Assembly (NCBI GenBank): GCA_031459765.1
Contig: JAVKHY010000002.1
Location: 321,350-385,349, forward strand
Source of the DNA: Armatimonadota bacterium
GTDB lineage: Bacteria > Sysuimicrobiota > Sysuimicrobiia > Sysuimicrobiales > Kaftiobacteriaceae
Length of the DNA stretch: 64,000 bases
Direction of reading: 5' to 3'
Shown here: positions 1 to 64,000 of the stretch, in pieces
Numbering within the stretch: the stretch's first letter is position 1
How the letters are laid out: every line of letters starts with the position of its first letter
Made by a program: the position numbers and the translations under genes
The notes under the pieces: generated by a model
Databases searched by the model: none
What the model saw: the letters and a program-made list of their open reading frames with translations, nothing else
Told to the model about the DNA's origin: nothing

Positions 1-235
1 CTGCGGCCAGCGCTGCGATCACGCTCCGCTCCAGCGTCAGCGGGGTCAGGCTGCCCAGGATGGGGAACACCTTCGGCCCCTCGATGACGGCGCCGGCGAA
101 GGCGAAGACTGCGGTGAGGACGGTCGCCGCGCGGAAGCCGACCACGCCCGCCCCCACCTGGGGTCCAAAGGTGTTGGCCGCATCGTTGGCCCCCACGCCC
201 CAGCCCAGGTACAGCCCCGCCAGCAGGCCGAGCAT
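1..235 (-). CDS. Pit-family inorganic phosphate transporter, N-terminal part (runs off the window)
   Basis: The first 78 codons of a membrane phosphate permease are visible; the rest lies beyond the left edge. The start is ATG at 235, two bases after the stop of the DUF47 gene. The reading begins MLGLLAGLYLGWGVGANDAA, and the GANDAAN motif with the following TFGP is the hallmark of the first PiT repeat. The later hydrophobic stretch (VVGFRAATVLTAVFAF) fits the next membrane helix. The family moves phosphate, or a metal-phosphate complex, with H+ or Na+. The DUF47 gene immediately upstream is the usual PiT partner, which supports the call. Confidence 0.87.
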   Translation of the reverse strand, partial: MLGLLAGLYLGWGVGANDAANTFGPQVGAGVVGFRAATVLTAVFAFAGAVIEGPKVFPILGSLTPLTLERSVIAALAA

Positions 236-237
236 CG

Positions 238-894
238 TCAGATCTTCAGGCCGAGGAGGAGCACTTCGAGCCGGTCGCCGGCGTCCTCGATGTCGTCCGA
301 GATCTCAGTCAAAGTCTCCAGAAAACCCTTCAGGTGGATGCGCGCCCCGATCGCCAGAGGGGAGGTGAAAATCTGGCGTGTCAGCTTCCACTCGATGTCG
401 TCGATGGTGGACTCGATAACTCCCACGGTCTTCAGGCGGTCGCGGATCAGGCCCTCGTCGGCGGCGGCGAAGAAGTTGACCACCGCCTCCTGCAGGACGG
501 AAAACATCTCGACGGTGTGCTGATAAATCTGGCGCATCGGCTCCGCGTATTCGGCGGGGATCTCCGGACGCTGACCGAGCAGGAAATCGCAGGTGTTTTC
601 GGCGGCGTCGGCGATCAGGTCCGCATGCTCCACCCAGTCGTGAAGGTCGGGACGGACGATGGGCAGGAAGGCCCCGCGGTAGAGCAGGTCGATCACCGCG
701 CGCCGCGTGTTGTCGGCGTCGGTTTCGAGGTGGTCCACTTCGATGGCCCCGGTCTTGGCCTCCTCGATGCGACCGGCCAGGTAATCCTCCAGGACCACCC
801 GTGAGCGGGCCACGCAGTGGCCCACCTTCTCCAGGTGTTCCAGCAGCAGGGTTCGGGCCTGCGCTTCCCGGCCCGTACCGAACAGGAACCGCAT
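238..894 (-). CDS. DUF47 / PhoU-like phosphate transport accessory protein
   Basis: A 218-residue, mostly helical, charged protein matching the DUF47 (TIGR00153) family in length and character. These are PhoU-like cytosolic proteins that pair with Pit transporters and are thought to modulate them. I chose ATG 894 because family members begin with a short MRF.. leader; the open frame continues upstream to 978 but that extension is Pro/Arg-rich and unconserved in style. The C-terminus (SDDIEDAGDRLEVLLLGLKI) is typical. The gene sits two bases before the pit start and the pair is almost certainly one transcript. No strong Shine-Dalgarno is visible, so the exact start is uncertain. Confidence 0.82.
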   Translation of the reverse strand: MRFLFGTGREAQARTLLLEHLEKVGHCVARSRVVLEDYLAGRIEEAKTGAIEVDHLETDADNTRRAVIDLLYRGAFLPIVRPDLHDWVEHADLIADAAENTCDFLLGQRPEIPAEYAEPMRQIYQHTVEMFSVLQEAVVNFFAAADEGLIRDRLKTVGVIESTIDDIEWKLTRQIFTSPLAIGARIHLKGFLETLTEISDDIEDAGDRLEVLLLGLKI

Positions 895-1000
895 CACGCG
901 CGCCACCGCCGTCCACCCCCTGTCGCCGCTCCCCAGATCCATCGTCCCCTGTGGCCTTCGGGGAGGATGAAGGAGCATTCCTCCGCGAAAGGACGCTGCG

Positions 1001-1321
1001 ATGAGCCTCTTCCGCAGGCTCCGGGAGCGCTGGAGCGGCGCCGCGTCGCCGGCCGATGCGCACGCCGTGGTGTTCTATGTGCGCTGCGACCGGTGCGGCG
1101 AGGTGGTGCGGGTGCGGGCCGACCGCCGGTGGGACCTGGTCCAGGAACTGGAGGACGGCGTGACCGGCTACACCCTGTACAAGGACGTTCTGGGCACACG
1201 GTGCAACCAGCTGATGCGCATGGTCGTTCGCTTCGACCGGGAGTACCGCATCACGCACCAGGACGTCGAAGGCGGCCGCTTCGCCACCGCGGCGGAGTAC
1301 GCGGCCGAGCCGTCCGGGTGA
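1001..1321 (+). CDS. Small conserved-looking cysteine-containing protein, function unknown
   Basis: A 106-residue soluble protein preceded by AAAGGA at good spacing. It contains a CDRCGE pair near residue 27 and a later lone cysteine (TRCNQL, about residue 68), so a partial metal-knuckle is possible, but a full four-cysteine ribbon is not present. The middle has a compact beta-like pattern (VVFYVRCDRCGEVVRVR) and the end is acidic. It lies 9 bases before the TolB-like gene and divergent from the phosphate genes. I do not recognise a named family, and no function is proposed. Confidence 0.6.
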   Translation: MSLFRRLRERWSGAASPADAHAVVFYVRCDRCGEVVRVRADRRWDLVQELEDGVTGYTLYKDVLGTRCNQLMRMVVRFDREYRITHQDVEGGRFATAAEYAAEPSG

Positions 1322-1330
1322 AACCGCAGA

Positions 1331-2416
1331 ATGGGCACCGTCACGGCAGCCGCTCCGTGGGCCCTCGCTGTCGTCGCCGCCGTCGTGATGGCCACCGCGG
1401 CGATGCCCGCCGTCGGTGCGGCGCCGGCGGGCCGCCTCGCCTTCCTCGCCTTCCAGGACGGGGCGCTGCGCATCGCCTCCGTCCGCGTAACCGGCGGTGC
1501 CCCGCGGTACCTGACCCCGGCGAGCACCACGGCGCATTCTCCGGGGTGGTCGCCCGACGGGCGCCGCATCGTCCACGCGGCGACGCGGAACGGACGATGG
1601 CGCATCTACGTGATGAACGCGGACGGCAGCCACCGGAGGGTGTTGACGTCGGGGGATGGAGATGACATCTTCCCCGCCGTCTCGCCGGACGGCCGGCGCA
1701 TCGCGTTCGTCCGGCGCCGGGGAGACGACACGCAAATCTACGTGATGTCCGGCGACGGCTTCGGGATACGGCGGGTCACCCGGACACCGGGCCGCCACAT
1801 GGTGCCCACCTGGTCCCCGGACGGCCGGTGGATCGCCTTTGTCTCCACGCGCGACCGCGGGGTGCCGCAGTTGTTCGTGATGCGTCCCGACGGAAGCCGC
1901 GTGCGCCAGCTCACCCGGCCCGAGACTTACGTGGGCAACGCCCACGGCCGGGAAGAGAAGACACTCGAGCTGAGCGGCGTGCTGCTCCGGCCCGGCATGC
2001 TCCATCCGGCCTGGTCGCCGGACAGCCGGTCGCTCGCCTACGTTACCCGCGTGGGCCGCGCGGAGCAGCAGATCATGATCGTGAACGCGACCGGGGGAGC
2101 GCCGCGGCGGCTGTCCACTGGGTACGCGCCCGCGTGGTCGCCCGACGGGAAGCGCATCGCCTTCGTCGTCGCGCGGGTCGGCGATTCCCAGATCTACACC
2201 GTGAACGCCGACGGTACCCATCTCCGGCGGCTCACCGCCCACGGCGCCAATATGCTCCCGACCTGGTCTCCCGACGGCCGGTGGCTGGCCTTCCTGTTCG
2301 CCGGCCGCGGCGGCCTCGGTCTGTACGCGATGCGCCCGGACGGAACGGATCGCCGCCGCCTCGCCGACGCTGGCGGCGACCTCTCGATGGGACCGGTGAT
2401 CGCCTGGCAGCCCTAA
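1331..2416 (+). CDS. Secreted TolB-like beta-propeller (PD40/WD40-like repeats)
   Basis: A 361-residue protein with an N-terminal hydrophobic signal or anchor (about residues 7-30) followed by repeated blades. Six WSPDG-type motifs can be counted (SPGWSPDGRR, FPAVSPDGRR, VPTWSPDGRW, HPAWSPDSRS, APAWSPDGKR, LPTWSPDGRW), each followed by I/LAF or a similar strand and by IYV/LFVM..DG turns. This is the TolB/PD40 six-bladed propeller layout. It lacks a separate catalytic domain and the Tol-Pal neighbours, so a generic extracytoplasmic binding role is more likely than true TolB. It converges with pyrE, the two stops overlapping by four bases. Confidence 0.85.
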   Translation: MGTVTAAAPWALAVVAAVVMATAAMPAVGAAPAGRLAFLAFQDGALRIASVRVTGGAPRYLTPASTTAHSPGWSPDGRRIVHAATRNGRWRIYVMNADGSHRRVLTSGDGDDIFPAVSPDGRRIAFVRRRGDDTQIYVMSGDGFGIRRVTRTPGRHMVPTWSPDGRWIAFVSTRDRGVPQLFVMRPDGSRVRQLTRPETYVGNAHGREEKTLELSGVLLRPGMLHPAWSPDSRSLAYVTRVGRAEQQIMIVNATGGAPRRLSTGYAPAWSPDGKRIAFVVARVGDSQIYTVNADGTHLRRLTAHGANMLPTWSPDGRWLAFLFAGRGGLGLYAMRPDGTDRRRLADAGGDLSMGPVIAWQP

Positions 2417-2985
2417 ACCGGTTCCTTCGGCTCGATCAGCGCCACGCCCGCCCGGCACAACGGGCAGTGCTCCGGCTCCCACGCCTTGACGTCTAGTGTC
2501 AGCAGGGCGCGAACCGGGACGCCGAGGTCCAGCCGACCGCCGGAGCGATCGACGAGCACCGAGGCGCCCACGATCTCCGCCTCCGCGGCGCGGACCAGTT
2601 CCAGCACCCTGCGCAGCGACCCCCCGGTCGTCAGGGCGTCCTCGACGGCCAGCACCCGCTCCCCGCGGCGCAGGACAAATCCCCGGCGCAGCACCATGCC
2701 TTCCGCCCCGCCCTTCTCCGCAAAGACGGCCCGGGCGCCGAGCCGGCGCGCCACCTCGTGGGCCAGGATGATTCCGCCGACGGCCGGACCGATGACGACA
2801 TCGATGCGGGTGCGGGCGTAGGGTTCGGCCATCGCCCCGGCCAGGCGCGCCGCCTGTTCGGGATACTGCAGGACCTGCGCGCAGAGCACGAACAGGTCGC
2901 TGTGCCGCCCCGAGGTGAGGAGAAAGTGGCCGCGGCGCACCGCTCCGGCGGCCTCGAGGATCCTCAGCACCTCATCGGGAGTCAT
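2413..2985 (-). CDS. pyrE: Orotate phosphoribosyltransferase
   Basis: Catalyses orotate + PRPP to OMP in de novo pyrimidine synthesis. The 190-residue protein has the type-I PRT phosphate-binding loop (AVEDALTTGGS), the N-terminal orotate-binding region (LLTSGRHSDLFVLCAQ) and a C-terminal CPLC motif common in the longer, thermophile-type PyrE branch. ATG 2985 (MTPDEVLRILEAAGAV) is chosen because homologues start just before this helix; the frame is open further upstream without recognisable sequence. No other pyrimidine genes are nearby, so it is a stand-alone gene here. Confidence 0.9.
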   Translation of the reverse strand: MTPDEVLRILEAAGAVRRGHFLLTSGRHSDLFVLCAQVLQYPEQAARLAGAMAEPYARTRIDVVIGPAVGGIILAHEVARRLGARAVFAEKGGAEGMVLRRGFVLRRGERVLAVEDALTTGGSLRRVLELVRAAEAEIVGASVLVDRSGGRLDLGVPVRALLTLDVKAWEPEHCPLCRAGVALIEPKEPV

Positions 2986-3127
2986 CGGATGGTTCTTCGC
3001 ACACGAGCCCCAGGGGCCTGCCGGACTCCACGTTCGCCTGGCCGCGCCTCTCTGCGGGGAAACGCGCTCAAGATCCCCCGACCCGCCCGACTGCTCCGCT
3101 CGACCTCCGGGCATGCTCGGGCCTGAG

Positions 3128-3793
3128 ATGCGGTGGCACCGCCTGGCCGGCCCGATCCTGTGCGGCCTGCTACTGACAGGCCTCCTCGCCCCGGGCCCAC
3201 TCCCTGCGCCACCTCCCGCCCCGGTCTACGGCGGCGCGGCGCCGGGAGGAATCGACCGCCGGGCGATTCCCATGCTGGTCACCCGGGGCGGCGACCTCGT
3301 CCGGTACGGAACGGGCGTCGTGGTCGGACCGTCGACGATCCTGACGGCGAAGCACGCGGTGGGCGCCGCACCCGAGATCGTGCTCCCCACAGGGATGAGG
3401 GTGAAGGGCCGGACGGTCTGCCGCGCCCGCGTCGAAGACCTGGCCGTCGTCCGGGCCCGGTTGCCGACGGGGACGCCGTCCTATGCGCTCTCCTCGAGGC
3501 CGCCCGCCGTGGGTGAATCGGTCCGCGTCGCCGGTTATCCCGGCCGGCGCTGGACCACGGCCGGCGGGCGCGTGACCTATATCATCTCATCCGCGGTCCT
3601 CGGCGGCCGGAGGATCCACTCCCCGATGATCGTCTTCCGCCCCGCCCTCAGCCAGGGCGCGAGCGGCGCTCCGGTCTTCAACCGCCGCAACCAGGTCGTC
3701 GGGATTTTCGTCGCCAGCAACCGCAGCGAGAACTACAGCATCGCCTTCCCCGCGGCCACGGCGCTCCGGGTCTGCCGCAGCCACCTAAAGTAG
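3128..3793 (+). CDS. Secreted trypsin-like serine protease
   Basis: A 221-residue protein with an N-terminal signal peptide (hydrophobic LAGPILCGLLLTGLLAPG) and a chymotrypsin-fold domain. The catalytic triad is readable: His in ILTAKHAVG, Asp in VEDLAVVRA and Ser in LSQGASGAPVFN, followed by the expected VVGIF strand. It lacks a PDZ domain, so it is a short V8/trypsin-2-like protease rather than HtrA. ATG 3128 begins a classic signal peptide; ATG 3113 five codons upstream is an alternative. It would act outside the cytoplasmic membrane. Substrate is unknown. Confidence 0.85.
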   Translation: MRWHRLAGPILCGLLLTGLLAPGPLPAPPPAPVYGGAAPGGIDRRAIPMLVTRGGDLVRYGTGVVVGPSTILTAKHAVGAAPEIVLPTGMRVKGRTVCRARVEDLAVVRARLPTGTPSYALSSRPPAVGESVRVAGYPGRRWTTAGGRVTYIISSAVLGGRRIHSPMIVFRPALSQGASGAPVFNRRNQVVGIFVASNRSENYSIAFPAATALRVCRSHLK

Positions 3794-3889
3794 CCCGCGG
3801 CGCAACCTCCGCCCGGGGCAGCCGCGGTCGGGCTTCAGCGGCCGGGCCGAGGGAAGTCCGCACGCGGCGAGAAGTCAAAGCCAGCACCC

Positions 3890-4403
3890 ATGCGCGTCAC
3901 CCCCTACGGCGCGGTCCGGACGGTCACCGGCTCGATGCACCTCGTCGAGACCGGCGGGATCCGCCTGCTGCTGGACTGCGGGCTGTTCCAGGGCCGGCGC
4001 GCGGAGTCCTACGCGGTCAACAGCCATCGCCACGTCGGGGATGTGCGAGTCCGGCCGCATCCTCCATCACCTGCGCCACCACATCGGCGATCCCCGCTCG
4101 CAGCTGCTGATCGTCTCCTTCCAGGCGGCGCACACCCTGGGGCGGCGATTGGCCGACGCGGTGTCGCCGGTGAACATCTTCGGAGAACCCCACGACGTGC
4201 GGCTCCAGGTGGGCGTGCTCCATGCCTTCAGCGCGCACGCCGACCGCGACGAGTTGCTGGGCTGGGTCGGCCGGCTCCCCCGCATGGGACAGATCGTCTG
4301 CATCCACGGCGAGGAGCGGCGCGCTCTGGCCTTTGTGGAGCGGCTCGCCGTCCTCGGCCTGACCGCGCACGTTCCAGAGCGCGGGAGGGGGTTCACTGTT
4401 TAG
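3890..4403 (+). pseudogene. Internally deleted MBL-fold RNA-processing exonuclease (COG1236/YSH1-like)
   Basis: The first ~45 codons ([15 protein letters not shown].., [14 protein letters not shown]) are the N-terminus of a metallo-beta-lactamase/beta-CASP protein. From about 4026, in a different frame, the sequence reads [17 protein letters not shown] and continues through [17 protein letters not shown] and a VCIHGEE segment to TAG at 4403, which is the C-terminal part of the same family. The central ~280 residues of a usual ~460, including the HxHxDH metal site, are missing, and the two pieces are out of frame. A deletion or an assembly collapse at about 4014-4026 explains both observations. 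Confidence 0.78.
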
Positions 4404-4465
4404 GCAGGGAGTCCCACGGATCTGGCCGAACACAGTGCGCAACGCCGAGTCCAGAAGGTCCAGCT

Positions 4466-4978
4466 ATGCGGCTTGGTGTGCGGGAACTCTGGACGGTGAT
4501 CCACGGCCTCGTCCTTGGCACGCTCTTCCTCCTGGCCTTCGCCGGCGGCTTCGCCGGCTTTTACAGCCTCCGCCCCGAATGGGTCACCGTGGCCGGTATC
4601 CGGGAGCGCCTGCGCCGGCTCCTCGCCGGGTCATGGATCATGGCCCTCGTGGCCTGGCTCACCGTGATCACCGGGACCTGGATCGTCTATCCCTGGTATC
4701 GCGCGGCCGATCCGAGCAGCCCCCGGTCGAGGCTCCTGGCCGACCCGGCCACCGCGGGCTGGCACGTCTTCGGCATGGAGTGGAAAGAGCACGTGGCCTG
4801 GATCGCGCCGATCCTGGCCACCGCCGTGGCCTACGCCGTGACCTACTACCGCGAGGACCTGGCCCACCGCCAGGACGTTCGCCGAGCCGCGCTGGTCCTG
4901 TTCACGGTGGCATTCCTGACCGCGGGCGTGGCCGGGATCTTCGGAGCCTTCATCAACAAGGTCGCTGCCATTCGCTAG
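4466..4978 (+). CDS. Four-helix integral membrane protein, function unknown
   Basis: A 170-residue protein with four clear membrane segments (about residues 10-33, 54-75, 108-130 and 143-165). The start ATG 4466 follows AGAAGG at good spacing. Histidines lie at the first helix (VIHGLVLG) and near the third ([15 protein letters not shown]), which could be haem or quinone-site ligands, but this is only suggestive. It is followed 11 bases later by a second small membrane protein and then by a multihaem cytochrome, so a role in membrane electron transfer is a reasonable guess. I do not recognise a named family. Confidence 0.75.
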
Positions 4979-4989
4979 GGGGGTGTGTG

Positions 4990-5316
4990 ATGGCACAGGC
5001 GAGGACCAAGCCCAACGGACCCGTAGCCGCCGCGTTCCTGGCCTCCGGCATCGGCTCGTTCGCCCTCGGCCTCCTCACCACGGGGGCCGCGGCGTCTGAA
5101 GGCCTGGCCAACGCCCTCCGCTGGTCTCGCCCCGTGGGGCCGCTCTCCGGAAAGAGCACGCTGGCCGTGATCGTCTGGCTCGCGGCCTGGATCGTCCTTG
5201 GATCGGTGTGGCGGAGGAAGGAAGTGCGCTTCGCCCCCGCCTTCCTCTGGACGCTCATCCTCCTCGGCCTCGGGTTGCTGCTGACCTTCCCTCCCTTCTT
5301 CGAAGCCTTCGAATAG
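4990..5316 (+). CDS. Small three-helix membrane protein, function unknown
   Basis: A 108-residue hydrophobic protein with three predicted membrane segments (around AAFLASGIGSFALGLLTTGA, STLAVIVWLAAWIVLGSVW and LWTLILLGLGLLLTFPPF). It begins 11 bases after the preceding membrane gene, with GGGTGTGTG upstream of ATG 4990. The two are probably co-transcribed and may form a complex. It ends just before a strong hairpin at 5339-5366. No catalytic or cofactor motif is visible, and no family is recognised. Confidence 0.7.
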   Translation: MAQARTKPNGPVAAAFLASGIGSFALGLLTTGAAASEGLANALRWSRPVGPLSGKSTLAVIVWLAAWIVLGSVWRRKEVRFAPAFLWTLILLGLGLLLTFPPFFEAFE

Positions 5317-5338
5317 TACGCACGTTCCGCCCCCTTCG

Positions 5339-5366
5339 CCCGTCGGGTGCGCATCGACCCGGCGGG
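5339..5366 (+). terminator. Stem-loop after the two membrane-protein genes
   Basis: A 10-bp stem (CCCGTCGGGT paired with ACCCGGCGGG, one G-T wobble) closes an 8-base loop, 23 bases after the stop at 5316. There is no T-run, which is common in very GC-rich genomes, so this is a candidate terminator or processing hairpin only. Confidence 0.4.
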
Positions 5367-5525
5367 CACGTTGGTTCCCATCCGGCGAGCGCCTGAGAGC
5401 TGTGGGTCTCTTTCTGCCTAGTGCATCCTGCGGGTCAATGGTACGCCTGCATCATGTACGTTCCCTACGACACGGTCATACGCTGGCCCCCAGGGGAGAC
5501 TGATCTCCTTCCTGGAGGTCCGCCC

Positions 5526-6653
5526 ATGCGTGCCATCTTTGCGCTTCTTGCCGGGCTGGTGATCGTTGCCTTCGCCTTGATCGTCTCGCCGCGCCATCCG
5601 CCGGTGGCCGAGGCCCAGGTCGGGAGAACGTATGTCGGTAGCGAGAGGTGCGCCACCTGCCACGCCGACGTGGCCGCGAAGTGGAAGCGCACCCTCCACA
5701 GCAAGATGGTCCGGCCGGCCACGCGCGACCAGATCCATGGGAATCTCCAGGCGCCGAACGCGCCGAACCTGGCCGAGTTCGACTTCGCCTACGTGCTGGG
5801 AGGGTGGTACAAGGAGGAGCGGTACGTGATCCGGCGCGGCGGCGAACTGCTGGTAACGCCGCACGAATGGAACCATGTTCTGAAGACCTACACGATCCGC
5901 CGGACGGCGAGCGGGGACCTCGAGTTCAGCAACTGGCGTACGGCATGCATCGGCTGCCACACCACGGGGTATGATCCCCAGACGCGCACCTGGGCCGAGC
6001 TCAACATCGGCTGTGAGTCGTGCCACGGACCGGGATCGGCCCATGTCGCGCAGCCGGCCAAAGCCACTATCATCATCGATCGTACCGCGGAAGCCTGCGG
6101 CTCCTGCCACATTCGTGGGACCGACAACGCCACCAGATTCGGCTTCCCGACCACGTACGTCCTCGGACGGCCGGATACGCTGCTCGCCGGATTCACGCCG
6201 ATCCCGATGACAGACGCCGCGTCGATCTTCCCGGACCAACGCACCAGTAGCCGGCACCGCCAGCAGTTCATCGACTACACGAAGAGCAAGCACTACACCC
6301 ATGCCAGGATGGGATGCGTGGTCTGCCATGACGCGCACGCCGGCACGGAGGTCGCCTATTCCCAGCTGAAGAAACCGAAGGCTTCGCTGTGCACCTCCTG
6401 CCACCAGGATCAGGCCCGCCGGTTCGTGGCGCACACCGGCCATCAGAAGTGGCAGGTGACGTGCACCGACTGCCACACCCCGCGTGTGATCGCGAACGGC
6501 ACGGTCTCCACACATACCTTCAAGACCCTGCCGCCCGCCGACACCCTGCGGCTCGGCCCGCGTCAGGCCAACTCCTGCACGTACAAGTGCCATACCACGC
6601 AGAGCGCGGAGTGGGCGCAGCAGTACGTCGTCCAGAAGGGCATCGGGAAGTAG
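5526..6653 (+). CDS. Secreted multihaem c-type cytochrome (cytochrome c554-like), 7 CxxCH plus one CxxxCH
   Basis: A 375-residue protein starting at ATG 5526 after CTGGAGG, with a signal peptide (ALLAGLVIVAFALIV). Seven CxxCH haem-attachment motifs are readable: CATCH, CIGCH, CESCH, CGSCH, CVVCH, CTSCH and CTDCH. An eighth, near the C-terminus, is CTYKCH, a three-residue-spaced variant. The order and spacing, including CESCHGPGSAH and CVVCHDAH, resemble the cytochrome c554/doubled-CXXCH group. It would sit in the periplasm or outside the cell and pass electrons. It stands alone after two small membrane proteins, so its redox partner is not identified. Confidence 0.88.
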   Translation: MRAIFALLAGLVIVAFALIVSPRHPPVAEAQVGRTYVGSERCATCHADVAAKWKRTLHSKMVRPATRDQIHGNLQAPNAPNLAEFDFAYVLGGWYKEERYVIRRGGELLVTPHEWNHVLKTYTIRRTASGDLEFSNWRTACIGCHTTGYDPQTRTWAELNIGCESCHGPGSAHVAQPAKATIIIDRTAEACGSCHIRGTDNATRFGFPTTYVLGRPDTLLAGFTPIPMTDAASIFPDQRTSSRHRQQFIDYTKSKHYTHARMGCVVCHDAHAGTEVAYSQLKKPKASLCTSCHQDQARRFVAHTGHQKWQVTCTDCHTPRVIANGTVSTHTFKTLPPADTLRLGPRQANSCTYKCHTTQSAEWAQQYVVQKGIGK

Positions 6654-6689
6654 TGCACAGGATGTAGCCGGACCGACCGGCTGGAACGC

Positions 6690-6722
6690 GAGTGCCCGGG
6701 ATGCCGCGCATCTCGGGCACTC
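6690..6722. terminator. Strong stem-loop between the convergent cytochrome and Ala-rich protein genes
   Basis: A 14-bp stem (GAGTGCCCGGGATG with CATCTCGGGCACTC, one wobble pair) closes a 5-base loop. It lies 36 bases after the cytochrome stop and 25 bases beyond the stop of the convergent gene at 6748. Its position suggests a bidirectional terminator, although no T-tract follows. Confidence 0.65.
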
Positions 6723-6747
6723 GTCATCTCCGATGCGGCTGTGCGGG

Positions 6748-7224
6748 CTACTTTCCCTGGGCCACCTGCTGCATCAACGTAGCGACCTGCTGCGCGGAGG
6801 TCTTGATCTTGGCCAGGTCCGTGCTCTTCATCCCGGCCACCGCCGCGGCGTCCGCGTCCTTCGCCTTGGCCATCAGCGCCGCGCTGGCGTTGGCCCGCCG
6901 GAGATCGGCCAGGACGCCGTTGCCCATCCCCTGACAGGGGTTGTCCCAGGCGGCGTTCACGTTCTCACCTTTGGCTCCCTCGATGCAGACCAACGCATGA
7001 CCGAGATGCTCTTTCGCCGCCCCCACCGCATTGCTGCCCGCCGCGTATCCCGCGTGCGCGGCGGCGGTCTTCGCCTGCGCGATGGCCGCGGCCAGACTCG
7101 AGGAGCCGGAGTCTCCCGAGGGAGGCGGAGTGGGCTGGGTGTGATAGGGCGCGTAGGCCACGCCGGCCGCCAGACCCAGAACCGCAACGGACACCATCGT
7201 CAACACCGTTACCTTCCGAGGCAT
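6748..7224 (-). CDS. Secreted alanine-rich protein, function unknown
   Basis: A 158-residue protein with a clean signal peptide (VTVLTMVSVAVLGLAAGVAYA) and a strong Shine-Dalgarno (GGGAGGTGAT) before ATG 7224. The mature part begins with a Pro/Ser/Gly linker and is then helical and Ala-rich, with two cysteines (ALVCIEGAKG and DNPCQGMGNG) that could form a disulphide. The pattern is like small periplasmic helical-bundle proteins in which many histidine/lysine-poor Ala repeats form amphipathic helices. No enzyme motif is seen. It is transcribed towards the cytochrome gene. Confidence 0.72.
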   Translation of the reverse strand: MPRKVTVLTMVSVAVLGLAAGVAYAPYHTQPTPPPSGDSGSSSLAAAIAQAKTAAAHAGYAAGSNAVGAAKEHLGHALVCIEGAKGENVNAAWDNPCQGMGNGVLADLRRANASAALMAKAKDADAAAVAGMKSTDLAKIKTSAQQVATLMQQVAQGK

Positions 7225-7302
7225 CGCAGATCACCTCCCTCGCCAAGTTTCCCCCGGCATCGTCACGGCTGTGTAAGGCCGATGTTGCGGTTATGGTGTG
7301 GG

Positions 7303-7600
7303 TCAGGTCAGGCGGAGGCCGAGAGCGAAGGTTCCGGCGTAGCCCTGCCCTCCCGTCTGACCGGGAGGATCAGGTGCGACCCGCCGGTGCGGAAGACGCC
7401 GTCGGTGGCGTTTGTCGTGTCCCGGCGGCCTCTCTAGTTGTAGGGCGGCTGCGCGTGTACCTGGTCTGTGACGGCGTCATCGAAGGACGGCTGCGAGGTG
7501 AACTCGAATCCCGGCACCGACCCGGGGTCGGTGCGGATCTTGAAGTGCGTGTGCACTGGATCCCCGCTCCAGGGCCGCCGGACCTTCTCCTCTACGAAGG
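7303..7600 (-). pseudogene. Decayed C-terminal fragment of an intradiol ring-cleavage dioxygenase
   Basis: Reading the minus strand from about 7600, one frame gives VRRPWSGDPVHTHFKIRTDP and then FEFTSQPSFDDAVTDQVHAQ, ending PPYN and TAG at 7434. Past that stop, the same frame continues RGRRDTTNATDGVFRTGGSH then LILPVRREG. A one-base frame change near 7340 restores GQGYAGTFALGLRLT and TGA at 7303. Joined together, this is the C-terminal ~95 residues of an intradiol dioxygenase-like protein (HFK metal-site region, FTSQ..DDA..D.VHA, TD.VF..GG). The 5' two thirds are absent. One nonsense codon, one frameshift and the truncation mark it as dead. The family call is from memory of its motifs, not from a search. 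Confidence 0.62.
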
Positions 7601-7602
7601 CG

Positions 7603-7803
7603 CTACGCCGTCGGGATACGCACCCCTCCGATCACCATCCGACCGGCGCGGCTCCGGGGATGCGTTCCGTACGTGGCCTCGGCGCAGACGCGGGAGCAGA
7701 AGGGATCCCCGTGCCTGCGAGCCGCGGGCGGAATCGGCCTGCCGCAGCGCTGACAGGCGGTGCGGACCCGCCGCCGAGCCGTATGCTTGCGCGCGTCCAT
7801 CAT
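7603..7803 (-). CDS. Short four-cysteine zinc-ribbon-like protein
   Basis: A 66-residue basic protein with C-x2-C...C-x3-C (CQRCGRPIPPAARRHGDPFC then SRVC), a plausible zinc-binding knuckle. Its start is at 7803 or 7800, with CGGAGA upstream. It ends exactly where the dioxygenase relic becomes recognisable, so it may itself lie at a recombination junction. Function is unknown, and a chance open frame cannot be excluded. Confidence 0.45.
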   Translation of the reverse strand: MMDARKHTARRRVRTACQRCGRPIPPAARRHGDPFCSRVCAEATYGTHPRSRAGRMVIGGVRIPTA

Positions 7804-8084
7804 GGTCGTCTCCGATCGACAGCCCGACTCAGGAACAGGAGGACCCTCTGCGTCCGAAAGTCCTCTCTCTTCGAGGCTCTTCGAGGCCGGTACCCGTCTA
7901 ATTCATAAACAACGGACAATTGGTCGGCATCATTCCTCCAGCCACCGAGGGAGCCCCTGGAGCGTCGTCCACGGCCTTCCGGCCGTGCTGCTGGTCGCGC
8001 CCCTGACCCGGGCGGCGGTGGCATGCCTGGGGCCCGCACCCGGGAAGCCGGCACCCGATGCGCCGCCGGAGGGCCCTCCCGCGG
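7804..8084. other. 281-base stretch with no recognisable gene
   Basis: Both strands were read. The open frames present have Pro/Arg-rich, low-credibility translations. A Shine-Dalgarno-like GGAGGA stands before a short minus-strand open frame of 11 codons ending at 7898, which is too short to call. No RNA gene or repeat was recognised. Confidence 0.4.
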
Positions 8085-8501
8085 TCAGATGCCCCGCACG
8101 GTGAGCCCGCGCGAGAGGGCGGCCGTGGCCTGACGGTCGTCGTGGGTCCAGAATTCCAAAGGCTCCTCCGGGGCTTCCGCGGCCAGGATCTCCGCGGTCG
8201 CCACATGGATCGCGTCCAGCGCTCGAACGGGGATGGCGAAGGAGCTCTTCGCTCCCGCGATGACCCGATCGTCGACGCCGGCCAGATCCAGCATCGCCAG
8301 CAGGTCGGTCAGCTCCTTGCGCTTGATCGCGGTCTGCGTGTCGTTGAGGTGGCCCAGCAGCCGCGCGCGGTCAATCGCCCGGAACGTCTCCACCTCCACC
8401 ACCCGGGAGGAGACCACCCGGCCCGCGCCGCCGAGCGGAACCGTCGGTCCCGGCTCCATGAACACGACGCGCAGCACCGCGCTAGCGTCGACGTACTTCA
8501 C
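8085..8501 (-). CDS. PIN-domain ribonuclease toxin (VapC-type)
   Basis: A 138-residue PIN domain starting at GTG 8501. The four conserved acidic residues are readable: Asp in KYVDASAVLR, Glu in SSRVVEVETFRA, Asp in VRALDAIHVATA and Asp in FWTHDDRQA. It would cleave RNA when freed from its antitoxin. It overlaps the antitoxin gene by 20 bases, the usual translational coupling of such modules. The frame is open further upstream, but that part is antisense-like Arg/Trp-rich sequence and overlaps the antitoxin, so GTG 8501 is preferred. Confidence 0.85.
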   Translation of the reverse strand: MKYVDASAVLRVVFMEPGPTVPLGGAGRVVSSRVVEVETFRAIDRARLLGHLNDTQTAIKRKELTDLLAMLDLAGVDDRVIAGAKSSFAIPVRALDAIHVATAEILAAEAPEEPLEFWTHDDRQATAALSRGLTVRGI

Positions 8502-8772
8502 CGGGATCCTCGCGCACGGCGCGCAGCGCCTCCTGGATATCCACCGGTCGGTCCAGGGGGGAGATGCGGAGCGCGCTCCAGTTCTGTGTCCCCGGCCGGA
8601 GTCGGCCCTCCCGCGCCAGCCGGTCGTGCCAGGCCAGCGCGCCCGCGGCCGGCGGTCCCAATTCCGCAATCGGCTCGTTCCTGTCCTTCACGGTGATGCG
8701 CATCCCGCGCCCGGCCATCCGGAGGTATTTGCTCAGATGAGCCTTGAGCTCGCTGACATTGATGTCCTTCAT
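8482..8772 (-). CDS. Phd/YefM-type antitoxin
   Basis: A 96-residue protein beginning MKDINVSELKAHLSKYLRMA, the standard Phd/YefM N-terminal fold that binds DNA and dimerises, followed by ITVKDRNEPIAEL. The C-terminal part would wrap around and inhibit the PIN toxin encoded by the overlapping downstream gene. Together with that gene it forms a type II toxin-antitoxin operon. No Shine-Dalgarno precedes ATG 8772, and the predicted promoter places the transcript start on or next to the ATG, so translation is probably leaderless. Confidence 0.87.
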   Translation of the reverse strand: MKDINVSELKAHLSKYLRMAGRGMRITVKDRNEPIAELGPPAAGALAWHDRLAREGRLRPGTQNWSALRISPLDRPVDIQEALRAVREDPGEVRRR

Positions 8773-8778
8773 GGGCTT

Positions 8779-8808
8779 ATCATAGGACCATAAAGGTCAA
8801 GTGCGCAA
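8779..8808 (-). promoter_or_regulatory. Promoter and possible operator of the toxin-antitoxin operon
   Basis: On the minus strand a -35-like TTGCGC (8808-8803) is separated by 18 bases from a -10-like TATGAT (8784-8779). Transcription would start at about the ATG at 8772. Between the two hexamers lies GACC-N5-GGTC (8786-8798), a short inverted repeat placed where an autoregulating antitoxin would bind. Confidence 0.5.
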
Positions 8809-8824
8809 GGTTTCAGACGGCCGG

Positions 8825-9172
8825 TCAGGATCTGGGGCGCGGGAGCCAGCGGTGGGCCCACCGTTCGACTTCGGCCAGGATGCGTTCGAGATCGCGTCCG
8901 CGCCGGGTGAGGGCATACTCGATGCGCACCGGCGTGTGGGGATAGATCCGCCGCTCCACGATCCGCTCCGCCTCCAGTTCCTTCAGGCGTGCGGAAAGCA
9001 GGCGGTCGTGCAGATCCGGGATCGCCTCCAGGATCTCCCCGAACCGGCGCGGCCGGTCCATCAGGGCCCGGATCACCGCTCCGGTCCACCGCTTGCCCAC
9101 CAGCTCGATGGCCCGATGGAACCGGGGACAGACCTGTTGTCCGTGCTCGCGCCGCGCTCTGCTCTTCGCCAT
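8825..9172 (-). CDS. HxlR-family winged-helix transcriptional regulator
   Basis: A 115-residue protein with the HxlR signature: cysteine in QQVCPRFHRAIELVGKRW near the N-terminus, RFGEILEAIPDLHDRLLSAR in the recognition helix-turn-helix, LKELEAERIVERRIYP in the wing, and VRIEYALTRRGRDL at the end. Such regulators often sense reactive carbonyls or oxidants through the N-terminal cysteine. ATG 9172 follows GGGTGGG at good spacing; ATG 9199 and 9187 are possible alternatives. It is not divergent from an obvious target gene here, so what it controls is unknown. Confidence 0.85.
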   Translation of the reverse strand: MAKSRARREHGQQVCPRFHRAIELVGKRWTGAVIRALMDRPRRFGEILEAIPDLHDRLLSARLKELEAERIVERRIYPHTPVRIEYALTRRGRDLERILAEVERWAHRWLPRPRS

Positions 9173-9235
9173 GATCGGCCCACCCATTGACTCTACCACA
9201 GCGTCGGGAACCGGAACCAGGAGCGGCGGCCGGGG

Positions 9236-10216
9236 CTACCGGACGGAGATCGGGTTGGAGTCGGTCGCTTCCGGCATCTCCGGGAAGAGCCGCTGACAGA
9301 AGGAGAGGCGGATCCGAGCCCGGGTCGTGGGGGGGACCGCCTTCGGAATCGTCCAGACCAGGGCCCGGGCGGCGCCAGGGCTCCGCAGCAGGAGACAGTC
9401 GGTCTGCACCCCGTCCAGCCGAACACCGGCAACCGCCCCACCGGCGTGGACCAGCTGCCCGTCGCGACGCACGCCGACGGGGTAATCCGTGATGCGGCCC
9501 AACGTCAGCCGGACCTCTTCGCCGGGCCGGTAGCGATCCCACTCCGTGCGCAGGAGGAGGAGTCTGTTCTTGGCCCCCAGGTCTTGCTCCACCCTCGTCG
9601 TCGTCTCGTCCCAGAAGCGGCTGGGACCCACGTCGAGGTGCACAACCTGCGTCTGGCGGTAGTACCCGGCTCCGCAACAGTCCAGGCTTCGGACGAAGGT
9701 CCACAGCCGGTGCCCGCTCACTCCTTCCATCGCGATGTCGGCGGCCATGCCCTCGAGGTGCAGGCTGGTCCGCGCCGCCAGCCGACCCTGGCGGCGGAGC
9801 GCCTCGTTGTCGCCGGGACTCCGGTACCCGGAGATGATCCGGATCCTTCCCCCGTGCAGGCGATCCTGCAGATAGTCGAGGAGGGCGATGAGTCGGAGGG
9901 CCATCCCTACGGGAGCGTCCGGGGGGACCCCAAAGATCTCGTTGAGCCGCTTCCGGGCCGACGGCGGGTAGTCGCCCCGGGGCGTCCGGTAGCGGATCGC
10001 GCCGCCGGCGCCGGTCCGCACGTTGATCAGATGCACCGTCCCGTCGCCCTCCAGGAAGAAGCGCCCCGCCGGAGCGGCGACGGTGGAACACGAAAGCAGC
10101 AGGACAGCCCCGACGGCCCCGACGATCCTTCGACGCACGAATGGCCTATACGCTGGAGGCCGTCCGCTCACCTTGAGGAGGTCCCTGCCCGCGTCCGGGA
10201 AGGCCTCCGGCCTCAC
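9236..10216 (-). CDS. DUF882 / peptidase M15-like (YcbK family) secreted protein
   Basis: A 326-residue protein with an N-terminal hydrophobic segment ending LLLSCS, which could be a lipoprotein signal. The central domain carries the M15/DUF882 zinc ligands: His and Asp in TSLHLEGMAADIAM and His in QVVHLDVGP, with ISGYRSPGDNEALR before them. The C-terminal ~120 residues are beta-rich and unassigned. Members act on peptidoglycan or peptides outside the membrane. The start is GTG 10216, whose last bases overlap the stop of the CocE/NonD gene (GTGA), so coupled translation is likely; a GTG at 10138 would give a shorter signal peptide. It is the last gene of the long minus-strand run. Confidence 0.83.
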   Translation of the reverse strand: MRPEAFPDAGRDLLKVSGRPPAYRPFVRRRIVGAVGAVLLLSCSTVAAPAGRFFLEGDGTVHLINVRTGAGGAIRYRTPRGDYPPSARKRLNEIFGVPPDAPVGMALRLIALLDYLQDRLHGGRIRIISGYRSPGDNEALRRQGRLAARTSLHLEGMAADIAMEGVSGHRLWTFVRSLDCCGAGYYRQTQVVHLDVGPSRFWDETTTRVEQDLGAKNRLLLLRTEWDRYRPGEEVRLTLGRITDYPVGVRRDGQLVHAGGAVAGVRLDGVQTDCLLLRSPGAARALVWTIPKAVPPTTRARIRLSFCQRLFPEMPEATDSNPISVR

Positions 10217-12015
10217 CCGCGCCCCCCGTGGCGGTCAGGGACGACGGGCAGGAGCAGGAAGGACGGCGTCGCGCCGCCGCCGTAGACGGTCACCCGGCCG
10301 CCGTAGATCTCCGGACGCCGATCCCACGGATGGTTGTGCACGAACGGCCCGGAGCCCCGCATCGCCTGCCAGGGTCCGAGGGTCTCTCCCGAGACCGGAC
10401 GCTCCAGGTCCCGGCCCTGCACCGTGAGCGTCAACCGGTACCCGGGGGGAATTACAATGCAGGTCGGCCAGATCTCCACATCGACTTCATAGACCTGTCC
10501 GGGCACCAGCGGCTGCCGTTCGTCGTGCGCATGATAGGGACGGTAGGGCGTGGAGCGCTGCCGGTCCAGTTTGCGGTGGGAAGCCCGCAGCCAGCCCTGG
10601 GCGATGGGCGCCCGCGGCTCCACCGCGCCCGGAAAGGTCACCTCCCTGCCGTGCGGGTCGAAGAGCTGCAGGACCAGGAACAGGTCGGCGTCCGCGGTCG
10701 AGGAGGCGATGAAGAGCTTCGCCGCCACGGGACCGGTGACTTCAGTCGGCGCCTCGAAGGGCGCCGTGGAGAAGGTAACACCCTCCTCCAGCGCCCGGTA
10801 CGTCGCTGCGGCCTGGGCCGCGGGGGGGTCGGGCCGCAGGGTGCGGTCGGCGGGTGAGAGGTAGAAGCGGGTCCATCGGGTGCCGTCCAGCGGCCAGGCG
10901 GTCTCCTTCCGAGGTTCGAACCCGTCGACGTGGCGGATCTGGAGCAACACGGGCGGTTCCCGGTCCCAGCCGTTGTCCAGACCTTTGAGGAAGTGGTCGA
11001 AGAACCGCTTCTGGAGGGCGAGGCCGTAGTGGGTCGAAAAGTGGGTCCAATGCTCGAGCCCGTGGATCTCCAGCCACTTCCGGTTCGATGCCGCCTGCGC
11101 GAACGCCTCAACGTTGCCGCGCAGGTGCAGGCCCTGTCCGCCCCAGTTGCCCGCGGACAAAAACGGCACGGTGACCCGTGACCAGTCGGCGGACCGCTCG
11201 CGGTACCAGGAATCGTCCAGCTCGCGCCGCAGCGCCTCGCGCTGGGGATCCACCCGGTTCAGCGCCAGCACGCTGTCGGGCAGGGTGTCGGGGCCGGCCA
11301 CCAGTTCGCCGGTGTTGGGATCGACCGCTCCCCGCGTCCCGACACCGTGCTGCACCGTTTCCACCTGGGCCTTGAACCACGACCCGGTGAAGGTGCAGAG
11401 GATGCCGCCGTGCCGGTGCCAGTCGCGGTAGTAGTCGGCGGCCCCCTCCCAGGCGCACATCGCGGCAAGGTGCGGCGGCTGCAGCCCGGCCACCAGCCAC
11501 TGATTGATCGCGTAGTAGGAGATCCCGTTCAGCCCGATCTTCCCGTTGCACCAGGAGCGGGCCGCCACCCACTCGATGCACGCGGCGAAGTCCTGCGTCT
11601 CGCGCGGGGAGAAGATGTCGAGGAGGCCGGGGGACCGCCCCGCCCCGCGCGAGTCCACCCGCACGCAGGCGTAGCCGTCGGGGACCCACTTCTCCGGATC
11701 GACCACCTCCCAGTTCTGATACCGGCACGACGATCCCTCGGCGACTTCGGGGAAGGCCCGGATGAGGGCCCGCCACTGGTCCCGGTATCCCCACTGATAC
11801 GGCAGGCCCTTGCCGTACGGCCCGTAGCTCACGATGGCCGGATAGCGTCCGGGGGCGGCGGGCCGGAAGACATCGGCGCGGAGCACCACGCCGTCGTCCA
11901 TCGGCACGGGCACGTCGTACTCGATGCGCATGCCGGCGACCTCGACCGTTCGCCCCGGGGCCTCCTCGTCCGGTCGGCCCCTCCGCCGCCGGGCGCGCCC
12001 TGATCTCACCGCCAT
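10213..12015 (-). CDS. CocE/NonD-family alpha/beta hydrolase (S15-type), copy A
   Basis: A 600-residue cytosolic hydrolase of the X-Pro dipeptidyl-peptidase/cocaine-esterase superfamily. The N-terminal alpha/beta domain (MRIEYDVPVPMDDGVVLRAD onwards, from about residue 29) holds the oxyanion YGPYGKG and the nucleophile motif GLNGISYYA. The C-terminal jelly-roll domain (EVTGPVAAKLFIASS.., IVIPPGYRLTLTVQGRD) is typical. The putative catalytic His lies in LEHWTHFSTHYG; the usual GWYD aspartate motif is replaced by AGNWGG, as in the NonD branch. GGAGGAGGT precedes ATG 12015. A closely related copy occurs at 48476-50230 on the other strand. Substrate may be an ester or amide. Confidence 0.88.
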   Translation of the reverse strand: MAVRSGRARRRRGRPDEEAPGRTVEVAGMRIEYDVPVPMDDGVVLRADVFRPAAPGRYPAIVSYGPYGKGLPYQWGYRDQWRALIRAFPEVAEGSSCRYQNWEVVDPEKWVPDGYACVRVDSRGAGRSPGLLDIFSPRETQDFAACIEWVAARSWCNGKIGLNGISYYAINQWLVAGLQPPHLAAMCAWEGAADYYRDWHRHGGILCTFTGSWFKAQVETVQHGVGTRGAVDPNTGELVAGPDTLPDSVLALNRVDPQREALRRELDDSWYRERSADWSRVTVPFLSAGNWGGQGLHLRGNVEAFAQAASNRKWLEIHGLEHWTHFSTHYGLALQKRFFDHFLKGLDNGWDREPPVLLQIRHVDGFEPRKETAWPLDGTRWTRFYLSPADRTLRPDPPAAQAAATYRALEEGVTFSTAPFEAPTEVTGPVAAKLFIASSTADADLFLVLQLFDPHGREVTFPGAVEPRAPIAQGWLRASHRKLDRQRSTPYRPYHAHDERQPLVPGQVYEVDVEIWPTCIVIPPGYRLTLTVQGRDLERPVSGETLGPWQAMRGSGPFVHNHPWDRRPEIYGGRVTVYGGGATPSFLLLPVVPDRHGGRG

Positions 12016-12036
12016 CGCTGCAGTACACCTCCTCCA

Positions 12037-13383
12037 CTACAATGCCGGTACACGGCGCAGCCACTGCCCCCATCCCGGCTCACCGACGGGCCGACCATCG
12101 GCGGCGACCCGTCGGCCGCGGACGAACGTGGCCACCGGCCGGCCTCGCACCCGCCGCCCCGCATAGGGCGTCCATCCGGCCTTCGAGAGGATCTCCTCGT
12201 CGCGCAGCACCCGCTCCTGGCTCATGTCGACCAGCACCAGATCCGCATCCGCGCCGGGCTGCAGCGTGCCTTTCCTCGGATACAGCCCGTACAGCCGGGC
12301 CGGCGTCTCGGCCACCGCCTCCACCAGCCTCGGCAGCGTGAGGTGTCCTTCGTGTACGGCCTGCAGCAGCAACGACAGCGTCGTTTCCACGCCGGGCAGA
12401 CCGAAGTGGACCTGCCAGATGTCGCCGTCCTGCTTCTGGGCCCGCGTCGCCGGCGCGTGGTCCGTGGCCACATAGGCGATCTCTCCCCCGCGCAGCAGGG
12501 CCCACATCGCCCGCTCGTCGTCGGCGCTGCGGGCCCGCGCCGGCGGCGTGAACTTCCGGAACGGCCCCAGCCGTTCCACCTCGTCCTCGCGCAGGTAGAA
12601 GTACTGGGGGCAGCTCTCCACCCACACCGCCCCGCCCCGACGACGCTCCCGCCCGGCCAGCTCGACGGTCTGAGGGTTGCTGGCGTGGGCGACGACGACC
12701 CGCGCGCCGGTCAGGCGGGCCAGCAGGGCCACGGTCGCCGCGGCGGTCCACTCCGCTTCCCGCGAGCGCCACAGGGGAATGACGGCGAAGTCGCGGCGGC
12801 CGGCCGCCCGCAGCTCCCGCTCCGCAAAGGCCGTAATGGCGTCGTCCTCGCAGTGCACCAGACAGATCGCGCCGTGCGCGGCCGCCGTCCTGAACACATG
12901 GAGCAGATCGGCCGCACTCAGGCCGGCAATGCCGTGCGTGGTGCAGGTGAAGACCTTGAGGTAGAGCGCTCCGGCCGCCCAGACCTCCGGGACTTCCTGC
13001 AGCCGGTCGGGAAGCACATGGGCCGCCAGTCCGAAGTCCACCAGCGAGCGCCGCGCCAGATGCGCGGCCTTGGCCCGCAGCGCAGCGGCGTCGCAGACCG
13101 GGTGGGCGTGGGTGTGCTCGATCACCGTGGTCACTCCCCCGGCCGCTGCCGCGGCACTGCCGGTGATGAAGTCCTCGCGGTCGGTCGCCCCGGGGTCCAT
13201 GAAGTGGACGTGGGCGTCCACCATGCCCGGCAGGACATGCAGTCCGGCGGCGTCCACCACCTCGCGGGCCGGCAGACGCTCGGTGCTCACCGCCGCCACA
13301 CGGCCCTCGTGAAGGTAGACGTGGGCCCGAAAGCTGGACAGCGGTGTCACCACCGTGCCGCCCAGCACCGCCAGATCCAGCAT
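12037..13383 (-). CDS. Cyclic amidohydrolase (dihydropyrimidinase/allantoinase/dihydroorotase-like)
   Basis: A 448-residue metallo-amidohydrolase. The HxH pair is in GMVDAHVHFMDP, the probable carbamylated lysine in ALYLKVFTCTTHG, and further ligands in CLVHCEDD, VVVAHASNP and ATDHAPAT. The C-terminal beta strands PGADADLVLVD complete the fold. The family opens cyclic ureides or imides such as dihydropyrimidines, hydantoins or allantoin. ATG 13383 overlaps the stop of the preceding dehydrogenase gene by one base (TGATG). There is no other pyrimidine or purine degradation gene close by, so the true substrate is open. Confidence 0.87.
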   Translation of the reverse strand: MLDLAVLGGTVVTPLSSFRAHVYLHEGRVAAVSTERLPAREVVDAAGLHVLPGMVDAHVHFMDPGATDREDFITGSAAAAAGGVTTVIEHTHAHPVCDAAALRAKAAHLARRSLVDFGLAAHVLPDRLQEVPEVWAAGALYLKVFTCTTHGIAGLSAADLLHVFRTAAAHGAICLVHCEDDAITAFAERELRAAGRRDFAVIPLWRSREAEWTAAATVALLARLTGARVVVAHASNPQTVELAGRERRRGGAVWVESCPQYFYLREDEVERLGPFRKFTPPARARSADDERAMWALLRGGEIAYVATDHAPATRAQKQDGDIWQVHFGLPGVETTLSLLLQAVHEGHLTLPRLVEAVAETPARLYGLYPRKGTLQPGADADLVLVDMSQERVLRDEEILSKAGWTPYAGRRVRGRPVATFVRGRRVAADGRPVGEPGWGQWLRRVPAL

Positions 13384-14366
13384 CAGCCCCTCCCGCCCGT
13401 CAGGACCTCGGGGTTGGCCACGAAGGGCGGCCGGCCGCCGCGCAGGAAGGTCAGGATGCTGTCCACGACCAGCGCGGCGATGCGCTCGCGGGTCTCGGCC
13501 GCGGCGCTCCCCAGGTGCGGGGTCAGCACCACCCGGTCGAGGTCCAGCAGTCCCGGATGCACCTCCGGCTCCCGTTCGTAGACGTCGAGCGCGGCGCCGG
13601 CGATGCGTCCGGCCCGCAGCGCCTCCACCAGCGCGGCCTCGTCCACAATGGGCCCGCGGGCGGTGTTGATCAGGTAGGCCGTGGGCTTCATCAGGCCGAG
13701 CTCCCGCGCGCCGATCAGGTGATGGGTGCCGGGGTGGTAGCTGGCGTTGATCGCGACGAAGTCGCTCTCTGCCAGCAGGGCGTCCAGCGGGCGATACTCC
13801 ACCCCCAGCTGCCGTTCCTCGGCCACGCTCAGCCGGCCGCGCTTGGTGTAGAGCACGGTCATCCCGAACCCCGCGGCCCGGCGGGCGATCCCGCGCCCGA
13901 TGGCGCCGAGGCCGATCGTCCCCAGGACCTTGCCGTTCACCTCGGCGCCCACAAAGTACATCGACTGCGAGCCGGGAAACAGCCCCCGCCGCACCGCCCG
14001 GTCGCCCTCGACGATGCGCCGGGCCACGGCGAGCAGCAACCCCCACTGCAGGTCGGCGGTGGCTTCCGAGACGATGTTGGGGATATGCGTGACGGGGATG
14101 CCGCGGGCCGTCGCCGCGGCGATGTCCACGTGCGCGGGCACGACGGCCGAACTGGCGATGAGCCGGAGGCGTCGACCGGCGGCAATGATCCCGGCATCGA
14201 CCCGGTCGTGCAGCAGGCAGTACAGGATGTCGCAGCGGGCCACCTCTTCCCGCAACTGCTCGTAAGGCAGGATGCGGCTGCTGTCGGGATAGACGCGGAC
14301 CGTGCCCACCTCCCGCAGCCGCGTCAGCGCCGTCTCGGGAACCGGCTGGGTGACAAAGATCTCCAT
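13383..14366 (-). CDS. D-2-hydroxyacid dehydrogenase, copy A
   Basis: A 327-residue NAD(P)-dependent 2-hydroxyacid dehydrogenase (D-3-phosphoglycerate/glyoxylate/hydroxypyruvate reductase superfamily). The Rossmann motif is LGTIGLGAIGRGIARR. The catalytic Arg is in INTARGPIVDE, Glu in EREPEVHPG and His in LTPHLGSA. GGAGGAGGTCC precedes ATG 14366. It is tightly packed between the M24 peptidase and the cyclic amidohydrolase. It probably interconverts a 2-oxo and a D-2-hydroxy acid generated by the pathway; a second, less similar paralogue is at 25693-26679. Confidence 0.9.
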   Translation of the reverse strand: MEIFVTQPVPETALTRLREVGTVRVYPDSSRILPYEQLREEVARCDILYCLLHDRVDAGIIAAGRRLRLIASSAVVPAHVDIAAATARGIPVTHIPNIVSEATADLQWGLLLAVARRIVEGDRAVRRGLFPGSQSMYFVGAEVNGKVLGTIGLGAIGRGIARRAAGFGMTVLYTKRGRLSVAEERQLGVEYRPLDALLAESDFVAINASYHPGTHHLIGARELGLMKPTAYLINTARGPIVDEAALVEALRAGRIAGAALDVYEREPEVHPGLLDLDRVVLTPHLGSAAAETRERIAALVVDSILTFLRGGRPPFVANPEVLTGGRG

Positions 14367-14401
14367 CAGGACCTCCTCCGCTGCCGGGATGGTTCCGGCC
14401 G

Positions 14402-15631
14402 TCAGTCGTGCGTCTCCAGCAACCGTCGATCGTAGGGCAGGCGGGAGAGCCGTCGCGGGCCGTCCTCGGCGACCAGCACCATGTCCTCCAGCCGGACCCC
14501 GCCGCCGCCGGGCACTCCGGGGACCCAGATCAGCGGCTCCAGGGCGAAGAGCATGCCGGGCTGCAGTTCCACCTCGGCCGCGCCGGGAAACACCTCGCCC
14601 ACATAGGGCGGCTCATTGGCGCCCGCGCCGATCCCGTGCCCGATGAACAGGTTCAGGAAGCGCTCCGCCAGCCCGTGCCCCACGGCCGCCTGTCGGACCG
14701 CCGCGGCCACCTGCCCCGTGGTGGCGCCGGGGCGCATCGCCTCGATGCCGGCCTGCTGCGCGGCGTGCACCGCCCGGTAGATCCGCCGCTGCTCGGCGGA
14801 CGGCGTCCCGCAGATCACCGTCCGTCCGAGATCGGCGAAATATCCGTTCCACATCGCCCCGATGTCGATGAAGACCAGATCCCCGTGGCGGATCACCTTG
14901 TCCGTGGCCAGCCGCGTCGGCGGCGACATCCGCTCGCCCGAGGCGACGAAGGGCGTGATCACGTGGGCATACTCCCCGCCCAGACGGTAGAGGGCCTGCA
15001 TCGCCTCCGCGGCGACGTCGCACTCCCGGCGGCCGGGACGCACCGCCTCAACCGCGGCCTGCGTCACCGCCTCGGCGATGGCGACGGCCTCCTCGACCAG
15101 GGCCAGTTCCTCAGGCAGTTTGATGAGCCGCGCCGCCTGCATCGCCGCGTCTCCGTCCACCCAGCGCACCCCGGGATGACGCGCGCGGAGGGCGTCGTGC
15201 ATCGCCTGCGGAGCCAGATCGAGACCGATACGCGCGGCCTGCAGGCCGTGACGGCGCAGGACCCCGCCCAGGATCACTGCGACGACGTGATCGATCAACC
15301 CCTGCTCTTCGAGAATGGGAATGGGGTAGAACTCGGCGATCCAGGGCATGCCCTGCGCCGCCCGGTCGGCATCGCCGCCGGAGACGAACAGAATCGGATC
15401 GCCGGCGGGAAGGAGCAGCGCGCCGTTCAGCAGCCCGCTCTTTCCGGCGATGAGCTGGGGGCGCAGCCCGGTCAGATAGCGGACGTTCTCGTCCTTCCAC
15501 ACCAGGAGGGCGTCCAGCTCGCGGCGCCGCATCTGCTCCCGGACGCGGTTCAACCGGCCGGCCCGCAGCCGCGAAAACTCCACGCGCTGCTCGTAGTCGA
15601 CGCCGAAGGCGCCGGGCGCCCAGGAACGCAT
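14402..15631 (-). CDS. M24 metallopeptidase (Xaa-Pro aminopeptidase/dipeptidase type), copy A
   Basis: A 409-residue pita-bread-fold hydrolase with an N-terminal creatinase-like domain and a C-terminal catalytic domain. All five metal ligands are present: two Asp in IDIGAMWNGYFADLGRT, His in FIGHGIGAGA, Glu in FALEPLIW and Glu in RLEDMVLV. Because creatinases lack these ligands, a metallopeptidase or related amide hydrolase is more likely than creatinase. ATG 15631 shares one base with the stop of the alcohol dehydrogenase gene (TGATG). Substrate is unknown; X-Pro peptides are the family default. Confidence 0.88.
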   Translation of the reverse strand: MRSWAPGAFGVDYEQRVEFSRLRAGRLNRVREQMRRRELDALLVWKDENVRYLTGLRPQLIAGKSGLLNGALLLPAGDPILFVSGGDADRAAQGMPWIAEFYPIPILEEQGLIDHVVAVILGGVLRRHGLQAARIGLDLAPQAMHDALRARHPGVRWVDGDAAMQAARLIKLPEELALVEEAVAIAEAVTQAAVEAVRPGRRECDVAAEAMQALYRLGGEYAHVITPFVASGERMSPPTRLATDKVIRHGDLVFIDIGAMWNGYFADLGRTVICGTPSAEQRRIYRAVHAAQQAGIEAMRPGATTGQVAAAVRQAAVGHGLAERFLNLFIGHGIGAGANEPPYVGEVFPGAAEVELQPGMLFALEPLIWVPGVPGGGGVRLEDMVLVAEDGPRRLSRLPYDRRLLETHD

Positions 15632-16677
15632 CACGCCGCCCCCGCAACGCGCACCACGACGCGGCCGGCGGCGCGTCCCTCCCGGATCCGCTGCAGCGCC
15701 GTGTTGACCTCGGCCAGCTCCAGGACCTCGGAGATCACCGGACGCACCAGACCGCGCCCGACGAGGTCGATGGCCCGGGCCAGCTCCGGCCGGGTGAGGT
15801 AGCGGGAGCCGATGATGCTCACCTCGCGCAGGACGATCTGGTCGGTGGGGATCGTCGGCTGATGGGCCTCGTCGGTCGTGTAGCCCACCAGCACCATGCG
15901 CCCGCCCTTGCGCACCAGCCCCACGGCCAGGGCAGTGGAGGCGCCGCTGCCCACGCAGTCCACGACCAGGTCGGCCCCGCGTCCCCCGGTGACCTCCCGG
16001 CTCACCCCGGAGGCCTCCTCCGGTCGGACGGCGAGGTCCGCTCCCACCTGCCGCGCGGCGGCCAGCTGCGCCTGGCCGACGTCCACCGCCACGGTGCGGG
16101 CGCCGGCGGCACGGGCAAACTGGAGCGCGTGCAGCCCCACCCCGCCGGTGCCGATGACGACCACCGTCTCGCCGGCCCGAACCGCGCCCCGCGTCACCAC
16201 GGCGCGGTAGCCCGTGCCCAGGGCGCAGGACATCGCCGCGCCTTGTGGATCCGTGACGTTGGGGGGCAGCGGCAGCAGGTAGCCTTCGGGCACCGTCAGA
16301 TACTCCTGCAGCCCCCCGGGGGTGGTGAAACCCACCCATCCCCGCAGCGCGTCGCAGAGGTTCTCCTCGCCGGCCAGACAGTGGGGACAGCGTCCGCAGC
16401 CCCAGTAGTTGAACACGACGACCCGCTGGCCCACCGGCAGCGCCGTTCCCGGGCCGCGAGCGGCGACCTCCCCGACCACCTCGTGACCGGGGACGTGGGG
16501 AAGGACCTGTCGGGCCGAGAAGGGCATCCGTCCGTCAACGATCTTGAGGTCGGTGCGGCACAGGCCGCAGACCAGCACGCGGATCACGACCTCGCCGGGC
16601 CCCGGCACCGGCTCCGGCCGATCTGCGGGGACCAGCGGCTGGCCGAACCGCTCCACCACCATGCTGCGCACCGTCAC
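15631..16677 (-). CDS. Zinc-dependent medium-chain alcohol dehydrogenase
   Basis: A 348-residue MDR-family dehydrogenase. Catalytic zinc ligands are Cys in VCGLCRTDLK and the HE of VPGHEVVGE. The structural zinc site is CGRCPHCLAGEENLC. The NAD-binding motif is VVIGTGGVGLHA. The GTG start at 16677 overlaps the stop of the LivF gene (GTGA), indicating coupling. It oxidises an alcohol or reduces an aldehyde, presumably within the catabolic pathway served by the neighbouring transporters. Confidence 0.9.
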   Translation of the reverse strand: MTVRSMVVERFGQPLVPADRPEPVPGPGEVVIRVLVCGLCRTDLKIVDGRMPFSARQVLPHVPGHEVVGEVAARGPGTALPVGQRVVVFNYWGCGRCPHCLAGEENLCDALRGWVGFTTPGGLQEYLTVPEGYLLPLPPNVTDPQGAAMSCALGTGYRAVVTRGAVRAGETVVVIGTGGVGLHALQFARAAGARTVAVDVGQAQLAAARQVGADLAVRPEEASGVSREVTGGRGADLVVDCVGSGASTALAVGLVRKGGRMVLVGYTTDEAHQPTIPTDQIVLREVSIIGSRYLTRPELARAIDLVGRGLVRPVISEVLELAEVNTALQRIREGRAAGRVVVRVAGAA

Positions 16678-17378
16678 ACCCCCAGATACCGTTGCCTGAT
16701 CTCGTCTTCGGCCTGCAGGCGCTCGGGATCTCCGTCGAAGACGACCCGCCCCTTGCTCATGACGTAGACGTGGTCGGCCAGGCGTAGCGCCAGGGCCAGG
16801 TTCTGCTCCACCATGAGCATGGAGAGGCCCTGCTGCTTCAGCTCCAAGAGGATCCGCGCCAGATCCTGGACCAGCAGCGGCGCCAGGCCCTCGGAGGGCT
16901 CGTCCATGATCAGGAATCGCGGGTTCGTCATCAGCGCCCGGGCGATGGCCAGCATCTGCTGCTCCCCGCCGCTGAGCTTGTTGCCCCGGTGGTGGGCGCG
17001 TTCCCGGAGGCGCGGGAAGACATCGAAGATATGCTCGAGGGTCCACCCGTCCCGGGCGCCGCGCCGCGCCGCCACGGTGAGATTCTCCAGCACGCTCAGG
17101 GAGGGGAAGATCCGGCGCCCCTGGGGCACGAGCCCGATACCCTGCTGGGCGATGGCGTGGGAGGGGAGCGCGGTGATCTCCCGGCCCTCGTAGTAGATGG
17201 CTCCCCGCCGCGGCGGCGTGAAGCCCATCACCGAGCGGATGAGGGTGGTCTTGCCCATGCCGTTGCGCCCGAGGACGGCGACGAGCCGGCCGGGGAGGAC
17301 CCGCAGGGAGACGCCCTGGAGGATGTAGCTCTCCCCGTAGTAGGTGTGGATCTCGTCCACCTGCAGGGCCGCCGTCAT
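16674..17378 (-). CDS. livF: Branched-chain-amino-acid-type ABC transporter ATPase LivF, system 1
   Basis: A 234-residue ATP-binding subunit of the HAAT (LivF) class. Walker A is GRNGMGKT at 37-44, the signature LSGGEQQ starts at 135, Walker B FLIMDEPSEGLAP at about 155 and the H-loop region is lacking His (MLMVEQNLALAL), the normal LivF form. It energises import together with LivG, LivH and LivM encoded in the same run. HAAT systems carry leucine-type amino acids but also amides, urea and aromatic acids, so the substrate is not set by this gene. Confidence 0.93.
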   Translation of the reverse strand: MTAALQVDEIHTYYGESYILQGVSLRVLPGRLVAVLGRNGMGKTTLIRSVMGFTPPRRGAIYYEGREITALPSHAIAQQGIGLVPQGRRIFPSLSVLENLTVAARRGARDGWTLEHIFDVFPRLRERAHHRGNKLSGGEQQMLAIARALMTNPRFLIMDEPSEGLAPLLVQDLARILLELKQQGLSMLMVEQNLALALRLADHVYVMSKGRVVFDGDPERLQAEDEIRQRYLGV

Positions 17379-17393
17379 CGTCCTACGCCGCGC

Positions 17394-18158
17394 TCACAGT
17401 CCGGCTCCAAGATAGATCTGCTGCACGTCGGCGTTGGCCTGGATCGTGCCCGGTGTTCCTTCGGCCAGCACGCGTCCCAGGTGCATGACGGTGATCACCT
17501 CCGCCACCTCGAAGGCCACGTCCATGTCGTGCTCGATGAGCAGCACCGTGATCCGGGGATCGAGCCCCCGCACGAGGCGGGTCAGCACCCGGGCCTCGGC
17601 GGGCGACAGGCCGGCCGTGGGTTCGTCGAGGAGCAGCAGCTTCGGCCGACCGGCCAGGGCCAGCAGGACCTCGATCTGCCGCTGCTCGCCGTGGGAGAGG
17701 CTGCGCACGGTCTCGCCCCGCCGTTCCCACAGCCCGGCGGTATCCAGCAGCCGCCGGGCATCGTCCACGAGGTCACCGTGGGCATGGACGGGGCGGCGGG
17801 GATCGTATTTTCTCCCGTCGGTGCCCAGCAGGGCCAGCAGGACGTTCTCCAGGACGGAGAGGCGGGGGAAGAGGGTCGTGATCTGGTAGGTCCGTCCCAG
17901 GCCCAGCGCCGTCCGGCGGTAGCTGGGGAGCCCGGTGATGTCGCGACCGAAGAAGAGGATCCGGCCCGCGCTGACCGGCAGTTCCCCGCTGATGAGATGG
18001 AACAGCGTCGTTTTGCCCGCGCCGTTGGGCCCGATGATGGCCCGGCGCTGACCCTGCTCCACACGAAGGTTGACGCGGTCCACGGCCCGCAGCCCGCCGA
18101 AGTCCTTCGTCACGGACTCCAGGACAAGGCAGGGGGCGCCCTGCGCCCCGGTGGCCAT
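17394..18158 (-). CDS. livG: Branched-chain-amino-acid-type ABC transporter ATPase LivG, system 1
   Basis: A 254-residue LivG-class ATPase. Walker A is GPNGAGKT (43-50), the signature is LSHGEQRQIEV and Walker B LLLLDEPTAGLSP with VLLIEHDMDVAFE after it. The C-terminal extension (LGRVLAEGTPGTIQANADVQ then QIYLGAGL) is characteristic of LivG. ATG 18158 is chosen because homologues start there; the frame is open further upstream through the isochorismatase gene. It forms a heterodimer with LivF. Confidence 0.93.
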   Translation of the reverse strand: MATGAQGAPCLVLESVTKDFGGLRAVDRVNLRVEQGQRRAIIGPNGAGKTTLFHLISGELPVSAGRILFFGRDITGLPSYRRTALGLGRTYQITTLFPRLSVLENVLLALLGTDGRKYDPRRPVHAHGDLVDDARRLLDTAGLWERRGETVRSLSHGEQRQIEVLLALAGRPKLLLLDEPTAGLSPAEARVLTRLVRGLDPRITVLLIEHDMDVAFEVAEVITVMHLGRVLAEGTPGTIQANADVQQIYLGAGL

Positions 18159-18169
18159 CCTCCGGCCTC

Positions 18170-18895
18170 CTATCCCTCCGCCGCCGCCCGGGCCCCGAGC
18201 ACCTCCAGGATCTCGTCGGTGGTCAGGACCCACCCCAGGCAGCGGCTCACGTTCTCCAGCCCGAAGCGGTGCAGGTCGGGTCCGTACATGCTGGCCACGG
18301 CGTCGCGGGCCACGATCACCGCGTAATCGCGGTTGAAGGCGTCGAAGGCCGTGCACAGGACGCAGGTGTTGGTGTTGATGCCGGCGAGGATCACCGTCCG
18401 AATGCCGCGCGTGCGGAGCACGAACTCGAGATCGGTGCCGTAGAAGGCCGAGAGCCGCTTCTTGCTCCGGATCACGTAATCGGCCGGCTCCGGCCCCAGC
18501 TCGGGGAGGATCTCGGTCTGCACGCTGCCTTCCAGGTTGTGGCCGCGGATGGTGCTCCGCCGGCCCGGGGTGAGCGTCTGCGCCGCCTCCTCCACCGCCC
18601 GCCAGAAGGGGTTGGTCATGCTGTCGGCGCCGGGATACGGGATGCGCCGGTGGGTCATCACCACATGCACGACCGGCACTCCCGCCGCGCGCGCCCCCCG
18701 GACCAGACGGGCCAGGGCGCCGCGCACGGCGGGAACCTCCTCCGGTGCCACCGGCATGGTGGCCACGTCGGGATCCAGGTGGCCCCGATGCGCGTCCACC
18801 AGCACCAGGGCCGTGGCCGTCGGGTCCACGCTCAATCGGGCGCGGACGGCGGCCAGCATCTCCCGGCGGTCCGGAACGGTCTCTTCCTGTCCCAT
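18170..18895 (-). CDS. Isochorismatase-family cysteine hydrolase (amidase-like)
   Basis: A 241-residue protein with the Asp-Lys-Cys triad of the family: Asp in LVLVDAHRGHL, Lys in VIRSKKRLSAF and Cys in INTNTCVLCTAF. Relatives include N-carbamoylsarcosine amidase, maleamate amidase, ureidoacrylate amidase and nicotinamidase, all of which hydrolyse a small amide. It lies between livG and livK of transporter system 1, an unusual position that suggests it acts directly on the imported compound. Its start ATG 18895 is 22 bases from the LivK stop. The precise substrate cannot be inferred. Confidence 0.88.
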   Translation of the reverse strand: MGQEETVPDRREMLAAVRARLSVDPTATALVLVDAHRGHLDPDVATMPVAPEEVPAVRGALARLVRGARAAGVPVVHVVMTHRRIPYPGADSMTNPFWRAVEEAAQTLTPGRRSTIRGHNLEGSVQTEILPELGPEPADYVIRSKKRLSAFYGTDLEFVLRTRGIRTVILAGINTNTCVLCTAFDAFNRDYAVIVARDAVASMYGPDLHRFGLENVSRCLGWVLTTDEILEVLGARAAAEG

Positions 18896-18917
18896 GGCGC
18901 CTCGCCCCCGCCGGGGA

Positions 18918-20174
18918 TCAGGGCCGCAGGGGCGGATAGTCCCGGCTGTAGACGGGCTGCCTGAGGAACTCCTCCGGGTCGTATTTCCAGAACTGCGAGA
19001 CGTTGGGATAGGTGAAGATCACCGTGTTCTGCAGCAGCCCGCCGCGCCGCTCCACCCGCCGGATGTAGATGTTCTGCACGGGGTTGGCGTAGGCGTCCAG
19101 CCGCACCGGCCCGCGGGGAGCGTCGGCGATCGTAACCCGCCGCAGCGCGGCGAGGAAGGCCTGGGCGTCCTCCACGTTGCCGCGGACGGCCTGCAGCGCT
19201 TCGAAGATGAACCGCGCCCCGGTATAGGCGTTCTCCGAGTAGTAGGAGGGCGAGCGCTGCGTCTTCTTGGAGTAGGCGCTGGCGAAGGCGCGGTTCTCCG
19301 GCGTGCTCAGCGCCGCGCTGTAGTGCAGGGCGGTGATCACGTCCAGGGCCTCGTTGCCCATCTGCGGGAGCACGTGCTCGTCGGTCAGCGTGCCGCCTCC
19401 GATCAGCGGGATCCGCCCCTTCAACCCGAACTCCTGGTACTGGCTGAGGAAGCGCAGCGCGTCGGCGCCCGAGAAGATGGCGTAGACGGCGTCGATGTCC
19501 CGCCGCAGCTGCGAGAGGTAGGGGCCGTAGTCCGGGGCGCCGATAGGCGGCCACAGTTTCTGCACGATGCGGCCGCCGTTTTCCTCGAAGGTCCGCTGGA
19601 ACCCGCCCACGTTCTCATGGCCGAAGGCGAAGTCGTAGCCGATGGTGGCGATCCGCCGGTAGGAGGTGTTCTTGGCCACCCACTCCCCGAAGGGCTGGTT
19701 GGGCTGGCTGCTGGTCCACCCTACCCGGACGATGTAGGGCGTGCGCCGCCGCTGGGTGATGTCGTCGGCGGAGACGATGGGGAAGATCGTCGGGATTTTG
19801 TTGCTGTCCACGAAATCCCGCAGGGCCAGGCCGGAGCTCGCGGTGAGGGGACCGACGAGCATGGAGACGCGATCCTGCTCCACCAGCCTGCGCGCCTTCG
19901 TCAGGGTGTTGGCCGGGGCTCCGACGTCGTCTTCCACGATCACCTCCACCCGGCGCCCGGCCACCGCATTCCCGTGCTCCTCCCAGAACATCAGGAAGCC
20001 GTTGATCATGTCCCGGCCGTTGGCGGCGAACACGCCCGTGGTGGGCGCAATGAAACCGATGCGGATGGGACGGGGCTGTGACGCCGCCGGCGGGCCCGCC
20101 CACAGGCCGACCGCCAGGACGATCCCTATCACCGTGAGCGCGGTCAGACGCTTCACCGTCGCCTTGCTCTCCAT
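18918..20174 (-). CDS. livK: Periplasmic substrate-binding protein of Liv-type ABC transporter, system 1
   Basis: A 418-residue extracytoplasmic binding protein with a signal peptide (LTALTVIGIVLAVGLWAG) and the type-I periplasmic fold opening IRIGFIAPTTGVFAANGRDM. Typical features follow, such as GPLTASSGLALRDF and IATIGYDFAFGHEN. It is the specificity subunit of the LivFGHM system here. GAGGAGGTGGAAGGAGC precedes ATG 20174. The binding-site residues cannot be matched to leucine by eye; relatives of this type bind amides, urea and aromatic acids as well as amino acids. Confidence 0.9.
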   Translation of the reverse strand: MESKATVKRLTALTVIGIVLAVGLWAGPPAASQPRPIRIGFIAPTTGVFAANGRDMINGFLMFWEEHGNAVAGRRVEVIVEDDVGAPANTLTKARRLVEQDRVSMLVGPLTASSGLALRDFVDSNKIPTIFPIVSADDITQRRRTPYIVRVGWTSSQPNQPFGEWVAKNTSYRRIATIGYDFAFGHENVGGFQRTFEENGGRIVQKLWPPIGAPDYGPYLSQLRRDIDAVYAIFSGADALRFLSQYQEFGLKGRIPLIGGGTLTDEHVLPQMGNEALDVITALHYSAALSTPENRAFASAYSKKTQRSPSYYSENAYTGARFIFEALQAVRGNVEDAQAFLAALRRVTIADAPRGPVRLDAYANPVQNIYIRRVERRGGLLQNTVIFTYPNVSQFWKYDPEEFLRQPVYSRDYPPLRP

Positions 20175-20211
20175 GCTCCTTCCACCTCCTCGCCTTGGGT
20201 CTGTCCGCCCT

Positions 20212-21249
20212 TCATGCCCCTTCCTGTTCCGGTTCCGTGGCCTGTTCCGCGACGACGCCCCCCGGCCGCGCGCCGGCGGCTTCGGGCGTCCCCGAAGCCG
20301 CCGGTCTCGCCCGCCGCCCCGCCAGGGTGAGGGCCTTCCCCAGCAGGCCCTCCGGAGCGTGGAGGACCGTGACGATGAAGACGATGCCCAGGATGAGCAG
20401 CCAGCGCTGGGCGTAGGCGCTGACCAGGTTGCGCAGGAAGACCACGACCCCTGCCCCCAGCACGGGACCGAACAGCGTGCCGGAGCCGCCCAGGATGACC
20501 ATCAATACCTGTTCCGCCGAGGCCGTGATGTGCAGGTCGGTGGGACTGACAAAGCCGTTGTAGGCGGCGTAGAGGGTTCCGGCCAGCCCGCCGGTGGCGC
20601 CGGCCAGGATGAACGCCAGGTACTTGTGCAGCCAGGTGTTGTACCCCAGCATGCGCATGCGCCCCTCCGATTCCCGGATGCCCTGCAGGGCCAATCCGAA
20701 GGGGGAGAGGGTGAGCCGGTAGAGGAGGAAGGCCGCCGCCGCGCAGACGAGGAGGATGAAGTAGTAGAGGGCGACGGGGTCGCGCAGCGGCCACCCGAAT
20801 CCCAGGTCTACGGCCGGAATCCCGGGCAGTCCGTTGTCTCCTCCCGTCATCGACACCCAGCGATAGGCCAACCCCCACGTGCCCATGCCTAGGGCCAGAG
20901 TAATGATCAGAAAGTACACGGCCGTGGCCCGCATGGCCAGGAGCCCGAAGAGCGCGGCGAGGACGGCGGCGGCCAGGACGCCGGCCCCCATCGCCGTCAG
21001 GGATCCCGTCTGGAGGCGCTGCGCCACCACGCCCATGGTGTACGCGGCCGTGCCGAAGTAGGCGGCGTGCCCGAAGGAAACCAGCCCCGTGTACCCCAGG
21101 AGCAGGTCGAGGCTCATCGCCGCCAACCCGTAGACCAGCGTCAGGATCAGCAGATGGGTGAAATAGACCGGCACGAGCTGCGGGATGAGCAGCAGCGCCA
21201 GCCCCCCTCCGATCAGGAACCACGGCGCTCGACGACGCCGGTGCCTCAT
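20212..21249 (-). CDS. livM: Liv-type ABC transporter permease LivM, system 1
   Basis: A 345-residue inner-membrane permease with eight or more hydrophobic segments. LivM features are MSLDLLLGYTGLVSFGHAAY, the ...GGDNGLPGIP loop and the cytoplasmic coupling helix ESEGRMRMLGYNTWLHKYLA. The C-terminus is a Pro/Ala/Gly-rich tail. It starts three bases after the LivH stop, with GAGGA inside the LivH end as Shine-Dalgarno. It pairs with LivH to form the translocation pore. Confidence 0.92.
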   Translation of the reverse strand: MRHRRRRAPWFLIGGGLALLLIPQLVPVYFTHLLILTLVYGLAAMSLDLLLGYTGLVSFGHAAYFGTAAYTMGVVAQRLQTGSLTAMGAGVLAAAVLAALFGLLAMRATAVYFLIITLALGMGTWGLAYRWVSMTGGDNGLPGIPAVDLGFGWPLRDPVALYYFILLVCAAAAFLLYRLTLSPFGLALQGIRESEGRMRMLGYNTWLHKYLAFILAGATGGLAGTLYAAYNGFVSPTDLHITASAEQVLMVILGGSGTLFGPVLGAGVVVFLRNLVSAYAQRWLLILGIVFIVTVLHAPEGLLGKALTLAGRRARPAASGTPEAAGARPGGVVAEQATEPEQEGA

Positions 21250-21252
21250 GGC

Positions 21253-22107
21253 TCATCCTCGGCCGAAGAGCCCCGTCGGCCGGAGGGCCAGGATGACCGC
21301 CATTGGGACGAACAGGGTGAAGTAGGACAGTTCGGGGAACAGGGCCTTCCCGAAGTTGTCCAGGACGCCGACCAGCATGCTGCCGACCAGCGCACCCTTG
21401 AGGCTTCCCAGCCCTCCGATGATCACAACGGCGAAGGCCAGCGGGAGGACGTCGCTGTCCAGGCCGGGGTACGCCCCCAGGAACGGGGCGCCCATGACGC
21501 CCCCGAATCCGGCCAGGGCCGCGCCGAAGGCGAACATGCCGGTCAGGATCGGGGCCACATTGATCCCCAGCCCGCGCGCCATCTCCTGGTCGTCCACGGC
21601 GGCCCGGACGACGGCGCCCAGTCGGGTCCGTTCCAGCACCAGCCAGATGACCACGGCGACGGCGGCGCCCACCAGCAACACGGCCAGGCGGTAGGCCGGA
21701 AAGAACGCCGGTCCCAGGGTCACGGCCCGGGCCAGCGGCGCCGGCGTGGCCAGGCGCTGCGGGTCTCCTCCCCACAACCACAGGGCCAGGTCGGCGAAGG
21801 CGAAGGAGAATCCCATCGTCAGCAGGACCTGGGCCTGCTCCTGCCGGTAGAAGCGCGCCAGGAACAGTCGCTGCATCACCGCGCCGATCAGGGCCAGCGC
21901 GACGATGGCCGCCAGCAGAGCCAGACCGAAGTGTCCCGTCCGCCTGACCACCGTCAACCCGATGTACGCGCCGAGCAGGTAGTAAGACCCGTGGGCGATG
22001 TTGACGATGCGCATCAGCCCGAAGATCAGCGACAGGCCGCTGGCCATGAGAAAGAGCAGCGCGCCGAAGGAGAGCCCGTTGAGGGTCTGGCCCAGCCAGA
22101 ACGCCAT
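21253..22107 (-). CDS. livH: Liv-type ABC transporter permease LivH, system 1
   Basis: A 284-residue permease starting MAFWLGQTLNGLSFGALLFL, followed by GLSLIFGLMRIVNIAHGSYY, the LivH signature. The coupling helix is AAVDDQEMARGLGINVA, and FAVVIIGGLGSLKGALVGS and PTGLFGRG occur near the end, all standard. GGTGAGG precedes ATG 22107. It forms the pore with LivM encoded three bases downstream. Confidence 0.93.
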   Translation of the reverse strand: MAFWLGQTLNGLSFGALLFLMASGLSLIFGLMRIVNIAHGSYYLLGAYIGLTVVRRTGHFGLALLAAIVALALIGAVMQRLFLARFYRQEQAQVLLTMGFSFAFADLALWLWGGDPQRLATPAPLARAVTLGPAFFPAYRLAVLLVGAAVAVVIWLVLERTRLGAVVRAAVDDQEMARGLGINVAPILTGMFAFGAALAGFGGVMGAPFLGAYPGLDSDVLPLAFAVVIIGGLGSLKGALVGSMLVGVLDNFGKALFPELSYFTLFVPMAVILALRPTGLFGRG

Positions 22108-22178
22108 GCCCTCACCTCACCGGCACAGGAGCCGGTCCTGCCCCGTGTGCCGAACGTGCACGCCGTCCACCCGACGCC

Positions 22179-23438
22179 TCACTCCCACCAGTACGCCGGA
22201 TGCTCGCAGAGGGTGAACCGCTCCGCCCCCTTGTCCGTGATGCAGATGTTCTCCTCCAGCCGCACCGTCTGTTCCAGCCCGGGGAAGCCGCTGAAGGTCT
22301 CGATGGCGAAGTACATGTTCTGCTTGATCGGGGCGGGGTGTTTGAAGGAGTAGGCCCGGGAGACCCACATCCCCTCGTACAGCGACAGGCCGATGCTGTG
22401 GGCGAATTGCTGCAGGCTGACGCTGCCGTACTTGTCGTCGTCGTACTCGGGGAATTTGGCCGCGACATCGGCCGTCGTGGCCCCGGGCTTCATGGCCTCG
22501 ATCCCGGCGTACAGCGAGTCGTAGCAGCGCTTGTAGAGATCCTTCTCCTTGGGGGTCGGCTTGGCCGCCACCTTCCAGCACCGGACGAAATCGATGAAGT
22601 ACCCGCCCGGGCCCACGGCGTTGATGTCCACGATCATCAGGTCGCCCTGGCGGATGATCTTATCGGTGTGCCAGCGCCGGTAGGGGCTGGTGTTGCCGCC
22701 GCTGGCCACAATGATGTCGTAGACGAAGTCGAAGCCGCTGCGGTAGAGGAACTCGTTGACCCGGGCGCAGATCTCCGACTCCCGGACGCCGGGTTTCGCC
22801 CACTCGTGCATGGCCATCCACATCGCCGCGTCGCCGTGGGCCGCGGCGATCTTCAGGCACTCCAGCTCGTCGGGGGTCTTGATCACCCGCGCCGCGGACA
22901 TCGCCGGCCAGGCGTTGACGATGTTCAGGCCCAGCCCGGTGAGGGCCTGATAGGCCATCATGTCCATCACGTCGATGCCGATGCGCTCTCGGGCCACGCC
23001 CCGCTCCTGCAACACATCGGCCACGCTCTGGGCCATGCGCTGGGCCATCTCGGGCTCGGCGCCCTCGGCCCACTTCCAGGTGATCGCCGGCCGAATCTCT
23101 CCCTCCAGCCACGGGGCGTCGATCTGGGCGCAGACCATGTCCGAGCCCACGGTCTCGAACAGGACCGGCTTGCCCTCCCGCGGCAGGACGCAGTACCGGA
23201 TGAAGATGTTGTTCTTCCAGTTGCCCTGCCAGACGCCGGTGACGTAGCGCACGTTCTCGCCGACGAAGAGCACCATGGCGCCCAGGTTGTGCCGCTCCAT
23301 CTGCTCGCGGGCCCGGGCCAGGCGGTCGGCGCGCATGCGGGTGAAGTCCACCCGCCCCTGCCAGTCCGTGGCCGTGGTGCTGAAGACACGGCGCGGCTGG
23401 TATTCGTGATACCCCTGCAGGAACTCGTGATATCCCAT
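22179..23438 (-). CDS. M24 metallopeptidase, copy B
   Basis: A 419-residue M24-family protein with all five metal ligands: two Asp in IVDINAVGPGGYFIDFVRCW, His in QFAHSIGLSLYE, Glu in YFAIETFSG and Glu in RLEENICI. Compared with copy A at 14402-15631, it has a longer loop between the two Asp ligands and a different N-terminal domain (MGYHEFLQGYHEYQ), so the two are probably not recent duplicates. ATG 23438 follows GGAGGGGTGACC. It is an Xaa-Pro dipeptidase or related hydrolase, and the presence of two M24 genes with two Liv systems suggests that each handles a related compound. Confidence 0.87.
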   Translation of the reverse strand: MGYHEFLQGYHEYQPRRVFSTTATDWQGRVDFTRMRADRLARAREQMERHNLGAMVLFVGENVRYVTGVWQGNWKNNIFIRYCVLPREGKPVLFETVGSDMVCAQIDAPWLEGEIRPAITWKWAEGAEPEMAQRMAQSVADVLQERGVARERIGIDVMDMMAYQALTGLGLNIVNAWPAMSAARVIKTPDELECLKIAAAHGDAAMWMAMHEWAKPGVRESEICARVNEFLYRSGFDFVYDIIVASGGNTSPYRRWHTDKIIRQGDLMIVDINAVGPGGYFIDFVRCWKVAAKPTPKEKDLYKRCYDSLYAGIEAMKPGATTADVAAKFPEYDDDKYGSVSLQQFAHSIGLSLYEGMWVSRAYSFKHPAPIKQNMYFAIETFSGFPGLEQTVRLEENICITDKGAERFTLCEHPAYWWE

Positions 23439-23440
23439 GG

Positions 23441-24472
23441 TCACCCCTCCCTCTGCACCGGAACACTGACCTGCAACAGTTTGGCGGCGGTCCCGCCCAG
23501 GACGGCTCCCGCGGCCTCGGGCGGCAACCGCAGACGCCGCACGTGGCCCACGGGATCGGTCTGGGCCATGTCGTAGGGCGCATCGCTGCCCAGCGCCACG
23601 CGCTCCGCTCCCACCACATCCACGAGGAAGCGCAGCGCCCGATCGCTGTGCGTGACCGTGTCGAAGATGAAACGCCGCAGGTAGGCCGACGGCGGCTGGG
23701 CCACGGCATCGCGGCACTCCGGTCGCCGGCTGTGGGCGTGATCGAGGCGGCCCACCACAAAGGGCAGCACGCCCCCGCCGTGGGCCAGGATCACGGGGAC
23801 GTCGGGATAGCGGTCCAGGACCCCGGCATAGATCAGCCGCGCCGCCATCAGCGCCGTCTCCGTGGGAAACCCGATGGTATTGGCCAGGTGGAAGCGCCCC
23901 AGCGCCTCGGGATCCAGGTGATGCTGGGGATGGGTGAAGACCGGCACGGCGCGGGATTGGGCGAACTCCCACAGCGGCGCAAACTGCGGGTCGTCGAGGT
24001 ACACGCCGCGGACGCTGCTGCCCACGTACACACCGCGCATCCCCAGCGGGCCCAGGGCGCGCTCGGCCTCGCGGAGGGCCAGCGACACGTCCTGCAGCGG
24101 CAGCGTGGCCGCCCCGAGAAAGACGTCGGGATAGGCCCGGCAGATCTCGGCGATCCCGTCGTTGAAGGCCTCGGCCAGCACCCGGCCCAGGTCCGGAGGC
24201 GCCCAGTAGACCATGGGCGGGGACAGGGACAGGACCTGGAGATCGATACCCTGCTCGGCGACCGCGGCCCGGCGCGCGTCCACATCGACAAACTGCGGCC
24301 CCAGGGGGATCGGCGGGTGGCCGGGCATGGTCAGCCGCTCCGTCCCATCCCGCACGCTCACTGTGGCCCCGTAGGGCTGTCCCCGCCGGCGCACCAGCTC
24401 AACGAAGCCCCGGGGAAAGAAGTGGCTGTGCAGGTCGATGACCGGCGTCGCGGCCATGGATCGCGCCGTCAC
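23441..24472 (-). CDS. Amidohydrolase-2 (ACMSD-type) metal-dependent hydrolase or decarboxylase
   Basis: A 343-residue TIM-barrel protein. Metal ligands are HxH in VIDLHSHFFP, His in PVFTHPQHHLDP and the Asp in LGSDAPYDMA; LAHGGGVLPF carries a further conserved His. Members include aminocarboxymuconate semialdehyde decarboxylase, gamma-resorcylate decarboxylase and hydratases in aromatic catabolism. The GTG start at 24472 overlaps the stop of the HMGL gene (GTGA); an ATG five codons later is possible. It ends two bases before the M24 copy B start. It probably decarboxylates or hydrolyses a ring-opening product. Confidence 0.85.
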   Translation of the reverse strand: MTARSMAATPVIDLHSHFFPRGFVELVRRRGQPYGATVSVRDGTERLTMPGHPPIPLGPQFVDVDARRAAVAEQGIDLQVLSLSPPMVYWAPPDLGRVLAEAFNDGIAEICRAYPDVFLGAATLPLQDVSLALREAERALGPLGMRGVYVGSSVRGVYLDDPQFAPLWEFAQSRAVPVFTHPQHHLDPEALGRFHLANTIGFPTETALMAARLIYAGVLDRYPDVPVILAHGGGVLPFVVGRLDHAHSRRPECRDAVAQPPSAYLRRFIFDTVTHSDRALRFLVDVVGAERVALGSDAPYDMAQTDPVGHVRRLRLPPEAAGAVLGGTAAKLLQVSVPVQREG

Positions 24473-25689
24473 CCCACGGCGTCGACGATGGAGCGGAACT
24501 CGTCCAGGGAGAGCAGCCCCCGGATCGCCAGCGAGCGCTCCTTCACCCGGACCAGGATCTCGTCCACCCGCGGGTCGTCGGGCTTTACGGCCCTCCCGAT
24601 CTTGGAGAGGGCATACAGGACGGAGTCCCGGCCGCTCCCCTTGCCCAGGACGATCTCCGCCGGCTCGTGCCCCACCAGGTCCCAGTGGAAGGGGAACAAC
24701 TCCACCGGCCGCGTCTCCTTCAGCCGCGCCAGCCAGCTGGCGATGATGCCCGACTCGACCTTGAACAGCAGGTCGCCGACCACGGGGCGATTGGGCGGGA
24801 GGTGGATGCCGGTCAGCTCCTGGACCAGCTTGGAGAGCTCCCGGAACTTCTCGGTGCGCAGCCCGACGTCCACGCCGTACAGGGTGAGCAGGGCCAACCC
24901 CAGATCTTCCAGGGCGCAGTTGCCCGCCCGTTCGCCCAGGGAGGAGACCGTCACGTGGGCCACCTCCACGCCCAGGCTCAGCGCCATCAGCGTGTTGGCC
25001 ACGGCCATTCCGAAGTCGTCGTGGAAGTGGGCCTCCAGGGGCTTGTTGATCCGCGACTGGACGAAGCGGGTGAAGTACTGGATGGCGTGGGGGCTGGATC
25101 CGCCGAAGGTATCCACCAGGACCAGGGCATCCATGTGACCGTGGGTGGCCACTTCCTCGATGAGGCGCACGAACCAGTCCGGTTCGGACCGCGTGGCGTC
25201 GATGGGGAAGAACACCACCTGCAGGCCCTGCTCATGGGCGAACTTCGTCGCCTCCACGGAGAGGTCGATGGCCTTCTGCAGGGGCCAGCCGTAGGCCAGC
25301 TCGATGATGTGCTTGCTGGACGGAATCTCCACCACCACCCCGCTGACCCCGCAGTCCACGGCCCGCTGGATGTCGGGCACCATGCAGCGGGAGAAAGCGA
25401 AAATCTTCGGGCCCAGCTTCCGACGGACGATGGCCTTGATTGCCTCCTCGTCGGCTCGGCTCACGGTGGGCATGCCCGCCTCGATGCGGTGGACGCCGAC
25501 CTCGGCCAGCTTCTCCGCAATGCGGATCTTGTCGTCGGTGTTGAAGACGACCCCGGTCTGCTGCTCGCCGTCGCGCAGGGTGATGTCGTGAAACTGCAAC
25601 GACGGCGAGAACCGCAGCTGCGCCCGCACCTCCTCGGCGTAGTTATGGGGACTGGTGAACCAGCGATCGGTGAACCAGGGGGTGGCCAT
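24469..25689 (-). CDS. HMGL-like / 2-isopropylmalate-synthase-type acyl-CoA condensing enzyme
   Basis: A 406-residue protein of the alpha-IPM/homocitrate/citramalate synthase superfamily. The metal-binding N-terminal motif is FHDITLRDGEQQTG; the HxH metal pair and neighbours are LEAHFHDDFGMAVAN; the glycine loop is SSLGERAGNCALEDL. It lacks the long C-terminal LeuA regulatory domain, so it is unlikely to be a feedback-regulated leucine enzyme. Members join acetyl-CoA to a 2-oxo acid, or cleave the reverse. Here it probably processes a keto acid from the pathway. GAGGAGGT precedes ATG 25689. Confidence 0.85.
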   Translation of the reverse strand: MATPWFTDRWFTSPHNYAEEVRAQLRFSPSLQFHDITLRDGEQQTGVVFNTDDKIRIAEKLAEVGVHRIEAGMPTVSRADEEAIKAIVRRKLGPKIFAFSRCMVPDIQRAVDCGVSGVVVEIPSSKHIIELAYGWPLQKAIDLSVEATKFAHEQGLQVVFFPIDATRSEPDWFVRLIEEVATHGHMDALVLVDTFGGSSPHAIQYFTRFVQSRINKPLEAHFHDDFGMAVANTLMALSLGVEVAHVTVSSLGERAGNCALEDLGLALLTLYGVDVGLRTEKFRELSKLVQELTGIHLPPNRPVVGDLLFKVESGIIASWLARLKETRPVELFPFHWDLVGHEPAEIVLGKGSGRDSVLYALSKIGRAVKPDDPRVDEILVRVKERSLAIRGLLSLDEFRSIVDAVG

Positions 25690-25692
25690 CGT

Positions 25693-26679
25693 CTACCTCC
25701 TCGTCTCCATCGTGGGTTGGACCCGACTGACGGCGTATCGGGGCGGCTGCCCGGTGAGGACCCGGGCCACCTCCTCGGCCGCCTTGCGTTGCAGCTCCTG
25801 CAGCGACTCTTCGGAATAGAAGGCCACGTGGGGGGTGAGCACCACGCGGTCCAGCCCCCGCAGCGGATGGTCCGGCCCCGGCGGCTCGGTGGCCAGGACG
25901 TCCAGCGCCGCGCCCGCGATCCATCCTTCCCGCAGCGCCCGGGCCAGGGCCTGCTCGTCTACGATCGGGCCCCGGGCGGTGTTGATCAGGTAGGCCGTGG
26001 GTTTCATCCTACGCAGGGCGTCCTCTCCGATCAGCCCGCGCGTCTCGGGCAAAAGCGGCGCGTGCACGGACACGAAGTCCGATTCCGCCAGCAGCTCCGC
26101 CAGTTCCACCTTGCGGACGCCCAGGCGCTTCATCGTCTCCGCGTCCACATAGGGATCGGCGGCGATGACCTCCAGGCCCAGGGCCTGCGCTTTGGCGGCC
26201 AGGGCGCGCGGAATCTTCCCCAGGCCCACGAGCCCGAGCACCTGTCCCCGCAGCCGGTGGATGGGGACGGCGTCGCGGGCGTCCCACCGTCCCGACCGGA
26301 CGCGGTCATGCAGGTCCACGATCCGCCGGGCACAGGCCAGCAGGAGCGCCAGGGCATGATCGCTGACCTCGTCCACGCAGTAGTCGGGAACGTTGGTGAC
26401 CACGATGCCCCGCTCCGCGGCGGCGGCGAGATCGACGTTGTCCAGCCCGATGCCGTAGCGGGCGATGACCCGACAGCGCCGCGCGGCCTCGATCACCCGC
26501 CGCGTCACCGGCGCGTAGCAGACCAGCAGCCCGTCGGCATCTCCCACCGCCGGCACCAGCTCCGCCTCCCGGCTGGCCTGCAGGGCGACGAGCTCCGCCC
26601 CGATCGCCCCGAGCACCTCCCGCTCGATATCCAGGGAGGGGAAGACGTAATCGGTCACGACGACCTTCCACTGTCCCAT
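25693..26679 (-). CDS. D-2-hydroxyacid dehydrogenase, copy B (CtBP-like)
   Basis: A 328-residue NAD-dependent 2-hydroxyacid dehydrogenase. The Rossmann motif reads GLVGLGKIPRALA, in which the last Gly of GxGxxG is replaced by Pro. Catalytic residues are Arg in INTARGPIVDE, Glu in LATEPPGPDHP and His in LTPHVAFYSE. The substrate-binding loop is RYGIGLDNVDL. ATG 26679 (MGQWKVVVTD) is chosen because CGGAGG is six bases upstream; a TTG at 26694 is less likely. It belongs to the C-terminal-binding-protein-like branch, whose substrates are often unknown. Confidence 0.87.
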   Translation of the reverse strand: MGQWKVVVTDYVFPSLDIEREVLGAIGAELVALQASREAELVPAVGDADGLLVCYAPVTRRVIEAARRCRVIARYGIGLDNVDLAAAAERGIVVTNVPDYCVDEVSDHALALLLACARRIVDLHDRVRSGRWDARDAVPIHRLRGQVLGLVGLGKIPRALAAKAQALGLEVIAADPYVDAETMKRLGVRKVELAELLAESDFVSVHAPLLPETRGLIGEDALRRMKPTAYLINTARGPIVDEQALARALREGWIAGAALDVLATEPPGPDHPLRGLDRVVLTPHVAFYSEESLQELQRKAAEEVARVLTGQPPRYAVSRVQPTMETRR

Positions 26680-26732
26680 CGGCATCCTCCGCAATCGTCC
26701 CCAGTCGCCGGTCCCGCCCGCGGCCGAACCCG

Positions 26733-27440
26733 CTACGGGGCCTCGGCCTCCCGGCCGCCGGCTGCGGCCTGTCCTCCTTTGAGATAGGCGATCAGCCCCT
26801 GGGCCGCCGTCATCAGGTGCCGCTCCAGCGCCTCGGCCGCTTCCTCCTGGCGCCTCCGCCGGCAGGCGTCCAGGATCCGACGGTGCTCCCGCTGGGACTG
26901 CGCCTTGTGCTGCATCAAGGAGATGTAGATGCGGTGATACCGGTCCACGTTGGCCCGCAGGGTGGCGATGAGCGAGAGCAGCCGTTTCCGGTCGGCCGGA
27001 GCATAGAGGGTCATGTGAAAACTCCGATTGAGCTCGCTCCAGCGCCCGATGTCGTCCACCTGATCGATCTCATCCAGGATGGCCGCCGCCCGATCCAGGT
27101 CCGCCCTGGTCAGACGGGGGATGGCCAGGCGCAGGGCCAGGCACTCCAGAGTCACCCGGATCTCATAGATCTCCTCGACCTCCGCCACCGAGAGCTGGGA
27201 CACGATCGCCCCGCGGTGCGGGTAGACCGTGACGAGTCCCTCCGCATCCAGCCGCCGCAGGGCCTCGCGGACGGGGATGCGGCTCACGCCGAACTGGGCG
27301 GCCAGGGCATCCTGCTGGAGTTGCTGGCCACCCTGCAACACTCCCCGCAGGATGGCCTCCCGAAGCACATCGGCCACATGCTCGGCGGTGGTGAGACGCC
27401 GCGCCCTGGCCTTGGAAGCGAGATCACCCAGGGAGATCAT
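26733..27440 (-). CDS. GntR/FadR-family (FCD) transcriptional regulator
   Basis: A 235-residue regulator. The N-terminal winged helix (AQFGVSRIPVREALRRLDAE, then GLVTVYPHRGAIVSQL) binds DNA. The C-terminal all-helical FCD domain carries histidines of the usual metal and ligand site (SFHMTLY, QREHRRIL, LERHLM). The start ATG 27440 overlaps the livH stop (ATGA), so it is co-expressed with transporter system 2. A palindrome at 32403-32421, in front of the same run and of the divergent molybdenum hydroxylase, is its likely operator. Ligand is probably an organic acid or the pathway substrate. Confidence 0.9.
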   Translation of the reverse strand: MISLGDLASKARARRLTTAEHVADVLREAILRGVLQGGQQLQQDALAAQFGVSRIPVREALRRLDAEGLVTVYPHRGAIVSQLSVAEVEEIYEIRVTLECLALRLAIPRLTRADLDRAAAILDEIDQVDDIGRWSELNRSFHMTLYAPADRKRLLSLIATLRANVDRYHRIYISLMQHKAQSQREHRRILDACRRRRQEEAAEALERHLMTAAQGLIAYLKGGQAAAGGREAEAP

Positions 27441-28306
27441 CGCTTCAGCAGCGGGCTCCCGTACAGCCCCGTCGGCCGCACCAGCAGGATGCCGAGCATG
27501 ATGGCGAAGGGGGCCATCTGCGCCAGAGGCGCGTACACCAGGGACCCCAGGGACATGACCTGCCCGACAAGGAAGGCGGACACCAGCGTGCCTTTGATGC
27601 TGCCCAGGCCTCCGATGATCACGACCATGAAGACAAAGGCCAGGGCGCTGAGGCCCATCTGCGGGTCCACCATGATCAGCGGCGCGTGCAACCCCCCGGC
27701 CAGCCCGGAGAGCGTGCCGGCGAGTACGAAGGTGACGGTGAAGAGCCGGTAGACATCGATGCCCAGACCCTCCACGTGGTCCACGTCCTCGATCCCCGCG
27801 CGGATCGCCTTGCCGGTGATCGTCCGGTTCAGGAACAGCGCGATGCCCAGGTACACCAGCACGGAGAGGGCGACGACGATCAGGCGGTAGGTGGGGACGG
27901 GCGTTCCCCAGAGGACGACCTGGGCCTGGATCGGGATGGCCGCCGGTCGGGGGATCAGTCCCCAGATGTACTTGATCGTTCCCACGCCGCCGATCAGCAC
28001 CCCGAAGGAGGTGATCATGGTGAAGGTGATGTCCCGGGCGTAGACGCGGCGAAAGACGATACGCTCGACGAGCAGACTCGCCGCGCCCGCGACGCAGGCG
28101 CCCACCAGAATGGCCGTCCACATCTGCCCGGTGGCCACCTGCACGGTATAGGTCAGATAGGCGCCGAGGGAGTAGTACAGCAGCTGGTCCAGGCTGATGA
28201 TGCGCATCAGTCCAAAGCACAGGGAGAGGCCGATGGCCAGCAGGAAGTAGATGCTGCCCATGCTCAGCCCGTAGATGATTCCGGAGATCACCAGCTGGGT
28301 CTCCAT
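27437..28306 (-). CDS. livH: Liv-type ABC transporter permease LivH, system 2
   Basis: A 289-residue permease opening METQLVISGIIYGLSMGSIY, then FGLMRIISLDQLLYYSLGAY. It has the coupling helix RAGIEDVDHVEGLGIDVYRL and ends RPTGLYGSPLLKR, as LivH does. It is clearly divergent from LivH of system 1 (for example ISLDQLL in place of VNIAHGS), so the two transporters probably have different substrates. It overlaps the GntR gene by four bases and follows livM closely. Confidence 0.91.
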   Translation of the reverse strand: METQLVISGIIYGLSMGSIYFLLAIGLSLCFGLMRIISLDQLLYYSLGAYLTYTVQVATGQMWTAILVGACVAGAASLLVERIVFRRVYARDITFTMITSFGVLIGGVGTIKYIWGLIPRPAAIPIQAQVVLWGTPVPTYRLIVVALSVLVYLGIALFLNRTITGKAIRAGIEDVDHVEGLGIDVYRLFTVTFVLAGTLSGLAGGLHAPLIMVDPQMGLSALAFVFMVVIIGGLGSIKGTLVSAFLVGQVMSLGSLVYAPLAQMAPFAIMLGILLVRPTGLYGSPLLKR

Positions 28307-28309
28307 CGT

Positions 28310-29326
28310 CTACCCCGTCTCCTGCGGCACGGGAGCGCGGCGCCCGGACCGTCGGACCCGCCGCAGGAGGGCCTCCAGCGTGCCCCACAACCCCTGCTCC
28401 CCGGCCAGCATGATGAACACCAGGAGGAATCCCACGAAGAACTCCCAGTTCACGATGATCCGGCTCAGGACATCCTTCATCCCGGTGTAGACGATGGTCC
28501 CGATGATGGGCCCGTAGAGGGTCCCTACGCCGCCCAGGATCGTGACCACCACGGGGTCGGCCGCACGGTGCGGACCGGTGATCTCCGGGCTGACAAAGCC
28601 GAAGTACACCGCGTACAGGGAGCCGGCCAGCGCCGTGGTGGTGTTGGCGATGACGAAGGCCAGCCAGCGGATGGCGAAGTTGCTGTACCCCAGGAAGCGC
28701 ACCTTGTCCTCATTGATCTTGGTGGCCAGGCAGCAGGCGCCGTAGATGGTCTCGTCCAGATACTTGTAGAAGGCCCACAGCACCAGGGCGACGACAAAGG
28801 CGAAGACGAAGAACCCGGCCGGCGTGGTCAGATTCACCACCGGGGTGGCGGTCATCCGGGTCAGGAACCACAACCCGTTGTCGCCGTGGGTGAACTTGGC
28901 CAGGACCTTCTCCATGAGGTAGTACATGATCACGGCCAGCGCCAGGTTGACCAGGGCGAAGTAGTCGCTGCGCAGGCGGACGAAGAGCGGCCCGACGAGC
29001 AGAGCAACGGCCACCCCCGCGAGCAGTCCGGCCAGGATGCCCAGGTACGGGTTGGTGCCGGCATAGAAGAGGTAGAAGGCCGTGGCGTACGCTCCCACGG
29101 CCAGATAGGCCGGCTGGCCGAAGGAGATGAACCCGACCCGTCCCAGGAGGAAGTTGCAGCCCATGACGTAGATCGAAAAGATCACGACCTCGGTGGCGAA
29201 GGGCAGCGACATGAACACCCGCAGGAGGGCCACCACCAGAAAGGCGGCCAGTATGCCGGACCACCAGCGCAGCATGCCGGGGACCGACCGGAGGCCCCTG
29301 CCCTTAGAGGTAGCGCTCACAGACAT
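28310..29326 (-). CDS. livM: Liv-type ABC transporter permease LivM, system 2
   Basis: A 338-residue permease with eight or so membrane helices. LivM features include LLGRVGFISFGQPAYLAVGA, FTHGDNGLWFL and the coupling helix INEDKVRFLGYSNFAIRWLA. ATG 29326 lies 23 bases inside the end of livF, an overlap consistent with coupled translation; a later internal start cannot be excluded. It pairs with LivH of the same system. Confidence 0.91.
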   Translation of the reverse strand: MSVSATSKGRGLRSVPGMLRWWSGILAAFLVVALLRVFMSLPFATEVVIFSIYVMGCNFLLGRVGFISFGQPAYLAVGAYATAFYLFYAGTNPYLGILAGLLAGVAVALLVGPLFVRLRSDYFALVNLALAVIMYYLMEKVLAKFTHGDNGLWFLTRMTATPVVNLTTPAGFFVFAFVVALVLWAFYKYLDETIYGACCLATKINEDKVRFLGYSNFAIRWLAFVIANTTTALAGSLYAVYFGFVSPEITGPHRAADPVVVTILGGVGTLYGPIIGTIVYTGMKDVLSRIIVNWEFFVGFLLVFIMLAGEQGLWGTLEALLRRVRRSGRRAPVPQETG

Positions 29327-30020
29327 TGGCCCTGATCGCCTCCGGGTCTGAGATCTCGGCCACGATCCGCCCTTCCTTCACGGCGTAGACCTTCTCGGAG
29401 ATCGCGGAGACCACCGGCAGATTCTGCTCCACGATCACCAGGGTCGTCGTCCGGCTCAACTGCTTCAGCACATCTCTGAGGTGCTCCACGAGACCGGGGG
29501 CCAGCCCCTCCGTGGGCTCGTCGATGAGGAGGAGACGGGGGCGGCCCAGCAACGCCCGGCCGATCATCAGCATCTGGCGCTCCCCGCCGCTCAGGTACCC
29601 GCCCTTCCTGTCGAGGAGCTGGCGCAGCCTGGGGAAGTGCTCGAAGACCGGCTCCCAGTTCCGGTCGCCCGAGGCATGGCTGGCCAGCTCCAGATTTTCC
29701 CGAACGGTCAGGTCCGAGAACACGCGCTTGTCCTGCGGAACATACTTCAGCCCCCTCCGGGCGATCTGGTAGGGACGGAGACCGACGATGTCGCTTCCGT
29801 CGAAGATGACCGAGCCGGAGGTGGGCCGGAGGAACCCGGCGATGGTCCGCAGCAGCGTTGTCTTCCCGGCCCCGTTCCGGCCCACACACGTCACGAGCTG
29901 CCCGCGCCCGACCGTGAGGTGCGCGTCGAACAGCACCTTGGATTCCCCGTAGGCGACATTCAGCCCCCTGACCGTCAACAGGTCGCCGTCGTGCACCGCC
30001 CCGTCTCTCCCTCGGGACAT
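29304..30020 (-). CDS. livF: Liv-type ABC transporter ATPase LivF, system 2
   Basis: A 238-residue LivF-class ATPase. Walker A is GRNGAGKT (47-54), the signature YLSGGERQMLM and Walker B LLLIDEPTEGLAPG, followed by LVIVEQNLPVVS with the normal LivF Gln instead of His. It heterodimerises with LivG, encoded five bases upstream. The N-terminus (MSRGRDGAVHDGDLLTV) is slightly long and the start could be a few codons later. Confidence 0.92.
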   Translation of the reverse strand: MSRGRDGAVHDGDLLTVRGLNVAYGESKVLFDAHLTVGRGQLVTCVGRNGAGKTTLLRTIAGFLRPTSGSVIFDGSDIVGLRPYQIARRGLKYVPQDKRVFSDLTVRENLELASHASGDRNWEPVFEHFPRLRQLLDRKGGYLSGGERQMLMIGRALLGRPRLLLIDEPTEGLAPGLVEHLRDVLKQLSRTTTLVIVEQNLPVVSAISEKVYAVKEGRIVAEISDPEAIRANVCERYL

Positions 30021-30024
30021 CGCC

Positions 30025-30804
30025 TCAGCCCGGCGCGGCCCCGATCTGCCAGTAGCTCCGCCGGACCTCCGGGTGGTGCAGGGTCTCCGCGTAGGCGCCG
30101 TCGGCGATGATCCTGCCGTCGTGCATCACGGTGAGCCGCTCCACGAAGCCGGCGATCTGGGAGACTTTGTGCTCCACGATCAGGATGGTCTGCCGGCCGA
30201 TGTGTCGGCGCAGCACGCCGAGCACTCCTTTGATCTCCGCCTCGCTGAGGCCCGCCAGGGGCTCGTCCAGCAGCAGCACCCGGGGATCGGCCAGCACGGC
30301 CATGGCAATCTCCAGGCGGCGCTTCTCGCCCAGGCTGAGGTGCCGCACCAGGCGGTGGCGAACGTCCCAGAGATCAAAGTTCTGCAGCGCCTCCTCGATC
30401 GGCGCCTCATCCCAGTAGCGTCGGCGGGGCGTCAGCACCATCGAGAGCAGCGAAGGGCGGTAACGCGCCCGGAAGTAGGCCAGCACCAGGTTGTCGGTGG
30501 TGGTGAGGTTGTCGAAGGTCGAGGTGAGCTGAAAGCTCCGCATCAGCCCCAGCTCGATCCGCTTCTCGGGCGGGTACCGGGTGATGTCCTGGCCGCTAAA
30601 GAGGATGGTGCCTTCATCGGGCAGGTGGTAGCCCGTGAGGAGGTTGAACAGGGTGGTCTTGCCCGCCCCGTTGGAGCCCACGATGCCCGCCACCTCGTTC
30701 TCGCGCAACGCGTAGGTGACGCCGTTCACCGCCACGAGGTCGCCGAAGCGTTTCGTGACCCCGACGGCCCTGAGCAACTCGGCCCCGCCGGGAGTGCTCA
30801 CCAC
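30025..30804 (-). CDS. livG: Liv-type ABC transporter ATPase LivG, system 2
   Basis: A 259-residue ATPase with Walker A GSNGAGKT, signature HLSLGEKRRLEIA and Walker B VLLLDEPLAGLSE, followed by LIVEHKVSQIAG. The segment MRSFQLTSTFDNLT is the normal LivG Q-loop neighbourhood. It forms the ATPase pair with LivF. The gene is separated by 108 bases from the upstream binding-protein gene, the largest gap in the whole minus-strand run, so an internal promoter is possible there. Confidence 0.92.
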   Translation of the reverse strand: MVSTPGGAELLRAVGVTKRFGDLVAVNGVTYALRENEVAGIVGSNGAGKTTLFNLLTGYHLPDEGTILFSGQDITRYPPEKRIELGLMRSFQLTSTFDNLTTTDNLVLAYFRARYRPSLLSMVLTPRRRYWDEAPIEEALQNFDLWDVRHRLVRHLSLGEKRRLEIAMAVLADPRVLLLDEPLAGLSEAEIKGVLGVLRRHIGRQTILIVEHKVSQIAGFVERLTVMHDGRIIADGAYAETLHHPEVRRSYWQIGAAPG

Positions 30805-30912
30805 CGGGTCTCCCTTCTGCCTCGCGCGCCCGCAGGGCCGTGCCGCGAGGCCCCGCGGGCGCTCCCGCCCCGCCGTCTGTCGGCGGATCGTCCCACCGAC
30901 ACCAGGACTCCG

Positions 30913-32154
30913 CTAATACCCCATGGACTTCAGGTCCGGCATCACAACCTCGCCGCCCTGATAGCCCAGGACCTTGAAGAGGTCCCAGGGATGCTTCTGC
31001 TCGCCCGCCCCCTTGCCCCTGACCAGGAACGCCGCGAACTGGTAGACGGCGGCATGATCCTCGCGCCAGCGGGCCGGTCCCTTGACCGTCGTGAACTGGG
31101 GCTTGGCCACCAGCGCCCGGCCCACCGCCTTCGGTTCGAAGGTGCCCGCCGTCTCAAACCCCCTGAACATCTCGCTGAAAGCCGTATAGGCGATGGTGGC
31201 GTAGGCGTCGGGCGGTGTTCCGAACTTGGCCTGGTACGCCTCGGTGAAGGCGGCCGCGCTCTTGGTCACCCCCATGTGGCCCAGGTCGCTGAGGTCGTAG
31301 TAGAAGTAGTGCATGGCGTACACGCCCTCCAGGGCCTCCGGAGGAAGTCCCTTCGCCACAACGTTGGTGATGAAGGCGTTGAAGATGGTCATCTCCCTGT
31401 TCAGGCCCATCTGATGGACCTGCTTCAACAGGGCGACGGCGTCGGCGGCGAACTGCGCGGAGATGAAGACGTCGGGCCGGGCGGCGCGGACCTTCTGGAG
31501 CACCGTGGTGAAATCGGTGGTCCCGAGCGGCACCTCGTCGTAGCCGACCACCTCAGCGCCATGCTGCTTGGCCGCGGCGTAGACGCCGTCCCGGATGTCC
31601 CAGCCCCAGCTGTCGGCCCGGGCCAGGAAGAAGATGCGCCGCTTCCCCAGCACCTTGACGGCCGAGGTGCCGGACATGTATCCCACCGTCCACGGACTGT
31701 AGGCGACGGCAAAGGTGGTGTCGGCCAGCTTACCCTTGAGGAACGCCTCCTTCGCCATGACGCAGGTCGGGAAGTAGGGGAGCGGTTCCTTCATCACGAC
31801 GGCGTTCAGGGCGTAGGCGAGGGGAGCCCACGTCTGGCCGCCGACACCTTTCACTCCCTCCGAGACGAGGTAGCGGAAGCGCCGCACACCCACGTCCAGC
31901 TTGGCCTCGTCGTCGGCCACCACCCCTTCCACCTGGACCTTCCCCCAGGGCATGGCCAGGCCGCCCTTGGCGTTGACGGTGTCGATCGCCAGCAGGGCGC
32001 CGTTCTTCTGGGTCTCCGCCACGGCGGCAAACGGACCGGTCAGGGGCAGCAGGATGCCGACCTTGATCCTGGTGGGCTGGGCGGGTGCGGCGCCGGCGGC
32101 GGTAAGCGCGCCGGCCAGGACGATGAACAGCAGCAAGATCAGCCACCTTCTCAT
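30913..32154 (-). CDS. livK: Periplasmic substrate-binding protein of Liv-type ABC transporter, system 2
   Basis: A 413-residue binding protein. The signal peptide is MRRWLILLLFIVLAGALTAA, and the fold opens IKVGILLPLTGPFAAVAETQ. Mid-domain features are IFFLARADSWGWDIRDG and EVPLGTTDFTTVLQKV. It is first in the 22-gene run and downstream of the predicted operator and promoter, with a leader of about 230 bases. GGGAGGGGAGACCG precedes ATG 32154. The frame is open upstream but without recognisable sequence. It sets the specificity of system 2. Confidence 0.91.
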   Translation of the reverse strand: MRRWLILLLFIVLAGALTAAGAAPAQPTRIKVGILLPLTGPFAAVAETQKNGALLAIDTVNAKGGLAMPWGKVQVEGVVADDEAKLDVGVRRFRYLVSEGVKGVGGQTWAPLAYALNAVVMKEPLPYFPTCVMAKEAFLKGKLADTTFAVAYSPWTVGYMSGTSAVKVLGKRRIFFLARADSWGWDIRDGVYAAAKQHGAEVVGYDEVPLGTTDFTTVLQKVRAARPDVFISAQFAADAVALLKQVHQMGLNREMTIFNAFITNVVAKGLPPEALEGVYAMHYFYYDLSDLGHMGVTKSAAAFTEAYQAKFGTPPDAYATIAYTAFSEMFRGFETAGTFEPKAVGRALVAKPQFTTVKGPARWREDHAAVYQFAAFLVRGKGAGEQKHPWDLFKVLGYQGGEVVMPDLKSMGY

Positions 32155-32473
32155 CGGTCTCCCCTCCCGCAGAACAGGATGCTGATCTGGACCTTCCAGC
32201 GGCGGGCGGTCCGGGAACGGAACTCCGCCCGACCGTACGCGCGTGCCGGGCGCGGACGAGACGAGGACAGCGCTGGCGCGGTGATCACCCCCTGCAGGAT
32301 CTGACCTTCCCAGCGTGCGCGGCCCCTCGCGGGGAGGACCGCCCGCCGGCCGAATCACCGGAAGGCGGCGGAGGGGAAACGGACGCCGCCACGAATAGCA
32401 GGATTGGATACATTATCCAATATCCTTAGTTGACGGCCGTGGCCAAAACTCCTCCTCCTCAGGGGCCGCCGCA
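32155..32473. promoter_or_regulatory. Divergent intergenic region between the Liv-2 run and the molybdenum hydroxylase operon
   Basis: The 319 bases contain no credible gene. Near the right side is the inverted repeat described separately. A minus-strand promoter candidate is TTGGAT (32420-32415), 17 bases, TATTCG (32397-32392). A plus-strand candidate is TTGGAT (32404-32409), 17 bases, TAGTTG (32427-32432). The plus -10 is weak. The minus transcript would have a leader of about 230 bases, in which no riboswitch was recognised. Confidence 0.45.
32403..32421. promoter_or_regulatory. Perfect inverted repeat, candidate GntR/FadR operator
   Basis: ATTGGATA-CAT-TATCCAAT: two perfect 8-base arms around a 3-base centre. 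The two TTGGAT halves coincide with the -35 hexamers of both predicted divergent promoters, so a bound dimer would block both. Length and style suit a FadR-type dimer. The only GntR gene nearby is at 26733-27440 in the same run. No second copy was seen in the window. Confidence 0.6.
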
Positions 32474-33358
32474 GTGAATCCGCCCCGGTACCTGGCTCCC
32501 CCCACCATCGCGGAAGCCGTGCGGCACCTGGCGGAGGAGGGCGAAGGGGCCTACCCCCTGGCCGGGGGGACCGATCTGGTCGTGCGCATGCGGGCCGGGC
32601 TGGTGCAGCCCACTGCGCTCGTCGACCTCCAGCGGATCCCCGAGCTGGCGGTCATCGCCGTTCAGGACGGACGGGTCTGGCTCGGCGCCACGGTCACCCT
32701 GGCCAAAGTGGTCGCCTCTCCGGAACTGCGCCGCCTGACACCGGTGCTGGCCGAGGCGGCGGCGCAGATGGGTGCCGTCCAGCTGCGCAACCTGGCCACG
32801 GTGGGAGGAAATCTGGCCAGCGCCGTCCCCTCCGCGGACCTCGCCCCTCCACTGCTCGTCCTCGACGCCACGGCCCGCATCACCGGGCCCGCTGGAGAAC
32901 GGGCCCTCCCCCTCGAGCAGTTCTTCGCCGGACCCCACCGCAGCGTGCTGCGGCCCGGTGAGATTCTCACCGGCCTCGAGATCCCCGCCTCGGACGGCGG
33001 CACCGGAGCGGCCTTCCTGAAGTTCGGCCGGCGCAGCGCGCAGGTCCTGGCCGTGGTGAACGCGGCGGCGCGGGTGCGTCTGCATCGCGGGGTCCTCGAC
33101 GAGGTGCGCATCGCCCTCGGCGCCGTGGCGCCCACGCCGATCCGCGCCCGCAGCGCCGAAATCCTGCTCCGGGGCGCACCTCCGGACCGGGAGCGCCTCG
33201 ACGAAGCCGCCCGCCTCGCCGCGCAGGAAGCCAGGCCCATCTCGGACATGCGCGCCACCGCCGGATTCCGCCGCGAGATCGCGCAGGTGCTGGTCCGGCG
33301 GGCCCTCGAGCAGGCCATCCGGCGGGCCGAACTGGAGGGTCTGCGCCATGCCCTATAA
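32474..33358 (+). CDS. Molybdenum hydroxylase FAD-binding medium subunit (CoxM/XdhB-like)
   Basis: A 294-residue flavoprotein subunit of a xanthine-dehydrogenase-family enzyme. FAD-binding motifs are YPLAGGTDLVVRMRAG and NLATVGGNLASAVPSADLAP; the C-terminal CO-DH-flavoprotein domain follows from about residue 180 (FLKFGRRSAQVLAVVNAAAR). It passes electrons from the iron-sulfur subunit to an acceptor. The start is GTG 32474. It overlaps the iron-sulfur subunit gene by 11 bases. It is the first gene of the plus-strand operon, divergent from livK. Confidence 0.92.
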   Translation: MNPPRYLAPPTIAEAVRHLAEEGEGAYPLAGGTDLVVRMRAGLVQPTALVDLQRIPELAVIAVQDGRVWLGATVTLAKVVASPELRRLTPVLAEAAAQMGAVQLRNLATVGGNLASAVPSADLAPPLLVLDATARITGPAGERALPLEQFFAGPHRSVLRPGEILTGLEIPASDGGTGAAFLKFGRRSAQVLAVVNAAARVRLHRGVLDEVRIALGAVAPTPIRARSAEILLRGAPPDRERLDEAARLAAQEARPISDMRATAGFRREIAQVLVRRALEQAIRRAELEGLRHAL

Positions 33359-33833
33359 CGTCAGCTTCACCGTCAACGGCGCCCCCGTCACCACGACGGT
33401 CGAAGCGGACGAAAGCCTGGCCTGGGTCCTGCGCGAGCGACTGGGGCTGTTGGGCACCAAGATCGGGTGCGGCACCGGGGACTGCGGGGCCTGCACCGTG
33501 CTCCTCGACGGCGATCCCGTCTGCAGCTGCCTGCTGCTGGCGGTCAAGGCGCAGGGCCGGGAGGTGCTCACCATCGAGGGACTGGGCGCACCGGATCGCC
33601 TGCACCCGCTGCAGCAGGCCTTTATCGAGCACGGCGCCCTGCAGTGCGGGTTCTGCGGCCCGGGGATGCTCCTTTCGGCTGCGGCGCTGCTCGCCCGCAC
33701 CCCCCGCCCGGACGAGCAGGCGGTGCGGGAGGCCATCGCCGGAAACCTGTGCCGCTGCACGGGGTACGCCAAGATCGTGGACGCCATCTTGGCCGCGTCC
33801 CGGACCGTCGCCGGGCGAGCGGGCCTTCGATGA
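33348..33833 (+). CDS. Molybdenum hydroxylase [2Fe-2S] small subunit (CoxS/XdhC-like)
   Basis: A 161-residue iron-sulfur protein. The plant-type ferredoxin cluster ligands are CGTGDCGACTVLLDGDPVC and the second cluster is held by LQCGFCGPG and NLCRCTGYAKIV. This arrangement is diagnostic of the small subunit in the xanthine dehydrogenase family. It transfers electrons from the molybdenum centre to FAD. Its stop overlaps the next gene's ATG by four bases (ATGA). Confidence 0.95.
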   Translation: MPYNVSFTVNGAPVTTTVEADESLAWVLRERLGLLGTKIGCGTGDCGACTVLLDGDPVCSCLLLAVKAQGREVLTIEGLGAPDRLHPLQQAFIEHGALQCGFCGPGMLLSAAALLARTPRPDEQAVREAIAGNLCRCTGYAKIVDAILAASRTVAGRAGLR

Positions 33834-35137
33834 CCACGCTCACCCGTCCTCCCCTGCCCACCGTCGAAACGGAAGCGCCTTCGGGCGCGGTCGGACGCCG
33901 CGTCAGCCGCCACGACGCATTGCTCCAGGTGACCGGCCGCGTCGTGTACGGGGAAGACCTGCGCGCTCCCGGGATGCTGTGGGCCAAAGCCGTGAGGAGT
34001 CCCCAGGCCCACGCCCGCATCGCCGCGATCGACCTCCTGCCCGCGCTGACCTCCCCCGGTGTCCGGGCGATCATCACGGCCTCCGACATCCCGCGCAACC
34101 GGTACGGGTTCACGCACCAGGACCAGCCCGTCCTGGCCCAGGATCGGGTGCGGCACGTGGGCGAGGCGGTGGCGGTGGTCGCCGCGGAGACCCTGCGCCA
34201 GGCGGAGGAGGCGGCGGCAAAGGTGGCGGTGCACTACGAACCGCTCCCCGCCGTGTTCGATCCCGTCGAGGCGATGCGCCCGGAGGCGCCGTCGGTGCAC
34301 GACGGCAGCAACGTCGCCGCGCACATCCGCATTCGCGACGGGGACGTCGAGGCGGGCTTCGCCGAGGCCGATCTGGTCGTGGAAGAGGAGTTCACCACCA
34401 CCTTCGTCGAGCACGCCCACCTGGAACCCCACGCCGGCCTGGCCATCCCCGAGCCGGACGGGGCGGTCACGATCCACTCGTCCGTGCAGCGGCCGTTCCT
34501 GGTCGCGGCGGACACGGCGAAAGTGCTGGCCATGCCCCAGAACCGCGTCCGCATCGTCGCCTCCGGAGTGGGCGGCGGCTTCGGCGGGAAGAATGAGATG
34601 ACCCTCGAGCCGTGGATCGCCCTGCTGGCGCTGAAGACCGGACGGCCCGTGAAGATGGTCTTCACGCGGGACGAGGAGTTCCAGGCCACGACGGTGCGGC
34701 ACCCCTACCGGATGCGCTACCGCACGGGGGTCCGCCGGGACGGGACGCTGGTGGCCCGGGCGGTGGAGATCATCAGCGACTGCGGCGCCTACGTCTCGTG
34801 GGGCGCCTCCACCCTGGCCAAGGCCGCCATCCACGCCGCCGGCCCCTATGCCATCCCCCATGTCAGGATCGACGGCTACCTGGTCTACACCAACAACCCC
34901 GTGGGGGGAGCGATGCGGGGATTCGGCGTTCCCCAGGTCGGCTTCGCCTACGAGTGCCATACCGACGCGGTGGCGGAAGCCGTGGGGATGGATCCCGTCG
35001 CCTTCCGGATGCGCAACGTCCTGCGCGACGGCGGGCGCCTGCCCACCGGCCAGGTGCTGGAGCGGGTGACTCTGGAAGAGACGCTGCGGCGGGCGCTGGA
35101 GATGGCGGAATGGCCGCGGGAAGGGAGGGCCTCCTGA
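33830..35137 (+). CDS. Molybdenum hydroxylase large subunit, N-terminal half (separate gene)
   Basis: A 435-residue protein covering the a/b hammerhead domain (VSRHDALLQVTGRVVYGEDL) and the first MoCo-binding domain (VGGGFGGKNEMTLEP, NNPVGGAMRGFGVPQ). The AMRGFG segment corresponds to the active-site loop; CO dehydrogenase would have the AYRCSFR loop, so this is a xanthine-, purine- or N-heterocycle-type hydroxylase rather than CODH. The normal large subunit is one chain of about 760-790 residues. Here a TGA at 35135-35137 splits it, and the next gene begins on the same bases. Confidence 0.88.
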   Translation: MTTLTRPPLPTVETEAPSGAVGRRVSRHDALLQVTGRVVYGEDLRAPGMLWAKAVRSPQAHARIAAIDLLPALTSPGVRAIITASDIPRNRYGFTHQDQPVLAQDRVRHVGEAVAVVAAETLRQAEEAAAKVAVHYEPLPAVFDPVEAMRPEAPSVHDGSNVAAHIRIRDGDVEAGFAEADLVVEEEFTTTFVEHAHLEPHAGLAIPEPDGAVTIHSSVQRPFLVAADTAKVLAMPQNRVRIVASGVGGGFGGKNEMTLEPWIALLALKTGRPVKMVFTRDEEFQATTVRHPYRMRYRTGVRRDGTLVARAVEIISDCGAYVSWGASTLAKAAIHAAGPYAIPHVRIDGYLVYTNNPVGGAMRGFGVPQVGFAYECHTDAVAEAVGMDPVAFRMRNVLRDGGRLPTGQVLERVTLEETLRRALEMAEWPREGRAS

Positions 35138-36162
35138 TGCGCCGACGGGGCCGCGGGGTGGCCTGGATGGCCTACCCCATCGGTTTCACCTCCTATGCCA
35201 ATCCCAGCGCCGCCTTCGTCAAGGTGAACCAGGACGGTTCCGCCGTGGTCTGGACCGGCGCGGCCGACGTGGGCCAAGGGTCCACCACCGCCCTGGCCCA
35301 GATCGCCGCAGAAGCGCTGGGCATCCCCCTGGACCGGATCACCATGGTGACCAGCGACACCCTGCAGACGCCCATGGACCTCGGCTCCGTGGCCAGCCGC
35401 GTCACCTACATCGCGGGGAACGCCATCATGAGAGCCTGCGCCCAGGCCCGGCAGATCCTCTTCGAGGTCGCCGCCGAGGAACTGGGCGTCGGCGCGGAAG
35501 GTCTGCTCAGCCGCGATGGGTGGATTGTGGTACGCGACCTGCCGGAGCGCCGCGTGTCCCTGGCCGACATCGCCCGGAAGGCGGAGGCGGTCAAGGGCCG
35601 GCCGCCCATCGGCGCCGGCTCCTACAACCCGCCGACGACCTTCCTCGATCCGGAGACCGGTCACGGCAAGCCCTACAACACCTACGTCTATGCGGCGCAG
35701 ATCGCGGAGGTCGAGGTGGACACCGAGACGGGGCAGGTGCAGGTGCTGCGCCTGGTCGCGGTGCACGACTGCGGCCGCGCCATCAACCCGCTGCTGGTCG
35801 AGGGCCAGATCCAGGGCGGCATGGTCATGGGGATGGGGTTCGCCCTGACCGAGGAGATGGTCGTCCAGGAGGGCCGCGTCCTGAACACCTCCTTCGCCGA
35901 CTACCTGATTCCCACGGCGACGGATGTGCCTCCCATGGCCGTGGATCTCGTCGAGATGCCGGATCCCACCGGGCCCTTCGGCGCCAAGGGGGTGGGCGAG
36001 CCCGCCCTGCTGCCCACCGCTCCGGCGATCGTCAACGCCATCTACGACGCCGTCGGCGTCCGGATCCGCAACCTGCCCGTTACGGCCGAGCGCGTCCTGG
36101 CCGCGCTGCGCGCCCGCGACGGCGCTCCGGATGGAGGAGACCGCACTCCATCCGGCTCCTGA
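35137..36162 (+). CDS. Molybdenum hydroxylase large subunit, C-terminal half (separate gene)
   Basis: A 341-residue protein holding the second MoCo-binding domain, with GAADVGQGSTTALAQIAAEA and the catalytic-glutamate motif GAKGVGEPALLPTAPAI intact. It begins at ATG 35137 in a -1 frame relative to the first half (TGATG), with GGGAGGG eight bases upstream as its own Shine-Dalgarno; ATG 35110 is an alternative. Homology is continuous across the break, so the two halves should associate into one active site. A hairpin at 36127-36155 lies inside its 3' end. Confidence 0.87.
   Translation: MRRRGRGVAWMAYPIGFTSYANPSAAFVKVNQDGSAVVWTGAADVGQGSTTALAQIAAEALGIPLDRITMVTSDTLQTPMDLGSVASRVTYIAGNAIMRACAQARQILFEVAAEELGVGAEGLLSRDGWIVVRDLPERRVSLADIARKAEAVKGRPPIGAGSYNPPTTFLDPETGHGKPYNTYVYAAQIAEVEVDTETGQVQVLRLVAVHDCGRAINPLLVEGQIQGGMVMGMGFALTEEMVVQEGRVLNTSFADYLIPTATDVPPMAVDLVEMPDPTGPFGAKGVGEPALLPTAPAIVNAIYDAVGVRIRNLPVTAERVLAALRARDGAPDGGDRTPSGS
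36127..36155. terminator. Perfect hairpin at the convergent end of the Mo hydroxylase and TRAP operons
   Basis: A perfect 10-bp stem (CCGGATGGAG with CTCCATCCGG) closes a 9-base loop inside the last codons of the Mo subunit gene, 18 bases from the stop of the convergent dctM gene. It may serve as a bidirectional terminator, although no T-run follows. Confidence 0.4.
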
Positions 36163-36173
36163 CGTCCCGCACC

Positions 36174-37451
36174 CTACGGGCCGAACAGGCGAACCGTCCA
36201 CAGATAACTCTGCGGGACGAACATGATCACCGCCAGAACAACGAGCAGGAGCGGCAGGAACTGGAACACCTCGCGGAAGATCGCCTCCGGCGGCACGTCG
36301 ATCAGCGACGATACGAAGAACACCAGCTGGCCGAAGGGCGGCGTGACCGCCCCCAGCACCACGGTGACGATCACGACCATCCCGAAGTGAATGGGGTCGA
36401 TGCCCAGCCTGGCCGCGGCGCCGGCCAGGATGGGCGTGACCAGGATCAGCAGCGTGACCCCCTCCAGAAAGCAGCCCGCGATGAGCAAGAAGACCCCCGT
36501 GGCCACGAGGAACTTCGGGACGCTGTTCCCCAGCGAGACGAAGAAGGCGGCGACATGCTGGGGCACCTGATGGTAGGCCAGGATCCACGACAGGGGTGAA
36601 GAGAGGCTGATGATCATCATAATCACGCCGGTATCCAGCGCCGTCTTGGCCAGGATGCCGGGAAGATCGCGCATGCGGAGTTCCCTGTAGACGAAGGCCC
36701 CGAGGACGAAGGTCACGATCACCGCCACGGCCCCGGCCTCCGTCGGCGTGAAGTACCCCAGGCGGATTCCCCCGATGATGATCAGGGGCAGAGTCAGGGC
36801 GAAGGCGGACTGCCTGAACGCCCCGGCGATCTCCCGCCATGAGGCCCGAGCCGTGCGCCTTCCGTAGCCGCGCCGCAGGCAGGCTAGGTGAGCCACCGTC
36901 GACATGGCCAGGGCCATGAGCAGTCCCGGGACGAACCCGGCGACGAAGAGCTTGCCCACGGAGGTGTTGGCGATAGAGGCGTAGATCAGCATGGCGATCG
37001 ACGGCGGGAGGATGTTCGACAGCATGCCGGAGACCGCAGTCACGGCCGCCGAAAACGCCGCCGGGTACCCCTGGGCCCGCATCTGGGGGATGGTGACCTT
37101 GCAGTCGATGGCGGCGTCGGCCGCCGACGAACCCTGGAGGCCGCCGTTGAACACGCTAAGCGCCACGTTGACCTGGGCCAGTCCGCTGGTCGTATGGCCC
37201 ACCAGCACCCTGGCGAAGTCGAACAGGCGCCGGCCGATCCCGCCCGCGGACATCAGCGACCCCGTCAGCGCGAACAGCGGAATGGCCAGGAGGATGAAGT
37301 TGTCGCTGGCGCTGGCCGTCCTGGTGGCCACGACGGCCAGGGGGAGTCCCTCCGTCGCGGCGACGCCGAGCAGGGCGGCCAGGGCGAGGGCCACGACGAC
37401 GGGGACGCCCAGGGCCACCAGACCGAGGAAGAGCAGGCCGGTGAAGATCAT
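36174..37451 (-). CDS. dctM: TRAP transporter large permease DctM
   Basis: A 425-residue multi-helix protein of the TRAP large subunit family. Signature segments include GLLFLGLVALGVPVVVALAL at the start, GGLQGSSAADAAIDCKVTIP and NILPPSIAMLIYA in the middle, and GAVTPPFGQLVFFVSSL near the end. It forms the ion-coupled import channel with DctQ, using the binding protein DctP encoded upstream. TRAP systems carry C4-dicarboxylates, other organic acids or sugar acids. Confidence 0.93.
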   Translation of the reverse strand: MIFTGLLFLGLVALGVPVVVALALAALLGVAATEGLPLAVVATRTASASDNFILLAIPLFALTGSLMSAGGIGRRLFDFARVLVGHTTSGLAQVNVALSVFNGGLQGSSAADAAIDCKVTIPQMRAQGYPAAFSAAVTAVSGMLSNILPPSIAMLIYASIANTSVGKLFVAGFVPGLLMALAMSTVAHLACLRRGYGRRTARASWREIAGAFRQSAFALTLPLIIIGGIRLGYFTPTEAGAVAVIVTFVLGAFVYRELRMRDLPGILAKTALDTGVIMMIISLSSPLSWILAYHQVPQHVAAFFVSLGNSVPKFLVATGVFLLIAGCFLEGVTLLILVTPILAGAAARLGIDPIHFGMVVIVTVVLGAVTPPFGQLVFFVSSLIDVPPEAIFREVFQFLPLLLVVLAVIMFVPQSYLWTVRLFGP

Positions 37452-37484
37452 CCCGGCGTCGGGCAGGCCGGCACGCCCCTCACC

Positions 37485-38042
37485 TCACGCGGCGGTCCCT
37501 TTGCTCTCCCGGGCCCCCGGCCGGGATACTGACGGCACACCCCGCAGAGCGCCCAGGCCCTGGACCGTGTACAGGATCATGAGTGCGCCGCTTGCGGGAA
37601 CAACCGTCGTGAAATAGCCGGCGGAGATCTGCAGCGTCGGCAGCTCCCGTTTCATCGAAATCTGGACGACGCGCACGCCCAGGACCAGCAAGATGGCGCC
37701 CAGCAGCGCGGACGACAGCACGATGGCGCGCGCCCACAGGGCGCCGACTCGTCCCCTCCGCGCACCGCGGTCGCTGAGGAGGCCCATCCGGACGTGAGCC
37801 CGATACTTGACACCCAGGGCTCCGCCCAGGAACACAATCCACAGGAACAGGACCTTGACCACGTCCTCGGCCCACAGGATCCGGTACCAGTTGGTGTAGC
37901 GGCCGACGACGTTGGCGCCGACGATCAGAGGAAGGATCCCCGTGCAGGCCAGGGCCACGATCTCCGGGATGATTGCCCACCAGCGCCGCCAGGGGAGGGC
38001 CAGTCGGAAGATTTCCGCTTCGCCTCCCGTCATCTCAGGCAT
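37485..38042 (-). CDS. dctQ: TRAP transporter small permease DctQ
   Basis: A 185-residue four-helix protein of the TRAP small subunit family (VALACTGILPLIVGANVVGR, WAEDVVKVLFLWIVFLGG, VKYRAHVRMGLLSDR). The sequence WAED..F.W..FLG and AHVRM is diagnostic. ATG 38042 is chosen because the frame further upstream overlaps dctP. It associates with DctM. The gap to dctM is 33 bases. Confidence 0.9.
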   Translation of the reverse strand: MPEMTGGEAEIFRLALPWRRWWAIIPEIVALACTGILPLIVGANVVGRYTNWYRILWAEDVVKVLFLWIVFLGGALGVKYRAHVRMGLLSDRGARRGRVGALWARAIVLSSALLGAILLVLGVRVVQISMKRELPTLQISAGYFTTVVPASGALMILYTVQGLGALRGVPSVSRPGARESKGTAA

Positions 38043-38107
38043 CGGCGGACGAGCGCGCCCAACGGATCGATCCCGTGCCGGCGGCGTACGCTTCGGGCGA
38101 CCGTCTG

Positions 38108-39133
38108 TCAGCGCCTGGACGCCTCGCGGCGGATGGCGTCGATGAGCGCCTGGCCCTCCTGCCCGAAGCGATCGACATACAGACTCCAGGCGGGGGCCAT
38201 CGCCCGCCGGAAGGCGTCCCGATCGGGGTCGTGGACGACCTGCATGCCGAAGCCGATCAGCTGGCGGAGCTGGCCCTCTTCGTCGCCGCTGGCCGCCTTG
38301 CGCTGCACGGTCACGGACCGTCTGACGGCCTCCCGCAGGGCCTGCTGCAGGTCCGGAGGCAGCCTGGCCCAGGTCTTGTCGCTCACGGACGTCGGCGCCG
38401 CGCCGTAGATATGGCGCGTAAGCGACAGGTGCTTCTGGACTTCGTAGAGCTTGCCCGTGATGATGATGTTGAGCGGATTCTCCTGCCCGTCCACCACGCC
38501 CGTGCTCAGGGCGTTGTAGACCTCGGTGAAGTCCATGGCCACCGGCTGCGCGCCGACCAGCGACCACGCCCGCTGGTGGACGGCGGCGGGCAGCGTCCGC
38601 AGCTTCAACCCCCGCACGTCCGCCGGCACTCGTACCGGCCGCACATTGTTCGTCAGATTCCGGAATCCGATTTCCCACCAGCCGAGCGGGTGGAAGCCGA
38701 TGCCGTCAAAGAGCCGGTACAGCCGTTCGGCAAGGGGGCCGTCGAGGACGCGGTAGACGTGCTCGAAGCCGTCGAAGAGGTACGGCAGGTCCAGGACTGT
38801 GGCCGCGGGCAGCACGGCGCCCATGGCCCCGGTGCTCGGACTGGCCAGATCGATGGACCCCAGCTGCATCCCCTCGATCATGTCCCGGTCGGTGCCCAGC
38901 TGGCCGTCGGGAATAACCCTCACCTGGAGCCGGCCGCGGCTCAACTGTCGGGCCGCCTCCGACAGCGCCACGGCGCCCTTGTAGTAGGCGCTGTCCCGCC
39001 CAAGCGAGGTGGCGTAGGTCAGGCGGAAGACGGTAATCGGCGCAGCGCTCCCCGATGCAGCGAGCCCCCAGGCAATGGCCACCACCAGGAGAGCGCCGAG
39101 GACGACCCTGGATCGTGCCTGCGGTGTGCGCAT
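38108..39133 (-). CDS. dctP: TRAP transporter substrate-binding protein DctP
   Basis: A 341-residue binding protein with signal peptide (VVLGALLVVAIAWGLAAS) and the DctP fold: ALSEAARQLSRGRLQVRVIP, GVVDGQENPLNIII and ARLPPDLQQALREAVRR. The conserved arginine that contacts the ligand carboxylate lies in GLKLRTLPAAV. GGGGGGAGGG precedes the start. It supplies DctMQ, so the substrate is an organic or sugar acid. A perfect palindrome lies 59-76 bases upstream of the start, probably its operator. Confidence 0.92.
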   Translation of the reverse strand: MRTPQARSRVVLGALLVVAIAWGLAASGSAAPITVFRLTYATSLGRDSAYYKGAVALSEAARQLSRGRLQVRVIPDGQLGTDRDMIEGMQLGSIDLASPSTGAMGAVLPAATVLDLPYLFDGFEHVYRVLDGPLAERLYRLFDGIGFHPLGWWEIGFRNLTNNVRPVRVPADVRGLKLRTLPAAVHQRAWSLVGAQPVAMDFTEVYNALSTGVVDGQENPLNIIITGKLYEVQKHLSLTRHIYGAAPTSVSDKTWARLPPDLQQALREAVRRSVTVQRKAASGDEEGQLRQLIGFGMQVVHDPDRDAFRRAMAPAWSLYVDRFGQEGQALIDAIRREASRR

Positions 39134-39191
39134 GCGGGCCCTCCCCCCTGAATGCGGATACCTTCACTAAAGGCCGTCCGGCCTGTGGCGT

Positions 39192-39209
39192 CTGTATCGG
39201 CCGATACAG
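39192..39209. promoter_or_regulatory. Perfect 18-base palindrome upstream of the TRAP operon
   Basis: CTGTATCGGCCGATACAG, two perfect 9-base arms without a spacer. It lies between the stop of the Crp/Fnr-type gene and the start of dctP. Related but imperfect copies occur at 40178-40195 and 43629-43646, sharing GTATC...CG..ACAG. Confidence 0.6.
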
Positions 39210-39232
39210 GAGGCGGCCGCCCGCAGGCGCAC

Positions 39233-40075
39233 TCAGAACAGTCCGGCCCGTCTCAGCAGGCGCTCGTGGCGCAGGACGATCAGGTTCCGCTTCTCCTGGG
39301 CGAGGATGCCGTCGCGCACGAGGGCCCCGATCTCCCGTGTCACCGTCACCCGCGTAGCGCCGATCATCCTGGCCAGCCCTTCGTGGGACAGGCGCACGCC
39401 GATTCGCGTTCCCTTCCCTCGGGGCAGCGGGATGCCATAGTAAACGGCCAGCTTGGACAGCAGGAGGGCCAGCCGCTCCGACGCTTTCCGGAAGGATGTG
39501 GTTTCCAGCTGCACGGCGAACAGGTGGAGCTTGCGGGCCAGCCCGCGGATGATCTCCAGACTCAGGTCCGGTTTGCTACGCATCACCTCGAGCACGGCGA
39601 CAAGGGGATAGATGCGGATGGTGGACGGCTGCACGGTGACGGCGGAGGTGTAGTAGGGCAACCCGCCGAAACAGGCGGCCTCGCCGAATAGCCCGCCGGG
39701 CTCCACGATCGCCAGGACGTGTTCGTGCCCCTCGGGATGTCCCAAGAAGATCTGCACCCGCCCGGATAGGAGCTGGTAGAACTGGTCGGGCAGTTCCCCC
39801 TGCTGGAAGACCAGTGTCCCGGCGCGATAGCGGCGCACGACGCTCAGATGGCCGCAGACCTCGGCCAGCCGGCCCGCCGCGTTCACGATGGGCGCCCCCG
39901 GATCGGTCCCCTCAGGCACCGCCGGCCTCGTCGGAGGACGGCGCCCGGTGGTGTGCGGCGTCCAGAGCCGACGCGGCCCGGCGGTCGCGTGTCGCGCTCC
40001 AGACCTCTCGAAGGCGAGGGCCTCCCGGATCGCCGCTCCCTGCTCCGCCGATGAGCCGTTCCGGTTCACCACCAC
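39233..40075 (-). CDS. Crp/Fnr-family transcriptional regulator
   Basis: A 280-residue regulator. The cyclic-nucleotide-binding-type beta-roll begins near residue 75 (LSVVRRYRAGTLVFQQGELP, FYQLLSGRVQIFLG, EPGGLFGEAACFGG). The C-terminal helix-turn-helix is VRLSHEGLARMIGATRVTVT. No FNR-type cysteine cluster is seen. The GTG at 40075 has a strong Shine-Dalgarno (GGAGGT), which favours the long form with an unusual ~70-residue Arg/Pro-rich N-terminal extension; GTG 39919 would remove most of it. Lying between TRAP and sugar operons with related palindromes around it, it is the best candidate for their regulator. Confidence 0.88.
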   Translation of the reverse strand: MVVNRNGSSAEQGAAIREALAFERSGARHATAGPRRLWTPHTTGRRPPTRPAVPEGTDPGAPIVNAAGRLAEVCGHLSVVRRYRAGTLVFQQGELPDQFYQLLSGRVQIFLGHPEGHEHVLAIVEPGGLFGEAACFGGLPYYTSAVTVQPSTIRIYPLVAVLEVMRSKPDLSLEIIRGLARKLHLFAVQLETTSFRKASERLALLLSKLAVYYGIPLPRGKGTRIGVRLSHEGLARMIGATRVTVTREIGALVRDGILAQEKRNLIVLRHERLLRRAGLF

Positions 40076-40177
40076 TCACCTCCGGCAGGCCTCTCCGGTG
40101 ATTGCAAAACGCTTCGCAGAGGCCGGGACAGGACCCTCCTCCCAGCCCACCTGAGGCGGCCTCGGCCCGATGACCGG

Positions 40178-40195
40178 TTGTATCGTCCGCGACAG
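40178..40195. promoter_or_regulatory. Imperfect palindrome in the divergent Crp-gene/dehydrogenase intergenic region
   Basis: TTGTATCGTCCGCGACAG matches 14 of 18 positions of the perfect palindrome at 39192-39209. It lies about 105 bases from the starts of both the Crp/Fnr gene (minus) and the Gfo/Idh gene (plus), a place from which either could be controlled. Confidence 0.4.
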
Positions 40196-40253
40196 ATCGC
40201 CCTGATGGCATCAACGCACAATGGGCACAGACAGGAAACCGGCGAGCGGAATT

Positions 40254-40282
40254 GTCCCACCGGTGAAATCGTCCCACCGGTG
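40254..40282 (+). repeat. Two direct repeats of GTCCCACCGGTG, 17 bases apart, before the sugar operon
   Basis: GTCCCACCGGTG occurs at 40254-40265 and 40271-40282. Each contains the palindrome CACCGGTG. The centre spacing of 17 bases is about 1.6 helical turns. They end 18 bases before the GTG start of the Gfo/Idh gene, so they may be an operator or a leader-RNA element. Confidence 0.4.
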
Positions 40283-40300
40283 TCGAGAGGGGGAAGCGCG

Positions 40301-41503
40301 GTGAACCAGCGCCGGAGCATCAACGTCGGGCTGGTCGGTGGGGGCGCCATCGCCCGCGCGCATGCCGTGGCCTATGCCACCGCGAGGGTCTACTTCGGCC
40401 CGCACATCCCGGCCGTCCGCCTCCGTCGCCTCGCCGAGGCCGACGAGCAGTTGGCCCGAACCGCGGCGGAGCGCCTGGGATTCGAGGAGTGGACCGCCGA
40501 CTGGGAGGCCCTGGTGGCCAGTCCCGACATCGACGCGGTGAGCATCGCCACGCCCAACTTCCTGCACGCCCCGATGGCTCTGGCCGCCGCGGCGGCGGGT
40601 AAACACGTCTTCTGCGAGAAGCCGCTGGCGATGGACGCGGGGGAAGCCGAGCGCATGTACCGTGCCGCTGTGAACGCCGGCGTCGTGCACGGGGTGAACT
40701 TCAACTATCGAAAGGTTCCCGCCGTGCAGTTCATCGCCCGGCTGATCCGGACCGGGCGCATCGGCACGGTGCGGCACCTCCGCGCGGTCTATCTGCAGGA
40801 TTGGGGCAACGATATCCGCACCCCCCGTTCCTGGAAGTTTCAGGCCGCCCGTAGCGGGGCTGGAGCGCTGGCCGGGGTCGGCAGCCACCTCATCGACCTG
40901 TCGCGCTACCTCGTCGGCGAGCTCGACCGCGTGGTGGCCACCTCGGAGATCTGGGTGAGGGAACGCCCCAGGGCGGTCGCCCCTTCGCCTTCCGACGCGG
41001 TGCGGGTCGACGCCCCGATGGAACCGGTGGATGTCGACGACAGCATGTATTTTCTCGGCCGGTTCAGTGGCGGATCCATCGGGACCTTCGAGATCAGCCG
41101 GTGCGCCACAGGCCGCAAGAACCAGCTGGGCCTGGAGATCCACGGCAGCCGCGGGTCGATCATCTTCGATTACGAGCGGCAGAACGAAGTCCACCTATAC
41201 CTGGACGACAGCGAAGAGGCTCAGGGCTTCCGCCGGATTCTCATCGGTCCGGCGCACCACGACGCCGCCCTGCTGGCCTTCCCCGGCATCGGGATCGGCT
41301 TTGCCGAGACGGTGCTCTTCCAGGTCCGGGACTTCCTGGCGGCGATCGCCGGCGGCTCCCCCATGTCGCCGGACTTCTATGACGGGTGGCGGGCGCAGAT
41401 GGTCGTCGATGCGGTCCTCGACTCGGCCCGCGGGGGACGCTGGGTTGCGGTTCCCCCGCTGCCCGCCCGCGGATCCACGGCGCGGTTGGAGACCGGACGG
41501 TGA
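40301..41503 (+). CDS. Gfo/Idh/MocA-family NAD(P)-dependent sugar or polyol dehydrogenase
   Basis: A 400-residue oxidoreductase. The N-terminal Rossmann domain has NVGLVGGGAIARAHAVAY and the family motif HVFCEKPLAMD; the C-terminal alpha/beta domain includes the HLIDLSRYL segment with a conserved His. The start is GTG 40301 after GAGAGGGGGAAG. Members oxidise inositols, sugars or sugar acids. It is the first gene of a plus-strand operon with an SDR, an isomerase and an ABC sugar importer, supporting a carbohydrate role. Confidence 0.89.
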   Translation: MNQRRSINVGLVGGGAIARAHAVAYATARVYFGPHIPAVRLRRLAEADEQLARTAAERLGFEEWTADWEALVASPDIDAVSIATPNFLHAPMALAAAAAGKHVFCEKPLAMDAGEAERMYRAAVNAGVVHGVNFNYRKVPAVQFIARLIRTGRIGTVRHLRAVYLQDWGNDIRTPRSWKFQAARSGAGALAGVGSHLIDLSRYLVGELDRVVATSEIWVRERPRAVAPSPSDAVRVDAPMEPVDVDDSMYFLGRFSGGSIGTFEISRCATGRKNQLGLEIHGSRGSIIFDYERQNEVHLYLDDSEEAQGFRRILIGPAHHDAALLAFPGIGIGFAETVLFQVRDFLAAIAGGSPMSPDFYDGWRAQMVVDAVLDSARGGRWVAVPPLPARGSTARLETGR

Positions 41504-41522
41504 CGAGGAGGTGACGACCACC

Positions 41523-42308
41523 ATGCGGTTTCGGGACCGGACGGCGATTGTGACCGGGGCGGGCGGGGGGTTGGGAGCCCTCTATGCTGCCGCGCTGGCG
41601 CAGGAGGGCGCGGCGGTGACGGTCGTCGACCGCCTCGCCTCCGGGGTCGCGGAGACGGCGGCCGCGGTGGCCGCCGCGGGCGGCCGGTGCCTGCCCGTCA
41701 CCGCGGACCTCACCGACCCGGGGCAGGTGGAGCATGCGGTCGCCTCGACCCTGGACGCCTACGGTCGGATCGACATTCTGATCAACAACGCCGGCGGAGG
41801 ATCCAGCGGACCGGAGACGGCGGGCACCATCGTGGACGAGGACCCGGCGGCCTGGGACGTCCTGATCGCCATGAACCTGAAGACTGCCTTTCTCTGCACG
41901 CGGGCCGTCGCCGGACCGATGCAGCGCCAGCGCTACGGGAAGATCGTCAACGTCTCCTCGCGGGCCGCCCGGATTGCCGACCCGACGGTGCATCAATCCC
42001 CGGCCTATGCCTCCGCCAAGACGGCGATCCTGGGCCTGACCCGCTTCGCCGCCCGGGAGCTGGGGCCCTTCGGGATCACCGTGAACTGCCTCGTCCCGAG
42101 CCTCACCATCAGCGGGCCGGTGCTGCAGGCGTATTGGGACCGTATGTCCGACACCGCCCGCGAGCGCTACCTGGAGCAGATCGCGCTCCGGCGCCTGCCG
42201 CGGCCCGCCGAGATCGTGTCGGCCGTGCTCTTTCTCTGCAGCGACGACAGCAGCTATATCACGGGGGTCTGCCTGGATGTCAACGGCGGCTCCTTCATGG
42301 CCCCGTGA
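41523..42308 (+). CDS. Short-chain dehydrogenase/reductase
   Basis: A 261-residue classical SDR. The cofactor motif is IVTGAGGGLGALYAAA, the structural motif INNAGGGSSG and the catalytic residues Ser in VNVSSRAARI and Tyr/Lys in SPAYASAKTAIL. The end VNGGSFMAP is family-typical. GACGAGGAGGTGACGACC precedes ATG 41523. It probably oxidises the sugar or polyol intermediate formed by the neighbouring enzymes. It follows the Gfo/Idh gene by 19 bases. Confidence 0.91.
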   Translation: MRFRDRTAIVTGAGGGLGALYAAALAQEGAAVTVVDRLASGVAETAAAVAAAGGRCLPVTADLTDPGQVEHAVASTLDAYGRIDILINNAGGGSSGPETAGTIVDEDPAAWDVLIAMNLKTAFLCTRAVAGPMQRQRYGKIVNVSSRAARIADPTVHQSPAYASAKTAILGLTRFAARELGPFGITVNCLVPSLTISGPVLQAYWDRMSDTARERYLEQIALRRLPRPAEIVSAVLFLCSDDSSYITGVCLDVNGGSFMAP

Positions 42309-42330
42309 CGGGCGCGGCGCCCCGCGACCG

Positions 42331-43266
42331 ATGATGGCCGGACGCCCTCCACTGTACTCCGTCTCGGTCTGGTCCACGCCCCACAACACGATCCGAGAGG
42401 ACCTGGATCAGATCGCCCGGTCCGGGGCCCGGGGCGTGGGCCTCTGGGAGGGGAAGTTCGCGGGGCAAAGAGACTACGACGGCCTCGCCCAGACGATCCG
42501 CCGCTACGGCCTCCGGGTCACTTCCTGCGCACCGCGGATCTGGACGATCTTTCCCGTCCCGTGGGCCAGTCCGACCATCCCCAGGCTCAACCTCGTCGCG
42601 GAGGAACGCGACCCCCGGGTCAGGATCCGGTTGATCTGCGACAGCCTCGGCCGGCTGGCCGCGTTCGCCCCGGAGTGCATTCTGGTCTCAAGCGGGGCTC
42701 CCGACGGCGCCCTGCCGCGGACCACGGCCCTGGAGATCATCGCCGAGGGGCTGGCCCGGATCGCCGACGCCGCGGCGGAGGCGGGGCTGAAGATCGGCTT
42801 CGAGTTGACCTCCGCGCGGCGCGGATCTCCGGTGCACACCCTCACGGAGCTGGCCGGCCTCATCGACGATGTCCGCCGCCCCAACGTGGGCATCATTGTG
42901 GACATCTTCCACAGCGCGCCGGCTCCCGGCATTCAGGAGGAGGTGCGGGAACACGTCCCCCGCCTGGTGGGGGTGCACGTCAACGACGTCCCCTGGACCG
43001 AGCGCGGGCCCTATGACCGCCTCCTGCCCGGCGAAGGCAGGAACTTGGCGCCTGGCTTCATCGCCGCCCTGTTGGCGGCGAGATACCGCGGATGGTATGA
43101 GCTGGAGGTTTTCTCCGACGACGGCACCTTCGGCGTGCCCCTGGCGGGATCGTTGTGGGCGATCCCGCACGAGGAACTGCTCCGGCGCGGCAAAGAGGCG
43201 TTCGAGCGCGTCTACCGGACCGCCGCGGCGGCGGCCGGAGTGGCCGACGCGTCGGACAGTGGCTGA
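42331..43266 (+). CDS. Sugar-phosphate isomerase/epimerase-type TIM-barrel enzyme
   Basis: A 311-residue protein of the AP-endonuclease-2/xylose-isomerase-like superfamily. It has the strand-loop pattern YSVSVWSTPH, IARSGARGVGLWEGKF, KIGFELTSAR, VGIIVDIFHSA and VGVHVNDVPW, with Glu, Asp and His residues placed as metal ligands. The last Glu lies in GWYELEVFSDDG. Members isomerise or epimerise sugars or dehydrate keto-inositol. Start ATG 42331, or the next codon, is chosen because upstream sequence overlaps the SDR. Specificity is not determined. Confidence 0.85.
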   Translation: MMAGRPPLYSVSVWSTPHNTIREDLDQIARSGARGVGLWEGKFAGQRDYDGLAQTIRRYGLRVTSCAPRIWTIFPVPWASPTIPRLNLVAEERDPRVRIRLICDSLGRLAAFAPECILVSSGAPDGALPRTTALEIIAEGLARIADAAAEAGLKIGFELTSARRGSPVHTLTELAGLIDDVRRPNVGIIVDIFHSAPAPGIQEEVREHVPRLVGVHVNDVPWTERGPYDRLLPGEGRNLAPGFIAALLAARYRGWYELEVFSDDGTFGVPLAGSLWAIPHEELLRRGKEAFERVYRTAAAAAGVADASDSG

Positions 43267-43281
43267 GGAGGTGATACCACC

Positions 43282-43623
43282 GTGCCGTTCTTCGATCTGG
43301 ACGCCATCCAGGCGGAATACGTGACGCCGAAATACTCCAGCGCCTTCGGGCCTCTCGTGACCGGAGAGCAGATTGAGGTGGGACGCCTGCGGTTCGCGGC
43401 GGGCGAAGGGTCGATCCGGCACGCCCATCCGCAGGAGCAGATCGTGGTGATCCTGCGGGGACGGGTCCTGGCTACGCTGGAGGGTCAGACCAGGGAACTG
43501 GGGCCCGGTCAGGGATTCCTGGCCCCGCCCAACGCCCCCCACGAGGTGAAAGCCCTGGAGGCCGCCGAGGTGTTGAGCTGCAAAGGTCTGGTGGCCGGGC
43601 GCGGCCACCGGATCACCTCCTGA
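43282..43623 (+). CDS. Single-domain cupin protein
   Basis: A 113-residue cupin. The first metal motif is RHAHPQEQIVVILRGRV (HxH..E), and the second PPNAPHEVKALE retains its His. It may be a sugar-binding or lyase protein; many such cupins sit in sugar operons with unproven roles. GAGGAGGTGATACCACC precedes the start, which is GTG 43282. It ends just before a candidate regulatory palindrome at 43629. Confidence 0.87.
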   Translation: MPFFDLDAIQAEYVTPKYSSAFGPLVTGEQIEVGRLRFAAGEGSIRHAHPQEQIVVILRGRVLATLEGQTRELGPGQGFLAPPNAPHEVKALEAAEVLSCKGLVAGRGHRITS

Positions 43624-43628
43624 GCCGT

Positions 43629-43646
43629 TGGTATCCGTCGCTACAG
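43629..43646. promoter_or_regulatory. Imperfect palindrome-like site before the ABC sugar importer genes
   Basis: TGGTATCCGTCGCTACAG shares 13 of 18 positions with the perfect palindrome at 39192-39209. It is the third site of this type in the 39-44 kb region and lies 186 bases before the binding-protein gene, in the only sizeable gap of the operon (208 bases). Confidence 0.35.
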
Positions 43647-43831
43647 ACCGCGGGACGCCGGCGAGGTAGGGTGGGCAATGGCGTCGGAGCCGCATCGGTT
43701 CGGCCATCGGGCTGCGGTGACCCCCGATCGGTGCTCATCTTCGGCCCTCGCTGACCTCCGTCGTTCCGGCGCACCGCCCGGTGGGCCGGCATCCTTCGAC
43801 AGCCCATCATCCACCAGAGGAGGCGCGGACC

Positions 43832-45166
43832 ATGGAGTCCAGGCGCATGAAACGGCGGGATTTCCTCAAGAAAGCCGCCGGAGTGACAGCGGCGGCCGCC
43901 GGCCTGGGAGGCCTCACAGGGATCCTCAGTGCGCGACGCGCTCCAGCCTACGCCCAGCGCCGGAGGCTGCGCATTCTCCGCTGGAACGACTTCATCGCCC
44001 AGGCCGACGAAGTCCTGAAGGCACAGGCCGCAGAAGCCTCCCGGGCGCTAGGGGCGGACGTCACCTTCGAGTTCGTGAACGTCGCCGACCTCCAGGCTCG
44101 CATCACCGCAGCGATCCAGTCGGGATCGGGGCCGGACATTGTCCTCATGCTGTGGGCCTGGCCGCAGCTGTATGCCAACGCCCTGGTGGACGTCTCCGAT
44201 GTGGCCGAGCCGATCGGTCGGGTCCAGGGAGGGTTCTACGATATCTTCCAGGCCACGGCCAGGTCCGGAGACCGATGGCTGGCCATGCCCCACAGCGTGG
44301 GCGGCTTCTTCCCCCACTACCGACGGTCGTGGCACGCTGAGGTCGGCGCGGCGGAGTTTCCGAAGACGTGGGACGAATGGCGGGAGGTCGGCCGGCGGCT
44401 GAAGGCCAGAGGGAAACCGGTGGGTCAGTCGCTCGGGCACGGGTTGGACGCCTCCACCTTCTCCTACCCCCTCCTCTGGTCGTTCGGCGGGGCTGAGGTG
44501 GACGCCACCGGGAAGCGCGTCGTGCTCAACTCGCGGGCGGCGGTGGAATCCGTTCGGTTCCTGCAGGCCTTCTGGCAGGAGGCCTGCGACCCCAGCGGCC
44601 TGGCCTGGGACGACACGGCCAACAACCGGGCCTTCCTGGCCGGAGAGCTCAGCGCCACCGCCAACGGCCTGTCCGTGTACATCGTCGCCAAACGGCAGCA
44701 GAACGCGCTCCGGGACGAACGGGGCCAGCCCCTGTACCAGGACATCGAGACGGCGTTGATGCCGGCGGGACCGGCCGGGCAGTTCCACCTCAACACGCCG
44801 TTCCAGCACGCGGTCATGCGCTACTCCCAAAACCAGCGCCTGGCCAAGGAGTTCTTGCGGTGGATGCACCGACGGGAGGTCTATGAGCGCTGGTTCACCG
44901 TCAATGAGGGGTACAGCGTGGGACCGGCCAGGGTGTGGGAAGAGCACCCGATGTGGACGCGCATCGACCGGCCCATGCAGACCATGCGGCGCGCCACACG
45001 GATGAGCCTGATGATCGGCCATCCGGCCCCGGCGTCGGCCCGCGCGACAGAGGCCTACTCCAAGTACATCGTCGTGGACATGTACGCCAAGGCGGCGCAG
45101 GGGATGAGGGCCGAGGACGCGGTCCGGTGGGCCGAGGGCGAGCTGAAGAAGATCTACGAGACCTGA
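43832..45166 (+). CDS. Tat-exported sugar ABC transporter substrate-binding protein
   Basis: A 444-residue extracellular solute-binding protein (family 1). The N-terminus has a twin-arginine motif, RRDFLKKAAGVTAAAAGLGG, so it folds in the cytoplasm before export. The binding fold follows (LRILRWNDFIAQADEVLKAQ, IQSGSGPDIVLMLW). A Shine-Dalgarno GAGGAGG precedes ATG 43832. It is followed by two permeases of the sugar (MalFG-like) class, so the ligand is probably a carbohydrate. No ATPase gene is present nearby; a shared MsmK/UgpC-type ATPase encoded elsewhere would be needed. Confidence 0.9.
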   Translation: MESRRMKRRDFLKKAAGVTAAAAGLGGLTGILSARRAPAYAQRRRLRILRWNDFIAQADEVLKAQAAEASRALGADVTFEFVNVADLQARITAAIQSGSGPDIVLMLWAWPQLYANALVDVSDVAEPIGRVQGGFYDIFQATARSGDRWLAMPHSVGGFFPHYRRSWHAEVGAAEFPKTWDEWREVGRRLKARGKPVGQSLGHGLDASTFSYPLLWSFGGAEVDATGKRVVLNSRAAVESVRFLQAFWQEACDPSGLAWDDTANNRAFLAGELSATANGLSVYIVAKRQQNALRDERGQPLYQDIETALMPAGPAGQFHLNTPFQHAVMRYSQNQRLAKEFLRWMHRREVYERWFTVNEGYSVGPARVWEEHPMWTRIDRPMQTMRRATRMSLMIGHPAPASARATEAYSKYIVVDMYAKAAQGMRAEDAVRWAEGELKKIYET

Positions 45167-45192
45167 GCGGCGGGACGCCGCTGGCTGGTCCG

Positions 45193-46152
45193 ATGGAGAG
45201 CAAGGATCGGCCGGGATCCGGCCCGGGGCCGGGGCGCCTCCTCCCTTCCCCCTCCGACCGTCACGCCCTCCCGGGCCGTCTCCTGGACAGCGAACGGTCT
45301 CTGGCCTTCCTGTTGCTTGCTCCCGCCGTGGCCATGCTGCTGGTCTTCATCGCCTATCCCTTCGCCACGGGTATCTGGTACGCGCTCTCCAGCGTCAGAG
45401 TGGGCGATGCCGGGCACTTCGTCGGCCTCCAGAATCTGATCGCGGCCTGGCATGACTCAATCTTCCGCACGGCCCTGAGGAACACCATCCTCTACACCTT
45501 TTGGGCCAACCTCTTCAAACTGATCCTCGGCATGGGGCTGGCGCTGCTGCTCAACCATCCCTTTCGCGGCGTGCGCCTCGTGCGGGCCGCGGTGCTCCTG
45601 CCCTTCATCGTCCCCACCGTCCTCTCCGCCCTGGCCTGGCGCTGGATGTTCGACCCCACCTTCAGCGTCCTCAACTGGCTGCTCTATCACGGCGGCCTGA
45701 TCGCCGAGCGGCTTCCCTTCCTCTCCGACGCCCGGTGGGCACTGTGGTCCGCGATCGCCGTCAACACCTGGCGCGGCACGCCGTTCTTCGCCGTCACGCT
45801 GCTGGCCGGACTGCAGACGATCAACCCCGAACTCCATGAGGCGGCCGCCCTGGACGGCGCCGGGAGCTGGAAGCGATTCTGGCACGTCACGCGGCCGCTG
45901 CTGCGACCGGTCATCATCGTCGTCGTCGTCTTCTCCATCGTCCAGACTTTCTCCGATTTCCAGCTCGTCTACGTGCTCACCGGAGGCGGTCCCGCCAACT
46001 CCACCCACCTGGTGGCCACCTACGCCTACCAGGTCGGCATCGGGGCCGGGCTTCTGGGGGAGGGGGCGGCCATGTCGTTGTTCATGTTCCCCGTCCTGCT
46101 GACGGTGGTCTGGAGCCAGCTCCGCCACCTCCGGCGCCTGGAGGGAGTCTAG
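45193..46152 (+). CDS. ABC sugar permease, MalF/UgpA type
   Basis: A 319-residue membrane protein with six or so helices. The coupling (EAA) loop is EAAALDGAGSWKRFWHVTRP and the typical end is QTFSDFQLVYVLTGGGPANS. It forms the translocation pore with the permease encoded next. The start ATG 45193 comes 26 bases after the binding-protein stop; the N-terminal ~35 residues are Pro/Arg-rich and the true start may be slightly later. Confidence 0.9.
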   Translation: MESKDRPGSGPGPGRLLPSPSDRHALPGRLLDSERSLAFLLLAPAVAMLLVFIAYPFATGIWYALSSVRVGDAGHFVGLQNLIAAWHDSIFRTALRNTILYTFWANLFKLILGMGLALLLNHPFRGVRLVRAAVLLPFIVPTVLSALAWRWMFDPTFSVLNWLLYHGGLIAERLPFLSDARWALWSAIAVNTWRGTPFFAVTLLAGLQTINPELHEAAALDGAGSWKRFWHVTRPLLRPVIIVVVVFSIVQTFSDFQLVYVLTGGGPANSTHLVATYAYQVGIGAGLLGEGAAMSLFMFPVLLTVVWSQLRHLRRLEGV

Positions 46153-47004
46153 GTGACCGTCGAACGGCGGTGGCGGCGCTGGCTCCTGGTCTACCTCCCC
46201 CTGGCCGTCCTGATCGCGGGCCTGCTCTTTCCCTTCTACTGGATGCTCATCACGTCCATCCGGCCCGATGCGGAGCTCTACCGCTCCTGGCGCTCCCCCC
46301 AGAGTGCGCCGCTGTGGACGCTGGCCCCGACGGGACAGCACGTCCTGAACCTGCTGACGCGGACCGCGTTTCCCCGGTGGCTCTGGAACACGCTCCTCGT
46401 CGCGGCGGCCTCGACGGGGATTTCCCTGTTCTGCGGGCTCCTGGCGGGGTATGGGCTGGCCCGGTTGCGGTTCCCCGGCGCCGGCCCCCTCGGCATCGGG
46501 ATCTTCGTCAGCTATCTCGTCCCGCCGACCCTGCTGTTCATCCCGCTGGCGGGGATGGTCCGGAGCTTCCGGCTGGGCGACACCCCGTGGGCCCTGATCC
46601 TGACCTACCCGACCTTCATGATCCCCTTCTGCACCTGGCTGCTGATGGGGTATTTCAAGACGATTCCGCGAGAGCTGGAGGAGTGCGCGCGCGTCGACGG
46701 CGCCTCGCGGTTTCAAGCCATGGTGCGCATCGTCTTCCCCGCCGCGGTCCCGGGCGTTCTTTCCGCGGGCATCTTCGCCTTCACGCTCTCCTGGAACGAG
46801 TTCCTCTACGCCCTCGTCTTCCTGTCATCGCCGGAGAAGAAAACCGTGGCCGTGGGCGTGATCTCCGAACTGGTCCGCGGCGACGTCTACTTCTGGGGCG
46901 AGCTCATGGCCGGGGCCCTGCTCGGCGCGCTCCCCGTCGCCCTGGTGTACTCCTTCTTCGTCGAGCACTACGTCGCGGCGCTTTCCGGATCGATGAAAGG
47001 GTGA
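46153..47004 (+). CDS. ABC sugar permease, MalG/UgpE type
   Basis: A 283-residue permease starting at GTG 46153, directly after the stop of its partner. The EAA loop is EECARVDGASRFQAMVRIVF and the ending VEHYVAALSGSMKG is typical of MalG-like permeases. It completes the pore with the preceding gene product. It shares the operon with sugar enzymes. Confidence 0.91.
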   Translation: MTVERRWRRWLLVYLPLAVLIAGLLFPFYWMLITSIRPDAELYRSWRSPQSAPLWTLAPTGQHVLNLLTRTAFPRWLWNTLLVAAASTGISLFCGLLAGYGLARLRFPGAGPLGIGIFVSYLVPPTLLFIPLAGMVRSFRLGDTPWALILTYPTFMIPFCTWLLMGYFKTIPRELEECARVDGASRFQAMVRIVFPAAVPGVLSAGIFAFTLSWNEFLYALVFLSSPEKKTVAVGVISELVRGDVYFWGELMAGALLGALPVALVYSFFVEHYVAALSGSMKG

Positions 47005-47015
47005 GGGCAGTGACG

Positions 47016-47960
47016 ATGCCGGAGAAAAGTCAGGGCGCCATGGTGGAAGGACGGGAGTATCCCCGGGGTCCGATCAGGTTGCTCGTCCCCTTTCCGCCCG
47101 GGGGGTCCACAGACTTCACCGCAGGGACCATCGCCGGCGCGATGGCGGAGGTACTGGGCCAGCCCGTCATGGTGCAGCACCGGCCCGGGGAGTTCGGGAT
47201 TGCGGCGCTGGCGGAACTGGCCCGGGCCGATGCCCACACCTTGCTCGTGGGGAGCGTGATCACCAACGCCATCACCCCCATCGTCCACCATCGTCGAATG
47301 CCGTTCCGCGTCGAGAACGTCGTTGCTCCGATCTCCAGACTGGTCGAATTTCCCAGCGTACTGATCACGCGGACGTCGGTGCCCGTCCACACGCTCCAGG
47401 AGTTTCTCGAGCACGCCAAGCGCACCTGGGGGCGGGTGCGCAACGGGACGGACTGGATCGGCAGCTTCACGGACCTGGATGCGGCCCTCCTGGGCCGGCA
47501 GGCCGGAGTCGACGTGGTGCAGGTCGTCCGGGCCGGCGGGGCCGATGCCCTGGTCGGGGCGGTGGTCAGCGATGAGGCCGACATCTTCTTCGTCAATGCG
47601 CGCACGGCGATCCGTGAGGTGCGTGCCGGACGGGTCAAGGCCCTGGCGGTGACAGGCCCCGGGCGCCTGGCGAGCCTGCCAGAGGTTCCGACGATGGAGG
47701 AGTCGGGCTTCCCCGGGGTCGGCACCCCGCACTGGCATGGGCTCTTCGCGCCCCGCTCCGCGCCGCAGGAGGTGGTCCGCTTGCTGCATCGCGCCGTCGT
47801 CCGGATCCTGCGCGACGATCTGGTTCGATCCGCCCTGGAAGGCGCCGAAGCCCGCCTCGTCCCCAGCGCTTCACCGGAGGCGTTTGCGGCGGAGCTCGAG
47901 GCGGAGATGGTACGCTGGCGGACGCTCGTCGCCGAGATCAACCTGACGGAGCTGGACTGA
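47016..47960 (+). CDS. Bug/TctC-family binding protein lacking an obvious signal peptide
   Basis: A 314-residue protein of the tripartite-tricarboxylate-transporter receptor (Bug) family. Recognisable elements are IRLLVPFPPGGSTDFTA near the N-terminus, VRNGTDWIGSFTDLDAALLG, and VKALAVTGPGRLASLPEVPT in the middle, all family-like. Normal members have a secretory signal; here the N-terminus is MPEKSQGAMVEGREYPRGPI, polar and uncleavable. No TctA/TctB genes are nearby. It may be cytosolic, or the true start may differ (GTG 47010 adds only two residues). Its role in a sugar operon is unclear. Confidence 0.83.
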   Translation: MPEKSQGAMVEGREYPRGPIRLLVPFPPGGSTDFTAGTIAGAMAEVLGQPVMVQHRPGEFGIAALAELARADAHTLLVGSVITNAITPIVHHRRMPFRVENVVAPISRLVEFPSVLITRTSVPVHTLQEFLEHAKRTWGRVRNGTDWIGSFTDLDAALLGRQAGVDVVQVVRAGGADALVGAVVSDEADIFFVNARTAIREVRAGRVKALAVTGPGRLASLPEVPTMEESGFPGVGTPHWHGLFAPRSAPQEVVRLLHRAVVRILRDDLVRSALEGAEARLVPSASPEAFAAELEAEMVRWRTLVAEINLTELD

Positions 47961-47993
47961 GGAGTACCGACAACACCGACGGAGAGGGTACCG

Positions 47994-48479
47994 ATGGACG
48001 AAGAGAGGAAAGCGGACAGGCCGGAAGAGAGGACGACCCGCACGGCGGGAGCGATCAAGGCGGGACGGGGACGATACGTCTTCGATCCCCGCCGCCTCGC
48101 CGGAATCGCTGCCGGGCCGGGGTACTCTACGGCCCACGGTCCGGTCGTGGAAGGGGAGCGTATCCAGGTGGGACTGATGCACATGCCCCGCGGATCGGGG
48201 GGGCGGCCGCACAGCCATCCCAACGAGCAGTGGATCTACGTCCTCCAGGGGACGCTGGAAGGCGAGGTGGAAGGCGTACCGGTGCGCGCCCCGGCCGGGT
48301 CGCTGATCTACATCCCGGCGAATGCGGTCCACTGGGCGCTGGCCGGAACGGATGAGGATGTGGTCTTCCTGACGGCCAAGGACACCTCCCACGGCATTGC
48401 GGGCACTCCCGTCGATCCCTCCACGTCCGCCCCGCTCTACGCCCCGGGATTCGGGCCGGCGGCGAAGGAGGAACCATGA
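47994..48479 (+). CDS. Cupin-domain protein (second of the operon)
   Basis: A 161-residue cupin with an Arg/Lys-rich N-terminal stretch. Motif 1 is RPHSHPNEQWIYVLQGTLEG (HxH..E) and motif 2 is IPANAVHWALAGTDEDV. It probably binds a metal and a small ligand. It overlaps the CocE/NonD copy B gene by four bases (ATGA), so the two are translationally coupled. Its partner relation to the smaller cupin at 43282-43623 is unknown. Confidence 0.86.
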   Translation: MDEERKADRPEERTTRTAGAIKAGRGRYVFDPRRLAGIAAGPGYSTAHGPVVEGERIQVGLMHMPRGSGGRPHSHPNEQWIYVLQGTLEGEVEGVPVRAPAGSLIYIPANAVHWALAGTDEDVVFLTAKDTSHGIAGTPVDPSTSAPLYAPGFGPAAKEEP

Positions 48480-50230
48480 GTGGCCAGTCTGCGGGCTCCA
48501 GCCGGGTGGACGCGGCGACGACGAATCGCATGCGAATCGACTACGATGTGCCGATCCCCATGGACGACGGCGTGGTGTTGCGGGCCGACGTCTACCGTCC
48601 CGATGAGGGCCGTCGGTATCCGGTCCTGCTGAGCTACGGTCCCTACGGCAAGGGATTGCCGATCCAGCTCGGATATCCGGACCAGTGGGGTGCCCTGGTC
48701 CGCAGTTTTCCCGAGGTCGCGGAGGGGTCCTCGTGCCGGTACGCCAACTGGGAAGTGGTCGATCCGGAGAAGTGGGTCCCGGACGGCTATGTCTGCGTCC
48801 GCGTCGATTCGCGGGGCGCCGGCCGCTCCCCGGGCGTGCTCGATGTCTACTCCCCCCGCGAGACCCGAGACCTGTACCAGTGCATCGAGTGGGCCGCGGG
48901 TCAGCCCTGGAGCAGCGGTAAGGTGGGGCTGAGCGGCATCTCCTATTACGCGATCAACCAGTGGCTGGTGGCCGGCCTGCAGCCGCCGCACCTGGCCGCC
49001 ATGTGCGCCTGGGAGGGCGCGGCCGATTACTACCGCGACTTCCACCGCCACGGCGGGATCCTGTGCACCTTCACCGGGTCGTGGTTCAAGGCCCAGGTGG
49101 AGACCGTGCAGCACGGAGTCGGGGTGCGGGGGCCCGTCGATCCCAACAGCGGCCTGCTGGTGGCCGGCCCTGAAACCCTGGCCGAACATGAACTGGCCCG
49201 ACGGCGGATCGATCCGATGCAGCAGGCCCTGGTGCGGGTCCTCGATGATCCCTGGTATCGGGAGCGGTCGGCGGACTGGTCGAAGGTGACGGTACCGTTC
49301 CTCTCGGCCGGCAACTGGGGAGGGCACGGGCTGCACCTGCGCGGGAACGTGGAAGCCTTCGTCCGGGCGGCCTCGCGCCAGAAGTGGCTGGAGATCCACG
49401 GCCTGGAGCACTGGACGCACTACTACACCCACTACGGCCTCGATCTCCAGAAACGGTTCTTCGCCCACTTCCTCAAGGGCATGGACAACGGGTGGGACCG
49501 CGAACCGCCGGTTTTGCTCAACATCCGCCGTGTGGACCGGTTCGTGCTCCGCCGGGAACAGCAGTGGCCGCTGGCGCGGACCCGGTGGACTCCTCTGTAC
49601 CTCAATCCGGCTCGGCGAAGCCTGGACTGGGAACCGCCGGCCGCCGGCAGTGAGGTCACCTACCGTCCCCTGCAGGAAGGCGTCACCTTTCGCACACCCC
49701 CTTTTGCTCAGGAGACGGAGATCACCGGCCCGATGGCGGCAAAGCTCTTCATCGCCTCCGCCACCATCGACGCAGACCTTTTCCTGGTGATCCGCCTGTT
49801 CGATCCCGGGGGGCAGGAGGTGACCTTTGCCGGCGCGGTCGAGCCGCGGGCGCCCATCGCCCAGGGGTGGCTGCGCGCCTCTCACAGGAAGCTGGACCGG
49901 ACGCTCTCCACCCCTTATCGGCCGTACCACACCCACGATGAACTGCAGCCCTTGGTTCCGGGCGCAGTGTACGATGTCGATGTGGAAATCTGGCCGACGA
50001 GCATCGTCGTGCCGCCGGGATACGTGCTGACCCTGACGGTGCAGGGGAAGGACTTCGAGCGAGAAGACACCCCCGCCGGGCTGGGGCCGTGGAGAGCCCT
50101 GCGGGGGAGCGGGCCCTTCCTCCACAACCATCCCTGGGACCGGCGCCCGGAGATCTACGGCGGTGCCGTGACCGTGTACGGGGGCGGTACGCGGAGTTCG
50201 TTCCTCTTGCTGCCCGTCATCCCCGGATGA
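48476..50230 (+). CDS. CocE/NonD-family alpha/beta hydrolase (S15-type), copy B
   Basis: A 584-residue hydrolase closely related to copy A at 10213-12015; by eye roughly three quarters of aligned residues are the same. Shared features are YGPYGKGLP, the nucleophile motif GLSGISYYA, LEHWTHYYTHYG and the C-terminal jelly-roll with VPPGYVLTLTVQGKD. It starts at ATG 48476, coupled to the cupin gene. It lies on the opposite strand and 36 kb away from copy A, in a sugar-type operon rather than the Liv island. It converges with the S9 peptidase gene, overlapping it by 14 bases. Confidence 0.89.
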   Translation: MSGQSAGSSRVDAATTNRMRIDYDVPIPMDDGVVLRADVYRPDEGRRYPVLLSYGPYGKGLPIQLGYPDQWGALVRSFPEVAEGSSCRYANWEVVDPEKWVPDGYVCVRVDSRGAGRSPGVLDVYSPRETRDLYQCIEWAAGQPWSSGKVGLSGISYYAINQWLVAGLQPPHLAAMCAWEGAADYYRDFHRHGGILCTFTGSWFKAQVETVQHGVGVRGPVDPNSGLLVAGPETLAEHELARRRIDPMQQALVRVLDDPWYRERSADWSKVTVPFLSAGNWGGHGLHLRGNVEAFVRAASRQKWLEIHGLEHWTHYYTHYGLDLQKRFFAHFLKGMDNGWDREPPVLLNIRRVDRFVLRREQQWPLARTRWTPLYLNPARRSLDWEPPAAGSEVTYRPLQEGVTFRTPPFAQETEITGPMAAKLFIASATIDADLFLVIRLFDPGGQEVTFAGAVEPRAPIAQGWLRASHRKLDRTLSTPYRPYHTHDELQPLVPGAVYDVDVEIWPTSIVVPPGYVLTLTVQGKDFEREDTPAGLGPWRALRGSGPFLHNHPWDRRPEIYGGAVTVYGGGTRSSFLLLPVIPG

Positions 50231-52238
50231 CCGCTGGGGCGTCCTCCGGCGTGTACCCCAGATACCGCTGCAGCGCTCCCTCCACCTTCCGCAGCGCGTC
50301 CCGCCAGGTCGTTCGGCGCGTGAAGAGGTGCGTCTCCTCGGGGTAATAGTGGGCCTCGAACACCTTCCCGTGCTCCACGCAATCCTTCACGATGAGGTTC
50401 AGCTGCTCGAAGGGCACGGCCTCATCCTTCGTTCCGTGCAGGTTGATCAGGGGGGCGCGCAACTCCGCGACCAGGTGGCGCGGCGAGGCGTTGCGCCAGA
50501 CCTCGGGACTCTGCTCCCGGGAGCCGCGGGCCCGTCCCAGGAAGTAGTCGTAGGCCGGCCGGAAGGCCTCCCGGGCCCAGGCCATCCACCGGTCGAAGTC
50601 CCAGATGCCGGCGATGTTGATGCCCAGGGCAAAGGTCTGCGGTGACCGGACCAACGCGGCCAGAGTCAGCCAGCCCCCGTAGCTCAAACCCCAGACGCCC
50701 ACGCGCTGCGGGTCCACGAAGGGTAGGGTCTTGAGCCACTCGCCGGCCCGCACGCAGTCCTCGCACTCCACCACGGCCAGGCCGCCGGAGTTTCCCTGCT
50801 CGAAGGCCTTCCCGTATCCGATGCCCCCGCGGTAGTTGATCAGATACGAGACCACCCCGCGCTCCGCCAACCACAGCGACACGGCGTAGAAAAAGGCGTA
50901 GGCCTTCAGCGGCGGGAACCCTTCGCGCATCTGCCGCATCCCCCCGCCGTGGATGTAGAGCAGCGCGGGATACCGGCGGCCCGGTTCCAGGTCGGGAGGG
51001 ACCAGCAGGTACCCCGGAATCTCCAGCCCGCCCGCGCCCGGCGTCTTCGCCGGCTGCGGGAGGGCGAAGCGAGATGGCGCCACACCCTCGGGCATCGAGC
51101 CGACGAGACGGCGCAGACCGGCGCCGTCACGGCCGACCACCCAGAGTTCGGGCGCGTGGTGAACCGTACTGTGGCGGAAGGCAACGAGGCGGCCGTCGGG
51201 GGACCACGCCGCCTCGACGCTGGTGCCGGGGGTGTCCACCAGGCGGCGCAGCACGCCTGAACCCAGGTCGACGCAGAACAGGTGGCGCATCCCGAGGTTC
51301 TCCCGGTTGGTGGAGAAGACCGCCTCGCGACCGTCCGGGCTGATCCGCGGAAGGTCGTAGGCGTGCCCGACATCCTCCCCGGTCCCTTCGGTGAGCACCC
51401 GCAGGCGGCCATCCTCCGTGTCCAGCAGGTAGAGATGCCACCAGCCCTCGTGACGCAGCACGAGCAGGGCCTGCCGGCCGTCGGGATGGGGCTGCGCGGC
51501 AAAGGGCGCGCCCAGGCCCTCGGGCTCGTCTTCGCGGTGCAGCACGCGCACCGTGCCGTCGGGCAGGTCGAGGACGCACCACTCCCGGGCGGTGTACGCC
51601 ACCGACGGCCGGGCAAAGATCAACCGGCCCGGGCGCAGCCAGGTGAAGGGCCCCTCCAGGTTCTCCGTCTCCGAGCGCCACAGGACGTGTCCCAAGGAAT
51701 CTGTCACGGCCAGATCCCAGCGCCCGCGATCATCCCGGAACGTCACCGCGATGGCCGATCCGTCCGGCGCCCAGGACAGCGTCGGCTGATGGTCCAGCCC
51801 CTGCACGCGACCGCCGACGTCGAGATGACGCAGCGACGGTTCCGCAGGATCCCAGAGCCACAGCCGACCGCCCGTGACGAAGGCCAGCGCCGGAGGGGCG
51901 GGCGACCACTGCACCGCGGTGACGGGATCGGGGCCGGCGTAGAGGACGCTGGGGCGCCAGCCGTCGTCCGAGGGCGCCTCCCCCTGACCGGCGGTGAGGA
52001 GGCGCCCGCCCTGCAGGTAGGCCAACCGCCCGTCCGGCGCCCAGTCGAAGGCCGTGACCGGGAGGTCGCCCCGGGAGATTTCCAGGCTCTGCGCAGTGCG
52101 GACGTCCACGACCCGCAGGGAGTAGCGGCCGCCGTCATCGAGAATGTAGCCGATCCGTCTCCCGTCGGGGGCCCAGGCATGGGCGGAAAAGTACGTGATG
52201 GCCAGCACCTGCTCCAGCGTGATGGCCGGCGATCCCAT
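50217..52238 (-). CDS. S9 family serine peptidase (prolyl-oligopeptidase/acylaminoacyl-peptidase type)
   Basis: A 673-residue protein with an N-terminal TolB/PD40-like propeller (residues ~15-400, several WAPDG or SPDG blades) and a C-terminal alpha/beta-hydrolase domain. The catalytic Ser is in VWGLSYGGWLT, Asp in NLHGTKDEAVPF and His in YPEETHLFTR. No signal peptide is seen, so it is cytosolic. ATG 52238 is chosen because AAAGGAGGT precedes it at good spacing; GTG 52247 is too close to that site. It is the last gene of a dipeptide-transporter operon, so it probably breaks down imported oligopeptides. Confidence 0.9.
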   Translation of the reverse strand: MGSPAITLEQVLAITYFSAHAWAPDGRRIGYILDDGGRYSLRVVDVRTAQSLEISRGDLPVTAFDWAPDGRLAYLQGGRLLTAGQGEAPSDDGWRPSVLYAGPDPVTAVQWSPAPPALAFVTGGRLWLWDPAEPSLRHLDVGGRVQGLDHQPTLSWAPDGSAIAVTFRDDRGRWDLAVTDSLGHVLWRSETENLEGPFTWLRPGRLIFARPSVAYTAREWCVLDLPDGTVRVLHREDEPEGLGAPFAAQPHPDGRQALLVLRHEGWWHLYLLDTEDGRLRVLTEGTGEDVGHAYDLPRISPDGREAVFSTNRENLGMRHLFCVDLGSGVLRRLVDTPGTSVEAAWSPDGRLVAFRHSTVHHAPELWVVGRDGAGLRRLVGSMPEGVAPSRFALPQPAKTPGAGGLEIPGYLLVPPDLEPGRRYPALLYIHGGGMRQMREGFPPLKAYAFFYAVSLWLAERGVVSYLINYRGGIGYGKAFEQGNSGGLAVVECEDCVRAGEWLKTLPFVDPQRVGVWGLSYGGWLTLAALVRSPQTFALGINIAGIWDFDRWMAWAREAFRPAYDYFLGRARGSREQSPEVWRNASPRHLVAELRAPLINLHGTKDEAVPFEQLNLIVKDCVEHGKVFEAHYYPEETHLFTRRTTWRDALRKVEGALQRYLGYTPEDAPAVIRG

Positions 52239-52261
52239 CGGCCCCACCTCCTTTCGTCTCG

Positions 52262-53134
52262 TTACAGCCTGGGATCCAGCGCGTCCCGCAGGCCGTCGCC
52301 CAGGAAGTTGAAGCCCAACACGGTGAGCATGATCGCCAGACCCGGGAGCGTGGAGATGTGCGGCGCGGTGCGCAGGAAGGCCCGTCCTTCGTTCAGCATC
52401 GTGCCCCAGGACGGAGTGGGGGGCTGCACCCCCAATCCCAGGAAGGACAGCGCCGCCTCGGCGATGATGGCCGCCGCCATGCCCACCGTGGCCAGGACGA
52501 TGATCGGCGCCACCACATTGGGCAGGATGTGTCGGAGGAGGATCCTGACGTCACCGGTCCCCAGGGCCCGCGCCGCCTGCACGAAATCCAGTTCGCGCAG
52601 GACCAGGACCTGCCCGCGCACGACCCGGGCATAGGTCGTCCAGGCCACCAGGCCCAGGGCGATCATCACGTTCACCAGGCTCGGCCCTAGCACGGCGATG
52701 ATGGCGATCGCCAGGACGATGACCGGAAAGGCCAGGAAGACGTCCACCGTCCGCATCAGGATGTTGTCCACGACGCCGCCGTAGTACCCGGCGGTCAGTC
52801 CGACGACGGTGCCCAGGCTGGCGGCGATCCCCACCGCCACGACCCCCACCTGCAGAGAGATGCGGGTGCCGTAGATCAGGCGGGCCAGGATATCGCGGCC
52901 CACGGCGTCGGTCCCCAACAGGTGGCCGGGAGCGCCGGGCGGTGCGGCGGGATGGGCGTAGTCGATGGCCAGCGGGTCCGCGGGGGAGACGTAGGGCGCG
53001 AAGAGCGCCAGCAGGACGATCAGGGCGATCATCCCCAGCCCCGCCATGGCCAGGCGGTGGCGGCGCAGCCGCCGCCAGGCGGCGCGCCAGTAGCCCTCGT
53101 GCCTGGCTGTCGCCTCAGCGGCGGCCCTAGGCAT
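52262..53134 (-). CDS. dppC: Dipeptide/oligopeptide ABC transporter permease, DppC type
   Basis: A 290-residue permease with an N-terminal helix (MAGLGMIALIVLLALFAPYV) and the DppC-type loop LLGTDAVGRDILARLIYGTR. The coupling loop is ALGTGDVRILLRHILPNVVA. ATG 53134 (MPRAAAEATARHEG) overlaps the dppB stop by eight bases; an upstream start at 53161 would overlap further. It forms the pore with DppB. Confidence 0.91.
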   Translation of the reverse strand: MPRAAAEATARHEGYWRAAWRRLRRHRLAMAGLGMIALIVLLALFAPYVSPADPLAIDYAHPAAPPGAPGHLLGTDAVGRDILARLIYGTRISLQVGVVAVGIAASLGTVVGLTAGYYGGVVDNILMRTVDVFLAFPVIVLAIAIIAVLGPSLVNVMIALGLVAWTTYARVVRGQVLVLRELDFVQAARALGTGDVRILLRHILPNVVAPIIVLATVGMAAAIIAEAALSFLGLGVQPPTPSWGTMLNEGRAFLRTAPHISTLPGLAIMLTVLGFNFLGDGLRDALDPRL

Positions 53135-54113
53135 AGCGGATGCGCGGGTCGATGAGCGCATAGATGACGTCCACGGCCAGATTGGCGGCGATGCGCACCA
53201 CCGCGATCATCAGCACGACCCCCTGGACCACGGGGAAGTCGCGCTGGACGATGGACCGGATGGCCAGCCGGCCGATCCCCGGCCAGGCGAAGATCGTCTC
53301 GGTGATGACCGCGCCGCCCAGCAGCGCGCCGAGGTCCAACCCGATGACCGTCACCACCGGGATGAGCGCGTTGCGCAGGGCGTGGCGCACGACGACCCGG
53401 CTACCCTGCAGCCCCTTGGCGCGGGCCGTACGGATGTAGTCCTGGCCGATCACCTCCAGCATGCTGCTGCGGGTCAGCCGGGTGACCACCGCGGCCAGGG
53501 CGCTGCCCAGCGTCACGGCCGGGAGGATCAGGTGGACGACGGCGGTGATGAGGCCGGCGGGATTGCCGGAGGTCAGCAGCATCCACAGGCCCGACAGGAC
53601 GGGCTCCCCGCGCCCGGAGGCGGGCAGCCAGCCCAACCGCAGGGCGAAGAGGAAGATCAACATGACCCCCAGCCAGAAGTTGGGCATGGAGATACCCAGC
53701 ATCGCCGCCACGGTGCCCGCCGTGTCCAGCAAAGAGTATTTGCGCACCGCCGAGATGACGCCGACGGGGATGGCGATGGCCAGCGCGACGACGACCGCGG
53801 CCAGGGCCAGTTCAATCGTCGCCGGGAGCCGCTCGGCGATCAACTGGCGCACGGGTTCATCGGAGGACAGGGAGGTGCCCAGGTCGCCGGTGACGAGCCG
53901 ACCCAGGAACTTCAGATATTGGACGGGGAGGCTGCGATCCAGTCCGAGGACGTGACGCAACCGCAGGATCTCTTCGGCCGTCGCGTTCTCGGCACCGATC
54001 ATGATGACCACCGGGTCGCCCGGGATCAGCCGCAGCAGGCCGAAGATCACCAGGGAGACCCCGAACAGCACCGGGATCGTAGCCAGGAGGCGCTGCAGGA
54101 TGTAGCGGCCCAC
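53127..54113 (-). CDS. dppB: Dipeptide/oligopeptide ABC transporter permease, DppB type
   Basis: A 328-residue permease opening GRYILQRLLATIPVLFGVSL and ending RIAANLAVDVIYALIDPRIR, as DppB does. The loop GDLGTSLSSDEPVRQLIAER and the coupling segment GLQGSRVVVRHALRNALIPV are typical. The start is GTG 54113. No ATPase genes (dppD, dppF) follow in this operon; the ATPases must be encoded elsewhere. Confidence 0.92.
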   Translation of the reverse strand: MGRYILQRLLATIPVLFGVSLVIFGLLRLIPGDPVVIMIGAENATAEEILRLRHVLGLDRSLPVQYLKFLGRLVTGDLGTSLSSDEPVRQLIAERLPATIELALAAVVVALAIAIPVGVISAVRKYSLLDTAGTVAAMLGISMPNFWLGVMLIFLFALRLGWLPASGRGEPVLSGLWMLLTSGNPAGLITAVVHLILPAVTLGSALAAVVTRLTRSSMLEVIGQDYIRTARAKGLQGSRVVVRHALRNALIPVVTVIGLDLGALLGGAVITETIFAWPGIGRLAIRSIVQRDFPVVQGVVLMIAVVRIAANLAVDVIYALIDPRIRYA

Positions 54114-54157
54114 GGAGAACGGCGCCTATCCCATGCGCCGGCGGATCGGACCGCGGC

Positions 54158-55693
54158 CTAGCGACCGGTTCCCATCTTGACGTCGATGCCGTAGGGGGTC
54201 TTCAACACGATCCACCCGCTGACGTGCGGTTTGAACCCCTGCACCGCCTTCCGCGTGGCGTAGGTGCGCTTCTCGTGGAAGAGGAACACCATGGGCGCCT
54301 CCTGGACGATCAGCCGCTGCGCCTCCCGATAGATCCGGATCCGCTCCCTGGCATCGGTGACGGTGCGGGCGCGGTCCAGCAGCTCATCCACCCTGGCATT
54401 GCGGAATTTGGTGAAATTGAATCCGCCGATGGCCGAGCTGTGGAACGGGCTGTAGAGCAACGAATCCGGCTCCGGGTTCGTCGTCCAGCCGACCCGGAGG
54501 GTGTCGTAGTTCGTCTTCAGGAGCCGGTCCAGCAGCGTCGGGAAGTCTACCGCCGTGACCTTCACGGTGACGTTGATCTGCTTGAGCATGTCGATGATCA
54601 GCGGCACCTCACGCTGGAGCTCCTCCGTGGCCGAGATCAGGTAGTTCATCTCGAAGCCGCCCCCCTGGCCGGCTTCGGCCATGAGCTGTCGGGCCCGGGA
54701 GAGGTTGTAGCCCAGCCCCTTGAAGCGCTCGTCGTAGGCCCAGGAGGTGGGCGGGATGGGACCTTCGGCCACGACGCCGCGCCCGGGCCAGACGACGTCC
54801 ACGATCTTCTGCTTGTCGATGGCGTGGGCGATGGCCTGTCGGACGCGCACATCGTCGAAGGGCTTCACCGACGTGTTGAAGGCCAGAAGGCGGTAGTTGG
54901 TCCCCACCACCTCGTGGAGGTTGACGAGCAGACTGACGCGCAGCCGTCGGAGGTCCTGCGCCGGAATCCCGGCGATGAGGTCCAGGCCCCCCGACTCCAG
55001 CTCCGCCAGACGGACGCTGGCCTCCGGAATGAAGCGGAAGATGAGCCGATCCAGGGACGGCCGTCCCGCGTAGTAGTCGGGGTTGGCCTCCAGCACAATC
55101 CGCTCCTCGGGCACCCACTCCACCCACCGGTACGGCCCGGTACCCACGGGACGGCGGGCGAACTCCCGGCCCAGCCGGGAGTGGGCGGCTCTGGGCAGGA
55201 TGTAGGCGGATGTGGCCAGGTTGGTGAGAATCGGCACGAAGGGGGCGCGGGTGGTGATGCGGACGGTGTGCCGATCCACGGCCTCCACCAAGGAGATCTG
55301 CGCCAGCGACCCGCGCTGCGGCGAGCGGGTCTCAGGGTTCAGGATGCGGTCGATCGTGTATTTCACATCGTCCGCCGTGAACTCCGTCCCGTCGTGAAAC
55401 CGCACATTCTGCCGCAGTTTGAAGGTCCAGATCTTGCCGTCGGCCGACGGCGTCCACGACTCCGCCAGGGCGGGCTGCAGGCCTCCCTGGGGATCGAGCA
55501 TGACCAGCCCTTCCAGGACGTGGGAGTACACCTGCTGGGAGTAGAGGTCGGTGGACAGCGCCGCATCCATCGTGGTCGGCGCCGACTCCATCCCGATGCG
55601 CAGCGTTCCCCCCGACGTCGGCGCGGGCGCGGCGGGGACGCGCCAGCTCAGCACCACGACTGCGGCCAGGGCCAGGCTGATCCGCCACTTCAT
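54158..55693 (-). CDS. dppA: Dipeptide/oligopeptide ABC transporter substrate-binding protein (family 5)
   Basis: A 511-residue extracytoplasmic binding protein. The signal peptide is WRISLALAAVVVLSWRVPAA, followed by GGTLRIGMESAPTTMDAALS. Family-5 hallmarks include LAESWTPSADGKIWTFKLRQ and FRNARVDELLDRART. ATG 55693 follows GGAGGTGGTGGTGAG; the upstream frame to 55750 is not used. It is the first gene of the dpp-S9 operon. Confidence 0.92.
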   Translation of the reverse strand: MKWRISLALAAVVVLSWRVPAAPAPTSGGTLRIGMESAPTTMDAALSTDLYSQQVYSHVLEGLVMLDPQGGLQPALAESWTPSADGKIWTFKLRQNVRFHDGTEFTADDVKYTIDRILNPETRSPQRGSLAQISLVEAVDRHTVRITTRAPFVPILTNLATSAYILPRAAHSRLGREFARRPVGTGPYRWVEWVPEERIVLEANPDYYAGRPSLDRLIFRFIPEASVRLAELESGGLDLIAGIPAQDLRRLRVSLLVNLHEVVGTNYRLLAFNTSVKPFDDVRVRQAIAHAIDKQKIVDVVWPGRGVVAEGPIPPTSWAYDERFKGLGYNLSRARQLMAEAGQGGGFEMNYLISATEELQREVPLIIDMLKQINVTVKVTAVDFPTLLDRLLKTNYDTLRVGWTTNPEPDSLLYSPFHSSAIGGFNFTKFRNARVDELLDRARTVTDARERIRIYREAQRLIVQEAPMVFLFHEKRTYATRKAVQGFKPHVSGWIVLKTPYGIDVKMGTGR

Positions 55694-55779
55694 CTCACCA
55701 CCACCTCCTGCCCGTGTGGCGCGGGCGATCGCGGGCGGGGACCGATCCACCGGCGTGAGCGCTGCCGCGCCTCGCGGCT

Positions 55780-55822
55780 CCTCCGAGGCGGGAGGCCCCG
55801 CACTTCGATGACCCCTCGGAGG
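55780..55822 (-). terminator. Stem-loop downstream of the his-MFS run
   Basis: A perfect 9-bp stem (CCTCCGAGG with CCTCGGAGG) encloses a 25-base loop, about 110 bases after the MFS stop and upstream of the dpp operon. It is a weak candidate for the end of the his-MFS transcript; the loop is long and no T-run follows. Confidence 0.3.
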
Positions 55823-55929
55823 CTCGCGCTACCGTTCGAGGCAGGCGAGGCGGTATCCTCTGCCCAGGCGTCGATGGCGTGGGAACGTGCCGGGTGCGCG
55901 GCCCGCCGTTGCCGTCTCCGCGTTGCGGC

Positions 55930-57267
55930 TCACGGCGCCGGCGTCGCCCGTCGCGCCTCCCGGACGTGAGGCAGGTTGAGGACGATCGCCAGAGACAGGA
56001 GCGCCAGGAGCGCCGCCAGGGCCGGAACCCTCCAGAAGACCCGGAACAACGCCGTGCCCCCGGCGCTCAGGGCTCCGCCCAGCACCGCCCCCATCAGCGC
56101 GGCGCCCACGGAGCCGCCGAAGTTGCGGGCGAACTGCAGCAAACCGGTCACGATCCCCAGGACCTGCGGGCCGGCCTCCTCCTGGGCGCTCACCAGCAAC
56201 GCCAGCATGATCGCCCCCATACCCAGGCCGGCCAGCAGACCGCTGCCGCCCAGGACCCACAGGGCGCTGCCCGGTGCCGCCGCCCACAGGCCGAATCCGG
56301 TGACCATCGTTGCGGCCCCGATCACGGACAGCGGACGCGGCCCGAGGTCCGGCAACCACCGCGCCGACCAGATACTGGCCACCGTCCATCCCACCGTCAT
56401 CGGCGCCAGCAGGGCGCCGGCGCCGGTGGCGCTCTGCCCGCGCGCCGCCTGCCCGAACAGCGGCAGAAAGGCCGCGCTGCCGAAGAAGGCCATGCCGGCC
56501 AGCAGATTGCCCGCCAGGGCCCGACCGATCAGCGGGTGGCGGACGGCGTCGAAGGGGATCAGCGGCGTGACCCGGCGACCGTCCAGCAGGAAGAAGACTC
56601 CCAGCAGAACCACTCCGATCAGGTCGAGGAGCGGGACGTGCCTTTGGATCCCGTACACCAGCAACCCGGCGCCGCAGGCGAACAGCACCGCGCCGGCGAG
56701 GTTCAGCTCGGAGGGCCTGCGCGGAATCTGATCCCGGTAGGTGCGCGCGATCAGGGTCATGGCGACGAGGGCGAAAGGGATGTTGAGGTAGAATACCCAT
56801 CGCCACGACATCCGGTCGGTGATGAATCCGCCGACCAGCGGGCCGACCAGACCCGAGATCCCCCACACCCCGCTGATGAACCCCTGGACGCGCGCCCGCT
56901 CCCGCATCGGGTAGAGCTCTCCAATCATGGTGAAGGTCAGCGCCAAGAGACCGCCCGCGCCCAGACCCTGGAGGCTGCGGGCCCAGATCAGCTGGTGCAT
57001 CGTCTGGGACGCGCCGCTCAGGGCCGACCCGACCAGGAAGCCCCCGGTGGCCACCAGGTACAGGCGGCGGCGGCCGGACAGATCTGAGGCGCGTCCCCAC
57101 AGGGGGCCGCTGACCGTGGCCAGCAACAGGTACAGGGAGAAGGGCAGACTGTACAGCTCCTGGCCGCCCAGGTCGGCGATGACCCGGGGCATCGCCGTCG
57201 CCACCACGGTGGCTTCGATCGCCGCGAGGAAGAGCCCCAACAGCAGGCCGAGAAACGTCCGGTTCAT
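55930..57267 (-). CDS. MFS drug:H+ antiporter-type transporter (EmrB/QacA-like)
   Basis: A 445-residue transporter of the major facilitator superfamily. Signature sequences are LDLIGVVLLGVFFLLDGRRV between repeats, LGLFLAAIEATVVATAMPRV in helix 1 (motif D1-like), GRASDLSGRRRLYL (motif A) and GVWGISGLVGPLVGGFITDR (motif C, antiporter type). The start ATG 57267 is 53 bases after the hisIE stop, so it may be co-transcribed with the his operon. It likely exports small hydrophobic compounds or drugs; the link to histidine is not obvious. Confidence 0.9.
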   Translation of the reverse strand: MNRTFLGLLLGLFLAAIEATVVATAMPRVIADLGGQELYSLPFSLYLLLATVSGPLWGRASDLSGRRRLYLVATGGFLVGSALSGASQTMHQLIWARSLQGLGAGGLLALTFTMIGELYPMRERARVQGFISGVWGISGLVGPLVGGFITDRMSWRWVFYLNIPFALVAMTLIARTYRDQIPRRPSELNLAGAVLFACGAGLLVYGIQRHVPLLDLIGVVLLGVFFLLDGRRVTPLIPFDAVRHPLIGRALAGNLLAGMAFFGSAAFLPLFGQAARGQSATGAGALLAPMTVGWTVASIWSARWLPDLGPRPLSVIGAATMVTGFGLWAAAPGSALWVLGGSGLLAGLGMGAIMLALLVSAQEEAGPQVLGIVTGLLQFARNFGGSVGAALMGAVLGGALSAGGTALFRVFWRVPALAALLALLSLAIVLNLPHVREARRATPAP

Positions 57268-57320
57268 GCTGGATGGATGGTGTCTTTGAGGTCCGGCGCG
57301 TGGCGGACCAGGCGGCGGAT

Positions 57321-57935
57321 CTATCCCCGACGCCGCCGGGCCAGCTCCCGCCGCACCTCGTCCAGCCCGACCCCGCGGGACGCCAGCAGGACCATGGTGT
57401 GGAAGACCAGGTCCGCCGCCTCCTCGACCACGCGCTGGCGGGACTCCTGACGGCCGGCGCGGATGAGCTCCGCCGACTCCTCGGTTACTTTGGCGGCGAT
57501 CGCCTCCTGTCCTGCGGCCAGCAGCGCTGCGGTGTACGACCCCGCGGGACGCTCTGCGGCCCGTGCGCCGATGACCGCGAACAGGGTATCGAAGATGTCG
57601 GCGGCCGGCGCCTCGCGCACGCCACCGTCCAGATCGCGGAAGAAACACGCGGGATGGCCGGTGTGGCAGGCCGGGCCCTGCTGGTCGACCACCAGGAGCA
57701 GCGCATCGCCGTCGCAGTCGATGCGGATCTCCCGGACGCGCTGCGTGTGACCGCTCTCTTCCCCCTTCCGCCACAGGCGGCCGCGAGACCGGCTCCAGTA
57801 CCAGGCCTGGCCCGTGGCCACCGTCCGGGCCAGCGCCTCCCGGTTCATGTAGGCCAGCATCAGCACCCTCCCGGTCGTGGCCTCCTGGGCCACGACCGGG
57901 ACCAGACCGCCGGCGTCGAAGTGGACCTCCCTCAC
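57321..57935 (-). CDS. hisIE: Bifunctional phosphoribosyl-AMP cyclohydrolase / phosphoribosyl-ATP pyrophosphatase
   Basis: A 204-residue fused enzyme for the second and third steps of histidine synthesis. The HisI part carries [20 protein letters not shown], the metal motif [14 protein letters not shown] and the [11 protein letters not shown] cysteines; the HisE part ends with the EESAELI and [15 protein letters not shown] helices. The GTG 57935 start overlaps the hisF stop (GTGA). It is the last his gene, before the MFS gene. Confidence 0.94.
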
Positions 57936-58702
57936 GCCAGCCTCACCGGCACGCCGCACCCCCGCAGGTAGCGCTTGACCTCCGCAATGCGCAGCTCTCC
58001 CCGGTGGAAGACGCCCGCCGCCAGGGCCGCATCCGCCTGCCCATCGGTCAGCACCTCGTAGAAGTGGGCCGGCGTCCCGGCGCCGCCGGAGGCGACCACC
58101 GGGACCGGCACCGCCGCGCTCACGGTCCTGGTCAGCGCCAGGTCGTAGCCGTCCCGTGTCCCGTCCCGGTCGATGCTGGTGAGCAGGATCTCGCCCGCCC
58201 CGAGTTCGGCGGCACGGACGGCCCAGTCCTCGGCATCCAGGCCGGCGGGGATGCGCCCGCCGTGGGTGTAGACCTCCCAGCGCGGGCGCGAACCGTTCAA
58301 AGACGCCTTCGCGTCGATGGCCACGACGACGCACTGGCTGCCGAACCGCTCCGCGGCCTCCTGGATCAGCGCGGGCCGCCGCACGGCGGCGGTGTTCACC
58401 GCGACCTTGTCCGCCCCCGCCAGCAGCAGACGCCGAATGTCCTCCACCTCGCGGATTCCCCCGCCCACGGTCAGGGGGATCCGGAGCACCTCGGCCGTCC
58501 TGTGGACGACCTCGAGCATTGCGGCCCGGCCCTCGACCGACGCGGTGATGTCGAGAACGACGATCTCGTCCGCCCCGGCCCGATCGTAGGCCCGGGCCAG
58601 GGCAACCGGGTCGCCCGCGTCCCGCAGGCGGACGAAGCGGACGCCCTTGACCACCCGGCCGGCGGCCACATCCAGGCAGGGGATGATCCGTCTGGTCAGC
58701 AT
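57932..58702 (-). CDS. hisF: Imidazole glycerol phosphate synthase cyclase subunit HisF
   Basis: A 256-residue (beta/alpha)8 enzyme that closes the imidazole ring with ammonia from HisH. Catalytic Asp residues are in [13 protein letters not shown] and [11 protein letters not shown]; phosphate-binding loops are VGGGIRE and [11 protein letters not shown]. It overlaps the hisA end by seven bases and couples to hisIE by GTGA. Length is as expected (about 250-258). Confidence 0.96.
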
Positions 58703-59406
58703 GCCGGCACGCCCCACCGCCCCAGGGCGCGGTCCAGATGGATGCGTTCCTCGTACAGCGCCCGTCCGACGATGACCCCCTCCACGCCGGTCCGGGCCAC
58801 CGCCTCCAGGTCCTCTTCCGACGCCACGCCGCCGGCCGCAATGACCGGCGCGCCGGCCGTCGAGACGAAACGGCGGAGCGCCTCCACATCGGGCCCGGAC
58901 AGCGCGCCGTCCCGGGCGATCTCCGTGTAGACGAAGCGCCGGATCCCCCGGGCCCGCAGGTGCGCGGCCAACGCCGCGGCGTCCGTGTCCGTCTGCCGCC
59001 GCCATCCCCGCAGGGCCACCTTCCCCTGCCGGACGTCGATCGAGACGGCGACCCGCTCGCCCAGGGCAGCGAGCCTCGGGGCGAGCCGGACGGCCGCCGT
59101 GCCGACCACGACGCGGGCGGCTCCGGCGGCGAAGGCGGCCTCGATGTCGTCCATCGTCCGGAACCCCCCGCCGGTCTGCACGCGGGCGCCGAGCCTGCAG
59201 ATCTCCTGCAGCAGGTCGAGATGCACGGGCCGGCCGGCGAAGGCCCCGTCCAGATCGACCACATGGAGCCAGGGAGCGCCCGACGCCACCCACCGCCCGG
59301 CCCAGGCCACCGGGTCGTCGCCGTAGTCCAGGCGCCGAGAGGCGTCTCCCTGCACCAGCCGCACCGCGCGCCCCTTCCGGATGTCGATCGCCGGAATGAC
59401 CAGCAT
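58696..59406 (-). CDS. hisA: ProFAR isomerase HisA
   Basis: A 236-residue (beta/alpha)8 isomerase. Catalytic Asp residues are in [18 protein letters not shown] and the [12 protein letters not shown] loop; phosphate-binding glycines are in QTGGGFRT and [13 protein letters not shown] 59406 shares one base with the hisH stop (TGATG). It is slightly shorter than E. coli HisA, but all conserved elements are present. Confidence 0.95.
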
Positions 59407-60035
59407 CAGGAGCCGAACCCGGAGGCCGCCGCAACGCTGCGGAGCACGTTGCGGAGCAGCCGCTCGCCCGCGGCCCCGCTCTTCTCCGGGTGGAACTGCA
59501 GCCCGATCAGCCGCCCGCGCTGCACGATGGCGGGGACCTCCATGCCGTAGGACGTCACGGCCACGACGTCGGCGGCATCGCCGGGAATCGCCGCGTAGGA
59601 GTGGACGAAGTAGACGTGGGTGCCGGCGGCCACCCCGTCGACCAGGGGCGACGCACGGCGGATGAAGAGCTGGTTCCAGCCCATGTGGGGGACCTTCACG
59701 TTTCCGGGCAGGCGCCGGACGCTGCCCGGGAGCAGACCGAACCCGCGCACCTCTCCGCCTTCTTCACTCCCCTCGTACAGCAGCTGCATCCCCAGGCACA
59801 CACCGACCAGCGGCGTCCCCAGCTCCACCTGCGTCCGGATCCACTCCGCGAGGCCCGTGGCGACAAGCCAGCGCATCGCCGCGGCGTACGCTCCGACGCC
59901 GGGGAGCACCAGGGCGGTGTACTCGCCCTTGGCCGGAGGGCGATCGATCAAGACCGCCTCGGCGCCCGCCGCCCGCAGCGCCCGCGAAATGCTCTGCAGG
60001 TTTCCGGCTTCGTAGTCGATAACGCCCACCCTCAT
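59406..60035 (-). CDS. hisH: Imidazole glycerol phosphate synthase glutamine amidotransferase HisH
   Basis: A 209-residue class I glutaminase. The catalytic Cys is in [15 protein letters not shown] and the His/Glu pair in [13 protein letters not shown]; the oxyanion strand is [11 protein letters not shown] and [11 protein letters not shown] follows. It delivers ammonia to HisF. ATG 60035 comes 11 bases after the hisB stop. Confidence 0.96.
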
Positions 60036-60046
60036 CGCGTGGCTCC

Positions 60047-60628
60047 TCAGAGCACGCCCTTCGTCGAAGGAATGGCTCCGCCGACGATGCGTGTGGCCCG
60101 GTGGAGGACGACGCCGGTCCCCTTGAACGCCGCCTCGAGGATGTGGTGCGCGCTGCGCCCCGCGACCCGCACCAGGTGCAGCGTGATCGCGGCGTGTGCG
60201 GTGAAAGCGCGGAAGAACTCCTCCCCCAGATCGGCGGGGAAGGTCCCCAGCCGGACCGGTCCGAGGGCCAGGTCGTAGCGGAGGAAGGGGCGGCCGCTGA
60301 CGTCCAGCGCAGCCAGCACCAGGGCGTCGTCCATGGGCGCATGCAGCGAGGCGAACCGCGCGATCCCCTCTCCCGTCCCCAGGGCCCGGCGGAGGGCCTG
60401 CCCCAGAACGATGCCCACGTCTTCCACCGTGTGGTGGGCGTCGACCTCGAGATCCCCCCGCCCCTCCACCTGCAGATCGAAGCGGCCGTGGCGTCCGAGC
60501 TGTTCCAGCATGTGATCGAAGAAGGGCACCCCCGTGCGGATGGAAACGTCGCCGCCGCCGTCGAGATCCAGGCGGATGCGGATCGAGGTCTCCGCCGTCT
60601 CGCGTTCCACCTCCGCCCGCCGCGTCAC
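60047..60628 (-). CDS. hisB: Imidazoleglycerol-phosphate dehydratase HisB (monofunctional)
   Basis: A 193-residue dehydratase of the monofunctional type, without the HisB-N phosphatase domain, so histidinol phosphatase must be supplied by another gene. Metal-binding motifs are DAHHTVEDVGIVLG and SAHHILEAAFKG; FFDHMLEQLGRHG is the N-terminal motif. The GTG 60628 start overlaps hisC (GTGA). Confidence 0.96.
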   Translation of the reverse strand: MTRRAEVERETAETSIRIRLDLDGGGDVSIRTGVPFFDHMLEQLGRHGRFDLQVEGRGDLEVDAHHTVEDVGIVLGQALRRALGTGEGIARFASLHAPMDDALVLAALDVSGRPFLRYDLALGPVRLGTFPADLGEEFFRAFTAHAAITLHLVRVAGRSAHHILEAAFKGTGVVLHRATRIVGGAIPSTKGVL

Positions 60629-61683
60629 CGCAGATCCTCCAGGGCCCGGGCCAGCGCGCCCAGGAATCGATCGTTGTCCTCGGGGGTACCGATGGTGACC
60701 CGCAGACAGCGATCCAGCAGGGGCTGGCCGGAGACGTCGCGGACCAGCACGCCGTCCCCCAGCAGGCGCTCGAACACCATCGCTGCCGGCCACGGCGTCC
60801 GGAACAGGATGAAATTGGTCTCGGACGGAAACGGGACGACGTCCTCCAGCCGGCTCAGGGCCCGGGCCACGCGCTCCCGCTCGCGGACGATGAGCCGCAC
60901 CCGCTCGGCCACCAGGTCGCCGCGTTCCAGCGCCGCCAGGGCCGCCTCCTGAGCAAAGAGGTTCACGGTGTACGGCGGCAGCGTCTTGCTCACCGCGGCG
61001 ACGACCTCCTCGCGGGCGACGACCCACCCAATCCGCGCGCCGGCCAGGGCGAAGGCTTTGGAGAACGTACGCAGCACCACCAGGTGGGGGTAGCGGCCCA
61101 GGGCGGCGACGAGCGAATCACCCCCGAACTGCACATAGGCTTCGTCGACGACGACGGGCACCTGCGCCCCGTCCAGCACAGCCTCGAGGTCCCGGCGGGC
61201 AAACCGGTTGCCGGTGGGGTTGTTGGGCGAGGTGAGGTAGACCATCGCCGCCCCGGAGGCGGCGATCTCGCGGAGCACGGCCGGTGCGTCCAGCGAGAAA
61301 TCCTCGCGCAACATCACCGGACGGGCTTCCGCCCCGCCCACCAGGACCAGCGTCCGCGACAGCGAGTACCCGGGTGCGGTGAGCACCACCGGCCGCCCGG
61401 TGGCGAAGGCCTGGATCACCGCCAGGATGGCTTCATTCGAACCGTTGGTCACGGCGATCATTTCGGGGGCGACCCCGGCCTCGCGCCCGAGCGCTTCCCG
61501 CAGCAGCCCGCCGTCGGCGGGAGGGTAGCGGTGCCAGGGACGCCGGGCCAGCCGGGCGAGGACGTCGGCCTTCATCTCGTCGGGCCAGTCCAGGGGGCTC
61601 TCGTTCTGGTTGAGCCTCACCGGCGCCTCCCGGATCAGGCGGTACGCCCCCAGCTGCTCGATCGCCCGGCGCGGCCGGATCAT
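60625..61683 (-). CDS. hisC: Histidinol-phosphate aminotransferase HisC
   Basis: A 352-residue PLP-dependent aminotransferase. The Schiff-base lysine is in LRTFSKAFALAGARIGW; SPNNPTGNRF and VVDEAYVQFGG are class II aminotransferase motifs. The ATG start at 61683 overlaps the hisD stop (ATGA), and the stop overlaps hisB (GTGA). Length is normal. Confidence 0.95.
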   Translation of the reverse strand: MIRPRRAIEQLGAYRLIREAPVRLNQNESPLDWPDEMKADVLARLARRPWHRYPPADGGLLREALGREAGVAPEMIAVTNGSNEAILAVIQAFATGRPVVLTAPGYSLSRTLVLVGGAEARPVMLREDFSLDAPAVLREIAASGAAMVYLTSPNNPTGNRFARRDLEAVLDGAQVPVVVDEAYVQFGGDSLVAALGRYPHLVVLRTFSKAFALAGARIGWVVAREEVVAAVSKTLPPYTVNLFAQEAALAALERGDLVAERVRLIVRERERVARALSRLEDVVPFPSETNFILFRTPWPAAMVFERLLGDGVLVRDVSGQPLLDRCLRVTIGTPEDNDRFLGALARALEDLR

Positions 61684-62975
61684 CGGTCGGTCACCGCCAT
61701 AACGTGGGCGGGGAACCCCTCGTACGCCCCCAACGCCTCCACCACCGGGCGCACGGCGGCCAGCCCCCGCTCGTCGAGCGCCGCCACCGAGGAGGTTTTG
61801 AGGAAGCTCAGCACCGTGATCCCCGAACTGACCCGCGCGCTCCGTCCCGTCGGCAGCGCGGCGGGCACGCCGATGGCGTAGTTGCCGGCGGCGAAGGGGG
61901 TATGCTGCCCGAGCAGGATCTCTCCCGCGTGGACGATGCGCGCCAGGGTCTCCTCCGGGCGGCGCGTGGCGAGCAGGAGGTGTTCCGGGGCGTAGGCGTT
62001 CACGAAGGCGACGGCCTGGTCAAAGGAATCGGCCACGAGGATCCCCCCGTACCTGGAGAGGGCGGATTCGGCGAAGACGCGGCGGTCGTCGGGAAGGCGG
62101 CGCAGGTATTCGTCCACCAGCAGGGCCACCTCCCGGGCCAGCCTGTCGCTGTCCGTCAGGAGCAGCGCGGCGGAGTCGGTGCCGTGCTCCGCTTCGTTGA
62201 TCAGATCCAGGGCCACCCGGCGCGGGTCGGCCGCGTCGTCGGCCAGCACCACCGCCTCGGTCGGGCCCAGCAGGGCGAGCGTGCGGAGGCCGTAGGCCTG
62301 CGCCTCCAGCTGCACCGCGGCGACGTAGGGATTTCCGGGGCCGGCCAGGGCGGTCACGGCCGGGATGGTCTCGGAGCCGAGAGCCAGCGCCGCCACGCCG
62401 GCGACACCGTTGCAGCGGAAGATCTCGCGGACCCCCAGGAGGTCGCAGGCCGCCAGCACGGCGGGATCCGCGCTGCCGTCGGCCCGCGGGGGGAGGACGA
62501 CGCGGATCTCGGGGACGCCGGCGACCACGGCCGGCGTGAGGATGGTGACCGCGGTGGAGGGGAACCGGCCCTTGCCCGAAGGGATGTACACGCCCAGGCT
62601 GGCCAGGGGCGTGTACTTCACGCCCACCGTCACACCCGGCTCCATCTCCTGCAGCCAGTCCGCCGGACGCAGCCGTTCGTTGTACCGCCGCGCCCGGGCG
62701 ATCGCCGCCTGCAAAGCGTCCAGCAGGCCCGCGGGAAGGAGGCCGTAGGCGGCGTCGATCTCGGCGTCGCTGACCCTGAGCCGGCTGCGGTCCATTGCCG
62801 CGCCGTCGAACCGCGCCGTGTAGTCCAGCAGCACCTGGTCTCCGCCGGACCGCACCGCCTCCAGCGCCTCCCGGGCCGCCCGCCGCACGGCCGGAGCGAA
62901 GACGGCCTCCCCCGCGCGTTCCAGGATCTGGCGCCGACGTTCGGCACTGAGGGCGGACAACCGGAGGATCTCCAT
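61680..62975 (-). CDS. hisD: Histidinol dehydrogenase HisD with altered zinc-ligand residues
   Basis: A 431-residue HisD-family protein for the last two oxidations of histidine synthesis. Catalytic Glu331-His332 in YAPEHLLL are conserved, as are His264 and His424 of the zinc site. By alignment to E. coli HisD from memory, Gln259 is Glu261 (NEAEHGTDS), Asp360 is Asn365 (FAAGNYAIG), and substrate-contacting His367 is Ala372 (VPAALPT). The usual AGPSE segment reads LLGPTE. It therefore belongs to a diverged branch of the family. Its place in the operon still makes histidinol dehydrogenase the natural reading. It overlaps hisC by four bases and lies six bases after hisG. Confidence 0.9.
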   Translation of the reverse strand: MEILRLSALSAERRRQILERAGEAVFAPAVRRAAREALEAVRSGGDQVLLDYTARFDGAAMDRSRLRVSDAEIDAAYGLLPAGLLDALQAAIARARRYNERLRPADWLQEMEPGVTVGVKYTPLASLGVYIPSGKGRFPSTAVTILTPAVVAGVPEIRVVLPPRADGSADPAVLAACDLLGVREIFRCNGVAGVAALALGSETIPAVTALAGPGNPYVAAVQLEAQAYGLRTLALLGPTEAVVLADDAADPRRVALDLINEAEHGTDSAALLLTDSDRLAREVALLVDEYLRRLPDDRRVFAESALSRYGGILVADSFDQAVAFVNAYAPEHLLLATRRPEETLARIVHAGEILLGQHTPFAAGNYAIGVPAALPTGRSARVSSGITVLSFLKTSSVAALDERGLAAVRPVVEALGAYEGFPAHVMAVTDR

Positions 62976-62981
62976 CGACCG

Positions 62982-63620
62982 CTACCGCGCCGCCGGGCGC
63001 GTGAGCGCCTCGATCTGTTCGAACACCGGACGCAGGTGCGCGGCCCGCGTCCGCAGGCTGACGCGGTTGACGATCAGGCGGGCCGTGGAGCGGAAGACTT
63101 CGGCGGCTTCCACCAGCCCGTTCTCGCGCAGGGTGCGTCCGGTCATCACGAGGTCCATGATGCCGTCGGCCAGCCCGGCCCGCGGTGCGAGTTCGACGGA
63201 CCCATGGACCGCGACGATTTCCACCGGACGTCGCTGGTGCGCGAAGAACTGCGTCGTGACCTGCGGGTACTTCGTCGCGATCCGCAGCAGCACGCCCGGC
63301 CGCCAGGCCGTCTCCAACCGGTCCTCCGGCAGGGCCACGACCCCCCGGCAGGCCCCGAAGCCCAGATCAAAGAGTTCGTACACGTGTCGTCCCTGCTCCA
63401 GCAGGACATCCTTGCCGACGATCCCGGCGTCGGCCGCCCCGTACTCGACGTAGGTGGGAATGTCCGCCGGCTTGACGATCACCAATCGGAAGCCGTTGCG
63501 ACCGGGAACGACCAGGCTGCGTTCCGCGGGGAGGTCGTCCAGCACGTCCAGGCGGCGCAGGAGGGCCACCGCATCGTCGAAGAGGCGGCCCGTCGGGAGC
63601 GCCAGTGTCAGTGGGTCCAC
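62982..63620 (-). CDS. hisG: ATP phosphoribosyltransferase catalytic subunit, short form
   Basis: A 212-residue HisG_S-type enzyme, lacking the C-terminal regulatory domain, and therefore expected to need HisZ. Its gene overlaps the upstream hisZ by 13 bases, in agreement. Motifs include LALPTGRLFDDAVALL at the N-terminus, VEYGAADAGIVGKDVLLE, and ADGIMDLVMTGRTLRENGL. The start is GTG 63620. It commits ATP and PRPP to histidine synthesis. Confidence 0.95.
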   Translation of the reverse strand: MDPLTLALPTGRLFDDAVALLRRLDVLDDLPAERSLVVPGRNGFRLVIVKPADIPTYVEYGAADAGIVGKDVLLEQGRHVYELFDLGFGACRGVVALPEDRLETAWRPGVLLRIATKYPQVTTQFFAHQRRPVEIVAVHGSVELAPRAGLADGIMDLVMTGRTLRENGLVEAAEVFRSTARLIVNRVSLRTRAAHLRPVFEQIEALTRPAAR

Positions 63621-64000
63621 GACACCACCCCGGGCCGGCCCCGGACCTCGGCCACAAACTGTTCCCGGTCCAGCACCCGCGCGGTCGGTGCTTCCGCGTC
63701 TTCGATGCGCACGAGTCGCCCGTCCAGACGCACGGTTGCGGCCGCGCCGGGATGCGGCCGTGCGGAGATGACCACCGCTTTGCCTAAACTGCGGAGCTCG
63801 CGGGCGAGGGCGCAGCCGGCGGCCCGCGTCCGCTCGTCGATGAGGATCAGGAAGTCCGCCGGGGGCCGGAGGGGCGCGGGCGCGACGGCGAGCACGCGCT
63901 CCACTCCGATGGCGAACCCGGTGGCCGGACAGTCCACGCCGAAGCGGCCCACCAGCCGGTCGTAGCGCCCTCCCCCCAGCAGCGGATAGCCCGTCCCCGG
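63608..64000 (-). CDS. hisZ: ATP phosphoribosyltransferase regulatory subunit HisZ, C-terminal part (runs off the window)
   Basis: The last 130 residues of a class II aminoacyl-tRNA-synthetase-like regulatory subunit. The edge begins PGTGYPLLGGGRYDRLVGRF and continues ATGFAIGVERVLAV, the motif-3-like ATP-binding region shared with HisRS. After it comes a HisRS-like C-terminal anticodon-type domain (ADFLILIDERTRAAGCALAR). Because it sits right before short-form hisG, HisZ rather than HisS is the likely identity. The stop overlaps the hisG start by 13 bases. Confidence 0.9.
   Translation of the reverse strand, partial: PGTGYPLLGGGRYDRLVGRFGVDCPATGFAIGVERVLAVAPAPLRPPADFLILIDERTRAAGCALARELRSLGKAVVISARPHPGAAATVRLDGRLVRIEDAEAPTARVLDREQFVAEVRGRPGVVSWTH

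Follow-up and report, generated by a model that had tools for sequence, protein, structure and literature searches.

A putative catabolic pathway for a nitrogen-containing ring compound, with two non-canonical M24 enzymes, in uncultured bacteria of several phyla

Several described catabolic systems combine some of the enzyme families considered here. The nicotinate pathway of Eubacterium barkeri has a molybdenum hydroxylase (Mo-hydroxylase) step and later a cyclic amidohydrolase, and the ectoine utilisation cluster includes an M24 protein (EutD/DoeA) together with EutA. Hydantoinase/carbamoylase and allantoin clusters join a cyclic amidohydrolase to an amidase of the N-carbamoyl-hydrolase families, while creatinine/creatine degradation uses the M24 enzyme creatinase and N-carbamoylsarcosine amidase. 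The nicotinate dehydrogenase genes of E. barkeri are ordered F-S-L-M (PMC10331938), and the metal ligands of the DMSP lyase DddP are D295, D297, D307, H371, E406 and E421, reported to be invariant (PMC4108388). A search of open-licence papers gave no described cluster with the gene combination reported below, in agreement with the first-pass annotation, which knew of no named equivalent.

The window, that is, the whole stretch of DNA analysed, is 64,000 nucleotides long. Its positions 9236-32154 hold 22 consecutive genes, all on the (-) strand. Their junctions mostly overlap or lie a few bases apart, with a largest gap of 108 nt (30804 to 30913) and many 4-bp or 1-bp stop/start overlaps (10216/10213, 13383/13383, 15634/15631, 16677/16674, 23444/23441, 24472/24469 and 27440/27437). 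A promoter scan of the (-) strand in 9000-28900 gave 1 sigma-70-like match, against 0.8 expected in shuffles. Gene coordinates thus agree with the earlier description of 22 tightly spaced one-strand genes with a maximal gap of 108, and Pfam agrees with the family names given to them. The limits set for the island do not hold at either end. They are too narrow on one side because a Mo-hydroxylase operon was omitted, and on the other side the terminal DUF882/Peptidase_M15_2 gene (9236-10216; Pfam) has no homolog in any related locus compared; it therefore lies outside the conserved set and was rejected as a pathway member. A TRAP transporter (36174-39133) and a sugar-type cluster (40178-50230) were also rejected as parts of the system, since neither is consistently linked to it in relatives. 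CocE2 (48476-50230), inside the sugar-type cluster, remains a lead.

Two Liv-type importers are present, both complete with a substrate-binding protein (SBP), two permeases and two ATPases. Liv1 consists of SBP1 (30913-32154; Pfam Peripla_BP_6, 2.8e-62), ATPases a (30025-30804) and b (29304-30020), both ABC_tran, and permeases a (28310-29326) and b (27437-28306), both BPD_transp_2. Next to it is a transcriptional regulator with GntR and FCD domains (26733-27440), and GntR/FCD genes again adjoin M24b, one of the two M24 proteins, in other phyla. Liv2 consists of permeases a (21253-22107), whose position beside M24b is conserved, and b (20212-21249), both BPD_transp_2, SBP2 (18918-20174; Pfam, tblastn), and ATPases a (17394-18158; ABC_tran and BCA_ABC_TP_C) and b (16674-17378; ABC_tran). 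The two binding proteins score 55-68 bits with a branched-chain amino-acid binding model whose cut-off is 477, and SBP1 is far under the UrtA and LivJ/K cut-offs. Orthologs of SBP1 are 79% identical in a genome of another family (G012) and 59-62% in a Bacillota locus (L043) and in L047, adjoining M24b. Among relatives Liv2 is kept more widely than Liv1.

Are the two halves of the run duplicated modules, as had been proposed? M24a and M24b are 33% identical, the D-2-hydroxyacid dehydrogenases HADH1 and HADH2 43%, SBP1 and SBP2 24% (tblastn), the Liv1 and Liv2 permeases 30-36% and the ATPases 33-42%. The two amidohydrolases belong to separate families, Amidohydro_1 (hydantoinase/allantoinase type) and Amidohydro_2 (ACMSD type), and are therefore no duplicated pair. 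The proposal of two halves that each hold an amidohydrolase is not confirmed. Paralog identities of 24-43% and the different amidohydrolase families rule out the duplication, and the remaining pairs (M24, HADH, SBP, permeases, ATPases) are old paralogs by these identities.

M24b (22179-23444) is the most conserved marker of the system, with 64-92% identity across phyla. Both M24b and M24a (14402-15634), the latter of the prolidase branch, keep the five metal ligands of M24B enzymes (D, D, H, E, E; 18/18 for M24a, 53-54/54 for M24b). The second His of M24B peptidases, seven residues past the ligand His (HGxGLxxHE) and present in 1pv9, is replaced by Asn362 in M24a and Tyr358 in M24b, each invariant among orthologs, which points away from ordinary dipeptidase activity. 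The nearest solved folds to M24b are DddP DMSP lyases (TM 0.80, 20% identity), which have five metal ligands in common with it. The ligand positions in M24b are D275, N277, D287, H351, E384 and E399, so that the sixth ligand, D297 in DddP, is here an Asn, invariant in 54 homolog rows. A DddP identity for M24b was rejected on this substitution and a score below cut-off, and a DMSP context is absent here. With the ectoine hydrolase model TIGR02993 (DoeA/EutD; cut-off 613), M24a scores 106 bits and M24b 64 bits. The locus resembles the ectoine cluster in its non-peptidase M24 hydrolase and in an AMDase/EutA-like gene that adjoins M24b-HMGL in Nitrospinota, but the cluster showed no deacetylase of the DoeB/EutE type. 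From creatinase the M24 proteins are distant, M24b being about 20% identical in the fold comparison.

The isopropylmalate/homocitrate-synthase-like HMGL protein (24469-25689; HMGL-like 4.9e-61) adjoins M24b across phyla. Its AF2 model (pLDDT 88.7) has HCS and IPMS as nearest folds. The RDGEQ, HxH metal and GERAGN motifs are found in 12/12 orthologs (GERSGN in L060), and in all 12 the His of the LeuA GKHSG motif is G, S or N; this His is present in the LeuA-like paralog of the same genome (L079). The best LeuA model score of HMGL is 287 bits, against an equivalog cut-off of 517. For HADH1 (25693-26694; Pfam; R241/E270/H289 triad, NAD-type Asp180), linkage to M24b is seen in Armatimonadota, Bacillota and Actinomycetota. 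The best model for HADH2 (13383-14366; NADP-type Lys175-Arg176) is glyoxylate reductase, with a score under cut-off. A zinc-type medium-chain alcohol dehydrogenase (ADH) lies at 15631-16677 (ADH_N/ADH_zinc_N).

The cyclic amidohydrolase (12037-13383; Amidohydro_1) is closest to hydantoinase and allantoinase in the PDB search, and its binuclear metal ligands H56 and H58 (the HxH), K141, H175, H231 and D306 are all kept in 8/8 homologs. Neither allantoinase nor enamidase could be retained as its exact identity: the score with allantoinase AllB TIGR03178 is 306.6 bits, under the equivalog cut-off of 357.85, and enamidase, likewise sub-cut-off, is absent among the best 60 PDB matches. The ACMSD-type amidohydrolase_2, a probable decarboxylase (23441-24472; Pfam; PDB match to ACMSD, 165 bits), has HxH, H181, H231 and D297 invariant in 29-30 homologs. 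The isochorismatase-family amidase (18170-18895), similar to RutB and N-carbamoylsarcosine amidase, has its Asp-Lys-Cys triad (D34, K145, C178) in 11/11 homologs and scores 94 bits with RutB TIGR03614 (cut-off 377.95). In the genome G025 a CN_hydrolase occupies its position, and both families contain N-carbamoyl amidases. A CocE/NonD-family serine hydrolase (10213-12015; Peptidase_S15 and PepX_C, TIGR00976) co-occurs with M24b. The cluster is thus like hydantoinase/carbamoylase and allantoin clusters in having a cyclic amidohydrolase with all metal ligands and an amidase of an N-carbamoyl-hydrolase family, but no AllC, HyuC or racemase was found in the window cluster, the allantoinase/hydantoinase scores are below cut-off, and two M24 genes and HMGL are additional. 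Similarly, it shares an M24 enzyme and an isochorismatase-family amidase with the creatinine/creatine route, but no creatininase or sarcosine oxidase was found in the cluster. A residue check found the catalytic residues of the hydantoinase-type, isochorismatase-family, ACMSD-type, HADH and M24 proteins intact. None of the pathway's enzymes reaches a curated equivalog cut-off, and therefore no reaction can be assigned with certainty.

The operon missing from the earlier description is divergent, on the (+) strand at 32474-36162. It encodes the FAD (NdhF/XdhB-like, 32474-33358), 2Fe-2S (NdhS-like, 33348-33833), large molybdopterin (NdhL-like, 33830-35137) and medium molybdopterin (NdhM-like, 35110-36162) subunits of a Mo-hydroxylase. 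The two last best match nicotinate dehydrogenase in the PDB, with 331 bits for 3hrd_A against 212 for the next protein and 309 bits for 3hrd_B against 214. The four subunits, the split molybdopterin subunit and the order F-S-L-M are as in the E. barkeri cluster (ndhFSLM, hnr, ena and others). The locus differs from that cluster in its hydantoinase-like amidohydrolase, in that no 6-hydroxynicotinate reductase was recognised in it, in the optional Mo-hydroxylase and in the additional M24, isochorismatase, ACMSD-type, HMGL, HADH and Liv genes. NdhM-like orthologs are 80% identical in G012, where the operon is collinear with the cluster, and 65% in two Bacillota loci (L043 and L048), where it adjoins M24b or Liv1. 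Among the 18 genomes of the order that bear the cluster, only 3 have a Mo-hydroxylase ortholog. With so few, the operon could be an accessory to the pathway or simply a neighbour, and in the window genome it could be independent of the cluster. It is plausible that Liv1 and the adjoining Mo-hydroxylase form one optional entry module. The suggestion of two related entry routes survives in this altered form, with Liv2 as the more widely kept importer. The divergent intergenic region contains a perfect palindrome, ATTGGATA-CAT-TATCCAAT (32403-32421), a candidate GntR operator, whose pattern with up to 3 mismatches gave 1 match against 0.13 expected. The exact palindrome occurs in the window only, with no repeat among relatives, and the G012 Mo-hydroxylase has upstream of it no more than an imperfect, AT-rich palindrome that resembles it loosely. 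An operator common to relatives was therefore rejected.

Do the genes evolve together? Orthologs were counted in 43 genomes of the order, with identities of at least 76% for M24b, 63% for M24a, 61% for the hydantoinase-type enzyme and 61% for CocE. They were found in 17, 17, 18 and 16 genomes, respectively, and these are the same 16-18 genomes, the other 25 having none of the four. Fisher p values for the joint gain and loss of the halves are about 1e-9 to 4e-11. The pattern is all-or-none inside genera g1, g13 and g16, and also in g11 save two MAGs, 64-68% complete, which are the only mixed profiles. HMGL and isochorismatase orthologs are absent from 6-7 of the 18 genomes with the cluster. 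Other genomes show the set again, with an unchanged strand order; G012 keeps 21/22 genes, the first 12 in identical order. Family f7 has both halves merged in one cluster (HADH2-M24a-M24b-ACMSD-Liv2). This merging and the joint gain and loss support the first-pass proposal of one pathway. Scattered, unlinked genes in relatives had been named as evidence against it; the genes are partly scattered in some relatives, yet still co-occur. Beyond the order, subsets of the gene set are found in Bacillota, Actinomycetota and Dormibacter relatives, such as CocE-HADH2-hydantoinase-isochorismatase-Liv2-M24b-GntR-ADH-ACMSD-HMGL in Bacillota (L049) and ADH-M24b-HADH1 adjoined by hydantoinase, isochorismatase and Liv2 in Dormibacter (L064). 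Nitrospinota and Tectomicrobia keep M24b and the IPMS-like HMGL. Uncultured bacteria of several phyla seem to have inherited the block as a whole.

We give an even chance to the reading that the block of 21 genes running from SBP1 to CocE and the divergent four-gene Mo-hydroxylase operon form one catabolic pathway for a nitrogen-containing ring compound. The substrate is most likely a small, probably carboxylated molecule, namely an N-heteroaromatic acid, cyclic imide or ureide. The analysis shows which genes are present, that catalytic residues and linkage are conserved, that the genes are inherited together and that the system reaches to the Mo-hydroxylase; from this we infer the chemistry, the step order and this substrate class as follows. 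The compound would enter by Liv1 or Liv2, and the Mo-hydroxylase, where present, may hydroxylate the ring next to the nitrogen. Zinc ADH(s) would then oxidise, and the ACMSD-type enzyme decarboxylate, side chains. The hydantoinase-type enzyme would open the resulting cyclic amide or ureide, the isochorismatase-family amidase would strip amide or carbamoyl nitrogen, and both M24 enzymes may cleave a C-N (or C-S) bond. Finally, HADH1 and HADH2, of NAD and NADP type, would interconvert a 2-hydroxy and a 2-oxo acid, and the isopropylmalate-synthase/aldolase-like HMGL would perform a C-C bond step that delivers carbon to central metabolism. The GntR/FCD protein would control the genes, perhaps through the candidate palindrome.

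Several other explanations should be weighed against one pathway. The run may comprise two independent adjoining operons for different substrates, Liv1/GntR/HADH1/HMGL/ACMSD/M24b and Liv2/isochorismatase/ADH/M24a/HADH2/hydantoinase/CocE. The first block is equipped with a separate regulator and importer, the blocks lie apart or on different contigs in G017 and G025, and M24b-HMGL(-HADH1) is found with no second block in the stretches examined from Nitrospinota (where hydantoinase is missing), Tectomicrobia and some Bacillota. Yet within the order the co-occurrence of M24b with M24a, hydantoinase and CocE is near-perfect, members of both blocks are merged in f7, and L042, like L049 and L064, combines both blocks in another phylum, so we regard this explanation as unlikely. 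A peptide and amino-acid scavenging operon would be rather improbable. In that case oligopeptides or D-/N-modified dipeptides would enter by Liv, Xaa-Pro peptidase activity would fall to M24 and CocE/S15, cyclic dipeptides would be opened by the hydantoinase-type enzyme and the HADHs would reduce the resulting 2-oxo acids. The M24 and S15/PepX families do include such peptidases, amino acids are cargo of Liv systems, and expression of genes for peptide and amino-acid assimilation is reported for CSP1-3 members (PMC11604079). However, the peptidase His is missing from both M24 proteins in every ortholog, the fold of M24b is nearest to DddP and not to a peptidase, the cluster has no aminotransferase or amino-acid catabolic gene, and the Mo-hydroxylase and ACMSD-type enzyme would be unaccounted for. 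It is very unlikely that M24b serves a DMSP-like or ectoine-like osmolyte pathway, either as a DddP-type C-S lyase or as a DoeA/EutD-type amidine hydrolase: the DddP-like fold and the EutA-like neighbour in Nitrospinota suggest it, but identity to DddP is low, Asn277 replaces a ligand, scores are 5-10 times under the DddP and DoeA cut-offs, and hydantoinase and isochorismatase would have no role. Least probable of all is a nicotinate (pyridine-3-carboxylate) pathway, with hydroxylation to 6-hydroxynicotinate followed by ring reduction and hydrolytic opening, which the molybdopterin subunits, the F-S-L-M order and the cyclic amidohydrolase recall, but this amidohydrolase is closest to hydantoinase/allantoinase, with no enamidase among its best 60 PDB matches, no 6-hydroxynicotinate reductase was recognised in the cluster, and most cluster-bearing genomes have no Mo-hydroxylase, so that nicotinate is not the general substrate.

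Returning to one pathway, we tentatively propose, at somewhat less than even confidence, an undescribed, horizontally shared route for an N-heterocycle or ureide in several uncultured phyla, with a non-peptidase M24 pair (at least one new reaction) and an IPMS-like lyase, into which a nicotinate-dehydrogenase-type Mo-hydroxylase feeds in some lineages. If this is true, several uncultured phyla would share a conserved route of carbon and nitrogen catabolism that has escaped naming, since its enzymes carry annotations as peptidases and amidohydrolases. M24b would then be usable as a marker gene for it, and there would be new M24 chemistry to assay and candidate enrichment substrates for these uncultured bacteria.

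The window covers 321350-385349 of contig C2, in a genome of 2.8 Mb and 29 contigs, with 70% G+C. Codon-position statistics and Pfam gave 22 minus-strand genes in unbroken succession from 32154 down to 9236. In the order of transcription, they are SBP1, two ATPases and two permeases (importer Liv1, genes 1-5); a GntR/FCD gene, the D-2-hydroxyacid dehydrogenase HADH1, HMGL, an ACMSD-type amidohydrolase_2 and the M24 protein M24b (genes 6-10); two permeases, SBP2, an isochorismatase and two ATPases (genes 11-16, Liv2 apart from the isochorismatase); and a zinc ADH, M24a, HADH2, a hydantoinase-type amidohydrolase, CocE/NonD and DUF882 (genes 17-22). Since neighbouring genes often overlap by 4 bp or 1 bp and no gap exceeds 108 nt, the first-pass annotation was correct in describing a tightly packed single-strand run. 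Its description of the modules as duplicated is not borne out: within the window, identity is only 33% for M24a vs M24b, 43% for HADH1 vs HADH2, 24% for SBP1 vs SBP2, 30-36% among the permeases and 33-42% among the ATPases, and the two amidohydrolases belong to separate families.

Are these genes inherited as one unit? M24b was taken as the marker, and a search among 100 relatives found orthologs of it, 76-92% identical, that are patchily distributed and occur in only part of the order. M24a, hydantoinase, CocE, HMGL and isochorismatase were then used as queries against 43 genomes of the order. M24b and M24a were each found in 17/43, hydantoinase in 18/43 and CocE in 16/43, while all four are absent in the remaining 25; Fisher p for co-occurrence is about 1e-9 to 4e-11, with related genomes being non-independent. 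The set is wholly present or wholly absent per genome in genera g1, g13 and g16, and also in g11 save two MAGs with 64-68% completeness. Of the 18 cluster-bearing genomes, 12 have HMGL and 11 have isochorismatase. In G012, a relative from a different family, genes 1-12 keep the same order and 21/22 are present overall, DUF882 being the missing one; the "two halves" form a single cluster, HADH2-M24a-M24b-ACMSD-Liv2, in family f7. Scattered, unlinked genes in relatives had been named as evidence against a single pathway. This is only partly the case: some genes do lie on separate contigs, but the co-occurrence persists. It is highly probable that the genes from SBP1 to CocE form one conserved catabolic unit, of which DUF882 is not a member. 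C_GCAxxG_C_C redox-protein genes recur in or beside the cluster of another relative, G017, and of G012 (L016:8756-9553, L020:17283-18080).

Beyond the order, the M24b alignment was scanned against 84,980 species genomes and gave 44 loci with 64-92% identity, titled as MAGs almost throughout. By record title they include Armatimonadota, Bacillota, ANGP1, HR32 and similar, Actinomycetota including Solirubrobacterales, Dormibacter, Nitrospinota and Tectomicrobia. Part of the loci give no independent evidence because their contigs are those of the relatives already searched (e.g. L037 = G012:C124). In the neighbourhoods read, the core shared across phyla consists of M24b, a GntR/FCD gene, and HMGL, HADH1 or both. 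L049 (Bacillota) has nearly the full island set, L042 (Actinomycetota) has M24a, M24b, HMGL, ADHs, hydantoinase and HADH1, and in L064 (Dormibacter) M24b-HADH1 is adjoined by hydantoinase, isochorismatase and Liv2. In Nitrospinota, the genes after M24b-HMGL encode an arylmalonate-decarboxylase/EutA-like protein, an esterase, an ADH and two bicupins; this set (L069:13149-18043 and other Nitrospinota loci) is a second, different module downstream of the core. Adenine-deaminase-like amidohydrolases, with TIGR01178 below cut-off, lie near M24b in Bacillota and Solirubrobacterales (L046:3349-6920, L052:8114-9886, L054:1497-3308), and L046 also has an aldehyde:ferredoxin oxidoreductase.

What chemistry might the unit perform? 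The catalytic residues of hydantoinase (metal ligands H56/H58/K141/H175/H231/D306), isochorismatase (D34/K145/C178), the ACMSD-type enzyme (H15/H17/H181/H231/D297) and both dehydrogenases (R/E/H triads) are intact and (nearly) invariant among orthologs. Judged by motif, HADH1 would be NAD-type (Asp180) and HADH2 NADP-type (Lys-Arg). Each of the M24 proteins has the five metal ligands in place, but the +7 His found in M24B peptidases is replaced by Asn362 in M24a and by Tyr358 in M24b. The closest structure to M24b is DddP (TM 0.80), yet M24b misses one of the six ligands reported invariant in DddP (PMC4108388). HMGL retains RDGEQ, HxH and GER(A/S)GN and, unlike the genome's own LeuA-like protein, lacks the GKHSG His; its predicted fold groups it with homocitrate/isopropylmalate synthases and aldolases. 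Two more IPMS-like paralogs in the same genome, L081 (G000:C3:84648-85847) and L082 (G000:C1:376746-377921), carry HDVTLRDGEQTARVA and GRGxG, a class distinct from both. In the relative G025 the isochorismatase ortholog is absent and a CN_hydrolase stands in its place. Because N-carbamoyl amidases occur in both families and a hydantoinase-type enzyme is present, this suggests a ring-opening plus decarbamoylation/deamidation pair, in which the hydantoinase-type enzyme would open the ring and the amidase would perform the second step.

Outside the island and divergent from SBP1 is a four-gene plus-strand Mo-hydroxylase operon (32474-36162). Its orthologs are collinear upstream of SBP1 in G012 (64-81%), and in Bacillota they follow Liv1 (L043) or M24b (L048) at 46-65% identity. 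For the two molybdopterin subunits, the top matches are the large and the medium subunit, respectively, of nicotinate dehydrogenase from Eubacterium barkeri (3hrd; 331 and 309 bits, runner-up proteins 212 and 214), and the operon shares the F-S-L-M gene order reported for E. barkeri (PMC10331938). Since the medium subunit has close orthologs in only 3/43 genomes (the window's own, G012 and G017), Mo-hydroxylase with Liv1 is treated as an optional entry module. The divergent region common to both holds a perfect 8-bp palindrome with a 3-nt spacer (32403-32421), a candidate GntR operator; its exact sequence was sought in relatives and is not repeated there. TRAP transporter genes (DctM, small subunit, DctP) and a Crp-family regulator (36174-40075, minus strand) sit between Mo-hydroxylase and a sugar-type cluster, and no linkage of them to M24b was found in relatives. 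That plus-strand cluster (40178-50230) has GFO/IDH/MocA, SDR, TIM-barrel, SBP and two permeases, TctC and cupin genes, and closes with a second CocE/NonD gene (48476-50230), 78% identical to the island CocE. At 5421-6653 (plus strand) is a multi-haem cytochrome c with CXXCH repeats and Cytochrome_C554/C7 matches.

The island components are known families without exception. Judging from a search of the open-licence literature, neither their combination and its conservation across phyla nor the two unusual M24 enzymes seem to have been described before. The chances are about even that the unit serves a substrate of the class of N-containing ring carboxylates or ureides.
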